A stretch of DNA of 64,000 bases from Sipunculus nudus (Eukaryota > Annelida > Sipuncula > Golfingiida > Sipunculidae). The position numbers and the translations under genes are program-made. The DNA is taken from the NCBI GenBank assembly GCA_026874595.1, contig CM049317.1:41440401-41504400 (forward strand), written 5' to 3'. Below are positions 1 through 64,000 of this stretch, piece after piece (the stretch's first letter is position 1; each line of letters starts with the position of its first letter). Under the pieces are notes generated by a model, which ran no database searches, had not been told where the DNA came from, and saw only the letters and a program-made list of their open reading frames with translations.

Positions 1-955
1 ATTTCATGTATATGAGTGATTTTAGCCCATGTCAGAGAAACAGACGGAAGCTGTGCAAAAATAGTTGCAGGAGGCGCCACCAGTTTTCAGTATGATTAAG
101 AGCTATGGGAGATCTATACACATGCAAAATTTCAGGAGAATACAGCAAATCAGTCCTGAGATATAAGCCTGGATGTCTTCAGCATAAACATAAAGGTAGA
201 TGGTGCCACCTGCCACAAAATCCAGAAAGCTATCAAAGATGTATAGATACATAATTTTAGGCAGATATGTCAAACCACTGCCGAGATATGAGTGATTTTA
301 TCCAACGGCAGACAAACAGATGAACGCTGTGCAAAAATGGTTGCAGGAGGCGCCAACAGTTTTGTGTATGATTAAGAGCTATGTGAGATCTATACACATA
401 CAAAATTTTCGCCCAACAGGTCAAACGGTTCCTGAGATATAAGCTTGGACGTCTGCAGTGTAAACGTGAATGTAGGTGGAGCCACCTGTCATAAAATCAA
501 GAAAGCTATCCATGATGCATACACACGCAAAATTTAAGGTGGATAAGTCCAACCAATGAAGAGATATGAGTTTTTATCCCAAGGAAGATGAACAGATGGA
601 CGCTGTGCAAAAATGGTGGCAGGTGGCGCCACCATTTTAGTGTATATTATAAAGCTATCCAAGGGCTACATTTGTGCAAAATTTTTAGCCTGATCCGTCA
701 AACTGTTCCTGAGATATGTGGGTTTATGTGTGGAAACAGACGCACAAATTGATGCTGGGCAGTGAGGAAAGGTCAGAGGTTAACCAAAAATTAGGGCGCA
801 GCAGTTCACATGTGACCCGATCATAATTCAGATTTTAAAATAATTCCTCCCATTGGTTATGGAGAAGTTCTCCAGAAACCCATGCGGCGGCTGCAGCGGT
901 GGCGGCAGTGGCGGCAGCGTCTGACTGAAAACTTAGTATCCACAAAACTCTTGCA
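1..955 (+). mobile_element. B-family tandem-core element, 3' part (5' part outside window)
   Basis: The stretch is built from diverged copies of the B-family core, with phrases such as 'gagatatgagtgatttta' and 'gtgcaaaaatggttgcagg' recurring. It carries one exact GGTGGCGCCACC at 622-633 and degenerate copies near 70, 203, 346 and 477. From about 720 it matches the conserved B-family 3' tail (cagttcacatgtgacccga, then gagaagttctccagaaac). That tail is followed by an imperfect CGG/CAG-type tract (about 891-920) and 'agtatccacaaaac'. The terminal GGCGGATACA seen in better copies is not recognisable, so this is an old copy. No coding sequence is visible. Confidence 0.7.
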
Positions 956-1427
956 AAACCTGTGAAAAGTTTAGGAGTATGAATGGAGGTTTATTTTTAA
1001 AATTAAATATTGATCCTCTTATGTGCTGCATTTCTTCCTTAGTCATTATGAATTCAGCAAAATGGATGTTTCGGACTTGCAAGTTTTGGACTAGGACATT
1101 TTAAAACTAGGATGTATCAGTCAGAATATTTTGGATATGCTCTTTTTGCCAGGGAGGATTATTTGGACAGATGAACTGACAATTTGGCAGCATGGTTTGG
1201 GAGAAGAACATTTTTTAATGTTTTTAAGCTTCTTCCCTATAAAATCTAAAAATGCAGTTAGCCAAGAAATAAGCAAAATCCAATAGAATTTTTTAGATGA
1301 CAAATTTTTTGCAAAAAATTTGGTGATGCTAGCTCCTGCCCTTTTTGAGATATCTATGAAGCAGGACAGACGATGGAAGACGGACAACGCCACACCATTG
1401 CAGAGCTCACAGACTGGCTAAAAATGC
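956..1427 (+). mobile_element. C-family element fragment with its 3' end
   Basis: Bases 956-1110 are homologous to 35549-35698 (gagtatgaatggaggttta and what follows). From about 1160 the sequence parallels 16850-17034, including the run-up gacggacaacgccacaccat. It ends in 'gagctcacagactggctaaaaa', a diverged form of the C-family 3' end CACAGGTTCGCtaaaaa. I infer a rearranged or internally deleted C copy. No gene is visible. Confidence 0.55.
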
Positions 1428-1488
1428 AAACCAAGTTTTTTCAAACAGTTGAAATATAGTTCCATTAGTTCTAATCTGGGCATTCTGT

Positions 1489-1556
1489 GTCTAGACGATG
1501 TGTCTAGACATCTAGACGATGTGTCTAGATGTCTAGACATATTGTCTAGACACCTG
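1489..1556. repeat. Cluster of TCTAGA palindromes
   Basis: Within about 65 bp the palindrome gTCTAGAc or a close variant occurs repeatedly, joined by 'gatgtg', 'at' and 'atatt' spacers. The block reads almost the same on both strands and could fold as a hairpin. Confidence 0.7.
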
Positions 1557-2253
1557 ATAGAGCCAGGTCAGTTGCCATGGTGATGTCTGGACCCCACCTG
1601 GTTGAACTGAGTGACCTCTTGACTTGGCTGATGAAACTCGGCATGTTGTCAAATCTGTTATCAAACACAGAAAGCCTTTTTCAATTGGCTACACTGCTTT
1701 CAAAAAGCTGCATTTACCCAACCTATTCTTACAAAACTGGCAGAACCGAACTGTTCTGAACTGGAACCATTCGAACAAACAGTAGTCCTGCTTTTGATTT
1801 GAATGTTTTTATTTACATATCTTCTCTTCTTTTTTCCTAGCCCCACTCACTTTCTCTTTTTTTTGTATATTTTTTCTTCTACCTACCTTCCATTCTATCT
1901 CCCCTCTTTCCCCCAATCTATCTTTCTTTCATTTAAGGTCTTTAATTTTTTATTAATATAATAATTTAATATTTAAAATATTAATATTTATAAATATTTA
2001 ATAATAATGCATTCATTCATTCATATTAGTCGATTTAAAATATTGGAGAAAGGTTAAATTATATTTTAGAGTGTAATTTGTAATACCTGATATCCCGCAG
2101 TTAAGTATTTCTCTTGTTGATAATGGATTTGCTCAATTACCACCAAAGCACTGTGACATTCAGGATAATGTTTTTACAGAACTAATCTCATTTGTGGGTT
2201 GACAGAGACGGCAATGCACTTTTGATCCTTAATCAATTAACAAACGCATGCAG

Positions 2254-2290
2254 TGAGAGAGAGAGAGAAAGAGAGAGAAAGAGAGAGAGT
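2254..2290. repeat. GA-rich microsatellite
   Basis: A (GA)n tract interrupted by GAAA units, directly visible. Confidence 0.9.
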
Positions 2291-2574
2291 GGCATTTTCT
2301 TTTGAGGTGTGGGGATGGCTTCATATTGTATCCACATAAAATATTTAATTCAGTACATGGTATATTGTGCAGATAATTAAAAAGACACGGGAATGGTCGA
2401 ACCGTGCCGCTAATCACAAGAAAGATGCAATGTTAATTTGTAAATAGGATAACAACAACAAAAAATGTCGATTAAATCTGATTATTTACAGAAAATAGTG
2501 ACTTCCATTAAAATCCAACAAACCTTACGATGACGTTATGGTATCGCATTTATTTTATGCAAGTTCGGGTATAT

Positions 2575-2599
2575 AGAAAGAAAGAAAGAAGAAAGAAAG
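2575..2599. repeat. GAAA microsatellite
   Basis: Short (GAAA)n tract with one GAA interruption. Confidence 0.85.
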
Positions 2600-3786
2600 T
2601 TTATTATTGTGACATGGACACACATACAGTATCCGAATACAATAAACATAAATAATTGGTACCCAGCCCTCAAGGGCTTATATGTCACCATACTGATTGA
2701 AACATAGTGAAAATAATTAATGTTCAATGTGGGGCAACACTATTGGTTATATATAAACTGCGAATGGACTGTCCATATGTCTGATAATAGTTTACATTCA
2801 TGTGTCATAAGATATAAGAATTTACTTGGGTCACCTAAAGAAGCAAAGTTAGGGCATGTTACCTGTATGTTTTCATACAATACTTTATGTCTATTTGACA
2901 ACATGGAGGCGTTACATTACCATACAAAATGGAATTCATTTTCTCTTTTATTTAATTCTCAAATTTTACAAATACGTTCTTCTGGTCTGGATTTTCTCAA
3001 TATATCTGTTTGTGGATCCCTTATGTTCTTAAATCGACCTGTTTCAATATTAAGTGGAAGTATACCAAATCTTAATTGGGCCATTCACGAATGGCATCGA
3101 CACGTCATGTAAATGTTCAAATACTCTTCAGTCCTAATCAAATTTGTAAAAAGTAAAAACGTTCGTAGTTTAGGCTTATTTCTATATTTTTTAATGCACA
3201 CTTTATCGCAGCTCATAATCCTTTAAATGAGCTAATTAACAAGCCGCAACACTTTCCCTTTGATGTTCGGAGACCAAACCTGGCGGGGTTTTCTGGGTCA
3301 ATTAAGCCATAGTGGTGAGTGGTTTCCTGTTACTCAGCAATGCATCAGTGTCAATAAGATCATATTTTACATAATCCTTTTTTTAAGTCAAATATATGGC
3401 AAATATATGGCATAAATAAAATCACATATTAAATTAGACCACATTAGAAACAATAACAACACCAGTCATTTACACATATTACGTTTGTACGTCAACATGT
3501 TGTATCACCTATGAAAGCCAGACAATATGAAATAATAAATATCGCCGATTATTTAAATACATAACTTTTATTTATATGACAGTTCATTGTTAGTGTTTCT
3601 TAAAAAACGGAGACGAATAAATAATAATATTCAATGTTCATAAATTTTATTGACAGATAACGCGACTGTGTCATGGTGATCTGCCGCACCTGTCGTGACC
3701 GAACATTGTCGCTCCAAATGAATAGGGTTTCTAAGCTCGTACAGGCCTATTGTTGCAAAAATATACTGCATTTGATAAAATAATGA

Positions 3787-3791
3787 AGGGG
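3787..3791. repeat. Gypsy-1 target-site duplication, left copy
   Basis: AGGGG immediately before the 5' LTR TG; the identical pentamer follows the 3' LTR CA at 9139-9143. Confidence 0.85.
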
Positions 3792-4514
3792 TGAAGTAAA
3801 TCCACCTTTGAATATAGAGTATATTTTAACAGTGTGACTGGTTTGACTATAAAGACAACTGCCGTAATATTCTATTGTTATGTTAACGTCCGATATATTT
3901 TGCCGTTTCCGGAAGTCTTCAGCCGTGTGTAATCTGGAGTGAGGTTCCTGGTCACGTGGTCCTATTTGTTTACATGACCTGGGGTCACCAAGCCCTGAAC
4001 CTGAAGGAGAGTAGTAAATGGTCTGGCTTTTTCTGGTTGGCTCTAGCCATCATGTGCTGGAGCATCAAAAACACCCCATTGTTTGATTTTTTAGTATGTT
4101 AAGCATAATTTCCAATAAAATTGACAGTATTGGTCAATTTTTTAAAAATCTATGGCCAATCAAAGAGATGTTGTCCAAATGCTTGTTTGGGACTGCTTGG
4201 TGGGGTATTTTGGGCTTCACTGCATTCGGGCCAGGATGGTTAAAAAATGAGATACACAAGCCCCCTTTTTCTTGGTCTTGTTTGACTGAAGAAACAACAA
4301 ATTCTCAGGTAAAAAAAAGTTTAATATCAGAATTTATTTTGAAAATTATTTAAAAGAGGCCCAAACCTCAGGTGTTTTATAGATGTTATATAGGGAAAAT
4401 AAATACAGCCACGTGTCCTCCTGAATAGAAGCTTGCAGTATCCACTACTGTCTTGTGTTTTATTTGCCATAATATATAGACTGTCAGTTATGAAATGCGG
4501 GCCAGGCCACCACA
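3792..4514 (+). repeat. Gypsy-1 5' LTR (long form)
   Basis: Begins tgaagtaaatccacc and ends gggccaggccaccaca. It aligns to the 3' LTR over its first 159 and last 91 bases; bases 3951-4423 have no counterpart there. The unmatched block is bounded by a 4-bp direct repeat, cctg (3947-3950 and 4420-4423). That fits a deletion in the 3' LTR between short direct repeats, though insertion into the 5' LTR cannot be excluded. The block contains two CACGTG boxes (about 3953 and 4410) near its ends. Confidence 0.9.
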
Positions 4515-4519
4515 TAAAA

Positions 4520-4530
4520 TGGCGACGACG
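4520..4530 (+). promoter_or_regulatory. Possible primer-binding site of Gypsy-1
   Basis: TGGCGACGA begins five bases after the 5' LTR. Its complement fits the last nine bases of some animal tRNA-Ser(GCT) 3' ends (from memory), but the match fails soon after. Weak call; another tRNA or a shifted site is possible. Confidence 0.35.
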
Positions 4531-4637
4531 TGAAGCGGTCTACACAGACAGTGTTTGTATGTTCTTTCCCGCCTGTCATTGACTTTTTCAAGGCAAGTAC
4601 GAACTTTATGATTCCCGCAAACTGACGAACCTCCAAG

Positions 4638-7600
4638 ATGGCGGCTCTAATTGGCTCTGTGTCCCCTTTTGATCACTCCAGCCAGTCGTGGGAGGATTAT
4701 GCAGAGATTTTGTCACAGTTCTTTGAAGCCAATTCTGTTACTGACTCTGATAAAAAGAGGGCGATACTGCTTTCTTCTGTGGGGGCAAAGACTTATGCTT
4801 TGATTAAAAATTTGTGTCAGCCCCGTTCGCCAGCTTCAAAAACTTACTCAGAGCTAGTTGACCTTGTAAAACATCATTTCACTCCTCAACCAAGTGAAAT
4901 TGTTCAGAGATATAAATTTAATTCAAGGTCCAGGAAGCCTAATGAGACTGTACAGACATTTGTCGCTGAACTAAGGAAATTGTCAGAACATTGCAATTAT
5001 GGATCTACTTTAGATACTATGCTTAGAGATAGGCTAGTAGTTGGAATTAATGACCAAGCAACACAACGTAAATTGTTGATGGAACCAACGTTGTCATTGG
5101 AAAAGGCCTTAAAGATAGCATTGGCAATGGAACCTGCCGCTAGGGATGTTCAAGAGATCAACCCTTCAGCTGTTAATGCCTTCAGTTCTAGTGCTAATAG
5201 TGGTGTAAATACTCAACATAGGAGGAGACCTCATAGGCCAGTGCATTCAGATAAGAATCAGTATCGTAATCGATCTGCCTCTAAGAACTCTAAAGTTAAA
5301 GATGACAATTGTTACAGATGTGGAGGTAAACACCAGCCTCACAGCTGTAAATTTCGTAATGAGGACTGTCATTATTGTAAGAAAAGAGGACACATAAAAT
5401 CTATGTGCAGGAAACTAAAGAAGTCGGGTGCTACCAAGTATTTAGAGGTGGCAGATGAACAGGCAGAATCAGACTCAGATGATTTTGATAATTCAGAGGA
5501 GCAGGCCTTTTTCAATTTCAAGTCTAAGGACTACTGTAGTGGATACAATATACAACTGTCTATTGATAAAGTTGATTTGAACTTTGAAATTGATACGGGT
5601 TGCCCATTTACACTTGTAAATGATCGCACACTGCGTCTACTGCAAAACAGTACTTTGAGTGATAGCCCCATAGTACTTAGAACGTATACTGGAGAATCAG
5701 TTCAAGTCCTCGGGAGGACTTATGTAGAAGTGCGGATTGGGGAACGTACCATACCAAACCTGCCACTAGATGTAGTAGTAGGAACCGGACCAAACTTGTT
5801 GGGTCACAACTGGATTCAGGCTATACCAATTGATCTGGGGAGTTTATTTAAACCATCAGGTGCAGTTCAAAACAATCAGGGTAGTGTAAACTGTTTAACA
5901 GCAATCCTTGACAAGCATGCAGATATCTTTAGAGATGAACTGGGACTAATTAAGGGGGTCAAAGCACAGATTCATGTTGACCCCTCTGTCCCTCCCAAGT
6001 TTTACAAAGTTAGATCTGTCGCGTTTGCCCAGAGGAAAAAGATTGAAGATGAATTGGATAGACTGACAAAGGCAGCCATTTTGGAACCAGTAAAATATTC
6101 CGAGTGGGCGACAGCCATTGTTCCAGTACCAAAACCTGATGGGTCCATTCGCATTTGCGGAGACTACAAATTGACAATAAACAAGGCGTCTCCCTTGGAA
6201 CAATATCCTATTCCCCAGTTTGAAGATCTTATGGCACAGTTATCAGGAGGACAGAAATTTTCAAAGCTTGATTTGAGTCATGCGTATAATCAACTTCAGG
6301 TTGATGACAAATCAAAAGAACTCTTAACCATCAACACTCATCGTGGACTTTTCAGATACAATCGGTTACCTTTCGGGGTCTCGTCAGCGCCAGCTATATT
6401 CCAACGAACGATGGAAGGACTCTTGCGTGACTTGCCTGGTGTTGCGATCTATTTTGACGATATTATCGTCACCGGTAAATCTGATACAGAACATCTTGAT
6501 AATTTGGACAGGTTGTTCGCTACATTGTCTGCAGCTGGAATTCGCATTAAGAAATCAAAAACAAAATTCATGAAAGATGAAATTGTGTATCTTGGTCACG
6601 TAAGTGACGCGGAGGGTGTTCACCCCATGAATACGAAAGTCCAAGCAGTTCAGGATGCTCCGGTACCAACCTCTGTGACAAGCTTAAAGGCATTCCTTGG
6701 ACTTGTAAACTACTACCATCGATTCTTGCCACGTCTTTCTACAGTTCTTGCTCCTTTGTACAAACTGATGAGAAAAGGAGTCAAGTGGTATTGGGGCCCA
6801 CAACAAGATAGTGCATTTAGTGAGGCCAAACAGTTGTTATTATCAAACTCTGTTTTAGTCCATTTTGATCCATCTCAGGATGTGGTATTAACATGTGATG
6901 CCTCACCATTTGGGTTAGGAGCTGTACTATCCCACCGATTCCCAGATGGTACTGAAAAACCAATCTCATTCGCCTCTAGAACACTCAGCCAAGCAGAACG
7001 AAACTACGCTCATCTGGAGAAAGAGGCCTGTGCAATCTTATTTGGTATCAGGAAATTTCACAAATATCTTCTCGGACGAAAGTTCATAATTGTGACAGAT
7101 CACAAACCGTTGTTAGGACTTTTCAGTGAGTTAAAATCATTGCCAACTACATTGTCACCACGTTTGACCAGATGGGCATTGACCCTTAAAGCTTATGAGT
7201 ACCACCTAGTGTACAAACCAGGCCGACTTTTAGGACATGCTGATGCCTTAAGTCGTATGCCTCTACCTGTCACTACACCAGATTCTAGTGATGAACATTT
7301 GCTATTACTCTTAGAGGAGTTGGAAAATTCTCCAGTGACTGCAAAGAATGTGAAATCATTAATATCACACGACCCCATATTGTCGCATGTCAAGGAATAT
7401 ATATTGCGCGGTTGGCCAGACGAATTGCTAGATGAACAGTACCGGCCGTATTATAACAGACGCAATGAACTCACGATGTGTGATGGATGTATAATTTGGG
7501 GGTCCCCTGTTCTTGTACCACCATCAGTTCGTAACAGTGTTTTGGAGGAATTACACACAGCCCATCCGGGAGTGAACCGTATGAAGGGTCTAGCTCGTAG

Positions 7601-8756
7601 TTATGTTTGGTGGCCCTCCATGAACTCTGATATAGAATCAAAAGTGAGAAATTGTGAGTTGTGCCAAGAGCAACAAAAGTCTCCTGCTGTGGCTCCACTG
7701 CACCCATGGGAAGTACCTACTAAACCGTGGAGGAGAGTGCATATTGATTATGCTGAATTTGATAAACAAAACATTTTGATAGTGGTGGATGCTTATTCTC
7801 GCTGGATTGAAGCACATAAAATGTCTTCTACTTCATCATTTGCCACAGTTCAAAAACTTAGAGAAGTGTTTGCTGTGCATGGACTTCCTGAAATTTTGGT
7901 ATCAGACAATGCATCAAATTTCGCAAGTGCAGAATTTACTGAGTTCACAAAGCTCAACGGAATAGGGCATGTCTTTGTTGCACCGTATCACCCGTCATCA
8001 AACGGACTTGCTGAAAGAGCAGTGCAAACAATCAAAGAGGGCCTTAAGAAAGTAAAAAAAGGTAATCTAGAGCAAAGATTATCACGTGTGTTATTTTACT
8101 ACAGAATAACCCCGCAAACGAGAACAGAGATCTCACCAGCCGAGTTACTCATGAACCGTAAACTCAGGTCTCGTTTAGATACCCTACACCCAGACTTTAA
8201 CAAGAAAGTAACACAGAAACAGTATAAGATGAAACAAGACCATGACAAATCAGTGAAAGAAAGACATTTCAGAGTTAATGATGTTGTCATGACTCGCAGC
8301 TATGGGAATGATAGTCCCTGGATTAAAGGAACTGTAATAGATGTCACAGGTCCTGTATCTTACGTCATCAAGCTAACCAATGGTCGCGAGGTTAGGAGAC
8401 ATATCGATCATATAGGTCGTAAACTTGATCGTGATTGTGTTGAGCCAATCTCATCCCCTTCAGATGTTCCTACGGATCAGGAAGATGTATCATGCCCAGG
8501 TCTGTCAGATGTTGGCTCCAGCGCTCCAGAGACAGGTGTTAGTGAGGAGCTTGATACACAGTCGACTGCCAATGCAGATGTAGATGTGCAGAATACACAA
8601 GAGACTGAAACACATACACACACACCCACACACAACACTGGAAGTACACATACCAAGGACTCTGTAATTAAAAGTACTTCCACTGGTGTTCCTACCAGAG
8701 CCCCTTCTAATCGTATTCGATCAAAACCTGGATACTTGCGCGATTATCATACTTAA
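4638..8756 (+). CDS. gag-pol: Gypsy-1 Gag-Pol polyprotein, intact
   Basis: A single 1,372-codon frame. Residues about 1-215 form Gag; two CCHC-type knuckles start at C225 (variant spacing CX2CX3HX4C) and C244 (CX2CX4HX4C). The aspartic protease has DTG at 319-321. Reverse transcriptase carries YFDD at 605-608. RNase H has TCDAS with D754 and TDHKPL with D821. Integrase has an HHCC finger starting about H973, then D1037, D1090 and E1126; the last two are separated by exactly 35 residues, the DDE signature. A GPY/F-like stretch follows near 1215-1260 and a hydrophilic tail ends the protein. The order Gag-PR-RT-RH-IN is normal for Ty3/gypsy. Gag and Pol share one frame without a shift. The start is the first ATG after the leader, inside AAGATGGCGGC. 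No break or missing catalytic residue is seen, so it may still be functional. Confidence 0.95.
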   Translation: MAALIGSVSPFDHSSQSWEDYAEILSQFFEANSVTDSDKKRAILLSSVGAKTYALIKNLCQPRSPASKTYSELVDLVKHHFTPQPSEIVQRYKFNSRSRKPNETVQTFVAELRKLSEHCNYGSTLDTMLRDRLVVGINDQATQRKLLMEPTLSLEKALKIALAMEPAARDVQEINPSAVNAFSSSANSGVNTQHRRRPHRPVHSDKNQYRNRSASKNSKVKDDNCYRCGGKHQPHSCKFRNEDCHYCKKRGHIKSMCRKLKKSGATKYLEVADEQAESDSDDFDNSEEQAFFNFKSKDYCSGYNIQLSIDKVDLNFEIDTGCPFTLVNDRTLRLLQNSTLSDSPIVLRTYTGESVQVLGRTYVEVRIGERTIPNLPLDVVVGTGPNLLGHNWIQAIPIDLGSLFKPSGAVQNNQGSVNCLTAILDKHADIFRDELGLIKGVKAQIHVDPSVPPKFYKVRSVAFAQRKKIEDELDRLTKAAILEPVKYSEWATAIVPVPKPDGSIRICGDYKLTINKASPLEQYPIPQFEDLMAQLSGGQKFSKLDLSHAYNQLQVDDKSKELLTINTHRGLFRYNRLPFGVSSAPAIFQRTMEGLLRDLPGVAIYFDDIIVTGKSDTEHLDNLDRLFATLSAAGIRIKKSKTKFMKDEIVYLGHVSDAEGVHPMNTKVQAVQDAPVPTSVTSLKAFLGLVNYYHRFLPRLSTVLAPLYKLMRKGVKWYWGPQQDSAFSEAKQLLLSNSVLVHFDPSQDVVLTCDASPFGLGAVLSHRFPDGTEKPISFASRTLSQAERNYAHLEKEACAILFGIRKFHKYLLGRKFIIVTDHKPLLGLFSELKSLPTTLSPRLTRWALTLKAYEYHLVYKPGRLLGHADALSRMPLPVTTPDSSDEHLLLLLEELENSPVTAKNVKSLISHDPILSHVKEYILRGWPDELLDEQYRPYYNRRNELTMCDGCIIWGSPVLVPPSVRNSVLEELHTAHPGVNRMKGLARSYVWWPSMNSDIESKVRNCELCQEQQKSPAVAPLHPWEVPTKPWRRVHIDYAEFDKQNILIVVDAYSRWIEAHKMSSTSSFATVQKLREVFAVHGLPEILVSDNASNFASAEFTEFTKLNGIGHVFVAPYHPSSNGLAERAVQTIKEGLKKVKKGNLEQRLSRVLFYYRITPQTRTEISPAELLMNRKLRSRLDTLHPDFNKKVTQKQYKMKQDHDKSVKERHFRVNDVVMTRSYGNDSPWIKGTVIDVTGPVSYVIKLTNGREVRRHIDHIGRKLDRDCVEPISSPSDVPTDQEDVSCPGLSDVGSSAPETGVSEELDTQSTANADVDVQNTQETETHTHTPTHNTGSTHTKDSVIKSTSTGVPTRAPSNRIRSKPGYLRDYHT

Positions 8757-8875
8757 CATGTCACTCAGTTTTATTCATTAACTTCCTTACTCCTTATGCA
8801 TGCTGGATAGTTTTCTAATACTTAAATAAGTGCATATCATATTTATAAAGTTCAGTATAATTATAAGTTTCAGCT

Positions 8876-8888
8876 AAAGGGGGAGGAA
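8876..8888 (+). promoter_or_regulatory. Gypsy-1 polypurine tract
   Basis: AAAGGGGGAGGAA abuts the TG that opens the 3' LTR, the expected place for the plus-strand primer. Confidence 0.85.
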
Positions 8889-9138
8889 TGGAGTAAATCC
8901 ACCTTTGAATATAGAGTATATTTTAACAGTGTAACTGGTTTGACTATAAAGACAACTGCCGTAATATTCTATTGTTATGTTAACGTCCGATATATTTTGC
9001 CGTTTCCGGAAGTCTTCAGCCGTGTGTAATCTGGAGTGAGGTTCCTGAATAGAAGCTTGCCGTATCCACTACTGTCTTGTGTTTTATTTGCCATAATATA
9101 TAGACTGTCAGTTATGAAATGCGGGCCAGGCCACCACA
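8889..9138 (+). repeat. Gypsy-1 3' LTR (short form)
   Basis: Runs from tggagtaaatccacc to ggccaccaca, 250 bp. It joins directly across the point where the 5' LTR holds 473 extra bases (ttcctg/aatagaag). Followed by target duplication AGGGG at 9139-9143. Confidence 0.92.
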
Positions 9139-9197
9139 AGGGGCCGTGTGATACAGATACACACTTACTATAAACAAAACGTAATTTGACTCCATAT

Positions 9198-10064
9198 TAG
9201 TGTTGGGACGATATGGGTTTTTGATATCATGATGATTATTCAAATTTTATTGTGATATACTGTGATATCGCGATATTTTTAATAATAGATAAGAGCACTG
9301 ATAAGCCATCAATAATCATATTAATAACAACCACCTTTAAATTCTTGACTTTATACGAGGGGTTAACTATTAATATTATTTATACCCATTGTGCCAGTAC
9401 CACAAATTAACTCATTAAGTGATTAAGTTGCATGAAGGCGCTGCAGGTGTGTAAGTTTGAGACGCGGGAAGTCCTGCCCCAATCGTCAAATCACGCTTGT
9501 CAGAACGTTTCACCAGTTTCCTATAGTTACAAAAAAGCCGGATAATCCCGGAATATTCGAAGAGCGTGTCATACCCATCATGGCTAAATATTCCAATCCA
9601 ATTTTATATAGCAAAATATGCAACCCGTAAGGAATGTTTGATCCAATGGTGACACTTTAATGTTTTATCATTCCATGCAATAAAAGCATAAATATGTTTT
9701 ATTGCTCTTCTTTATAATGTTATTTTCTCCTGGAATTCTCAAGCTTTTGTCCTCTATGATTCATCCTGCTATTTCCGGACATTTCCCGAAGTCCGTAAGC
9801 ACACGGTTCCACCGACACGCAGGTATTTAAATACATGTGGTTTATAAAAATAAATGTGATTCTTGGAAATACATTTATTTTGAACATGGACAGACTCTTA
9901 TGATGCCAGTTTTCTCCAGAAATATATAATTCAATGGCTTGTCTGTGAACCATAATCGTGAACAAAAATTGATATCGTGATAATAGGAAAGTTGACGGTA
10001 TGATATTTACCGTGGCTGTGAGATATCGTGATAATACCGTATACCGGTAACCATCCCAACCCTA
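9198..10064. mobile_element. hAT-type non-autonomous element (MITE), 867 bp
   Basis: Flanked by a perfect 8-bp target duplication, CTCCATAT, at 9190-9197 and 10065-10072. Its ends are imperfect inverted repeats: tagtgttgggacgatat at the left, and tagggttgggatggttac when the right end is read on the minus strand. The first bases fit the hAT terminal pattern YARNGNTG, and 8-bp duplications are typical of hAT. GATATCG/ATATCGTGATA motifs are enriched inside both ends. No transposase frame is present, so movement would need a transposase supplied elsewhere. Confidence 0.9.
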
Positions 10065-10096
10065 CTCCATATGGCTTAATATAGCTATGTTGGCAT

Positions 10097-10190
10097 GAGG
10101 CGCAACTGGAATTTGGCGCATATGGCAGTTGCGCATCTGGCAGTAGTGTAACTGACGGGTGCGCATTTGGGAGTGGCGCATCTGGCATGG
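10097..10190. repeat. Imperfect minisatellite of gcgcatctggcagt-like units
   Basis: About six degenerate units of roughly 13-16 bp based on 'gcgcatctggcag'. Confidence 0.55.
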
Positions 10191-11307
10191 AATCAGCTGA
10201 GCTCATGTCGGCATTAAATTTCCCTATTATCACTCACAAAAGAGGATCACTCTGATTACCAGTGAAAATTTTGAATTATCATGTTCCTAACTACATAATC
10301 ATGGAATATAACATGTTCTCAATAACTGTTTCATAAACACAGTAAAACTACATTTATATAAATGTTTGACCTGTTGCTAAGTGTTCAAGTCCCGTCATAA
10401 TATTCCTTGCCATCAGCACGGTTACACCAGTGCGCACATCTACACGCTGTGTAGAGGACATGGCGTTGAAATAATGGGAGTTGTAAGAAGATTTATTTTC
10501 GAAAAATGATTGGATGTTACAGTTAATTTTAAACACCGCACAAATTTCAGATAGTTAAATAATACATATCATTTTGAACCATGCAACAATTTTTGCACCG
10601 GCAAACACCATTGAAGTTACCGGGGAGAAATAAGGCGGGAAAACTTTGGCGCCTTTGGTTTTGTTTACTCATTCCATCGAAGAAGATGGTGGTTCTTTTT
10701 CTGCAACATCTGCCATGACAACTTCTTTGCCAATCTCCCATTTTTTATTTTTAAACCTTAAATATTCTTTTTCAACTCTAGGTCTTTGCAATTTATTGAT
10801 CAGACCGGTCTGCGTATTCATAACGTCCTGTCAGTTTTACTAACAGGAGTATGGGCCCTATCAGTGAATACATGCAGGTGTAGACGGCATAGGTTTCCTG
10901 CAAAACAATACGGAATGGACAGGCTAAGAAATGTCACACATGCATATATGAGGCCACATTAGCATTTTTGATAAGAATTTCTTACAAGTATATATAATAT
11001 TAATTTGTTTTTGTCTAGTTATGAACTTAAGAGATACACGAGTGCTTGGAGTATGGGCATTATAAATTTGAGATGCAATAGAAGGCCTAGTGGGCAGGGA
11101 TTTGGCACTAATAATTGGTTGACTCCCAGAAAATTGGAGCGTTGGAATCTCTTACTGGAAAATGATGCCATCATAATGACCTTAAAAGCAACATTATGTA
11201 AATTATACCTTTCTGCATATTCCACTCTTTTTTTCATTTTAAAAGTTATATTTTCAAACTGCAATTTTCAATACATGATAGTCTTTCATCACTGAAAAAC
11301 ATCTAAA
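10191..11307. other. Stretch without recognised feature
   Basis: Looks like ordinary AT-rich non-coding DNA. Several short open frames occur on both strands, none with recognisable protein sequence. A small GC-richer patch at about 10600-10740 is not repeated in this window and might be unique host sequence. Confidence 0.4.
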
Positions 11308-11992
11308 CTAGATGTGTCGGAAGGACATGAATGCCCCCGCCTGGGACAAATTAGAAACATTTGTTAAATTTTGTAAAAAATTTTAAGTTCAGGAGGTGTC
11401 GTATGGTCAAAAGTAGGTCAACAAGGGCAAAATGCAAAATCGATCTGTAATGAATCATTATCAAACAACACACCAACAAGGCCTACAGGCCTAGTGCAAA
11501 CCTGTGCATTGGGAAATACACCAGGTATAATGCTTCAATGCTTGACCATTACTTCACATGTATATGAACAGTGCAAGTACTACACATTTTGAGTAAGAAA
11601 CAATTACACAAACATCACTGCTGAAATTCGGGTATGGGTGCACACAACACAAAAATGATTGTAGCTGGCACCACCAGTCTTGTATACAAAGAAGCTATCA
11701 GATCAAGATATGCCCAATTTCAGGCTGATATATCAAATTCCTCTGTAGAAATAAGCAGGCACATACACTGTGCAAAAGTCATTGTAGGTGGCGACACCTG
11801 TCTTGTGAACAAGAAAGCCATCAAAGACACATAGACAGGTCAAAATATCAGGCCAATACATCAAACTTACCTTGAGTCTAATGCATGGGGCTGACCAGGC
11901 TTAGGTGAGAAAGGCAGTTGCCCCGAGTGAACTGTGACAAATTTGCTAGCTGGCTCAGGCTACTGTATTAAGTGAACTCATGACCTGCACCT

Positions 11993-13770
11993 GGCTAGAC
12001 TGAGTGAACTTTGGACCTGTACCTGGCTGCACTGAGTGAACTCTTGACCTGTTGCATAATCTGACACAGTTGGTAGTCCACATGCAGCCCTGAGTGGCAT
12101 GACACCCATGAGGTGATCACAAGGTGGCCACAAGGTGTTCATATGTCACCCATGAGGTGATCACATGCCTTGTGCTTGGCTGCACTGACTGAACTCTTGA
12201 CCTATATCTGACTGCACTGAATGAACTCTTGATCTGTTGCCAAATCTGAAACAGTTGGCAGTTTCTCAACCTATTTAAAGATACAAACACAATCTTGGTC
12301 TGTTGGTAAATCTGTTTACACATACTGAAAGACTTTGGCTAAAATGCTTTTTTTTTCAAGCTGACATATTCATAAACTTTTTATCAAAATAACTAAAATA
12401 ACAAAAGATGCAGTTTTTTCATTGTTTAGGGTCCAATAATTCTGCCAAAAATCATTCAAGTAAACTTGAACAAAGGCCACCTAAGGAAAATAATTGTGCA
12501 ATGTTACAGAAATTATAATTGAAACAATAATTTTGTAGAAGAACAGTTTTGCAGTCCTCAGTTTGAAATAGACATAATAATGGCCATAAGACGCACTTAA
12601 GCTTTTCTGATATGATTGAAAGAACCATGTCTTAGGATAATTCTTTTGAAAAATTGAACAATTCAACTTGACAGTTTCATCATAAACATTTTTAGCTGAA
12701 AGAGGCTAAACTTATGAGGGTTTTGCCCATAAAAAAACAGGTCAATGTAGGTGGCACCACAAAATCTGCAACTTCAAATATGAGTCATGTGACCAACATT
12801 TGCACAATAATTGGTAATGCTAGCTTCTGTCATTTCTGAGATAACTATGTCAGTATGCTTACTTGGCCAAATGACTGTTCAAATACGTTTAACTACACTA
12901 AAAATCATCAAAAGCAAACCATTTGAACAAACATGAGAGGGCTTCTTTCTGGGATCATTTCTGTAAAATATTGAACAATTTGGCTAGTCCATTTACAAGA
13001 AGCAGATATAAAAAAAAAAATGAATCCCACAACATTTGATATGTGTCAGATTATTGCATAAAATCTGGGGATGGTAGCTCCTGCTATTCCTGAGAAATTA
13101 TGGGTTAATATACAGATGACCAATGACCCCCGTACAAAAAAAGGTCAATGAAGTTGGCGCCACCAATACCTGAATTTCATATATGACTCGTGTGACCAAC
13201 ACTGGCATAAAATTTGGTGACGATAGCTCTGGCCCTTCTGAGATTGTCATTTTAGTATGCTTTTTTTGGACAGATGACTAGGTTCAACTTCCTGTAATTC
13301 GGCCAAAATTCACCAAACTTGACCCTTTTGGACAAACTTGAGAGAGATGGTACAAAAGATTATTTCTGTGAAATATTGATCATAATGGATTGACAGTTTC
13401 GGAGAAGAAGATTTTTAAAGTTTTTTTAGCTTTTTCTCTATAAAATCTAAAAAAATGCAGATTTTTTCAGATGGCTTTTTTTGCATTAAATTTCATGATG
13501 CATGCTCCAGTTGTTTTCGAAATAGTATGGGTGAACGTATACCTGTGATTGTAAACATTGCCTGGCATGAGGAATATCTAAAATCATAAATCTACATTTT
13601 TTAAAAGTTTTTTGAAACACATTTTTGTCAATATTAACCATAGATAACCTGAAATCTAAATGTCTGGAGGCATGATGTAAAGGATGCTGATAAACTGGTG
13701 CCAGTCTAGATGTATCTGCTTCACACAGCTAACATATAGCGTAAAATGACTCAATTCAATCTTTATAATT
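11993..13770 (+). repeat. Giant inverted repeat, left arm
   Basis: Read on the minus strand, this arm matches 14625-16839. Landmarks: ggctagactgagtgaac (11993) against its complement ending at 16839; gtgatcacatg (12152) against the 16450 region; tgagtcatgtgaccaac (12780) against ggtcacatgactcat (15808); ctggtgccagtctagatg (13695) against the 14700 region. The arms are diverged and contain indels, so the structure is old. The arm itself contains smaller repeats of a 'ccaaaaatcaccgaacttg'-type unit. Confidence 0.75.
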
Positions 13771-14624
13771 CAGCCAAAATTCATTCTTTGGAACAATAAA
13801 AGACAATTATTATAAGAATCATTCAGGGGATTGTTCTTGTAAAATATTAAACAAATTGGCCTTAGTGGCCTCAGTCAAAAAATGTTTTGCAGGTTTATAA
13901 CTCATATGGGAAAATACAGCAAAATGGCTAAGTTAAGCTTCCCATAACTCAGCCAAAAATCATTGAACCAAAACCATTTGAACAAACTTGAATTATCAAC
14001 ATCTAAGGATAATTAATGTATGAGATTTTAGAATTAGGCCCAGTGGTTTTTGAGAAGATGATCTTTGTAGCCACTGAGCTAAAATGGGCTGTTATGGCAT
14101 ATGACTAAATTCAGCTTCCCATAACTCAGCCAAAAGTTACTGACCTGAGACCATTTGAACAAACTTCAAAAAGCACTACCCTAGGATCATTTCTGTGCGA
14201 TATTAAACAATTTGGCCACATGGTTTCAGAGAAGAAGTTTTTTGTAGCTGTCAGTATGATATGGGCACTGATGACCCTCGTACAAAAAAGGCCGATGCAG
14301 GTGGCACCTACAATACCTGAATTTTAGATATGACTCAATTGACCAACATTGGCATAAAATTTGAAGATGATAGCTCCAGCCGTTTCTAAGATTGTAATTT
14401 TAGTATGCTTTTTTGGACAGATGACTAAGTTCAACTAGCTGTAACTCGGCCAAAAATCACCGAACTTGAACCATTCAAACAAACTTGAGAGAGATTGTTC
14501 CCGGGATCATTTCTGTGAAACATTGGACAATTTGGCTGAACAGTTTCGGAGAAGAAGATTTTTAAAGCTTTTTAGCTTTTTCCCTATAAAATCTAAAAAA
14601 AATGCAGTTAGCCAAAAAATATTG

Positions 14625-16839
14625 GAATTATAAAGGTTCAATTGAGTCATTTTACCATATATGTTAGCTGTGTGAAGCAGATACACAGATACATCTAGAT
14701 ACATCTAGACTGGCACCAGTTTATTACATCATGCCTCTAGACATTTAGATTTCAGGTTATCTATGGTTAATATTGACAAGAAAGTTTTTTTAAAAGCTTT
14801 TAAAAAATGTAGATTTATGATTTTTAGATATTCCTCATGCCAGGCAATGTTTACAATCACAGCTATACAGCTCTCTGTGGGTATATAAAGACGGCTGTAC
14901 ATGGATTATAAATAATTGGTATCCATAGTCAAATTAATTCAAGATTTTGCCATCAGTGAGATGTATCCTTTATTACAATTTTGCATTCAATATGCATCTG
15001 TATTAATTTTTAGTGAAAATTTTTACCTGTGAACTAATGCGATGATGTGGCATCGTTTGTCTTCTGTACATTTACCCATACTATTTTGAAAATGATTGGA
15101 GCTAGCATCATGAAATTTAATGCAAAATTTAGCCATCTGAAAATTTTCTTAAATTTTGTAGAGAAAAAGCTAAAAAACCTTTAAAAATCTTATCCTCCGA
15201 AACACTCAAGCCAAATTGTTCAATATTTCACAGAAATAATCTTTTATACCATTTCCCTCAATTTTGTTTAGGAAGTTGAACTTAGTCATCTGTCCAAAAA
15301 GCATACTAAAATGACAGTCTCAGAAACAGCCAGAGCTATCATCACCAAATTTTTGCCAGCGTTGGTCACATGAGTCATATATGAAATTCAGGTATTGGTG
15401 GCACCACCTGAATTGACCTATTTTTGTATGGGGGTCATTGGTCATATGTACATTAATCAATAATTTCTCAGGAATAGCAGGAGCTACCATTCCCAGATTT
15501 TATGCAATAATCTGTCACACATCAAATTTTGTGGGATTCAGCTTATTTTTTTGCTATCTGCATTTACTTAGATTTTATAAGGAAAAAGCTGACAATATTT
15601 TAAAAGTCATCTTCTTGTAGACAGTCCAGCCAAATTGTTAAATATTTTACATAAATGATCCCAGAGGCAAGCCCTCTCAAGTTTGTTCAAATGGTTTGTA
15701 TTTGATGAATTTTAGTGGAGTTACCAAATTTGAACAGTCATTCGGCCAAGTAAGCATACTGACATAGTACTCTCAGAAATGACAGAAGCTAGCATTACCA
15801 GGTATTGTTGGTCACATGACTCATATTTGAAGTTGTAGATTTAGTGGTGCCACCTACATTGACCTGTTTTTTTTATGGGCAAAAAATCCTCATAATTTTA
15901 GCCTTTTTTCAGCTTAATGATAAAACTGTCAAGTTGAATTGTTTAATTTTTCTAAAGACTTATCCAAGGACATGGTTCTTTCAATCATTTCAGAATATAC
16001 TGAGTTTGTTGATTTTTGGTTGAGTTGTGAAAAGCTTAAGTTGGTCTTATGGCCATTATTATGTCTTTTTCAAACTGAGGACTGAAATAGTATTCTTCTA
16101 CAAAATTATTATTTCAATTATATCTTCTGTAACATTGCACAAAAATTATTCTCAGGTGGCCTTTGTTCAAGTTTACTAGAATGATTTTCGGCAGAACTAT
16201 TGGACCTTTAACAATTAAAGTACAGCATCTTTTATTATTCTAGATATTTTGATAAAAAGTTTATGAATATGTCGGCTTGAAAAAAGAAATTTTAACCAAA
16301 GTCTTTCATTATGTGTAAACAGATATACCAACAGGCCAAGATTGAATCTGTATCTTTAAATAGGTTGAGAAACTGCCAACTGTTTCAGATTTGGGAACAG
16401 ATCAAGAGTTCATTCAGTGCAGCCAGATATAGGTAAAGAGTTCAATCAGTGCAGCCAAGCACATGACCTGTGATCACCTCATGGGTGACATGTGAACACC
16501 TCATGGGCACCATGTGATCACTTCATGGGTGTCAAGCCCCTCAGGGCAGGGCCCCTGCATGAGCTTATGCAATGGTGTGGCTACTATTTCAGATTTGGCA
16601 ACAGGCTAGAGGTCAGTCTGGATCTATATATAGCTTTGGCAGACTGCCAACTGTATCAGATTAGGCAACAGGTCAAGAGTTCACTCAGTGCAGCCAGGTA
16701 TGGGTCAGGAGTTTACTCAGTGCAGTAGCTGCATTCTATTTATAGCTTTGGCAGACTGCCAACTGTGTCAGATTATGCAACAGGTCAAGAGTTCACTCAG
16801 TGCAGCCAGGTACAGGTCAAAAGTTCACTCAGTCTGGCC
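14625..16839 (-). repeat. Giant inverted repeat, right arm
   Basis: Reverse-complement partner of 11993-13770, longer by about 440 bp. It carries an extra segment near 14870-15060 and additional copies of a 'caactgt(a/g)tcagatta' unit at 16560-16800. The arms are separated by about 850 bp of related repeat sequence. A transcript across both arms would form a very long imperfect hairpin. Confidence 0.75.
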
Positions 16840-17035
16840 AAAACCTTTATAATAGCCAAAAAATAAGCAAAATCGGATATAGTTTTTTAGATGACCATTT
16901 TTTTTGCAAAAAATTTCGTGATGCTAACTCTTGCCGTTTTCAAGATAGTATGGGTTAACGTACAGACGACGGACAACGGCCGACGGACGCCGGACGACGC
17001 CACACCATCGCATAAGCTCACAGGTTCGCTAAAAA

Positions 17036-17412
17036 TCAGATATTGCAGGTGGCGCCACCAAAATTGTGCAGCACATACAAACCATCAGTCCATATGATCA
17101 AAGTAAGTTTTGTGAAAATCCACACAATGGTTCCTGAGATATAAGCTTCTGACTGTTTTTCTATAATCAACTCTAAAATGTAGAAAAATTGGTCAAGGTA
17201 ACCCATCTTCGAACTTGACGGAGATTTTATCAATATACATATTCACTGATGAAATAAAATATCAACGGTGAATCCTTTTAGAGATATCCCGCTCACAAGG
17301 TAAAAGTTAACAGACGCGGGACGGACGGACGCCGGACAGACAGACAGACGGACGAACAGACGGACAGCTTGGGTGACAACAATAGCCCATCAGCCTATAA
17401 GCTGAGGGCTAA
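17036..17412 (+). mobile_element. Fragment of a further tandem-core family with its own 3' hairpin
   Basis: Contains an exact GGTGGCGCCACC at 17048-17059 and a GGAC/GACA microsatellite near 17310-17365. It ends in a hairpin (tagcccatcagc, loop ctataa, gctgagggcta) followed by an A run. The layout of palindrome, microsatellite, hairpin and A run is that of families A and C, but the stem sequence differs. The matching 5' end was not found. Confidence 0.5.
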
Positions 17413-17966
17413 AAACGGCTGCATGTACATGTACATTTGTCATGAAAATTTATAATTTTCATGAAATTTTCTATGTTTAGGAGCCGTAAAACAATCAAAA
17501 GGAGGTCAACTGGGACGAAACGGGAACTCGATCTGTAACTGGTCATTAACTGCCCACGTACCAAAAATCAGCCCCGTATCTGCAGGCATTCGAAAAAAAG
17601 TCTGTACATGTGTATTTGTCATGAAAATTTATATTTTTCATGAAATTTTCTAAGTTCAGGAGCCATAAAACGGTCAAAAGTAGGTAAACTGCGAAGAAAT
17701 GCAAACTTGATCTGTAACTGGCCATTATCTGCCCACACACCAAAAATCAGGCCAATATCTGCAGGCATTGCGTAGGTCAACCGGGATGAAACGCGAACTT
17801 GATCTGTAACTAGTCATTATCTGCCAACACTCCAAAAATCAGGCCAATATCTGCAGGCATTGCAAAAAAAAGTCCGTACAACTGTTTGATTTCGGAATGA
17901 CAGAAGGACGGAATGAGGGACATGGATAAAACTATATGCCCCGGCCACTTTGTGGCGGGGGCATAA

Positions 17967-18716
17967 AAACATTTTTATTTATGATTTAACATCTTAAACT
18001 CAAAGGCTTAAGTGATTAGTTTTGTTTACTGCAAACGACAGTGAAATACCTATATAATTTTTTTCTTCTCATATATGAACCATATTAAGCTTCTCCCCTC
18101 TGATGTCAAACTGCATTTGCACAAAACTGGCCATTGCCATGATTACTCCACTACATAAATGCTTAGAATTGGTTCGCTTGGTATCCTATGAACACCACTC
18201 AATTTCATATTATCACGAGATATTGTGTATCTCGAACGCATGTTAAGCTGAATGAATACTGCCCTGGCGTATTTTTGCAAAAGTATTCGTAAGAATGGCA
18301 TGATGGCCAAAAGGGGGGTTACCACCCAGATAGGGAAGGGGGATGCCAACCTTAAGTTGGAACAGCACTAAGGACAGAAATGCCCAGGTATAGTCTGGTT
18401 AAGGTGGTTTTCATGTGTCATATGCGTTCCATCTTTGATAAATATAATAAAGTTGGTAAAAATATTTTGAGACAGTGTAAAAATGAAAAATTATGACTTT
18501 TTCAGGACTTTTGAGAATTTTCTAAAAAATCATGACTTTTTAAGTACTGATTTTCAAAATCTCAAAAATCATGACATTTTAAGGACGTAAAAACTCTGTA
18601 CAAATTATCATAAAATTTCATATATACAGTCATACAATTTCACATAATAGATGGCTTATATATACAATTGCCATCACTTTGGCAACAATGATGTTGTGCA
18701 CATGTTTTTTATAGAA
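17967..18716. other. Stretch without recognised feature
   Basis: AT-rich. At about 18480-18600 there are loose repeats of 'aaatcatgactttttaagg'. No coding or RNA gene signal seen. Confidence 0.4.
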
Positions 18717-18924
18717 AACAAGGCCTACAGGCCTAATGCGAACCTGTGCAATGGGATATACATCAGGTATAATGCTTCCATGCTGGACCGTTACTTTTCA
18801 AGTACATGTGTGACATGTATATGTAAAATTAATTCAATTGCAAGCACTAAACATTTTGAACCTGAGCACATGCACCATTTACACAAACATCACTGCTGAA
18901 TTATGTCATGAATTCACACAACAC
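18717..18924 (+). mobile_element. C-family element, 5' part (interrupted)
   Basis: Starts aacaaggcctacaggcct with the inner repeat GCGAACCTGTG, and is collinear with 11475-11650 up to 'cacacaacac'. There the A-family 5' end begins; in the uninterrupted copy the same point continues with 'aaaaatgattgtag'. The other part may be the C-type sequence at about 40485-41403, which contains 'gtgcacaacacaaaaatt' (inference). Confidence 0.65.
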
Positions 18925-19840
18925 AACAAGGGTCCCATGGATTACAGCACTCAGCTGTTATATATGATCACAAAATATGATTGGAAATATACCTTGGAAG
19001 AGGAGGTAGACAAATGCTGGTTTTTTTTGGTAATATAAGCTGTATTATGAGTTGATGGTGTTTAACTCAAGTTATGTAAGATTTTTTTAATATCCTTGGG
19101 GTGAGGGAAGAGGACTGACGCATTTAAATTATTTACATTTGAAAATGGTGTCACACAGGTTTTGACTTGGCCATATAACTTAATCTACATTGCAGTAGAA
19201 GTATTTGAAAAAAAAAACTGTCCATTATCAGTCATGTTAATTATGCTTTTTACATATAAACATATTTAAAGAGACTATTATTGGTGCCATAGAATTTGCC
19301 ATAAAACTCAGAATTTCGCTTAGTGAGGAAATTGACACAAAATTCAAACAATTAAAGCAGAACACTGACAATAACGAAGAGTAAATAACCCAGTTAACCC
19401 AAAGCCTTCAATCCCACAGAACCAGATAGACGAGTATAAACCAGCCTTTCCTGAGGAATCTGGCAATTTGTGTGTATTCTGAATAATTTCTGGGGTACTC
19501 AAATATACCCCAAAACTCTGAGAATATAGCTCACAGTGATAGAATTTCAGGTTTCTGGGGAAAACTTTTATGGAACTCTCAGGATGTCAAGTTAGAGGAT
19601 TCTGGGTCCAATGGTTAGGATTTGTGCCCTACTTTGGTATCAAATTTTCAATTACTCTGTGGGTGCGTATAAGCCCCATAGCTAAAGAAATATGGGTAAC
19701 AGAGACCTAATTCACGTTTCCAAGGATATTTTACACAGACCTCCCTGGATGTCAAGTTAGAAGATTCTAGGACCAATGGTTACAATTTGTGCCCTGTTAA
19801 TGGACGACCACATCTTTGAAGGTCTCAAAAATAGAGAAAA
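18925..19840 (+). mobile_element. A-family element A1, 5' segment
   Basis: Opens with aacaagggtcccatgg, a variant of the family 5' palindrome gacccatgggtc, followed by a diverged 'gcactcagctg' inner repeat. From about 19440 it consists of A-core sequence (agaattctgggtcca-like phrases, 'atatgggtaacagagacct'). It is interrupted at 'aaaatagagaaaa' by a B element whose CTAG follows directly. A1 continues at 21327-21422 and 30345-34781. Confidence 0.7.
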
Positions 19841-21326
19841 CTAGAATACGGGTAGTCGACAAGCGACTACGTGTATCCGCCTAAATCAGAGTGGAACGGG
19901 TGAAGTGAGGCATGGATTAAGTGGCAAGGGGAAATAGAGTGAAGTGTTGCATATTAGCATGGATGTCTGCAGCCAAATTGTGTATGAAGGTTGCCCCCCC
20001 TACCACAAAATCCAGAAAGCCGTCCCAGTTGTATACATATGCAAAATTTAAGGCAAATTAGTCAGACCACTACATGTATATGAGTGATTTTAGCCCGTGG
20101 CAGACAATCAGATGGACGCTGAGCAAAAATGGTTGCAGGTGACGGCACCAGTTTTGCGTATGATAAAGAGCTATGTGAGAACTATACACATGCAAAACTT
20201 TGGCCTAATCGGTCAAACGGTTCCCAAGATATGAGCTTGGATGTCTGCTGCATAAACTAGAATGCAGGTGGCTCCACCTGTCATAAAATCAAGAGAGCTG
20301 TCGGGGATGTATAAACCTGCAAAATTTTAGCCAGATATGTCAAACCACTGCCGAGATATTAGTGATTTTATCCCATGGCAGACAAACAGACAGGAGCTGT
20401 GCAAAAATGGCTGCAGGTGGCGCCACCAGTTTGCGTATGTTATAAAGCTCTCCAAGGGCTACATTTGTGCAAAAAAATTTTCCTGATCGGTCAAACGGTT
20501 TTCGAGATATGAGCTTGGATGTCTGCAGCGTAAACGTGAATGTAGGTGGCGCCACCTGTCATAAAATCTGAAAAGCTATCCAGGATAAATACGCATGCCA
20601 AATTTCAGGTGAATTAGTCAAGTCACTGCAGAGATATGAGTGATTTTAACCCAAGGCAGACAAACAGATGGACACTGTGCAAACATGGTTGCAGGTAGTG
20701 CCACCATTTTTTGTGTATGTTATAAAGCTCTCCAAGGGCTACATTTGTGCAAAAAAAAAATTCCTGATCGGTCAAACGGTTCCCGAGATAATAGCTTGGA
20801 TGTCCGCAGCGTAAACGTGAATGTAGGTGGCGCCACCTGTCACAAAATCAGAAAAGCTATCCAGGATGTATATGCATGTCTCATTTCAGGTGAATTATTC
20901 AAGTCACTGCAGAGATATGAGTGATTTTAACCCAAGGCAGACGAACAGATGGACACTGTGCAAACATGGTTGCAGGTGGCGCCACTATTTTTTGTGTATG
21001 TTATAAAGCTCTCCAAGGGTTACATTTGTGCAAAAAAATTTTCCTGATCGGTCAAACGGTTCCCGAGATATGAGCTTGGATGTATGCAGCGTAAACGTGA
21101 ATGTAGGTGGCGCCACCTGTCACAAAATCAGAAAAGCTATCCAGGATGTATACGCATGCCAAATTTCAGGTCAATTAGTCAAGTCACTGCAGAGATATGA
21201 GTGATTTCAACCCAAGGCAGACGAACAGATGGACACTGTGCAAACATGGTTGCAGGTGGCGCCACCATTTTTTGTGTATGTTATAAAGCTCTCCAAGGGC
21301 TACATTTGTGCAAAAAAATTGTCCTG
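19841..21326 (+). mobile_element. B-family element B2, 3'-truncated
   Basis: The 5' end ctagaatacgggtagtcgac carries a hairpin (GTAGTCG, loop ACAAG, CGACTAC) and the inner repeat TGTATCCGCC. The core follows with a period near 280 bp: exact GGTGGCGCCACC at 20545, 20826 and 21106, and at the second position in the unit at 20416 and 21255 (degenerate at 20696 and 20977). The conserved 3' tail and hairpin are missing. The sequence passes within 'tcctgattctagg' into A core, suggesting a deletion between the two elements. Confidence 0.75.
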
Positions 21327-21422
21327 ATTCTAGGTCCAGTTATTTTGATTTGTGCCCTGTTAACAAATCCAAATGTTTACTCTGGGGGGTATTTCAAAGC
21401 TGCATAGGATGAAGGATATGGG
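21327..21422 (+). mobile_element. A1 core piece before Gypsy-2
   Basis: Contains A-core phrases (ttctaggtccagttatttt, ctggggggtattt, gaaggatatggg). It ends at the Gypsy-2 insertion site; the interrupted unit resumes at 30341-30345 with tgggtaacagagatg. Confidence 0.75.
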
Positions 21423-22952
21423 TGTGACAGGACAACGGGTTTGGTCTGTTGTAATATCATTAATTTGTTTGCATTAGCCGTAGTTGTAGTCACTGGCGGC
21501 AAATGATGTCAGACTTAGCACCATGAGGTAGCGACGCAAGTGGCAAATAATGGTACTAGAGCCCTTGGTCCAATCACGTGACCAGCACAAGTTTCGAATA
21601 TGGCAGAGTCGACAGGTTAGCTCTTCTAGCCGAGGTTTATGATGTCCGATTAACGCTTGTCAAGGATTTGTCAGCTCCAGCCAAGCTCAGTATCCGTTGG
21701 ATAGATGTACTATGATATGAGATGACCAAGGTTTGTGATCTGATTCTTCTGTTTTCATGTGTAAATACCGTCATAAACGGGTTGATCTTTCAAGATTTAA
21801 TCCCAAATACTGATGTCAGAATTGCTGTGGAATTTTCCAGTAAATGCGCAATATAATTGAATATACTGTATCGCGGCAAATAGTTTTAACATTTGTCCTT
21901 CTGTTCGTCAGCGAAAGAAAACTTTATTTCTGTCATTATGTTGACATATAGCGTTTCATACATTTGATACACTGTGGACTGCTCCTACTTTGTGTTACGC
22001 CATAACCTTAAAATTGAGCTGTACTTATGCTTGAAGTGAAGCGCTACATTCGTTAGCTGATGAGGTATTTAGCTACTGCTTACTCCAGTTTATGTAAAAA
22101 CTAACATGATAAATGCCATTTGTCATTCGTTGATGTTTCTGTAAGACGTTTGTATTTCTGTATTAATGTCTTGAGGCCCATTTATGACTTAGTAGACTTT
22201 ATGGCTCATTAGTTTTATATTGTTAGAATATAATTTCTTATTTGTGTTGCCACAGTAGACTCAAGTGTCCATATCAGTCTGGATGAGATGATCAGCATTG
22301 GTGGTGAACACAAAGGGTTGAGCCAAGAGAGGGCACACGTAGGTAGCATTACTAGTAACTGAGATCTTATATGTAACAGGTTCAAGATTACTTAACAGGG
22401 TGAATACTAAGTTTAATTTTGTAAGATTTTCTAATTGTTTTTATATTACATAGGTCCAGATGCAGCTATAGATGCTAGTATGCTGTGGAGTTCATTCCAT
22501 TTAGATGCAACAATTAAATTGTTGTAGGAGTAATTTGATGTATAAACCGGAATATTTTGTGTGCGGTTAGAACATTAATATGGTTTTTTGAACAGATGTT
22601 TATTCAATGTTTATAACATTTGTTTATGTGAGAGAAGTGACAATATATGTGCATCGTTTGTCACAATGATCATCTTTATGAGATTGATATCTGTAATGTC
22701 TGAGTATAAGTGTACAAGTCTTAATTGGAGCAAGGTTTTCTCCATATCTCTTGATAATTGTCATTGCATAATTATATATATGTGTTAAGTTTGCCGAGCT
22801 CGTAACTTATGTTTTGTATTTTTTTTTTATGTATTTATACAGGTACCAGCCACCCTTTCTTACACCCTTTTTTGTTGTTATGTACAAGGGAAATTAAACA
22901 TTTTCCCAGGCAGAATCCGTCTTTGTGTGTTTGTTGACCCAGCCTGGTCACA
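21423..22952 (+). repeat. Gypsy-2 5' LTR
   Basis: tgtgacaggacaacgggttt ... agcctggtcaca, with 6-bp inverted termini TGTGAC/GTCACA. A CCAATCACGTGACC box lies at 21570-21583 and is present in all three LTR copies; it might be a promoter element. The 3' part has a T-rich run before 'atgtatttatacagg'. Confidence 0.9.
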
Positions 22953-22958
22953 GCTTTT

Positions 22959-22978
22959 TGGTGGCAGCGGTGGGATTC
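22959..22978 (+). promoter_or_regulatory. Gypsy-2 primer-binding site, tRNA-Leu type
   Basis: TGGTGGCAGCGGTGGGATTC, six bases downstream of the LTR. It is complementary over its whole 20 bases to the 3' end of animal tRNA-Leu (..CCCACCGCTGCCACCA) as I recall it. Such a long match is convincing. Confidence 0.8.
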
Positions 22979-23599
22979 TGCAGTCTGCGACTAAGGGTGG
23001 TTGGTTTGGTTTGAGGATTTGGTTTGAGGATTATGCCAGATGGTACAACCCTGTGGAGATCTGTGGTAGATGAGGCACCCGTGGACATAATCTTCTGTGT
23101 GCATCTGTGGTTGGAGACCCCTGGAACTTGTGAAGGACTTACCTATAGTGAACTGTGAGAGCTGCGAACTCATTAGTGATTATTATTATTGCCCATTAGT
23201 AATTATTATAATTGCTCATCATGTTGCCCATTGCATTGATGAGAGACATTTTAAACATGTTTTGCCATGATATGTGGATCATGTTCTGCCTTCCGGAGAT
23301 GATAAGGTAAGAGGTAAGAATTTGACAATATTTCCCACAGTTTGCGTCAGGGTGGCAGTGTATGCCTAATATTTTGCACTTAAATGTTCATTTATATGTG
23401 GTAACTGATATTATACTCTGTGAGATATTTGTCATTAATGCATGCATGTACTAAGGGTACAGGTCGTATGCCCTCGAGAGGTATAATGCTAGCACTACTT
23501 CTGTGTTATATTGGTTGTGCATCATTGATTATTGCACCAGGTTATAAGCATAGACACATAGATATTTACTTTGCTCACTGTATGCATACATCAGCAATC

Positions 23600-24892
23600 A
23601 TGCCTGAACATGAAACTCCTCGGGTAGTGTATACTCAGCGTAAATTATCAAAGTTTGGTGGTGACTCTAGTAACTATGAGGACTGGCAAGTTGAGGCCCG
23701 AACAGCTATAGAGGCGCAAGGCATCCAGGGAAAGTATGCTGCGGAATTTTTGCTGTCCCATTTAGAAGGTGCTGCCAGGGACGAGATAAAGTATACCCCC
23801 GAAGCCGAAAGGGATACTGCTGATAAAGTATTTGCTCTACTCAATGAAGCCTTCGGTGAACGTTTGTCTAGTGATCAGCTACTTGATAGTTTCTATTCAA
23901 GACAACAGCAGGAAGGAGAATCCCTGAGGCAGTTTTCTCATGGATTAATGAGTCTCTTGGAGCGCGCCTGTAAGAAGGATGGTAAATGTGTGGCTAATAA
24001 AGACCAGGTGTTAAAGCGTTGTTTCGCTCACAAGGTGCGTGACGTAACGTTACGGCGAGACTTGCTGAAGTTGGTCGATGAAAATAAAGATTTAACTTTT
24101 CGTCAACTACGATCGAAAGCGATTGATTGGTCGGAATATAGCACAGAAACGTCACCAGGTCATGTAACCCAAACTGATAAGATAGAGGTCAATTCAGAGC
24201 CAGTTGGCGCAGCCGCGAGTATCAGTGCTAGTACCACTGACGGTGCAATGGCGAAAGTATTGGAAGCATTGGAAGCACAGTCCAAAGTGCAGACACAGCT
24301 GTTAGAACAACAGCAGCAGTTGTTTAAATTAGTCTTGGACGCTCAGAGAAATCCCAATACGGGAACCCGTTTCTCTACTCAAGAACAGTCTCGCAATCCT
24401 AGGAGACAACCTAGAGTCAACTTAGCCGACGTTGAGTGCCATTATTGTCATCAAAAAGGACATTATGTTAGAAATTGTCCAGTTCGACCAGCAAGGCGAA
24501 GTATTACTGAGAGGGACCAGCCCAGAGGTGAAGCTGCAAATCAAGCCAATAGTGATCACATAAATGCTAATTCTGAGAATCAACATGTGGAGAGCTTTCT
24601 TCAGAAAACTATAGGGTCTCGTCCTGTTGTCCTCGCTAATATCGCAGGTTTTTTAGTAAAGTGTCTCATCGATACAGGATCCCAGGTTACTATGGTCAGT
24701 GAGGAGGTGTTTCAGGAAGGCATTCATGCCAAAAGTGGGAACCCTATTGAGGTTGGACAGTGGCTTACTCTTACAGCGGCGAATGGTTTAAGTGTGCCCT
24801 ACACTGGAATGATCACGGCACCAGTTGAAGTTCGTGGTGAACAGGTGCCAGAAGCTGGAATTCTTATCGTTAAAAGTACTGACTCAACCTGA
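23600..24892 (+). pseudogene. gag: Gypsy-2 gag and protease region
   Basis: The frame is open from 23420, but the ATG at 23600 is the likelier Gag start, since homology with the second copy (36847) is continuous there. Gag has an alpha-helical capsid-like region (..SKFGGDSSNYEDW.., ..ESLRQFSHGL..), then a canonical CX2CX4HX4C knuckle at nt 24437-24478. The aspartic protease motif LIDTGSQ follows (DTG coding from nt 24671). A TGA at 24890-24892 interrupts the frame, which then continues in phase into Pol. In principle this stop could be a readthrough site, but two further stops and a frameshift downstream argue for decay. Gag would coat the element RNA in cytoplasmic particles. Confidence 0.85.
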
Positions 24893-24907
24893 GAAAAGCT
24901 CAAGCAA

Positions 24908-26317
24908 GTGCCAGGCGTCTTAGGCACAAATGTTCTGTCAGCATCGCCAAGCTTTAGCAACTTCGTGACCGCAGAGGTGTCAGCTGTTACAACTCCAAAG
25001 AGTGGTTTTATGCGAGTGGCAAGCTGTAGTGAGATAACGGTACCATCTCGTAGTGAATGCTCAATTCCAGTGAGAGGTCCATCCACTTGGTGTGGAGACG
25101 CTATTGTGGAACCAGTGCGTAGTTCACCAGCACTTGTGAAGCCAGCCTTGATAGACTTTACAGAGGGCAGCACTACAAGAGTACAAGCTGTAAACCTTAG
25201 TGATCATGATATAAGGTTAAAACCTAATATGCGATTAGGCATCGTCTCCCCAGCAGTAGATGTGTTAACAGGAGCGAGAGACAATCTCAGTGTCGACCAA
25301 GTAGACGGAGAGATAAGACTGTCGTTCTCAAACAAAAACCAGCTAGACCGCAACATGCCCGATGTTGATTTAAGTCACCTGACACCTGATCAGAGACAAA
25401 AAGCAGAGAAGCTCCTACGGAAACATGCCAGTGTTTTCTGGAAGGAAGGAGAAGAATTAAGCTGTACGAACACCATTGAGCACCATATCAAACTGGAGGA
25501 TGACAACCCTGTTCAGCAACCATACCGAAGGATACCACCTATGTTATGGAAGGAGGTTAAAGATCACTTGAAGGAACTAGAAAGGAGAGGGATCATCCGA
25601 GAGAGTAGTTCAGATTTTGCATCCCCCATTGTTCTTGTGCGCAAGAAAAACGGCGAGCTCCGGATATGTGTTGACTACAGAAAACTAAATAGCAAAGTCA
25701 GGAGGGATGTATTTCCTATCCCACGAGTCGAAGAGTGTTTGGAAGCTCTGACTGGAGCTACATTGTTTTCCACTCTGGATTTGGCGTCCGCGTATAGTCA
25801 GATAAGAGTTACAGAGGATGATGTGAGGAAAACCGCATTTACTACGCCAATGGGATTGTGGGAGCATGTCCGCATGCCTTTCGGTTTGTCAAATAGTCTG
25901 GCCACATGGCAACGGCTGATGAGTAAGGTATTCAGGGAGGATATCCTAGAGATTCTACTTGTGTTCTTGGACGATATCATAGTTTTCAGCACTAGTTTCG
26001 ACCAACATTTGGAACGACTCGATGTTATTTTAGGTCGCTTAGCAGCACATGGTCTTAAGCTCAAGGGTAGTAAGTGTAACCTTTTCAAGCAGAAGGTAAA
26101 CTTCTTAGGACATGTGGTGAGCAAGGAAGGGGTCAAGCCTGACCCAGAGAAGGTGCAAGTGGTGGCAGAGTGGCCAACTCCAGTGACACTTAAGGCTCTC
26201 AGATCCTTTATAGGTTTTGCTGCATATTACTCAAGGTTCATACCTGGATTTTCCAAAATAGCCAAGCCGTTGCATGGTCTGGTAGCCCAGGTCATAAATA
26301 AGAGGAAGCAGACCTGA
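24908..26317 (+). pseudogene. pol: Gypsy-2 reverse transcriptase region
   Basis: In phase with gag, resuming after the TGA. It contains the end of the protease and then reverse transcriptase: EHHIKLEDDNPVQQPYRR, LRICVDYRKLN, STLDLASAYSQI, MPFGLSNS, and the catalytic VFLDD at nt 25961-25975. The thumb GFAAYYSRFIPGFSK is also visible. A TGA at 26315-26317 ends this segment shortly after the thumb; the following bases remain in the same frame and encode the start of RNase H. The catalytic aspartates are intact, so inactivation is by nonsense changes. Confidence 0.88.
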
Positions 26318-27448
26318 GCGGTAAAGAACAGCCCAATATCAGATGTTTGGGAGGAAGTCCATCAAGAAGTGTTCGACACAATCAAGAAAATTTTGACAAG
26401 TGATCTTGTCCTTGGATATCCGAATTTCTCTGAAGAATTCATAATTGAAACTGATGCTTCAAACGATGGGTTAGGAACCGTGCTCAGCCAGGTTTAAGGC
26501 GGTGTGAAGAAGGTCATAGCTTTTGCCAGTAGAGGCCTCCGGGGAACCGAGAAAAATCCATCAAACTATAGCTCAAAGAAACTTGAGCTGCTGGCATTAA
26601 AATGGGCGGTGTGCGATCGTTTTAGAGAATATCTCCAAGGAAACACATTCACGGTATTAACCGATAACAACCCACTGACCTATTTGATGACCAAGTCAAA
26701 GCTTCCTGCTTTAGAGCAGAGATGGGCATCAAATTTGGCTAGTTTCAACTTCAGAATAAAGTATCGACCTGGAACACACAATGCCAATGCAGATGGATTG
26801 TCCAGGCAGGAATCAAGGCCGTGGGAAGTGCCACAGACTATTCCCTTTGAGGAAGAAGAGGCAACTCCAGCTCTTATTCGTGTACTTGGGGTAGCGGATA
26901 TACCACTTGAAGTCCAGAGAGCTGCATGGGAGGATAAGTTCAGCCAGCCACAAGCTGAGGTCCAGACTATTGAAGTTGAAGCCACATCGCTTCCATCGCT
27001 CTCAATGGATGCGTTAGTTTATCTGCAGCTGAAGGATCCTGTAATCAAACGTTTCCTATCGTTCTGGGAACAAGGCAAGAAACCCGGCGGTGCAACTTTG
27101 AGAAGTGAGCCCAAGCTTGTACAGACATATCTGCGTCAGTGGAACCGCATAAGCCGTCGCGATCGAGTTTTAGTCCGGAAGGTTACTGACCCTGTCCTAG
27201 GTGATATATTTCAAATCTGTTTACCAAAAGTCCTACAGGAAGACGTTTTGAAAGCCTTGCACAATGACCATGGCCATCAAGGCAGAGAGAGGACAGAAGC
27301 ACTTGTAAGATCGCGTTATTATTGGCCACAGTTGTCACGTGATGTCCAGGACTGGGTGCAGCATTGTAATAGATGCATTTTGGCTCATCACCAGAGAGTA
27401 CGCACACCTATGGGACACCTATCGGCCAGTAGACCCTTAGAAATGTAG
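26318..27448 (+). pseudogene. pol: Gypsy-2 RNase H and integrase zinc-finger region
   Basis: After the TGA the same frame encodes IIETDASNDGLG (RNase H catalytic Asp). A TAA at 26495-26497 interrupts it. It resumes with AFASRGL, SSKKLELLALKWAV (Glu), TVLTDNNPL (Asp) and YRPGTHNANADGLSR. The integrase finger LHNDHGHQG ... YYWPQLSRD ... HCNRCILAHH follows. At about 27440 the frame is lost, consistent with a one-base deletion between the zinc finger and the catalytic core; the next segment lies in another frame. Confidence 0.87.
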
Positions 27449-27462
27449 CGGTAGATTTTACT

Positions 27463-28632
27463 GTGTTGGAAAAGAGTACTGACGGCAGAGAAAACGTATT
27501 AGTTTTCACTGACATTTTCACGAAGTGGGTGGTCGCAATCCCCACCAAGGATCAAACTGCGGAAACTGTAGCCAAGATTTTGGTGAAAGAATGGATCCAG
27601 AAATTCGGTCCGATGTTACGTCTACACTCAGACCAAGGACGTAATTTCGAATCGCGATTAGTGAGGGAGCTGTGTAACATATATGGAGTACAGAGATCTC
27701 ATAGTTGTCCATACCATCCTCAGGGGAACGCACAGGTGGAGCGTTATAATAGGACATTACATAACTTATTACGGACCCTTCCACCGGACCAAAAGAAGAG
27801 ATGGCCTGATCATCTGCAATCCCTCACCTGGGTATACAACACAACAAAGCATGCGTCAACAGGCTATTCTCCATTTTATCTTTTATATGGGCGAGAACCC
27901 CATCTACCAGTTGACATGTTAACCGGCAGAATGTCAAAGGAAGAACTGCAGTCACCAACTGTTGAAAATTGGGTGCAGGTGCACCAGGACAGACTGATGA
28001 GGACGTATAGACATGTCCAACAGAAATTAGCTACAGCAGCAACCTTGAGAAAGGGTATCTTTGACAGAAAGGCCAAGGAAGCCCCTTTGGCAGTTGGCGC
28101 ACAGGTCCATTTACATCAACATCCTCTAGGACGGAACAAGATCCAAGACAGTTATGGAGAAAAACTCTACAAAGTAATCGAGAGAGGTGGCACTAAAGAC
28201 ATTTACAAAGTGGAACGGGCTGATGGCTTTGGGGAAAGCAGATGGGTAAACAGAACGCAGATAAGGGAACGTCCCAAGCCAGTTCCAAAGCCAAGGAAAT
28301 TACCCTACTTTAGCCCAGTAGTGTCCGCACCAGAGGAAAGCGACTCCAATAGAGAGGAGGAAATACAGATTTTGCAATACCCCCTAACGGAGCGGACTAT
28401 TCCGCAAATGATGGAACCGGATATTGTTCCAGAGGCAAACATCACTGATCAAGCAACGACACCAGGACAGCCAGCTCTGAGACAGTCGGTCAGAGCAACC
28501 TCGGGCCAATATCACAACCCACATCATGAGCCAAGATCGGCTTGGAACTCGTTAGAGAGAAGGCCAGGAACTGAAGGTGTTGCTGTCAGTTATGTTTTGG
28601 TCAATCGTGGTAGCAAAGAGACCATGGTTTAG
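27463..28632 (+). pseudogene. pol: Gypsy-2 integrase core and C-terminus
   Basis: Begins in a frame shifted from the previous segment. The catalytic triad is visible: D in VFTDIFTKW, D in LHSDQGRNFES, E in NAQVERYNRTLHNLL. The usual WVYNTTKHASTGYSPFYLLYG block follows. The C-terminal part (about LAVGAQVHLHQHPLG through ESRWVNRTQI) is GPY/F-like, then a Pro/Glu-rich tail ends at 28632. The enzyme would insert the DNA copy into the genome. No chromodomain is recognisable. Confidence 0.87.
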
Positions 28633-28798
28633 AACTTGTTCTGTGAGTTTATGTGACTTCGACTTATTTTGCGGATATATATTGAATATGTTGTTTTAGC
28701 TTCTTAGTTTCTAATATTCACATATTGTATATTATTTGAGGGTACTCTTTGAGTTGTATAGCCTTTATGAGCCTCGTGTTAGAGGGTATGGCTCATAA

Positions 28799-28813
28799 AG
28801 AAGCAGGGGTGGA
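28799..28813 (+). promoter_or_regulatory. Gypsy-2 polypurine tract
   Basis: agaagcaggggtgga directly before the TGTGAC of the 3' LTR; the same tract precedes the LTR at 37324. Confidence 0.75.
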
Positions 28814-30344
28814 TGTGACAGGACAACGGGTTTGGTCTGTTGTCATGTCATTAATTTGTTTGCATTAGCCGTAGTTGTAGTCACTGGCGGCAAACGATGT
28901 CAGACTTAGCACCATGAGGTAGCGACGCAAGTGGCAAATAATGGTACTAGAGCCCTTGGTCCAATCACGTGACCCGCACAAGTTTCGAATATGGCGGAGT
29001 GGACAGGTTAGCTCTTTTAGCCGAGGTTTATGAGGTCCGATTAACGCTTGTTAAGGATTTGTCAGCTCCAGCCAAGCTAAGTATCCGTTGGATAGATGTA
29101 CTATGATATGAGATGACCAAGGTTTGTGCTCTGATTCTTTTGTTTTCATGTGTAAATACCGTCGTAAACAGGTTGATCTTTCAAGATTTAATCCGAAATG
29201 CTGATGTCAGAATTGCTGTGGAATTTTCCAGTAAATGCGCAATATAATTGAATATACTGTATCGCAGCAAATAGTTTTAACATTTGTCCTTCTGTTCGTC
29301 AGCGAAAGAAAACTTTATTTCTGTCATTATGTTGACATATAGCGTTTCATACATTTGATACACTGTGGACTGCTCCTACTTTGTGTTACGCCATAACCTT
29401 AAAATTGAGCTGTACTTATGCTTGAAGTGAAGCGCTACATTCATTAGCTGACGAGGTATTTAGCTACTGCTTACTCCAGTTTATGTATAAACTAACATGA
29501 TAAATGCCATTTGTCATTCGTTGATGTTTCTGTAAGACGTTTGTATTTCTGTATTAATGTCTTGAGGCCCATTTATGACTTAGTAGACTTTATGGCTCAT
29601 TAGTTTTATATTGTTAGAATATAATTTCTTATTTGTGTTGCCACAGTAGACTCAAGTGTCCATATCAGTCTGGATGAGATGATCAGCATTGGTGGTGAAC
29701 ACAGTGGTTGAGCCAAGAGAGGGCACATGTAGGTAGCATTACTAGTAACTGAGATCTTATATGTAACAGGTTCAAGATTACTTAACAGGGTGAATACTAA
29801 GTTTAATTTTGTAAGATTTTCTAATTGTTTTTATATTACATAGGTCCAGATGCAGCTATAGATGCTAGTATGCTGTGGAGTTCATTCCATTTAGATGCAA
29901 CATTTAAATTGTTGTAGGAGTAATTTGATGTATAAACCGGAATATTTTGTGTGCGGTTAGAACATTAATATGGTTTTTTGAACAGATGTTTATTCAATGT
30001 TTATAACATTTGTTTATGTGAGAGAAGTGACAATATATGTGCATCGTTTGTCACAATGATCATCTTTATGAGATATCTGATATCTGTAATGTCTGAGTAT
30101 AAGTGTACAAGTCTTAATCAGAGCAAGGTTTTCTCCATATCTCTTGATAATTGTCATTGCATAATTATATATATGTGTTAAGTTTGCCGAGCTGGTAACT
30201 TATGTTTTGTATTTTTTTTTATGTATTTATACAGGTACCAGCCACCCTTTCTTACACCCTTTTTTGTTGTTATGTAAAAGGGAAATTAAACGTTTTCCCA
30301 GGCAGAATCCGTCTTTGTGTGTTTGTTGACCCAGCCCGGTCACA
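28814..30344 (+). repeat. Gypsy-2 3' LTR
   Basis: Same boundaries as the 5' LTR, TGTGAC to GTCACA, 1,531 bp. Differences include a 3-bp indel near 30074 (agatatctgat against agattgat). Confidence 0.92.
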
Positions 30345-31169
30345 TGGGTAACAGAGATGTAATTTCAGGTGCACAAGGAGACTTTTCAGGGGCCTCCCAG
30401 CATATCAAGAAAGGAGATTCTAGGTCAAGTCATTATAATTTGTGCTCTGTTAACAGATGACCAAATCTTTATTCTGGGGAGTACTTCGGAGCCCCAGAGC
30501 ATGAAGGATATGGGTAACAGGGACCTTATTTCGGGTTTCCATGTAGACCTTTTATGGGCTTCCCTGGAGGTGAGGACAGAATATTCTAGGTCCAGTCATT
30601 ATGATTTGTGCCCTGTTAATATATGACCAAATCTTTATTCTGGGGGGTACTTCAGAGCCCCATAGCTCACAGAATATGGTTAACAGGGACCTTATTTCGG
30701 GTTTCCATGTAGACCTTTTATGGGCTTCCCTGGAGGTGAGGACAGAAGATTCTAGGTCCAGTCATTATGATTTGTGCCCTGTTTACAGATGACCAAATGT
30801 TTAAAGATCACAAAAGTAGAGAAAAAAAATCGTAAAAAATAAAAAAAATATAGGTGGCGCCACCAATCTCCAGAAATTGATGAAACACTCCATGATCAAT
30901 ATCCATGCAAAGAATCATGGTGATTAATGCATTAGTTGTTCAGATACTTGAGCTTTATTAAATTTTGCATTATTCTGGGGGGTACTTCAGAACCCCATAG
31001 CTCGAAGAATATAGGTCACAGTGACCTTATTTCAGGTTTACAATGAGAATTTCCATAGACCTCCCAGGATTTCAAGTAAGAAGATTCCCTGTCTAGCGGT
31101 TACGATTTGTGCCCTGTTAACAGACAGACGCCTGGATGGCTGGACGGACGACGGACAAAAGGTGATCCC

Positions 31170-31206
31170 TACAGCTCAGATGACTTTCAGTCAGCTGAGC
31201 TAAAAA
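31170..31206 (+). repeat. A-family 3' hairpin, internal copy 1
   Basis: agctcagatgact, loop ttc, agtcagctgagct, then aaaaa. The sequence continues straight into a core unit instead of flanking DNA. Confidence 0.75.
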
Positions 31207-33642
31207 TTGAAAAAATACAGGTGGCGCCACCAGAATGCAGAAACTGATAAAACATTTCATGATCAATTTCCATGCAAAGAATCATGGTGACCAATATAAT
31301 AATTGTTCAAATACTTGAGCTTTTGTATCAAATTTTCCATTATTCTGGGGGGTACTTCTGAGCCCCATAGCTCAGAGGTTATGGGTAACAGAGACCTAAT
31401 TTCAAGTTTTTAAGGAAACTTTTCATGGGCCTCTCAGCATGTCAAGAGAGAAGATTCTAGGTCCAGTTGTTACGATTTGTGCCATGTTAACAGATGACCG
31501 CATCTTATGAGGTCTCAAAAATAGAGAAAAAAATTCGTAAAAATAAAAAAAAATACAGGTGGCGCCACCATACTGCAGAAACTGATGACACATTCCATGA
31601 TCAATATCCATGCAAAGAATCATGGTGATCACTGCAATAGTTGTTTAGATACTTGAGCTTTTGTATCAAATTTTTCATTATTCTGAGGGATACTTCAGAT
31701 GACTTACAGTCAGCTGAGCTAAAAACACTTAATGGTCAATATCCATGCAAAGAATCATGATGATCTCCGTATTAGTTGTTCAGATACTTCAGCTTTTGAA
31801 TCAAATTGTCCATTATTCTGAGGGATACTTCAGAGTCCTATAGCTTGAAGGATATGGGTAACAGAGACTTAATTTCAAGTTTCCACAGGCACTCTTCATG
31901 GGCCTCCTTGCATGACAAGAATGAAGTTTCTAGGTCCAGTTGTTGCAATTTGTACCCTCTTGATAGATAACATAGGTGGCGCCACCAGTCTGCAGGAACT
32001 GATGGAACATCTCATAATCAATATGTATGCCAAAAATCATGACCATCACTGATGTAGTTATTGAGACATTGAAGTTTTTGTATGAAATTTTGGAATACTC
32101 TGGGGGGGTACTTTGGGGCCCCATAGCTCGAAGGATATGGGTAACAGAGACCTAATTTCTGGTTTCCATGGAGACTTCATAGGTCTTCTAGTGTGTTGAG
32201 AATGAAGGCTCTAGGTCCAGTCGTTACTATTTGTGCCATGCTAACAGATGACAGCATCCTTAAAGGTCTCAAAAATAGAGGAAAAAATCGTAAAAAATCG
32301 AACGATACAGGTGGCGCCACCAGTCTGCAGGAACATATGACACATCTCATGATCAATAGTTATGCCACAAATCATGACCATCATTCAAGTAGTTAATGAG
32401 ATACTGAAGTTTTTGTATGAAATTTTTTACTTTTATTGGGGGTACTTTAGGGCTCCATAGCTCGAAGAATATGGGTAACAGAGACCTAATTTTGGTTTCC
32501 ATGGAGACTTTTCATAGGTCTCTCAGTGTGTCGAGAATGAAGATTCTAGGTCCAGTCGTTATGATTTGTGCCACGTTAACAGATGACCGCATCCTTAAAG
32601 GTCTCAAAAATAGAGGAAAAAATCGTAAAAAATCAAACAATACAGGTGGCGCCACAAGTCTGCAGGAACTGATGGAACATTTCATAATCAATATGTATGT
32701 CAAAAATCATGACCATCAGTGATGTAGTTATTGAGATATTGAAGTTTTTGTATGAAATTTTTGACTACTCTGGGGGGGGGGTACTTTGGGGCCCCATAGC
32801 TCGAAGGATATGGTTAACAGAGACCTAATTTCTGGTTTCCAAGGATATTTTACAGGGACCTCTCAGTGTGTCAAGAATGAAGATTCTAGGTCCAGTCGTT
32901 ACGATTTGTGCCATGCTAACAGATGACAGCATCCTTAAAGGTCTCAAAAATAGAGGAAAAAATCGTAAAAAATCGAACAATAAAGGTGGCACCACCAGTC
33001 TGCAGGAAGTGATGACACATCTCATGATAAATAGTTATGCCACAAATCATGACCATCAGTCAAGTAGTTAATGAGATATTGAAGTTTTTGTATGAAATTT
33101 TTTACTTTTCTTGGGGGTACTTTGGGGCTCCATAGCTCAAAGAATATGGGTAACAGAGACCTAATTTCTGGTTTCCATGGAGACTTTTCATAGGTCTCTC
33201 AGTGTGTCAAGAATGAAGATTCTAGGTCCAGTCTTTACGATTTGTGCCTTGTTAACAGATGTTCTCATTTTTAAAGGTCTCAAAAATAGAGAAAAAAATT
33301 CGTAAAAAAATGAACAATACAGGTGGCGCCACCAGTCTTCAGGAACTGATGGAACCTCTCATGATCAATATGTATGCCAAAAATCATGACCATCAGTCAA
33401 GTAGTTAATGAGATATTGAAGTTTTTGTATGAAATTTTGGACTTTTCTGGGGGGTACTTTGGGGCCCCATAGCTCGAAGGATATGGGTAACAGAGACCTA
33501 ATTTCTGGTTTCCAAGGAGATTTTTCATGGACCTCCCAGGATGTCAAATAAGAAGATTCCAGTTCTAGCGGTTACGATTTGTGCCCTGTTAACGGACAGA
33601 TGCCCGGACAGCCGGACGGACGACGGACAAAAGGTGATCCCT

Positions 33643-33680
33643 ATAGCTCAGATGACTTTCAGTCAGCTGAGCTAAAAAAC
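33643..33680 (+). repeat. A-family 3' hairpin, internal copy 2
   Basis: tagctcagatgact, loop ttc, agtcagctgagcta, A run; preceded by a GGAC-type tract from 33594. Confidence 0.75.
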
Positions 33681-34022
33681 GTAAAAAATAAAAAAAATAT
33701 ATGTGGCGCCACCAATCTCCAGAAATTGATGAAACACTCCATGATCAATATCCATGCAAAGAATCATGGTGATTAATGCATTAGTTGTTCAGATACTTGA
33801 GCTTTTGTATTAAATTTTGCATTATTCTGGGGGGTACTTCAGAACCCCATAGCTCAGAGAATATAGGTCACAGTGACCTAATTTCAGGTTTACAAGGAGA
33901 ATTTCCATAGACCTCCCAGGATTTCAAGTAAGAAGATTCCAGGTCTAGCGGTTACGATTTGTGCCCTGTTAACAGACAGACGCCTGGATGGCTGGACGGA
34001 CGACGGACAAAAGGTGATCCCT

Positions 34023-34059
34023 ATAGCTCAGATGACTTACAGTCAGCTGAGCTAAAAAT
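34023..34059 (+). repeat. A-family 3' hairpin, internal copy 3
   Basis: tagctcagatgact, loop tac, agtcagctgagcta, A run. It lies 380 bp after internal copy 2, with one core unit between them. Confidence 0.75.
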
Positions 34060-34679
34060 TGAAAAAATACAGGTGGCGCCACCAGAATGCAGAAACTGAT
34101 GAAACATTTCATGATCAATATCCATGCAAAGAATCATGGTGATCAATATAATAATTGTTCAGATACTTGAGCTTTTGTATCAAATTTTCCATTATTCAGG
34201 GGGGTACTTCGGAGCCCCATAGCTCAGAGGTTATGGGTAACAGAGACCTAATTTCAAGTGTTTAAGGAGACTTTTCATGGGCCTCCTAGAATTTCAAGAC
34301 AGAAGATTCTAGGTCCACTCATTACAATTTTTGCCCTGTTAACAGATGACCACATCTCAAGAGGTCTCAAAAATAAAGAAAAAAATTCGTAAAAATCGAA
34401 AAAATATAGGTGGCGCCACCAGACTGCAGAAACTGATGAAACATTCCATGATCAATATCCATGCACAGAATCATGGTGATGAATGCAATAGTTGTTCAGA
34501 TACTTGAGCTTTTGTATCAAATTTTCCATTTTTCTGGGGGGTACTTCGGAGCCCCATAGCTCAGAGGTTATGGGTAACAGACACCTAATTTCAGGTTTCC
34601 AAGGAGATTTTTCATGGTACTCCCTGGATGTCAAGTTAGAAGATTCCAGGTCCTGTGGTTACGATTTGTCCCTGGTTAA

Positions 34680-34781
34680 CGGACAGACAGACGGACAGAC
34701 GGACAGACAGACAGACAGACAGACGGACAAAGAGTGATCGCTATAGCTCAGATGACTTTCAGTCAGCTCAGCTAAAAATTG
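34680..34781 (+). repeat. A-family terminal microsatellite and 3' hairpin
   Basis: An (ACAG/ACGG)n tract at 34680-34729 is followed by the hairpin at 34743-34773 (here cagctcagcta, one change) and aaaaa. LINE sequence starts right after, so this is the real 3' end of A1. Confidence 0.8.
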
Positions 34782-34783
34782 GA

Positions 34784-35524
34784 CAAATGGTGTGATGAGT
34801 TTTCAGATATGGATTGTAGAAACAAATAGGAAATGATTAAGTATTCCTTTGAGGAAACAATTATATTTGCAAAGAAATCTAAAAAAGAAACAGATCAACA
34901 TTATTACACATTAATAGAGAGACTGAAAACATTAGAAAGTAAAGGAATTAATAATGAAGAATATTTTGATATTAAAGAGAAGATAAATAATATTGAAATG
35001 AAACGAGTAGAAGGGACCATTATTTGAGCTAAAGTTAGGTGGAGAGAATATGGAGAGAGAAGTACAAGATACTTCTACCAATTGGAAAAAAGAAATGGCA
35101 AAAGGAAACATATTTGGAAATTAAAATTAGAATCAGGCTCTATTTTTACAATTGAAAAAGGTATCCTGGATCATTCTAAAACATATAATGCTAATCTCTA
35201 TAAAAGTAAGAATGCAGAATTAAATTCTTTGGAGGCTCGATATTTTTTAGACAATTCGACCATAACAAAACTGACAATAGAAAGAGCTATGTGAGGGACC
35301 GATAACATTAGGAGAATGTGAAAGTATAATTAAAAATTTAAACAATATTAAGTCTCCGGAAAATGATGGGTTAATAATAGAATTCTATAAATATTTTTGG
35401 AACAAAATAGGTCCTTCAGTTATTAACTTGTTTAATAAATCACTTCAGTTGGGAGGAATGTCTCCCTCTCAAAAGCAGTCTGTGATAACACTTATTGATA
35501 AAAAAGGTAAAGATAGATTATTAA
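34784..35524 (+). pseudogene. LINE (Tx1/L1-like) ORF2 fragment, first part
   Basis: Translation gives the connector between endonuclease and reverse transcriptase (WREYGERSTRYFYQLEKRNG), then the RT start (GPITLGECESIIKNLNNIKS, DGLIIEFYKYFW), seen once stops and frameshifts are allowed for. Stops occur near 34829, 35027 and 35292. The stretch ends at DKKGKDRLL, where C/B-family sequence begins. The endonuclease and 5' end are missing. The enzyme would nick DNA and reverse-transcribe its own RNA; this copy is dead. Confidence 0.8.
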
Positions 35525-35698
35525 TAGGAGGCCTACAGGCCTAATGGGAACCTGTGCAAAGTTTGGGAGTATGAATGGAGGTTTATTTTTAAAATTTAAT
35601 ATTGATCCTCTTAAGTCCTGCATATCTACCTTAGTCATAATGATTTCAGCGAAATGGACGTTGCCGACCTGCAAGTGTCAGATTAGGACATTTTAAAA
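35525..35698 (+). mobile_element. C-family 5' fragment
   Basis: Starts gaggcctacaggcctaatg, then ggaacctgtgca. It is collinear with 956-1105 up to 'ggacattttaaaa', where a B element begins with CTAG. Confidence 0.6.
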
Positions 35699-36410
35699 CT
35701 AGAATATGGGTAGTCGACAAGCTACTCTGTGTATCCGCAGAAATCAGAGTGGGACAGGTGAAGTGAGGCATGGATTAAGTGGCCAGGGGAATAGAGTGAG
35801 GTGTGTTGCATATTAGCATGGATGTCTGCAGCATAAACGTGAATGTAGGTGGTGCCACCTGTAATAAAATCGAGAAAATTGTCCAGGATGTATAAACCTG
35901 CAAAATTTCAGGTGGATAAGTCAAACCACTGCTGAGATATGAGTGATTTTATACCAAGGCAGATGAACAGATGGATGCTGTGCACAAGTGGTTGCAGGTG
36001 GCGCCACCAGTTTTGCCCATTATGAAGAGCTATGTGAGATCTATACACATGCAAAACTTTGGCACAATCGGTCAAACGGTTCCTGAGATATAAGCTTGGA
36101 TGTCTGCAGCATAAACTAGAATGTAGGTGGTGCCAACTGTCATAAAATCAAGAAAGCTGTCCAGGATGTATAAACCTGCAAAATTTTATGCAGTTATGTC
36201 AAACCACTACAGAGATATGAGTGATTTTAGCCCATGGCAGACAAACAGACGGATCCGTGCAAAAATGTTTGCAGATGGCCCCTCCACTTTTGTGTATGAT
36301 AAAGAGCTATGTGAGATCTATACACATGCAAAATTTTTGGCCCAATCGGTCAAACAGTTCCCGAGATATGAGCTTGGATGTCTGCAGCCTAAACTAGGTG
36401 GCGCCATCTT
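35699..36410 (+). mobile_element. B-family element B3, 5' part
   Basis: The left end ctagaatatgggtagtcgac is followed by tgtatccgc. The core has an exact palindrome at 35997-36008 and degenerate ones near 35848, 36126 and 36404. The element is interrupted by Gypsy-2b and resumes at 38857. Confidence 0.75.
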
Positions 36411-36801
36411 GTAGAGTATCAACTTTTACATGTATTCTATATATTTTAATGTCATATTTTAGTGTAATATTTTGCATGTATCCTATATATTTTAATGTTA
36501 CATTTAGTGTAGTATTTTGTTGTAATTCATAATGTCAGGACCAGTAGTTATTCAAACACACTGTATAAGGTATATTACATCAGGGATATTTAAACGCTGA
36601 CACTAATGAGACATTGAAACGTGTATTATATATTGAGATAGACCCCATGCAGTTTACTTAACAATACTTCTAGTTATGTGTCATCCACAATCTGTTTACT
36701 AGGCTTGAGTTGACACAACACTCTTATTAAGATTACTTCCTATACCTTTAGTCATGTCTACGCCTCCTCTAATTATCAAGCTACTGGTGCCTTCTCAGCT
36801 G
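36411..36801. other. Unassigned leader of Gypsy-2b
   Basis: AT-rich, with a repeated phrase 'tctatatattttaatgt' (about 36434 and 36482). It is not found in Gypsy-2. It could be another element's LTR or leader joined by template switching, or part of the insertion site. Unresolved. Confidence 0.4.
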
Positions 36802-36846
36802 CACATAGATATTTACTTTGCTCACTGTATGCATACATCAGCAATC

Positions 36847-37224
36847 ATGCCTGAACATGAAACTCCTCGGGTAGTGTATACTCAACGTAAATTATCAAAG
36901 TTTGGTGGTGACTCTAGCAACTATGAGGACTGGCAAGCTGAGGCCCGAACAGCTATAAGGGCGCAAGGCATCCAGGGAAAGTATGCTGCAGAATTTTTGC
37001 TGTCCCATTTAGAAGGTGCTGCCAGGGACGAGATAAAGTATACCTCCGAAGCCGAAAGGGATACTGCTGATAAAGTATTTGCTCTACTCGATGAAGCCTT
37101 CGGTGAACGTTTGTCTAGTGATCAGCTACTTGATAGTTTTCCAGCTCTTATTAGTGTACTTTGGGTAGCGGATATATTTTGTGGACATATATTGAATATG
37201 TTGTTTAAGCTTCTTAGTTTCTAA
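36847..37224 (+). pseudogene. gag: Truncated Gypsy-2b gag
   Basis: The first about 97 codons from the ATG are nearly identical to Gypsy-2 Gag (ARTAIRAQGIQGKYAAEF region). After DQLLDSF the frame runs into displaced pol and 3'-untranslated sequence and stops. The capsid C-terminus, zinc knuckle and all enzymes are lost. Non-functional on its own, but it retains a conserved 3' LTR. Confidence 0.8.
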
Positions 37225-37323
37225 TATTCACATATTGTATATTATTTGAGGGTACTCTTTGAGTTGTATAGCCTTTATGAGCCTCGTGTCAGAGGGTATG
37301 GCTCATAAAGAAGCAGGGGTGGA

Positions 37324-38856
37324 TGTGACAGGACAACAGGTTTAGTCTATTGTCATGTCATTGATTTATTTGCGTTAGCCTTAGTTGTAGTCACTGGCGG
37401 CAAACGATGTCAGACTTAGCACCGTGAGGTAGCGACGCAAGTGGGAAATAATGGTACTAGAGCCCTTGGTCCAATCACGTGACCCGCACAAGTTTCGAAT
37501 ATGGCGGAGTCGACAGGTTAGCTCTTCTAGCCGAGGTTTATGATGACCGATTAACGCTTGTTAAGGATTTGTCAGCTCCAGCCAAGCTCAGTATCCGTTG
37601 GATAGATGTACTATGATATGAGATGACCAAGGTTTGTGATCTGATTCTTCTGTTTTCATGTGTAAATACCGTCGTAAACGGGTTGATCTTTCAAGATTTA
37701 ATCCGAAATGCTGATGTCAGAATTACTGTGGAATTTTCCAGTAAATGCACAATATAATTGAATATACTGTATCGCGGCAAATAGTTTTAACATTTGTCCT
37801 TCTGTTCGTCAGCGAAAGAAAACTTTGTTTCTGTCATTATGTTGACATATTATAGCGTTTCATACATTTGATACACTGTGGACTGCTCCTATTTTGTATT
37901 ACGCCATAACCGTAAAATTGAGCTGTACTTATGCTTGAAGTGAAGTGCTACATTCGTTAGCTGACGAGGTATTTAGCTACTGCTTACTCCAGTTTATGTA
38001 CAAACTAACATGATAAATGCCATTTTTCATTCGTTGATGTTTCTGTAAGACGTTTGTATTTCTATATTAATGTCTTGAGGCCCATTTATGACTAAGTAGA
38101 CTTTATGGCTCATTAGTTTTATATTGTTAGAATATAATTTCTTATTTGTGTTGCCACAGTAGACTTAAGTGTCCATATCAGTCTGGATGAGATGATCAGC
38201 ATTGGTGGTGAACACAGTGGTTGAGCCAAGAGAGGGCACATGTAGGTAGCATTACTAGTAACTAAGTTCTTATATGTAACAGGTTCAAGATTACTTAACA
38301 GGGTGAACACTTAAGTTTAATTTTGTAAGATTTTTTAATTGTTTTTATATTACATAGGTCCTGATGGAGCTATAGATGCTAGTATGCTGTTGAGTTCATT
38401 CCATTTAGATGCAACATTTAAATTGTTGTAGGAGTAATTTGATGTATAAACCGGAATATTTTGTGTGCGAGTAGAACATTAATATGGTTTTTTGAACAGA
38501 TGTTTATTCAATGTTTATAACATTTGTTTATGTGAGAGAAGTGACAATATATGTGCATCGTTTGTCACAATGATCATCTTTATGAGATATCTGATATCTG
38601 TAATGTCTGAGTATAAGTGTACAAGTCTTAATTGGAGCAAGGTTTTCTCCATATCTCTTGATAATTGTCATTGCATAATTATATATATGTGTTAAGTTTG
38701 CCGAGCTGGTAACTTATGTTTTGTATTTTTTATGTATTTATACAGGTACCAGCCACCCCTTTCTTACACCCCTTTTTGTTGTTATGTACAAGGGAAATTA
38801 AACGTTTTCCCAGGCAGAATCCGTCTTTGTGTGTTTGTTGACCCAGCCCGGTCACA
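37324..38856 (+). repeat. Gypsy-2b 3' LTR
   Basis: tgtgacaggacaacaggttt ... agcccggtcaca, 1,533 bp, the third copy of this LTR in the window. Confidence 0.9.
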
Positions 38857-39062
38857 CAGGTAAATTACTCAAACCAGAGAGGTAAGGTCAGAGGTCAATG
38901 CAAATTGGTTAGGCACCAGTTCACATGTGACCGATAATTGGTGTAAGTTTCGGTTAAATCCGTCCAGTAGTCTCAGAGGAGTTCTCCAGAAATGAATGCA
39001 GCGGCAGCGGCGGAACCCGGTCAAAAACATAGTATCCGCAAAACATTGTTTTGGCGGATACA
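38857..39062 (+). mobile_element. B-family element B3, 3' end
   Basis: Contains the conserved B tail (ttaggcaccagttcacatgt, gagttctccagaaatgaatg), a short CGG/CAG tract at about 38999-39013, then the hairpin agtatccgcaaaac ... TTTTGGCGGATACA (ending 39062). LINE sequence resumes immediately after it. Confidence 0.8.
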
Positions 39063-40319
39063 ATTATTAGTATGGATCAACTTGGTTTAATTAAAGGCAG
39101 ATATATAGAGGAAGCATTGAGAACAGTTAGATACAATAGATACAATAGAATACCTTAAGATAATAGATCAACAAGGGGTACTTCTCAGTGTGGATTTTGA
39201 AAAAGCTTTTGATTCATTGGAATATGGAATTGTATGACAGAGGTTTTGAAACTATTTAATTTTGAAGAAAATTTAATATCATGGGTCAAACTTTTCTACA
39301 CTAACATAAGTTCATGTATAATGAACAATGGATACTCCTCAGGTTATTTCTTAGTAGAGAGAGGAGTGTGTCAAGGGGACCCACTCTCCCCATACTTATT
39401 TATTATTTGTACTGAAATATTAGCACAGAAAATATGACAGAATAATCAAATTTAAGGAATGCCTTTCAAATAACTAAAATAATCTTAAATGGGTACTATA
39501 TGCAGATGACTTAATCTTAAACTTTTCAAAGATGAAAATTCAGCCATTAAACTCATGAAGTTACTATCATCATTCTCAAAAATATCTGCTCTTAAAGTAA
39601 ATAAAGAAAAGTCAGAAGCAATGCAGATAGGTTCAGAACTAAATTCTAAATTTACCTCTTTGACTGAATTGGAAAGATTGTATAAAACTGCTTGGTGTTT
39701 ATATAACAACAAATAAAAAAAGATATAGCTAAAAAGAATATTAAACCAAAACTCCTTGAAGTTAAACAGAGTCTCTACATGTGGAGGTTCAGTAATTGAC
39801 ATACCAAAAAATTACATATGAGAAATAGAAAGAGAGTCATTTAAATTTATATGGAAAGGGAAAAGAAAGGGACGGATAAAATGAAGAACTTTAATGGAAG
39901 ATTATGACAATGGATGTCAGAAGATGATAAAAGTACAATGTATGACAGATACACAAAAAGTTGTGTGGATAAAACGATATGTGTTTGGTGGATGTACACA
40001 ATGGAAGGAAGTGGTAGATTTGATTTTTAAAAGGTATGGTGGACTGTCATTTCTCCTCCATTTTAATTATTCAGTAACCAGACTACAAAATTTGCAAACC
40101 TTTTATTTTGATTCACTGAAAGTAAGGGAGGCTATACCTCTTAGAACAGGTAGTGAAATAGTGTGGAATAATAGAAATATAATGGTGACTGGAAAAACTG
40201 TATATAATCAAAATTTTTTGAAAGCTGGTTTGAGGTATATTTCAGATTTGGTGGATCAAGATGAGAATATTATTCCCTTTTCTGAGTGGATAAAAAGAGG
40301 TTGTAAAACTAAAATGTAG
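39063..40319 (+). pseudogene. LINE (Tx1/L1-like) ORF2 fragment, second part
   Basis: Resumes with SMDQLGLIKGRYIEEALRT, then the palm ISSCIMNNGYSSGYF and RGVCQGDPLSPYLFIICTEI, then a degraded ADD region and the thumb. A longer open piece at 39894-40319 encodes the C-terminal domain (VVWIKRYVFGG, LRYISDLVDQDENI, SEWIKRGCKTK). Multiple stops and frameshifts. Together with 34784-35524 this is one LINE broken by the C3/B3/Gypsy-2b nest; some RT sequence between the two halves is missing. Confidence 0.8.
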
Positions 40320-40484
40320 GTATATACTTTGGAGAAGCACTATCTCTCAGACCAAGACTATGATAAGCCAGTTTGACACTCACACAAATATTCAAAATAT
40401 GTTAAATTCTCTAGTAAACAACTTTCAGAAATAACTGCTTAATTTATATACTCAAACCTGCTAAGGGAAATACCAACAGAAAAG
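40320..40484. other. LINE 3' remainder or junction
   Basis: AT-rich sequence without a frame. Two copies of 'agagcgctggag' (about 40480-40510) lie at the junction with C-type sequence. Confidence 0.4.
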
Positions 40485-41403
40485 AGCGCTGGAGTCAAGA
40501 GCGCTGGAGAAAGCCATCAAAGATGTATGGACATGAAAAATTTCAGGCAGATACTTCAAACCACTGTTAGGCTATGTGCATAGATGCATGAAACAACTAG
40601 AAAACCAGTAGTCCACAAGCGACAATGTGTCTCCCCTGGATGTGCACAACACAAAAATTATTGTAGTTGGCACCACCAGCCTTGTGTATGAGAAATTAAG
40701 CCATCGAAGATGTATGGACATGAAAAATTTCTGACAGATACTTAAGTCAAACTACTCTTCAGCTATGTGCACAGATGCATTAAAACCCAAAAACAATTGT
40801 AGGTGGCACCACAAGTTTTGTATACAACAAAACTATCCAAGATGTATGGACATACACACTTTCAGGCTGATATGTCAAATAACTACTGAGAAGTAAGCAG
40901 GGACATACGCTGTGCAAAAATCAATGAGGTGGCACACCAGACATGTATACAACAAACATATCCGAGATGAATAGAGAAAGCCATCAAATATTCATGGACT
41001 GGCCAAAATTTCAACTTCTCTTGAGTCAGGTGCACTGGGCCTGACCAAGCTCAGCTGAGGAAGGCAGTCGCCCACCAAGTGAACTGAAACAAATGTACTG
41101 GAACCATTTGAACAAACTTGAGATTGTTTCTTGGATTATTTCTGTGAAATATTGAACAATTTGCTGGACAGTTATACAGGAGAAGATTTTAAAGTTTTTT
41201 TTAGCTTTTTCAAATTAAATCTAAGTGAATGCAGGTAGCCAAAAAATAAGCTCAATCTGATTGAGTTTTTTACGTGACTAATTTTTTGCATAAAATTTGG
41301 TGATGCAAGCTCTGGCTGTTTTTGAGAAAGTATGGGTTAACAGACAGATGATGGCCAATGGACCATGCCGTACCATTGTGTAAGTTCACAGGTTCGCTAA
41401 AAA
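40485..41403 (+). mobile_element. C-family element, 3' part
   Basis: Repeats 'gccatcaaagatgtatggac' and 'ggcaccaccag' phrases found at 11640-11850. It has the C tail from about 41100 (ttgaacaatttgctggacag, ggtgatgcaagctctggc). It ends CACAGGTTCGC at 41387-41397 plus taaaaa. A B-like 5' end, ctagaaaaccagtagtccac, lies inside at 40597. Possibly the partner of 18717-18924. Confidence 0.65.
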
Positions 41404-41653
41404 GCAGTCAGTGATGACAGATGTCATGGGACAGTCATGGGACAGACCATGGCTATAGCTCAAAGGTTAGCTAAAAATCCAAATGACTACAAAATGGGTG
41501 TTCAAAGCAAATAAAAAAGATGCATTTTTAAATACAAACTAGAAGTTGTTAAAGATTTCCAAGGAAACCGCAGTATGGAAAGAAACATGGTGAAATAATC
41601 CAGAAACAAGCAACTCAAATCAAGCAAAAGATACAGACAAACAATATGTTAAC
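41404..41653. other. Intron sequence with another small repeat end
   Basis: Contains 'ctatagctcaaaggttagctaaaaa' (41453-41478), an end of the same style as families A and C. The remainder, to the splice site at 41653, is AT-rich. Confidence 0.45.
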
Positions 41654-43486
41654 CTGTTTTTTTGTGGGTTCCTGTCCCTACAGGGGCAGTCTTTGGTCTC
41701 TCTGCTGATGTGAATTTTCGTGATGATGTTGGATCTCTGACTGGTGCTGTACTTGTCTTTGTGGGATTGTTTCTGGTCTTCCTGGGACTAGCAGGAGCTA
41801 ACCCTGATGGCTTGCCTGTCTTGTCTTTTTCTCCTGTATTGGAGGTAGTCACCACATTCTTTGTGGACACTTTTTCCTTTTGAGATCCAGGGGCAACTCT
41901 GGTGAACAATTTTCTATCTTTTTCAGCAGGTTTCTTGTCTGTTGTGCTCCCTTGAGTTGGGCTGGCCTGTCTTTCTGATTCAGCTGATATAGTCTGACTT
42001 GTAGCCACTGAGAGAAAATCATCAGCCTCCTGACTCAAGTTGACTGGTGTCAAATTAGGGGGTACCATCTCCTGACCAATGTGGACTGAACCTGCAGGTA
42101 AAGTCTCCTGACTCGTGATAACTGAAGTCAGACCAGCTGCAGCCACCTGCATTGCTGCTGAAGAATCAGTCCATGCCTGATTTTTGGGGTAATGCTTGTT
42201 CACATCCACTGTTACAGTGTCATTGGGTTTACATGTTTCATCAATATTCCCTTTCATTATTATTGTTTCTCCTCTCCTATCACCAAAACCAGCAGAATTA
42301 GCCATTTGCTTGTCCTCAGCCACATTTTCCACAGAAAAAACCTCAGGTGCCTTTCTGAATTCCTCCTTCAACACCTTTCCAGTTGTTGGAACTTTTTCAG
42401 AACATGTTTCCTCCTGCTTCTGAGTTACAGCACTGCCAGTCTGGTTTATCTGGGATAGGTTAGTTTCAACAGGCGTCACAGCCTGCTGAGGCTTGCTTTC
42501 TGGCATTGTGGTGACATCATCCAGCAGGCAGGAGGAGGTAGTATCCTGGTGTACAGGTGTACAGGTCCTCAAAATGTCCTCATTTACTTCTTCACCTACC
42601 TTGACTGGCTCAGTGATAACACCCATTTGTTCCTTTGGTTTACTGTAATCTACAAGGTCTGGTGGCCTCTGTGAATCTAATAGAGGTCCCAGGGACTCAC
42701 CAGTAACAAACAAGTCTCCTTTTGGTGCTCCAGGTGCATGGTTCATCATGGTTGAATCATCTGACAGCCTCCCAGGATTTTGGGCAGCTGGGCCTGTAAA
42801 CAATGCCTCATCAGATAGTGGCTTTTCTACTGGTACCACACTGGCTCCAAAGGTGCTATCTTTTTTAATTTCTTCTGGTGGAGTTATTGGTGGTGGTGCT
42901 CCCAGCACATCCAGATCACTCATGTAGGAATGATTGTTAGGGGTGCTGGGGGATTTACACTGACCATCTGTCATGACCACATCAGGCTGGGGTGGAGGAG
43001 TTGCGACGTTTGACATTCCTAAAGGATCAAAAGGATCAAGGATGCTGCTTCCATCTTGTGAACTAATAGACTCAGCTGGTGCATTCTTGTTTTCTTTTCT
43101 CTCTGAATCAACTAAGACACCAACATTAGCATTACCAATCAGACCAGCTTCCATTTTCTGTGGTGAAACAAGCTTTGCAGACATAGGATCAAACTCAAAG
43201 TGAGAACCAGCTCTGGACTCTGATGGTGACACTGTCTGATCAGCTGAACCTTTATCAAAGGTCAGAAGATCATTTAAAAATGGGTTGCCATTGGTTGAAC
43301 CTCCAAGGTGAGGGTCACAACTGTCTGCTGACCCTGGAGCAGAGTAAGCATGTTCTAATTGGCCAGCAGGAAGATCAGTGATGTGAGAGGACTGAGGAGA
43401 GACTGGTATTCCTTCATTGATAGAAAAGTATGGTTCTGGTGATGGTGCAATGGGCTTCACTGGCTGATCTTGATGAACAGCCTCCT
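41654..43486 (-). CDS. Large internal exon of a Ser/Thr/Pro-rich cytoskeletal-type protein (MAP-like candidate)
   Basis: Minus strand. The acceptor tttcctttgtag ends at 43487; the donor CAG|GTTAAC begins at 41653. The 1,833-bp exon is open throughout (610 complete codons plus split codons); both flanking introns are phase 1, so it can be skipped without a shift. No internal ATG is needed: reading starts EAVHQDQPVKPIAPSPEP. The first about 500 residues are acidic and Ser/Thr/Pro-rich, with NPF (67-69), a clathrin-box-like LLTFD (73-77) and DPFDPLG further on. The last about 100 residues are basic and Lys/Pro/Ser/Thr-rich (SPRKTRNNPTKTSTAPVRD, SAERPKTAPVGTGTHKK). This resembles the projection and proline-rich regions of MAP2/MAP4/tau-type proteins, but no tubulin-binding repeats are here, so the family is a guess. 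A large disordered exon of another adaptor is possible. No other exon was found. Confidence 0.75.
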
Positions 43487-44072
43487 CTACAAAGGAAACA
43501 AATACTTATTAACAAAGCAGCTGTTGATAAAATGATGACCAAACATATGGTAAAAAACAGGTATATATAGATAAAAAGAAAACTTTAGAATAACCATACA
43601 ATACAATTATAAAATGGAACTTTAAACAGTAAAGCAGAAATTAAGATATTAAAACAATTCAAAAATTAAAATTTATCAACAATATCAAGTAAAGTACAAT
43701 ATTTTCAGTTTAGAATCCTGCACCGCAGAGCAACACTAAACACTTTGTTTAGGATTGAGAAAACAAATAATATTATTTTCCTTTTGCAAATTTAGTGAAG
43801 AACCCTTATTATATTTTCTCTGGAATTGTGATTTCACAAAACTGATGTGAAGACATATTGTTGGAATTAAAATGACATGGTTCAGTCAGTTCAACATACA
43901 GATGGTCTGTGGAGAATGTTATTTTAAGATGTGATGATGATAACTGGATGAACTTTTTAACACTGATGGTAAAGAGGTTTTCATTTATTTCTAGATGTGC
44001 TCTTGAATAGTGTTCAAAGGTGGGGTTTCAATATTTTATTAAAGCCACATTGAATATTTATAAAGAAATTAC
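43487..44072. other. Intron sequence
   Basis: AT-rich with a polypyrimidine tract (minus strand) next to the acceptor. No repeat family recognised. Confidence 0.5.
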
Positions 44073-45949
44073 AACAAGCGACCCATGGTTCACGGCGCTC
44101 AGCTGAAGTTTGAAATTTTTGCAAGTGCAAAATATTCTATTGTAATGTTTTTTATTTATATAAGAATATGAGAAGCTAAGAGGAAAGGGGCCCTCCTACT
44201 TGGTTATAGTAAAGTTCTAAATATATGATTGCAAACTAATACTTTGACAAGACTGTCATGAAGAAAAACAGTAAAAGTTTTGAGATACTGTGATGCATAT
44301 GAAAATTTACAGATGGACAGGCAAGTGGACAAAATGGACTAATACCTTTATTTCACTTTCATGGGAATATTGAATTTAAGTTTATATATAAGCCTATTTT
44401 TTTTAGCATATCCACTTTTTCCATTACAAGTTGCAATCATTATATATCAAGAGTAAAAAACTGAAATATAAGTTAAAATATTAGAATTGTTGCAATTATT
44501 ATATATCAAGGGTGTAGCTCATATTGGGTCATATTATGCATACACATATATTTTATTATTATTAAATCACAAATGTTTAAACAGAATTTAAAAGAAAATA
44601 ATGCCACAACTTGGCATTTACAAGATTATTCCTTGAATCACTATTAAAAAGTTTTGCACATTGGAGTTTTCAGTACATGCTTAATTTTATTCACTGAAAT
44701 AAAATAAAAGATTCAGTAAATTTGATAAAATAAAACATCTTTTGAAATAAAGTATACACACTGTTGGTTCAATGAGGGACAAACAATATCATTGTGCTAA
44801 TTACTATCTCAGCTTTAATTTATTACTGGAATTAATAGTCAATTTCACACGTGGCGAAGTTTTTACTCTTCTGAAGTAAGGAATTACTTATCTGATGAAC
44901 ATCCACACTTTCATAGCAATACACCACTTTTTGGACACAATTAAATGTGCACTTTAATCATTGTAACCCTGGTGGTACGATACAAAATTTAAAATGTAGC
45001 ATAGCCTAGAATAAGAATGAATCAAATACAGAAAATAATAACATATTAACAATAATCATCTTGTTTATGCACCACCTGGTGGGGGGGGGGGGAGTGCAGG
45101 GCAGAGGGGAAGCCTGCTGGTAGTGGCCATGCAAGCTGAGCCAAGGCAAGCTGCCTGGGGTGGGTTACATAATGCAAGTGAAGGCTGTACTACTAGGTGG
45201 GCTAGATGTAAATAACACTTGACATGGTGTATGAAAACTTGAATAAAAGCTACCCTTTTCAATCAATTCCTTTGAAATTTCAGGTTTTAAAAGATTAAAT
45301 CCTTATGTATATATGCTGTGAAAATTAAATCAACAGTGCTTACAGGGAAAAAATGTGCCATTGCCAAAGTTGGACAAAATTTAAGGTATTGATTTCTTAA
45401 TTATATTAATAACTTGAAAAATTTGCAAAATTCAGATCTAATTTTGGGTAAACAAATGAATCTTGATAAAATAAAGTTATATTCCTGAAAAAAAGTCTCT
45501 ACCTTCAGGAATTCTCATGTTAGGTGAGTAAATATATTTCCTGACTTTTTAAAAATTGCATTATATTTTGGCCCATAACTTCAAAATAATAGCCAACACT
45601 GACCTAATTTTTGTATGTTCATAGAAAATTTATGAAAGAATGTGAATACTAAATTTGATCAAAAACAGATCTGTGGTTTTGATATTAGGCAGCCTTGAAG
45701 TGTAACCATGGCTTTTTCATGGAAAACTGAGGTTTTTCCTTAATATCTCGAAGGAACAAAGTCCTAATGACCCAATTTTTGGTATGGTAGGAGATTTTTG
45801 GGACATCTAATGATATGCAAAATTTTGGAAACGTAGGTCTTACTGTTTCAAAAAGTGCCCTGTTAACGGCCGGATGGCCGGACGGACGGACGACGGACAA
45901 AGGACCACGACTATAGCTCAGATGACTTATAGTCAGCTGAGCTAAAAAT
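44073..45949 (+). mobile_element. A-family element A2, complete ends
   Basis: The 5' end is aacaagcgacccatggttca with inner repeat GCTCAGCTGA (44097-44106). The 3' end has a GGAC tract (45860-45895), hairpin 45912-45943 with TCAGCTGAGC (45933-45942), and an A run. The interior differs from A1: it has no GGTGGCGCCACC array, only one G12 tract (45081-45092) and one copy of the 'cccataacttcaaaataat ... gacctaatttttg' core. About 1.9 kb, non-coding. Confidence 0.78.
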
Positions 45950-46379
45950 ATGGGCCTGTCATTTTTCTTGCGAGCCTGTTAAACTAGTATGCATGTTGGC
46001 AGTCATCAGAATTGTTATAAAATGAAAGTCCTTGCCGGTGGTGAAGTTGGAATAATAGGCGGGAGTATACATGAGGGTGAGCAAGTAGATGTCCTGGATT
46101 GTGGTATAATTCTTGTTATTATAATTAATTTAAATGAAACTTGTATAGCATATTCTCAGTTATAATAGGAAAATATAAAAAAGGCAACAATTTCTTTTCT
46201 CAAGGTAGAATTACAAAGACATGTGGGCTGGGTTAAGAGAGTAAAGTTTCACAGATAATTGCATATTTCTTTATATTTGTCCAAACCAATTAATAAACGA
46301 TCATCAATTAGTTTGCTCAAACCAATGATTGATTATGAAAAAAAAACTGACTCCCACCACTAGGTCTTCCTCTACTGGC
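45950..46379. other. Stretch without recognised feature
   Basis: AT-rich intergenic or intronic DNA between A2 and the F repeat. Confidence 0.4.
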
Positions 46380-46862
46380 TGGTGAACTATATGTGCAAGA
46401 TAAAAGGTCTGAAATGAAAAGTTTGGGTGAAAGTGCATCCACATTCTTTTCAAAGATGCATGTCTTGTGACCTTGACCTTTGACCTCATGACCTTAAAAT
46501 CAATAGAGGTCTTGCTTTATGGATGGGCCATAGATAAGTCAAGTTTGAAATCCATAAATCAATCAAAGCTGGAATTATCATCCCAGAACCAAATTTTTGG
46601 ACACATGGCTCCTGTGACCTTCAACTTTGACCTTGTGCCCTCAAAATGGACAGGGGTCTTCTGCTAATGGCTGATGAACTTTATGTACAAGATAAAAAGA
46701 TCTGAGATGAAAAGTTTGGCTGAAAATGAATTAACAATCTTTTTAAAGATGTGTCCTGTGACCTTGACCTTTGACCTTATGACCCCCAAATCAATTGGTA
46801 TCTTGCTTTTATAATGGGACTAATTTGTCCCATTAGTCAAGTCAAGTTTGAAATCCATACAT
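46380..46862 (+). repeat. F repeat, left part (nuclear-receptor-like half-site repeat)
   Basis: About 1.7 units of roughly 290 bp, with phrases 'gatgaaaagtttggctgaaa' and 'gtcaagtttgaaatccata'. Each unit has TGACCTTGACCTTTGACC (46468-46485, 46759-46776) and, mid-unit, a looser 'gtgaccttcaactttgacct'. Interrupted by A3 and continued at 49219. Confidence 0.7.
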
Positions 46863-49218
46863 AAACAAGGGACCCATGCGTCACATCACTCAGCTGAATT
46901 TTGGAAAATATTAGCAAATACAAAATATTCTTATTTCTTTTGGTTTATGTATATTAGCATTTCAAAAGCAATGAAAATGGAGCTGCTAAAATTAAACTCT
47001 ATAGCTTATAGAATAATGGACATAAGCTAAAATATATGCACTGTGTAATAAACTTGTGGCCTGAAACCATTTTATGATGCACCAAGGGAAAAATGGCCAA
47101 CGGTAAGTGTTACATGAAAGTTGCATTTCATAAACAAAGAATGTGTGAAGAAATTAAGTTTTCAATAGTAAAATATATGGCCATATGATTTAAAAATTAT
47201 TCCCACAAAATTTGACCAATATTTCTGATTTTAAAACTAAGTTTAATAGTATTATTCACACCTAGGCCCAGCCAACTTTAAGAGAGACAAATGCTACAAA
47301 GTATTTATATCTTCTTAAATCTAGTCACTTAGCACTTACATTAGATCATAATATTTTATCACATTTGAATGTTAGAATTCAATTCCTGAACATTTTTATC
47401 TTTAAAAAAAATTAAAATTGTCCAAATCTCAACAAAAAGAATTAATTTAACATTAAAATTATGAGATTCATCTTGTTTATGAGTCCTGTGTTTTGAATGG
47501 GTCGGTGGGGGAGGAGTCTCTGTTGTTACTGCTGGTTGTTGAAAAATGGGAAATTATTCATCTTGTTTATAGTACAGGCCTGTCAACAGAATTGCGTGTG
47601 GTTTGGGGTGGGGGGGGAGAGAGAGAGAGAGAGAGAGAGAGACTCCCTGTGGTATTAACTGCAGACAGTCTGAATTAGCTCAACAAAGAGAGAGGGCTTG
47701 CAGGAGTGATGGGATTACATAACAACACCCTGGGCACAGAGAGCTATACTGAATGACCTACAGTGACCCCTAAGGGGGGCTGCTTGACAATGTAAGGAAA
47801 TACAACAAGAGCCTCCACAAAAAATCAATAACTAGCCTAATTGTTTTAGCTTTTATTTTAAAATTTAAGATTTTAACAGATTAAATCCTTGTGTGTACAT
47901 GCTGTGAATATAAAATCCACAGTACATACTGGAAAAAAACGTGCAGTGGCCAATTGCAAAGTTGGGCAAAATTAAGGTACTGATTTTATATTTATGCTAA
48001 TAACTTGAAAAAATTGCAAAATTCAGATCTAATTTTCTGTGTACAATTGAATCTTGATTAAATGAAGTTATATCCCTGAAAAAAAGTCTCTAGCTTCAAG
48101 AATTATTATGTTGAGTGAGTAAATATATTTCCTTATTTTTTTTTTTCAAGTTGCATTATGTTTGGGCCCATAAGTTCAACAAATTACGCAATACTGACCT
48201 AATTTTTGGAATGTACATAGGAAATGTATGGAAGAATATGCATATTTACTATGATCAAATTCAGATCATAGGTTTTGATATCAGGCATTCCTGAAGTGTA
48301 AAAATGATTTTAATAAAAAAAATTGAGGTTTTCCTTAATTTCTCAAAGAAAAAAAAGTCACAGAGACCCAGTTTTTGGCTTGGAAGGAGATCTTAGGGAC
48401 ATCTAACATTTTGCCAATTTTTGGATTACCAGGCAAAGTTGTAGTAAACAAAAGTGGGGTCATGATGCTAGAAAATACAAATACATCTAGGCCTCTAAAA
48501 AACTCCAATAGCTAGACTATTTTTTAAGCTTATACTATCAAATTTCAAAATTCATCAGATTAAATCCATATGTAAACTGGCTGTGAAAATTAAATCAACT
48601 GTACTTACAAGAAAAAAACGTGCCATGGTCAAAGTTGGGCAAAATTTAAGGTACCAATTTTTTATTTTTGCCAATATTTTAAAAAATTAAAAAGATTTTG
48701 ATCTAATTTTGGGTACAGAATTTAATTTTGATTAATTAAAGTTATATTACTGGAAAAAAAGTCCTTAGCTTTAACATATTTTGTGTTAAGTGATCAAATA
48801 TCTATCCTGATTTTTTACAAAATGCATTATGTTTGAGCCTTTAACTTTTTTTAATTATAAATACAGACCTAATTTCTGGCATGTACATAGGAACTATATA
48901 GAGGAATATTAATTGTAAATATGAGGAAAAACAGATGAGTGGTTTTGATATTAGGCAGTCCTGAAGTGTGAAAATAGGTTTTTAATAAAAAATTGAGGTT
49001 TTTCCTTAATTTCTCAAAGGAATGAAGTCGCAAAGACCCAGTTTTCGGCTTGATAGTAGATCTTGGGGACATCTAACATTATGCCGAATTTTGAATTCCT
49101 AGGTCTTACGGTTTCAAAACGTGCCATATCTACAGATGGACGGACGGACAGACGGATGGACGACGGACAATGGACCACAACTATAGCTCAGATGACTTAT
49201 AGTCAGCTGAGCTAAAAA
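46863..49218 (+). mobile_element. A-family element A3, complete ends, nested in F repeat
   Basis: The 5' end is aaacaagggacccatgcgtc followed by 'cactcagctgaa'. The 3' end has a GGAC tract (49138-49160), hairpin 49182-49213 with TCAGCTGAGC, and aaaaa. The interior holds a GA microsatellite (47618-47642) and two to three diverged core copies (phrases 'cctgaaaaaaagtctct' and 'gttttgatatcaggcattcc'; compare 48060-48300 with 48740-48970). Both flanks are F-repeat sequence. Confidence 0.78.
47618..47642. repeat. GA microsatellite in A3
   Basis: (GA)n directly after a G8 run. Confidence 0.9.
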
Positions 49219-49500
49219 TGCTGGTATTATCATCCAGAAACTAAATTTTTGAGAGATAGCTCCTGTGACCTTAATCTTTGACCTTGTGACCCCAAAAATG
49301 ATATGGATCATATTGGCAAGTGAGCTATATGTTCAAGATGGAAGATCTTAGATGAAAAGTTTGGCTGAAAATGCATCCACAATATCTTTAAAGATGTGAG
49401 TTCAGTGACCTTGACCTTTGACCTCATGACCCTAGAACCTATAGGGTTCTTACTTTAGTGGTGGGCCATACATTAGTCACGTCATGACCCAAATTTAAAT
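49219..49500 (+). repeat. F repeat, right part
   Basis: Resumes at 'gctggtattatcatccagaa', matching 46567 onwards. It contains a third exact TGACCTTGACCTTTGACC at 49406-49423. Confidence 0.7.
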
Positions 49501-50091
49501 AGACCTCATCCCATAACCCATCTCTCTACATGTTTATAATATTAAAGAAATCTGTCCATTAGTTTTTTACCTTTAATGCTCACAGTACTGTCAAGTGGCA
49601 ATTATGGGGGTATTAAAAGGCGTAAAAACAAGAAAAATATAATAGGTGGGGCCACCAGTTTCCGGCATATCACAAAACTACCTAAGATCTTCAGTCACCT
49701 TGATTTTTGGACCAGTCCATGAAAGCTTTCTTGAAATATTTAAGAATTTGTGTTATTTTCAGCAAAAATTGACCTGTTCAAGGTCAAGGTCACTCTCCTA
49801 GGAAAGGTCATGACTCCATTTTATAAAGGCTTCGTCCTCTTACCTATATCTATACAAATGTAAAATTTGAAAAAGATCAGTGAAATATTTTTTGAGTTAT
49901 CAAGCTCACAAGATTTTTCTTGGGTGGCAGCTGCGGCGGGACCGTCGTCAAACCATAGTATCCTGACTTTGTCTGGGCATACAATAAAAAGGTAAAAAAA
50001 AATCATATAATAAGTGGGAACCAATACTGTGTATTCTTGAAAAAAAACTGAATCTTGTTTAGATCTCAAACATTATAATTACAAGAGTATC
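49501..50091 (+). mobile_element. B-like 3' fragment with a different terminal stem
   Basis: Contains 'aggtggggccaccag' near 49646, 'gttcaaggtcaaggtcac', a small CGG-like patch (49926-49940), and at 49955-49984 a hairpin agtatcc-tgac-ttt-gtct-gggcataca. Layout and flanking words (accatagtatcc) match the family B 3' end, but the stem reads GGGCATACA instead of GGCGGATACA. Confidence 0.55.
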
Positions 50092-51391
50092 AACAAGTGA
50101 CCCATGGGTCATGAAGCTCAGCCAACTGACATGTTGACAATATGTCCTTGCACAGGCAACTAATTAAGATAATGTAGGTGGCATCATCGTTCATGCATAT
50201 CAGCTTAAGTCCACCAAGACCCATAAGCACACCAAATTTGATGCAATCCAATCAGCCTTTACTGAAGAATCTGGCAATTTGTATGTATTTTGCATTATTT
50301 CTGGGGTGCTCAAACATACCCTAAAACTCTGAGAATATATGTCACAGTGACCCAATTTCAGGTTTCTGAGGAGAACTTTTGAGGAACTCTCAGGATGTAC
50401 AGTTAGAAGATTCTGGGTCCAATGGTTATGATTTGTTCCCTACTTTGGTATCTAATTTTCAATTATTCTGGGGGGGGGGGGGGTGCTTATAAGCCCCATA
50501 GCTCAGAGAATATGGGTAACAGAGACCTAATTTCTAGTTTCCAAGGAAATTTTTCATGGACCTCCCTGGATGTCAAGTTAGAAGATTCAAGGACCAACAG
50601 TTATGATTTGCATCTTTAAAGGTGTCAAAAATAGAGAAAAAATGTGTTAAAATTTGAAAAAAAAATCCAGATGGCACCACCAGTCTGCAAGAACTGACGA
50701 AACACTAAATATGCATGCAAAGAATCATGGTGATCATTGCATTGGTTGTTCAGATACTGGACCTTTTGTATCAAACTTTTAATTATTCTGAGGGTTCTGA
50801 GCCCTATAGCTCAGAGAATATGTTTAACTGAGACCTCATTTCAGGAGTCTCAAGAGAACTTTTGAGGAACTTTCAGGATGTCAAGTTAGAAGATTCTAGG
50901 TCCAATGATTATGATTTGTGCCTTGCTTTGGTATCAAATGTTCAATGATTCGGGGAGGTATTTATTAGCCCCATAGCTTGAAGAAAATGGAAAACAGAGA
51001 CCTTATTTCAAATTTCCAAGGAGATTTCTCATAGACCTCTCTTGATGTCAAGTCAGAAGATTCTGGGTTTAGTGGTTATGATTTGTGCCTTGTTAATGGA
51101 TGACTGCATCTTTAAAGGTCTCAAAAATAGAGAAAATCATTGCTTAAAATTCTTTAAAAAATTCAGGTGGCGCCACCAGTCTGCAGGACCTGATGAAACA
51201 CTCCATGATGAATATGCATACAAAGAATCATGGTGATCAATACATTAGTTTCTCAAATACTGGAGCTTTTGTATCAAATTATTAATTATTCTGGGGGGTA
51301 CTTCTGAGCCCCATAGCTCAGAGAATATGGGTAACAGAGACCTAATTAAAGGTTTCCAGGGAGATTATTCATGGAACTCCCTGAATGTCAA
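50092..51391 (+). mobile_element. A-family element A4, 3'-truncated
   Basis: The 5' end is aacaagtgacccatgggtca (full palindrome gacccatgggtc) followed by 'gctcagcca'. Three or so A-core units follow, with a G14 run at 50470-50483 and an exact palindrome at 51166-51177. It stops at 'gaatgtcaag', where the LINE poly-T begins; no 3' hairpin. Confidence 0.72.
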
Positions 51392-53193
51392 GTTTTTTTC
51401 TTTTAACAAGAATTTATTCACAAAAAACATTTCACATACACGAAAACATACAAAAGCAACAAAACAGGTAATGAAGTTCCACTAAACACTTCCTACACAA
51501 TACATGCCTAACACAAGACTTGCAGGGACTAACCCAACAAACATTTTCGCTTTTGCTGCCTGCTTGCACTAGTTACTTTTATGATTGTAACTCATTTAAG
51601 AAATTTCCCCATTTTTCTAAATGTAAATATATTTTTTTTTTGTTTTTACCTGCAATATTTCTTTCAACATATGATATACCTGTTTTAAATACATACACAT
51701 TTCTTTAAATCTGGCAACTGACCTTTACACATACATACATATATATATATATTTTAACAGTTAGAATAATAGTGTTTGCCCTTTGTGAACGTAATCATTC
51801 AAATAACCTCCTTTAACCTTAATTTGTTTACTTGTGGCCGGTTTTCCTCCAATAAATTATTTTTAATTTTGTTCCATATTTTACCCACTTTGGGGCAAAA
51901 CCAAAGTATATGTTTCATAGTCTCTTCTTCCTGTTTACAAAATGTACAAGAGGCATCATTCACCAAATTGATTCTTAAAGAGAAAGGAATTTTAAACTAA
52001 GCAGTTATGCATTATCCTGTACTGGAAGTATCTCAGTTAACTATCAATTGTTTTTCTGTATAAATTTTTTCAAACCTTTATAAACCTCATCTTCTGTGAC
52101 ATTTAACTCTAACATCCATCTTTTGACAGTTTTCTCAGGTTTTTCACTGAAATCCTGTAAAACCTTTCTATAAATATTATAGATATTATCTGAAATACAT
52201 TTCTTCCATGGTAATGGTAAGGCGTTCTTTAAGCTTTGATAATCTAGAAAATTAATTTTACAACCGTAATTTACATTTAATTCATTATATTTCAACCTTC
52301 TTAAATTACGCCTGCTCTCACACAAGAGATGTTTCAGCTTTGTTACTCCTCCCTGTATCAAACTTTTTTCAAATACCACACTTTCATCAAATTTTAATAT
52401 TTGAATAAACCATAAGTGTTCCTCAAGTATGTCTTCAATATTATTTACATTTTTGTACTTATATCTCACCCAACATCATAGTATATCTACCCAAAACGGA
52501 CTGCACTTAACAGATAGAGATATATTATTCTTTTCATCAATACTCCCTTCAAGGATATATTTTATATTCTTTCTTAAATTGGTTAAGGCCAGATCACTCC
52601 ATATTTTTAGCTTAAACCCCTCTCCAACAAAGAGTCTTTTTATCCAGGCTACTTTTAGGGCAATATTTTTGCATTAAATGTTTATCATGTCCAATCCTCA
52701 TGTCTCTTTAGAATTATATAAAATCTTTCTACTTATTTTATTTGTGCCCCCAACCAAAACAAACTTATAAAGCTTTGAATACAATATTTTATAAAATTGT
52801 TTCATAGGTTCTGGGAGGACTGACATTAAATAAGTTAATTGTGATAATATTTGTGATTTTATCAGTTTTATTTTCCCTATAGGTGTTAAAATGCGATTGG
52901 ACCACTGTTTTATTATTCTATCAGTTTTTTCCATCTGCTTGTTATAATTTATGTCAACCTTTTTTTGCCAGCTTGTAGTTTTGGTTATACCTAAAACTGA
53001 TACAGGCTCCTCTGTCCATTTTAGTCCTAGCTGATTAATTTTATCTTTAAATTTTCATGTAGACAAATTTTTGAAAGAGGTTTAATTAAAGTTTTTTCTG
53101 TATTTATTTTAAATCCAGATATGTTCTGAAATACTTCAAAGTTCTGTAAAGCTGCTCTAACCAAGGTTGTCCCATCAGATAAGAATAAACACA
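51392..53193 (-). pseudogene. LINE (Tx1/L1-like) 3' half, minus strand
   Basis: Begins on the plus strand with a poly-T run (51392-51404), the LINE poly(A) tail. Reading the minus strand from 53193: LFLSDGTTLVRAALQNFEVF (after the RT active site), the thumb TDRIIKQWSNRILTPIGKIK (52934 downwards), then an open C-terminal piece (52469-52044). Finally comes the cysteine motif CTFCKQEEETMKHILWFC at about 51960-51880, typical of L1/Tx1 ORF2 C-termini. Stops and shifts separate the parts. The catalytic FADD box is cut off where the Gmr1-like LTR begins. Confidence 0.82.
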
Positions 53194-53195
53194 TG

Positions 53196-54350
53196 TGTCA
53201 CCCCTAACTTAACGTGAAAACTTTACAACGGATATATCCTATAAAACCATACGATGGGTTTACGCTCGCCACTTGATTTCACTCATCAAGAAATTAGATC
53301 CCGGTCATTACAGGTGACATTTCCAGGTTCTTTTAAGGACGTGTATTAAAATACCAGACAATCATACACCCAGATCAATAGAAACTATGAGACATCAGGT
53401 TAAATTCACAAATATAATTCAAGACAATACTTACAGACACACAAATGTGAGTGTGTGCGTTGATGTGTCAATACGACAGTTCTTCACATTAAAATTACAG
53501 GATATTTACTGAGTCCATGGTTTGTATAAAAACAATAAAGTCCAGTTCCTTCAGAGATCTCTGGTTACTGTCTTGTGTAGAATCTAGCGTATGGTTAGTA
53601 CCATATAGTCTTTCTGAGTTTAGCGTTCTTCAAATGATCTTACTTGACAGCGACCCGGGTAGGTTTACGTTCACGTGAATGGTAATAGGTCTCTTTGTTT
53701 ACATATGAGCTTAGAGTCCTTGACCTTAATTCGTGTAGCAATAGATTCACGGCTTACAGCGTTTATGTATCTAGGTCAAGCTAAACTAGGCCGGCGGGTG
53801 ACGCGTGCGCACTTACTTTACCACCAATACGAAGCTCTGTCGGCAGCACGGCTGTGATCTTGTGAGTTGGGCCCTTGCCCCATGTATAAGCTTGCTTCTG
53901 TGCCGTTCCTGGCGGTTTTAAGCGTCTCTAGGTTCTCTCCGCCGTGCGTGCGTGTTGACTCTCCAAGCTTCAGGACCCAACTAAACCAACGTTCAGCGTC
54001 TCTTCTTGAAGTCTGACGTCACAATCGCCTGTTCACTGTGTACGGCAATCCGGTTCTCTGATTGGCTTATTTCTCAAGTGTCCCATATAAGGATATATGT
54101 GACCTAGTTTGACTGTTAGCGTCACCATGGCGACCCACATACCAAATGTAATAATACACACGATGCGTGACACAGATAAATCAGCTGATAGCCGATGGGA
54201 TTTCATACAAGAATACACAATATATATATACAATCAAGACCTGTCAACGCTTTAGGATGACGCTTCACGTCAATATCAATAGAGAACAGACTTCGTTAAA
54301 CTATGATACAAAACACCGTACATATTGTCACCTATTGTCTGGTGACATCA
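53196..54350 (-). repeat. Gmr1-like element 3' LTR
   Basis: On the plus strand TGTCACCCCTAACTT ... TGGTGACATCA; on the minus strand it opens TGATGTCACCAG right after the purine tract. The outer boundary (53194 or 53196) is inferred from the end of LINE homology, since the partner LTR is absent. Confidence 0.7.
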
Positions 54351-54361
54351 CCCCCTCCTAT
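54351..54361 (-). promoter_or_regulatory. Gmr1-like element polypurine tract
   Basis: On the minus strand AATAGGAGGGGG abuts the LTR's TG. Confidence 0.75.
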
Positions 54362-54557
54362 TAAAGAAAATACACGGTATTTTCTCGATACATCATATCG
54401 TTCTATCTCACAGGGTCCAGCTAAACATATTTACATATAGCAATACATAAAAGTCATGTAACAAGTTGTCATTAGTACATGCCCACGGTCTATGACACAG
54501 GGCAAAATCCTGTACATGTTTAGATTTACCTGGCTAGACATTATAGCTCATTACATC

Positions 54558-55643
54558 CTAACACTCAGGCAGTCTGCTAAGAAAATCAGGTCCATGGTTT
54601 AGTTTACCTGACACTGCTTCAATATCAAATCTAAACTCTTGTAGAACCAGTGCCCATCTCATTACTCTCTTATTAGCACATTTTGATTTGCTAATACACT
54701 TTAATGGTTTGTTGTCGGTCTGAATGGTGAACGGTCTACAAGCCAGGTACATCTCAAATTTCTGTACAGACCATACAATTGCTAATGACTCTTTCTCGAT
54801 GGTGGAGTAATTTCTCTCCCTGGGCAATAGTTTACGACTGGCATAAGCTACTGGGTGCATGATCCCCTCGTGTCTTTGCATCAGGATACAGCCAATACCC
54901 ACATCAGATGCATCACATTTCAAATAAAATCGTTTACTGAAATCAGGTAGCTTCAGTATGGGAGGGTCTGACAGTTTAGCCTTTAGAGAACAGTACGCGT
55001 TCTCGTGTATGGGTTTCCAGTCTAGTTTGTTAGGTTGACCTTTACGCGTTAGATCAGTCAAGGGCACCGCTATTTCCGCATAGTTTGGCACGAATTTTCG
55101 ATAGTACCCTGTAAGACCTAGGAATGCTCGCAAAGCCTTCTTTGTCTTAGGTCTATCAGTGCTCTGTATTCTCTTGAGCAAAACTGGATTAGTGGCCAAG
55201 TTGCCCGTGCCTACAAGGTGTCCCAAAAACTCTAAACTCTGGTAGCCTATGAAGGTTTTAGCTGGTTTAGCTGCTAAGTTTGCACATTCTAGTCTAACTA
55301 GCACTTCTCTAAGAGTTCTTAAGTGCTCGTCCCAAGTCTCTGCGTGTATTATCACGTCATCTACATAACATACTACATTCGGCATGTCGCTGAACATTTT
55401 CCGCATCATGCGGGTGAAAACCGCTCCGGCAGTTACCAGGCCGAATGGCATAACCCTAAATTGGTAATGGCCATCGGGTGTAACAAAGGCCGTCTTATCC
55501 CTGGATTCCTCAGAAACAGGGATCTGCCAGTAACCTTTTGTCAGGTCAAGCTTTGTAAAATACTGGCTTTTCGCGACTTCGACAAAAAGTGTTTCCGGAT
55601 CCGGCATGGGTTCAGGATCGAACACGACTGATTGGTTCAGCTT
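54558..55643 (-). pseudogene. pol: Gmr1-like reverse transcriptase and RNase H
   Basis: RT motifs: KLDLTKGYWQIPV, FRVMPFGLVTAGAVF, CYVDD (catalytic, about residues 1194-1198 of the Gag-Pol frame), FLGHLVG, and GLTGYYRKFVPNYAE. RNase H: LKCDASDVGIGCIL, YSTIEKESLAIVWSVQKF, TIQTDNKPLKC, LNHGPDFLSR. The frame ends at 54558 close to the purine tract, so RNase H is the last domain, as expected for Gmr1. The segment itself is open; it follows a stop at 55644-55646. Confidence 0.9.
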
Positions 55644-56984
55644 TCAGTAGTCTATCACGAATCTAGTCTTACCGTCAGGTTTCCTAAGCAGGATACAGGG
55701 GGACGCATAGCTAGAATCTGACTTTTCAATAATGCCTAAGTTTAACATTTCCTGGATTTCTGTTCGCGTTGACTCTTGCAGTTCAAAAGGCACCCTATAG
55801 GGCCTAGTTTTTACAGGTACATCAGATGAGAGTTTAATGCTACATTCTACAACATTGGTGAGCTTGGGTACATCTGTGAATACATCCCCATATTGCCTAA
55901 GCAGACTGAGTATTTCACGGCGCTGACACTTGCCTTGGTCAGCATTTACCTGAACATCTCGCTCAGTCTGGCGGCGTGCATATGACGGTAACGACATGTG
56001 GGCATCCTCATCAATCCCTTCTGGGTTTAACTCTCCGAACACGGCAGGCTCTGTTTCCCCGTCTACACCGTCAGGATCATGTATAGAATCAGGTGCGCCC
56101 TTGGCTACCGCTGCCAGAATATGCTGGGGCTCGTTTCTAGCATGGTACCGTTTCAGCATATTCACGTGGAAGGTTTTAACCTTATCGCCAATCTTAATCC
56201 GATAGTCTAAGTCCCCAACCCTGTTTACAATAGTATAGGGGCCTTTCCACTGTACCATTAATTTGTTCCGCTCCGTCGGGAGTAACAACAAAACTTCGTC
56301 TCCGGCCTCAAACCTGCGCGTGCATTTACCTCTATCATATAACAGTTTGTGTCTGTTCGCTGATTTGTTCAACGCCTCTCTAGCTAACGGGCATGTGTCG
56401 CTTAGTTTGTCTTGTAGGTCCAGGACGTATTGGTACGTGGTTTTAGTCTCGACGCTAGTATCTCGCTTGGTCCACAGATCCCTTAGAATCCGCATCGGTC
56501 CTCTAACGAACCTACCATAGAGCAACTCAAAGGGTGAGAACCCTGTGCTCTCATGTGGCGCTTCTCGGTACGCAAAAAGCACGGCGCTGAGGTACCGATC
56601 CCAATCTCGCGGTCTTTCCTCGCACATCCGTTTCAACATTAACTTTAACGTGCCATTGAATCTCTCCATCATTCCGTTGCACATAGGATGGTAAGGAGTA
56701 GTGGGGAGCTGTTTTACAGACAAAACACGGCTAACTTCTCGCATGAGGTCTGACGTAAATTGTGTTCCCATGTCAGTAAGCACCTCTGACGGCACTCCTA
56801 ACCGCGCATAAATATCAACTAGCACATCAGCCACAGAGACTGTATCTATGTTCTTTAAAGCAACAGCCTCCGGATATCTAGTGGCATAATCCATAATGGT
56901 CAGAATATACCTGTGACCTCTCTCAGATGCTGGATGGATCGGCCCAACCAGATCCATCGAAATTCTACGCCAGGGCTCATCAAT
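55644..56984 (-). pseudogene. pol: Gmr1-like integrase core, GPY/F and start of reverse transcriptase
   Basis: Integrase: D in SMDLVGPIHPA (D666), D in LTDMGTQFTSDL, E in NGMMERFNGTLK, then LFAYREAPHESTGFSPFELL. The GPY/F module (LMVQWKGPYTIVNRVGDLDY, FHVNMLKRYHAR) follows, then a linker and the RT entry (CSIKLSSDVPVKTRPYRV, SSYASPCILLRKPDGKTRFV). Integrase and RT lie in one continuous frame with no gap, so the domain order is not a rearrangement artefact. It ends in TGA at 55644-55646 within the conserved DY(R)KLN motif, which suggests a CpG-type CGA to TGA change. Confidence 0.9.
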
Positions 56985-58535
56985 TTATGGCATCTGGCCT
57001 AACGTAGCTCCAGGCACCTTGCCTTTCGGTATGGTTTTCTGGCAAATGGGACAGGACTTGCAAAACTCAGCAATGTCATTATACATCCCTTTCCAGAAAA
57101 ACTGAGTTCTCACGCGGTTGTGCGTTTTGTCTATGCCCTGATGGCCCGCCATAACCGCTTCGTGGCCCATCCTCATGACGTCGTACCGTAACGTCTGAGG
57201 TACCACCACTCGAGATCCATCTTGATCTCCCCGTTTATCACTCACAACCCGAACTAAATATCCGTCCTCAATTCTAAATGGACTATCATTTCTAGCCTCT
57301 CTAGCTAGCCTCCAATACGGCGCTAAAGACCCATCCTCCTCCTGCGCCTTCAAAAATTCGGCCGGACTCACATCGGCAACTGGGCTTGCAACATTCAAGC
57401 TACGCGTCGGTATCTGTTTCTCTCGTGCAGCGCTCCGTGTCTCCACGGCGGACGACACCTCCTTTTGTGACTCTACACCGTCACACACTATGCCTGAGGA
57501 CCGCTCAGACTTCCACGTCGGGTCCTGATCATACGGATCACGCGCTCCCGCTACGTTACCTAGCGCTAAATCACATACAGCATCCCCGACCACCATTGCC
57601 TTGATAGTACCGACAAAGTACGCACAGTCCACATTAATCCTAGCCGTAGGAAATTGTCTTACAGACCCGTCGAACAACCTACACTCGACCTGGTGTCCGG
57701 TGAACTGATTCGGCTCGACGTACGACACACGTATTCCTGCCGAGGAACATCCCGAATCCCGCAGCACCCTCGCTGACTTACCATTCACCAGCCCTTCACA
57801 CACAGGTAACGAGATTCCGCCTTCTGTCTGGGCAGCAAATCCTAACGACTGACTCGGACTCTCTACTTCCGGTTTCACCGCACCGACTGTCTCCGTTTCC
57901 GCCTCGACTGCTGCCATTGACATAGTCTCTGGCTTCTGTTTTGGGTTATACGGGGGGCTAAAATTAGTCCTATACCTCTGCTGATCGCCAGCAGCACGCC
58001 CTACTTGAGGGGAAGACCTAGGCCTCGACTGGGCACTAGTCTTACATTCCCGCGCCTTATGTCCCAGCTTATTACATAAATAACATCTGATGCCTCCTGA
58101 TGGCTTAAATGTCTGACCGTCCGGACTGCGCTCAACCTCTCGCTTCTCTCTAGGCTGAGATACCGGTTGCGCTGGACGCGGCACATTATTGCCATAACGA
58201 GGACCTGCTGTAAGGCTGTGTACACCGTGAGCCTCCGTATAACTCTCGGCTAAGTCTACCATACTATCAAAGTCACAACACCGTCTCTCTTTCAAAAACA
58301 TAGAGAGATCCCTACTACAGCAGTTTACGTACTGCTCACACATCAACAGGTTAACTACCCCATCGTAGTCACCTCCGACCCCTGCCATCCCTATCCAATG
58401 GTCTAGGTATCCACTCAGTCTCACCGCAAACTGACTCGGCGTTTCGCCTCGCTCAGGCCTACAAGTCCGAAACTTGTGTCGATAACCCTCTTCGGTCATT
58501 TGGTATCGCTTTAACAAGGCTATCTTTAACTTATC
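56985..58535 (-). pseudogene. gag-pol: Gmr1-like capsid, zinc knuckle, protease and integrase finger
   Basis: The capsid has a SCAN-like signature (YRHKFRTCRPERGETPSQFA, VRLSGYLDHW). One CX2CX4HX4C knuckle, CYLCNKLGHKAREC, follows. The protease motif is DSG (LRDSGCSSAG) in place of DTG. After a linker, an integrase HHCC finger: RMGHEAVMAGHQG ... FFWKGMYNDI ... CKSCPIC. A TAA at 56985-56987 falls between the finger and the catalytic core. Confidence 0.87.
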
Positions 58536-58949
58536 CTAATCCATGGCCTCACTAATCGATAACTGTGTGTAAGTCCCTAGCGCCTTACCCCGCAGTAACG
58601 GACTCAGGTGTAACGCCCAATTCTCCCTATCATAGCCTTGACATACAGCTAATCGTTCCAATCGCTCAAGAAACGCATCTAGCTGATCGTGAGCCTCATC
58701 AAAAGGTGGAAGCTGGATTTTCGGGAATACATCCCTACTTCTCTCTTCTTTAACCCCAGAGTCAGACTTTTATCTTAGAACCTCTAATTCGTGGGCTCTA
58801 GCCTCTCGCTCGCGCTCTAATTCCCGCTGCCTAGCTCTTTCCTCACGTTCCTCATCCGCACGCCGTCTAGCCCCAACATAATCTTGTAAAGCCTGGTCCT
58901 TAAGTCCCAAGGCCTGTCCGCATCTAACAAGTGACTCTAACGTCTCCAT
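58536..58949 (-). pseudogene. gag: Gmr1-like Gag N-terminus
   Basis: The ATG at 58949 (codon at 58947-58949) opens METLESLVRCGQALGLKD, then an Arg/Glu-rich helix (REERARQRELERERE), and later a FDEAHDQLDAFLERLERLA block that is typical of this Gag. Stops at 58770-58772 (TAA) and 58536-58538 (TAG) break it without changing frame. Confidence 0.8.
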
Positions 58950-58999
58950 GGTAACACTCTAACCTAGTAAGATTCCGGTATCTAGTAATATCCGCTCTT

Positions 59000-61240
59000 A
59001 ACAAGGGACCTATGGGTCACGACGCTCAGCTGATCATGATTGAACTATAAATGTATCACCATTGTGATACTATATTTAGTCGACAAACCTTATGAATATC
59101 ATGGACCTATTTGGCTATATAGTGGTTTATTTTTTATTTATTTGGGAGCTGTTGAAAATAGCAATATATTTGAGCAAATATGAATGCAATGACAGTACAC
59201 TAAGCAGTGGTAGAATGATGATAAGGCTATTTGTTGAAGGATCTATATTGTATAGAAGTCCGCAAGATTTCAATTTGACATATATAATGTTATTATTAAC
59301 TATGCTGAAGAGTGGATTTATGAATTGTGACTGTATGACATGATATCTCTTAGGTCTTGACAAGGTACATTATATTGATGCCCACCACATCTACATATTA
59401 CACAATATTGACATAATTTCTGGCACGCACATAGGCAACAAACAGTTATACAATATATAAAAATATGAAAATCTGATTCAACTTGTTCTCGTTTACTGAG
59501 GCTGACATTGGGATGGGGTTCGGAGAAGGAAACAGTGTGGGCAGCAAGGAGGGTTGGATGTAGAGAGAAAAGGAGATAGAGAGAGAGGGAGGGAGCATTC
59601 AACAGTACTTAAACACCTGGAAGGTTAAAATCTAAAATATTATGAAATGTAGATAAAGTCTGAGAGAAAGAGGTAATCTAGGCTATGGTTGGTTGATATG
59701 ATTGAAGAAATTGTTGCAAATAATATTTTAAGATCTGACCTTGCGCTTTCATTGGATACCTTTTTGACAGGCTGTTGACAGTTCAACTTTTTACATATTT
59801 GTCTAATGAGATCCAATTTTTTAAATTTAAACTTTAATTAAACTGTTTTTTCTATTTTATGATATGTATACAGTTGCTATAAAATCCCCACTCCACAGGC
59901 GGAAGGACTTGATGGAGGGGGGGGGGTTACGATGGGAGTTACAACGCCTCTGTCTCTCTGTATATATTTTCTTCAAATTATTAAATTTTATGCTATAGCA
60001 ATAGCACTATTGTTGACAGTGCGAAGGAGCAAGGACTTAGTGGGGTGGGGGAAGGGGATGGTGGGAGTTACAATACCCTTGCATATACGTACAGGATATG
60101 AAATTTAATTAATCAGAGCTTACAGGAAAAAAAAGTTTATTCATAATTATTAAATATTTAAAACAGGCAAGAAAGCTAGAGAAACAAAGCAAATAATTTT
60201 AATTCCCATTCTTCTGAGCCAGGAAATTATGAACAATTTTTACATAAATTCCCTTTTTTATAACATCATTTTTTTCCAGGTTTGAAAATGTAACTTTACA
60301 TTTAGAGTATAACAAATATATGTGAATATTTCAGTTGATTCACATTTCTTAATTGCATCAACATATATATCTAATAAATTAGGTTTATAGCACCTGTCAA
60401 CATAATGGGGTGGAGGGAGGAAGGAAGGCATAGGGGTGAGAGAGAGAGAAAGAGAGAGAGAGAAAGAGAGCTAGAAAGAGAGAAAGGGAAAGAGAGAGGA
60501 GAAAGGCTCTCTGGTAATTACTGCCTGACCCAGCCTGACCCAGACACTCACAGAATCTCTGTATATATTTTCTTCAAATTATTCAATTTTATGCTATAGC
60601 AATAACACTATTGTTGACAGTGCGAAGGAGCAAGGACTTAGAGGGGTGGGGGAAGGGGATGATGGGAGTTACAATACCCTTGCATATACGTACAGGATAT
60701 GAAATTTAATTAATCAGAGCTTACAGGAAAAAAAAGTTTATTCATAATTATTAAATATTTAAAACAGGCAAGAAAGCTAGAGAAACAAAGCAAATAATTT
60801 TAATTCCCATTCTTCTGAGCCAGGAAATTATGAACAATTTTTACATAAATTCCCTTTTTTATAACATCATTTTTTTCCAGGTTTGAAAATGTAACTATAC
60901 ATTTAGAGTATAACATATATGTGAATATTTCAGTTGATTCACATTTCTTAATTGCATCAACATATATATCTAATAAATTAGGTTTATAGTACCTGTCAAC
61001 ATAATGGGGTGGAGGGAGGAAGGGAGGCATAGGGGTGAGAGAGAGAGAAAGAGAGAGAGAGAAAGAGAGCTAGAAAGAGAGAAAGGGAAAGAGAGAGGAG
61101 AAAGGCTCTCTGGTAATTACTGCCTGACCCAGCCTGACCCAGAATCTCACAGAAGCAGTAGGCAAGGAGTGAAGGTGTTATGTAACAGCCTGGAACACTG
61201 TTAACCAATGACTTGATGTAAACATTCAAGACATGGTGCT
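59000..61240 (+). mobile_element. A-family element A5, without 3' hairpin
   Basis: The 5' end is aacaagggacctatgggtca with exact inner repeat GCTCAGCTGA. The interior carries G-rich and GA-rich patches and a 601-bp tandem duplication. No TCAGCTGAGC end is found before the next A-type 5' end at about 61241. Confidence 0.68.
59955..61156. repeat. 601-bp tandem duplication
   Basis: 59955-60555 and 60556-61156 are near-identical, both starting tctctgtatatattttcttc and containing the same GA-rich block (60436-60498, 61036-61098). Differences are few and clustered in the first 120 bp, so the duplication is recent. Confidence 0.88.
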
Positions 61241-61299
61241 ATAAATATGGGTCACTGTGCTCAGCTGAAGTTGGCCTTGAAGGTAAAAATCTAAAATAA
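61241..61299 (+). mobile_element. A-family element A6, 5' piece
   Basis: atatgggtcactgt plus the inner repeat GCTCAGCTGA (61259-61268); it runs to 'aaaatctaaaata', where B4 begins. A6 resumes at 63084. Confidence 0.65.
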
Positions 61300-62979
61300 C
61301 TAGAATACGGGTAGTCGACAAGCGACTACGTGTATCCGCCAAAATCAGAGAAGGACGGGTGAAGTGAGGCATTGATTGAGTGGCAAGGGGATATAGAGTT
61401 ACATGTGTTAAATATTAGAATGGATCTCTGCCACATAAACATGATTGTAGGTGGCGCCACCTGTTATTTGAATGAGAAACTATCCAAGATATATACACAT
61501 GCAAAATTTCATGTGGAAAAGTCAAACCACTGCAGAGATATGAGTAATTTTATCCCACAGCAGACAAACAGATGGACGCTGTGCAAAAATGGCTGCAGGT
61601 GGCGCCACCATTTTTGTTCATGTTATAAAGCTATCCAAGGGCTACATTTGTGTAAAGTTTTTTTCCTGATTGGTCAAACGGTTTCCGAGATATGAGCTTG
61701 GATGTCTGCAGCATAAACGTGAATGTAGGTGGCGCCACCTGTCATAAAATCAAGAAAGCTATCTAGGATGTATACACATGCCGAATTTTAGGTGAATTAG
61801 TCAAACCACTGCAGAGATATGAGTGATTTTAACCCCAGGCAGATTAACAAATGGACACTGTGCAAACATGGTTGCAGGTGGCGCCACCTTTTGTTGTGTA
61901 TGTTATAAAGCTATCCCAGGGCTACATTTGTGTAAAAAATTTTTCCGGATCGGTCAAACGGTTCCTGAGATATATGGATTTATGTGTGGAGTGTTAACGT
62001 GAATGTAGGTGGCGCCACCTGTCATAAAATCAAGAAAGCTATCTAGGATGTATACACATGCCGAATTTTAGGTGAATTAGTCAAACCACTGCAGAGATAT
62101 GAGTGATTTTAACCCCAGGCAGATGAACAAATGGACATTGTGCAAACATGGTAGCAGGTGGCGCCACCTTTTGTTGTGTATGTAATAAAGCTATCCCAGG
62201 GCTACATTTGTGTAAAAAATTTTTCCGGATCAGTCAAACGGTTCCCGAGATATATGGGATTATGTGTGGAGCGTTAACGTGAATGTAGGTGGCGCCACCT
62301 GTCACAAAATCGAGAAAGCTATCTAGGATGTATATGCATGCCAAATTTTAGGTGAATTAGTCAAACCACTGCAGAGATATGAGTGATTTTAACCCCAGGC
62401 AGATGAACAGATGGACACTGTGCAAACATGGTTGCAGGTGGCGCCACCTTTTGTTGTGTATGTTATAAAGCTATCCCAGGGCTACATTTGTGTAAAATTT
62501 TTTTCCGGATCGGTCAAACGGTTCCTGAGATATATGGGATTATGTGTGGAGCGTTAACGTGAATGTAGGTGGCGCCACCTGTCACAAAATCGAGAAAGCT
62601 ATCTAGGATGTATATACATGCCGAATTTTAGGTGAATTAGTCAAATCACTGCAGAGATATGAGTGATTTTAACCCCAGGCAGATGAACAGATGGACACTG
62701 TGCAAACATTGTTGCAGGTGGCGCCACCTTTTGTTGTGTATGTTATAAAGCTTTCCCAGGGCTACATTTGTGTAAAAATTTTTTCCGGATCGGTCAAACG
62801 GTTCCCGAGATATATGGGTTTATGTGTGGAAACAGATGCACAAACGGACGCTGGGCAGAGACGAAAGGTCAGAGGTCAAGGTCACTTGGTTAGGCACCAG
62901 TTCACATGTGACCCGATAATTTGTGTAAGTTTCGGAAAAATCTGTCCAGTAGTCTCAGAGGAGTTCTCCGGAAACGAAC

Positions 62980-63034
<55 letters not shown>

Positions 63035-63083
63035 AACCCGGTCAAAAACATAGTATCCGCAAAACTTCGTTTTGGCGGATACA
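61300..63083 (+). mobile_element. B-family element B4, complete, 1.78 kb
   Basis: The 5' end ctagaatacgggtagtcgac has hairpin GTAGTCG-acaag-CGACTAC and inner repeat TGTATCCGCCAAAA at 61331-61344. The 3' end is the exact reverse complement TTTTGGCGGATACA at 63070-63083, within a hairpin. The core is tandem with an exact 280-bp period: palindromes at 61728, 62008, 62288, 62568 and, in the second position, 61877, 62157, 62437, 62717 (plus 61450 and 61598). A (GCG)18 tract precedes the 3' hairpin. The insertion point is confirmed by an uninterrupted A copy at about 59630. No protein-coding frame. Confidence 0.85.
62980..63034. repeat. (GCG)18 trinucleotide tract
   Basis: 55 bp of uninterrupted GCG/CGG. 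At the same place other B copies have short impure CGG/CAG mixtures. The Arg-, Gly- or Pro-rich open frames across it are artefacts. Confidence 0.95.
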
Positions 63084-64000
63084 ATAATGGAGATCAAGTC
63101 TAAGATGAAAAGGTAATATATGCCATGGCTGGTTGACATGATTGGTTTGTATTGATGAGTGAGAAATTGTTGCAAATAATATTTTGTGACCAAACCATGC
63201 ATTCTCTAATGTCAAAATTGAAGCATGTGAGCAGTTTGTGAACATAAGATGTATATTATTACCATGATCATTGGCTGGCTTTTTGATAGTTTGTTGACAG
63301 TTCAGTAGTTTACACATTTGCTCAATTGGATCTATTTTACATAATATATATTATTAAATATATGCATTTTTATTTTATAAAATGTATACAGTTGAAATAT
63401 AACTGATGTCTCCAGTCCCCAGATGCAAGAACCTGGTGGTGGTGGTTGGGGGGGGGGGGGGGGGGGGAGGGCTGTAATGATGGGAGTTACAACATCTCTG
63501 TATTAACATAGTGTATATACATATAGGATTTCCATTTAATTCAACAATACTTACAGGATTAAATAGTCCATTCACAATTACATAATATTTAAAAAAGGAC
63601 AGACAGACTGTTAGACAAACAAAGCTGATAATATATTTTAATATTTTAAAGTTTTTCATCTGCAATATTACACATCTGAATACATAAGTTGCTTTCAAAT
63701 TTCAGACTTTAATGGCTTAAATCCATACACATACAGCATATGAAAGTTATTTCAACAGTGCTTAAAGGAAAAATTTCATAATTAGTATATATATTTAATG
63801 ATAATTGAGAGATGATGGACAGACAAGAGCTGATCACTTTATGTTCCATTCTCCTGGGGCAAGAATATGTTTCAATATTAGATCTTAATTTTTTCTAATC
63901 CAATTATCTTTCAAATTGAAAAAATTGTACACATTTGCAATATTAACTAATGTCCCAGTGCACAGGTGACGATGAGGTGCTAAGGATCAATGACAGCCGG
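63084..64000 (+). mobile_element. A-family element A6, interior (continues beyond window)
   Basis: Collinear with 59640-60150 of A5 (gaaattgttgcaaataatatttt, gggagttacaac). Contains a G21 run at 63448-63468. No gene. Confidence 0.65.

Follow-up and report, generated by a model that had tools for sequence, protein, structure and literature searches.

Four repeat families, here denoted A to D, whose members lie nested within one another in the window (the entire 64-kb stretch of DNA analysed), are, judging from their sequences, very probably (about 0.9) families of HINEs, that is, Helentron-type rolling-circle transposons that are non-autonomous. Their copies number in the thousands genome-wide, and at least one family, A, is probably moved by coding elements that have the same end. 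The copies follow the HINE plan, with a T run and a subterminal inverted repeat (subTIR) at the start, and the complementary subTIR and a short palindrome at the end. The subTIRs are 14 bp long in B, 11 bp in C and D, and 10-12 bp in A. Given that the subTIRs of a HINE family are described as sharing 11 or more identical bp (PMC4067079), the 11-14 bp of B, C and D are in the HINE range, with A a borderline case.

End sequences and nested elements

All eight inner terminal sequences listed in the earlier note were recovered at their positions, namely, for D, right at 11331 and left at 17954; for C, right at 18738 and left at 17019 and 41387; for B, right at 61331 and left at 39049 and 63070; and for A, right at 44097, 59024 and 61259, and left at 31191, 31710, 33663, 34043, 45933 and 49203. 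Two exact matches to A words, at 41049 and 10193, are detached from the remainder of the end and look like chance. The 5'/3' orientation assigned in that note is reversed: the presumed 3' hairpin with an A run is the left end, and the presumed 5' palindrome is the right end. By the Helentron convention, all accepted A-D end modules in the window are on the minus strand, and six plus-strand matches to the A left end, with 7-8 mismatches, arise from reading these same minus-strand hairpins in reverse. The two members of the A inner pair are overlapping parts of one palindrome, GCTCAGCTGAGC, so that complementarity alone tells less for A.

Genome-wide searches, each compared with a reversed-pattern control, detected 22,956 A left ends (vs 0), or one per 62 kb; 4,449 strict A right modules (vs 0); 13,081 B arms (vs 13); 5,571 C left ends (vs 4); and 2,691 D left hairpins (vs 0). 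A search of sampled DNA for further families by hairpin shape yielded five matches, all of the A, B or chance type.

The nesting of the families described previously is confirmed, with C inside D, B inside C, and B inside A. On the minus strand, a family D element (11306..17964; left subTIR with hairpin, 17954-17964; right subTIR, 11331-11341; palindrome and terminus, 11306-11330) contains a nested family C element (11475..17029; left subTIR, 17019-17029) that includes a fold-back with arms between 11992 and 16840. Also on the minus strand are the right end of another C element (18717..18748; subTIR, 18738-18748; palindrome AGGCCTGTAGGCCT); a B element represented by its right part (19839..21328; right terminus, 19839), which contains tandem repeats of 278 bp; and an A-type tandem array (30344..34788) with units mostly of 335-380 bp and repeated A left ends at 31191, 31710, 33663, 34043 and about 34763. 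A minus-strand C element (35525..41397; left subTIR, 41387-41397) encloses a B element of the same strand (35697..39062; left subTIR, 39049-39062; right module with 6 mismatches) that is interrupted by DNA of which a Gypsy-type LTR (about 37175-38863) is a part. Two minus-strand A elements have both ends: 44073..45942 (left, 45933-45942; right, 44073-44106) and 46864..49212, the latter with 6 mismatches in the right module and a paralogous empty site of 75.8% identity. Further minus-strand A right-end modules are located at 50092..50125 and 59000..59033, and a minus-strand B element with both ends (61298..63083), for which loci L060 and L051 provide the empty site, sits in an A element beside the A right subTIR at 61259-61268. 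The element interiors contain tandem repeats and a microsatellite.

Canonical Helitrons start with 5'-TC, end with CTRR-3' and insert between A and T. This class is ruled out for A-D by the left TTTTTA/subTIR, the right ...TTGTT or ...CTAGTT, and the T-run insertion sites.

Matching of the ends and insertion boundaries

The family-specific matching of the two ends held up in two counts. When a left module was followed by a right module on the same strand with nothing between them (n=40), the two were of the same family in 34 cases (D 15, B 8, A 7, C 4), and among the sampled copies, 32 of 55 had the opposite end of their own family (D 15/19, C 7/17, A 5/14, B 5/5), with the 14 A copies representing a minor, longer-loop form whose pattern has 74 matches genome-wide. 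For the accompanying suggestion of swapped ends, no clear case was found. Six of the 40 adjacent pairs join different families: C then B in L013, L016 and L018; C then A in L020; and A then B in L048 and in one 11.4-kb pair of the window that spans the LTR insertion. The B end is internal in L013 and L018 because the element's own C end lies further on; the other four pairs are ambiguous.

A stack parse delineated 36 elements, of which two are doubtful (a C element of the window over 22.8 kb and an A element over 12.3 kb); this parse pairs only ends of the same family and hence is no test of end matching. For 12 of the 36 elements, representing all four families, an empty site was found in T-rich DNA, at 75.8-97.5% identity, and in these cases, the ends coincide with the insertion boundaries, in agreement with the earlier note; for the remaining 24, the same search found no empty site.

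These sites bear on the possibility that A-D are MITEs derived from a cut-and-paste transposon, or that the nested repeats arose by chance. Such an origin would fit short, non-coding elements with inverted repeats close to the ends, but appears extremely improbable, given that no target duplication was seen at the 12 empty sites, that one subTIR is internal, behind the palindrome, that tandem repeats and a microsatellite are found in the interior, and that the same right end is present on Rep/helicase loci. The matched ends, the insertion boundaries and the Rep/helicase loci with the right end of A or D all support the Helentron-derived nature of the repeats proposed at the outset, that is, their assignment to HINEs.

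Hairpins and pairing between the ends

The end layout, described as constant in the earlier note, is only partly so. All four families have a palindrome close to the 3' end that follows the 3' subTIR, and an inverted repeat complementary to the subTIR and adjacent to the 5' copy is found, with one defect each, in A, B and D, but not in C. The computed energies of the left hairpin are -8.3 (A), -10.9 (B) and -12.1 kcal/mol (D), compared to -0.9 kcal/mol for C, which thus lacks a real left hairpin. This inverted repeat is missing also in mite HINEs (PMC4067079), and accordingly, is not obligatory for every HINE. In A, B and D, the left hairpins have in common a single unpaired C, located approximately 5 bp from the loop. 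The base is unpaired in 100 of 100 A matches and in 98 of 100 D matches among those listed, as well as in 9/9 sampled D copies with an exact left arm and in 7/7 sampled B copies, which were chosen for having the inverted repeat; in this comparison of sampled copies, about half of the 20 A copies were out of register.

The claim that pairing between the ends is conserved is weak: the left:right complementarity of the subTIRs is perfect in all four families, but among individual copies, variants are compensated at the other end in 1 of 13 cases (C 0/4, D 1/8, A 0/1). Copy-level covariation therefore lends no support to pairing, although this test is weak because most of the changes may postdate insertion. 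It is conceivable, if not the expectation we would favor, that base-pairing of the ends in the transposition complex is what keeps the subTIRs conserved, with the left hairpin and the end-to-end duplex as alternative folds. Besides the family-level match, this possibility draws on the computed duplex energies (A -12.9, B -17.2, C -14.6, D -17.0 kcal/mol, against -0.9 to -12.1 kcal/mol for the hairpins, two kinds of energy for which a strict comparison is not valid), whereas the uncompensated variants speak against it. A common protein-binding site fits such variants equally well. A tentative alternative, accordingly, is that the subTIRs are two inverted copies of such a site, with the hairpin and end pairing irrelevant; the same family-level match would be expected without pairing, and C does without a left hairpin, but the adjacent inverted repeat with its single defect recurs in A, B and D, and the right palindrome of A occurs in two compensated forms (86 A..T, 14 G..C and no mixed ones among the 100 matches listed).

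In the mechanism we propose for these HINEs, the Helentron Rep, an HUH nuclease, would nick the left end, the helicase would peel off the strand, and the palindrome would stop the transfer; HINEs with the same subTIR would be moved in trans by the Helentron. In A, B and D, Rep might recognize the left end in the form of an imperfect hairpin of single-stranded DNA with one unpaired C, and the perfect complement at the right end could serve as a second recognition copy or an alternative pairing partner. What the transposase may recognize is thereby narrowed to a small hairpin bearing a single defect, plus a second copy that is perfect.

Coding Helentrons, related systems and orientation

The genome contains at least 143 matches to PF14214, with open frames of up to 2,426 aa, and both proteins that were scanned combine Helitron_like_N, PIF1 and Exo_endo_phos. 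In the search for a Rep/helicase element with the same ends, which the earlier note suggested as a check, coding loci with the same right end were found for A and, as one candidate locus, for D: among 23 Rep/helicase/endonuclease Helentron loci, including three where the sequence seen stops too early to show ends (L081, L082 and L089), nine have an A right end and one has a D right end, and no B or C ends were seen. The A right module lies 991, 991 and 992 bp behind the endonuclease in L076, L077 and H5, about 500-560 bp in L078, L079, L088 and L091, and 207 bp in L085 and L070, that is, at a subtype-specific distance; the D right module lies 331 bp behind it in L086, the sole D locus. An A left end is located upstream of H5, and a search allowing up to one mismatch found no A right end in the interval, so that a 14.9-kb stretch is bracketed by A ends, although this is a single locus, and with one A left end per 62 kb, the left end could be an independent A copy instead. 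Upstream of L070/L071, no A left end was found in the approximately 6 kb searched. Ten of the 23 loci have no A-D ends in the stretch seen: eight of the H1 type (H1-H3, L068/L069 as one locus, L080, L083, L084 and L087), and H4 and L090, which are of another type. H1-type Helentrons were rejected as partners, with no A-D ends in about 1-6 kb behind the coding part at the eight loci. Helitron2, defined as Rep/helicase elements without an endonuclease (PMC4067079), resembles A-D in that each of its ends has asymmetric inverted repeats and a palindrome, but is ruled out for the partner-type proteins, as the two scanned have Exo_endo_phos-type matches.

The HINE kind is already known, and the two-end design has been published for DINE-1/HINE elements (PMC2374699, PMC4067079, PMC7492417); the remaining results are new as far as our literature search went. 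Compared by description, the Cg_HINEs of Crassostrea gigas share with A-D the 5' subTIR with, except in C, an adjacent complementary inverted repeat, and a microsatellite (GTCY, GTCC or GTCK in several Cg_HINEs), central tandem repeats, the 3' subTIR and palindrome, T-rich insertion without target duplication, and the presence of several unrelated families within one genome (PMC7492417). According to the available text of that study, none of 10 autonomous Helentrons could be related to the Cg_HINEs, whereas here A, and one D candidate, are tied to Helentrons by the right end. These loci thus bear on the question left by the oyster HINE study, with coding Helentrons and abundant HINEs sharing an end in one genome. 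DINE-1 and its Helentron partners show the same two-end plan, TT insertion, an inverted repeat next to the 5' subTIR that is partial or interrupted, a 3' stem differing by compensated changes, and a Rep/helicase/endonuclease partner with common ends, comparable to the right ends found here for A and one D candidate (PMC2374699, PMC4067079), but differ in sequence, and the available descriptions of DINE-1 do not mention a constant place of a single hairpin defect.

Neighboring elements mostly have the same orientation when A, C and D ends alone are compared. In the first 1.15 Mb of contig C1, the A, C and D ends that were listed, 83 in total, all point in one direction, as do the accepted A-D ends of the window. 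Two LTR words of the window, used as a control transposon, gave 9 and 13 matches, too few for this purpose. In IS200/IS605 and REP/TnpA-REP, which are bacterial HUH systems, the nuclease recognizes a single-strand hairpin that contains an unpaired base, possibly as in A-D, and the orientation of IS200/IS605 follows the direction of replication (PMC8266576, PMC5371812). A-D are not members of these groups, from which they differ in enzyme size and domains, eukaryotic host, T-tract target and end palindrome. By analogy, one could speculate, against the odds, that Helentrons are large eukaryotic counterparts of IS200/IS605, whose Rep recognizes the left hairpin, as single-stranded DNA, through one unpaired base in a constant position and directs insertion into T tracts on one of the template strands at the fork, such that orientation records the direction of replication. 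This would account for both the common hairpin defect and the same direction of unrelated neighboring families. If this coherence proves true against controls, the tens of thousands of HINEs would document how strand polarity runs along the chromosomes. The supply of T tracts was rejected as an explanation for this coherence, given that T12 runs do not track the strand of the elements (7/16 on that strand within 50 kb, 14/25 within 100 kb and 16/31 within 200 kb). In the sampled element bodies, T5+ and A5+ runs number 724 and 549, respectively (C 165:191, D 374:201, A 185:157), compared with 23 elements in the same and 2 in the opposite orientation (1 mixed) among those with a HINE-like left flank.

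End structure and insertion boundaries

The inner terminal sequences (subTIRs) of the four families all lie at the positions reported in the earlier note, with the orientation reversed: what was taken as the 5' end is the 3' end in the Helentron sense, and, read in that sense, both ends of every family lie on the window's minus strand. The left end of family A reads TTTTTA-GCTCAGCTGA, followed by its near-complement and a GTCC-type microsatellite; that of B, TGTATCCGCCAAAA followed by GTTTTGCGGATAC and CCG repeats; that of C, TTTTTA-GCGAACCTGTG; and that of D, TTTTT-ATGCCCCCGCC followed by GGCCGGGGCAT. At the right ends, also on the minus strand, the subTIR precedes a palindrome and a terminal motif: TCAGCTGAGC, a palindrome around CCATGG and ...TTGTT in A; TTTTGGCGGATACA, GTAGTCG..CGACTAC and ...CTAGTT in B; CACAGGTTCGC, AGGCCT..AGGCCT and ...TTGTT in C; GGCGGGGGCAT, TGTCG..CGACA and ...CTAGTT in D. 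This layout is the plan described, in the parts of the reports consulted, for oyster and fly HINEs (non-autonomous Helentrons), with a left subTIR, IR and microsatellite, central tandem repeats, and a right subTIR with a palindrome (PMC7492417, PMC4067079, PMC2374699). The A-D elements are HINEs in plan and, as far as could be judged against published descriptions that come without sequences, new in sequence; the weight of this finding is raised by their Helentron partners, a constant hairpin defect, and coherent orientation.

Parsing of same-family ends yielded 36 elements, and their joined flanks were compared with all extracted DNA. That the ends are insertion boundaries is borne out by paralogous empty sites for 12 of these elements (five D, three B, two C, two A); identities are 75.8-97.5%, the sites lie in T-rich DNA, and there is no target duplication. 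Examples are the extracted pieces L027, L032 and L035, and the window's B element that sits in an A element's right part, where the empty site is longer by about 5 bases. The nesting reported for the window likewise holds: C in D, B in C, and B in A.

Exact-pattern counts over the 1.43-Gb genome, in which the window occupies C12:41440401-41504400, gave, with the reversed pattern as control, 22,956 matches for the A left end (control 0; one per 62 kb), 4,449 for a strict pattern of the A right module (control 0), 13,081 for the B arm (control 13; each element counted at both ends), 5,571 for the C left end (control 4), and 2,691 for the D left hairpin (control 0).

The window also holds a large fold-back at 11992-16840, within the nested C element, with arm pieces 72-97% complementary. 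A left ends are tandemly repeated with the first array unit at 30344-34788, and in piece L092 at 1288 and 2012 (reverse complement), as if A left parts had been duplicated in a head-to-tail series that leaves out the right end; an LTR retrotransposon splits the array near 21.4-30.3 kb. Gypsy-type LTR retrotransposons or their parts occupy 3792-9047, 21419-30344, 37175-38863 and 54558-58535; one has 159-bp LTRs 98.7% identical and an open 1,376-aa frame, and another has LTRs of ~1.5 kb plus an extra LTR copy.

Matching ends and the left hairpin

Copies were selected by one end and extracted ~2.4 kb beyond it: 18 of the 100 listed for C (17 usable), 19 of 100 listed for D, 14 of 74 for A, and 5 of 100 listed for B, the last sampled blind to which end was hit; the C and D samples were partly enriched for altered subTIRs. 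The opposite end of the same family was present in 32 of 55 copies (D 15/19, C 7/17, A 5/14, B 5/5); in the remaining 23, either the extraction did not reach far enough or the end was broken or absent. In L015 and L028, the edge of the piece clips the palindrome. When each left module was paired with the next right module, with none between and mixed ends allowed, 34 of 40 adjacent pairs were of one family, in support of family-specific end pairs. The six mixed pairs are C then B (three), A then B (two), and C then A (one). The suspected swapping of ends fails for two of them, L013 and L018, where the B end is internal because the copy's own C end comes after it; the other four may be either swapped or internal. 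A B right end is carried by the C copies L013, L016, L018 and L028 (in three, 165-205 bp ahead of the C right end), and repeats of B type also occur in C copies with such an end. L016 and L028 look related, and therefore a C-B composite may have been amplified as one unit.

The subTIRs match at the level of families, and not copy by copy within them: among those with a changed left and a readable right subTIR, 1 of 13 was compensated (L035). The A right palindrome has two compensated forms at one pair, A..T in 86 and G..C in 14 of the 100 matches listed (hand count), with no mixed form, which probably reflects two lineages rather than 14 separate changes.

As computed from DNA folding energies, A, B and D have left ends that fold into a 6-8 bp stem, then a single unpaired C, a further 5 bp and a loop of three bases; family C has no left hairpin. 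The C faces T in A, is bulged in B, where its distance from the loop can be 5 or 6 bp, and faces another C in D, and the same C is perfectly paired by the right subTIR. Among the 100 A matches listed, 98 are C.T, one C.C, one C.A and none paired, and a comparison of two not exactly nested patterns gave 22,956 of 23,275 with the T. In D, the position is unpaired in 98 of 100 listed (86 C, 10 T, 2 A, 2 G versus 93 C and 7 T; hand count) and in 9/9 extracted copies; in B, the defect occurs in 7/7 extracted copies, chosen for presence of the repeat. This regularity concerns three families only and was spotted post hoc. An imperfect left repeat was already known, since that of DINE-1 has been termed partial or interrupted in the text consulted (PMC2374699); in the portions of the Helentron and DINE-1 literature covered, we found no statement on a fixed place of the defect, and a dedicated literature search brought up no Helentron entries. 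In bacterial HUH systems, as described in the sections consulted of one account, such hairpin irregularities are what the enzyme reads: E. coli TnpA-REP requires the REP bulge, and in IS608 and ISDra2 the contact is with a base that is unpaired or mismatched (PMC8266576).

Probable Helentron partners

Of 195 candidates for the Pfam Rep domain PF14214, 150 were scored, which gave at least 143 matches; seven of these lie in open frames of 2,229-2,426 aa. Two of these long-frame proteins match Helitron_like_N, PIF1 and a C-terminal endonuclease, the make-up of a Helentron, and the first also matches an OTU domain. We examined 23 loci: five extracted over 15 kb, two pairs of near-identical loci, and pieces of 1.3 kb that follow 16 further, hand-picked Rep matches. 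In keeping with the Helentron derivation previously proposed, some Rep/Helicase loci carry a HINE right end: nine have an A right module, and one a D right module, behind the endonuclease on the coding strand. No A-D ends were seen in 10 loci within the stretch viewed, three others ended too early, and no partner of B or C was seen among the 23.

The distance from the endonuclease to the A right module is 991, 991 and 992 bp in L076, L077 and H5; ~500-560 bp in L078, L088, L079 and L091, a subtype with the G..C palindrome; and 207 bp in L085, which has a second A right module further downstream, and in L070, which has a segmental duplicate, L071. In L086, the D right module follows at 331 bp; the last 58 bp there match D HINEs, and the match stops at a sharp edge. 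We link A to Helentrons because these distances recur within a subtype; the argument does not draw on the shuffle control, a lenient one given the HINE-rich surroundings; no module appeared on the plus strand when the 16 pieces were shuffled 20 times by mononucleotide.

The Helentron H5 (C17:35625477-35640366) is a 14.9-kb stretch bracketed by A ends that contains a 2,342-aa frame as well as a nested B element; its upstream A left end has the same sense, with no intervening A right end (to 1 mismatch). As A left ends occur once every 62 kb, this bracketing by itself could be luck, at the several-percent level. No A left end was found in ~6 kb upstream of the coding part of L070/L071. The authors of the oyster study state, in the part consulted, that they were unable to connect 10 autonomous Helentrons with their HINEs (PMC7492417). 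L068 and L069 (contigs C3 and C5) are remnants of another Helentron type (H1-type) that contain stop codons; the two agree at 99.2% across 7.5 kb and lack A-D ends.

Orientation of the ends

All accepted A-D end modules of the window are on one strand. On contig C1, among the first 100 listed places each of A-left, C-left, D-left and A-right, different-family pairs, which are not mutually independent, share a strand in 33/36 cases below 5 kb, 133/136 at 5-20 kb, and 170/196 at 20-50 kb. All 83 listed ends across ~1 Mb (C1:96421-1149425) point in the same direction (50 A-left, 16 C, 8 D, and 9 A-right that are not independent of A-left). The long-range agreement comes mostly from C1 up to 1.15 Mb, because without the first 1.2 Mb the figures drop to 70/76 below 20 kb, 67/93 at 20-50 kb, 75/133, 167/265 and 450/777 in successive bins up to 500 kb, and 584/1,256 at 0.5-1 Mb.

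With places closer than 5 kb merged, runs observed versus expected were 12 versus 22.8 for A-left, 26 versus 43.9 for C-left, 33 versus 49.3 for A-right, and 41 versus 48.9 for D-left (not significant). Upon rotation of strand labels, the agreement observed at 20-200 kb was reached in 0 of 1,000 trials for three family pairs. No control transposon of adequate copy number was found, two LTR words from the window being low-copy (9 and 13 matches).

Insertion into other HINEs explains part of the coherence: left flanks were HINE-like in 26 of 50 sampled, 23 in the same sense, two opposite and one mixed. The supply of T-tracts is a poor explanation. The orientation of IS200/IS605 tracks replication, according to the part of the report consulted (PMC5371812); at the level of search listings, we found no such report for Helitrons. 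One exception to the coherent orientation is an additional A right module in L079, around position 953, which lies in the opposite sense soon after the Helentron's own A right end.
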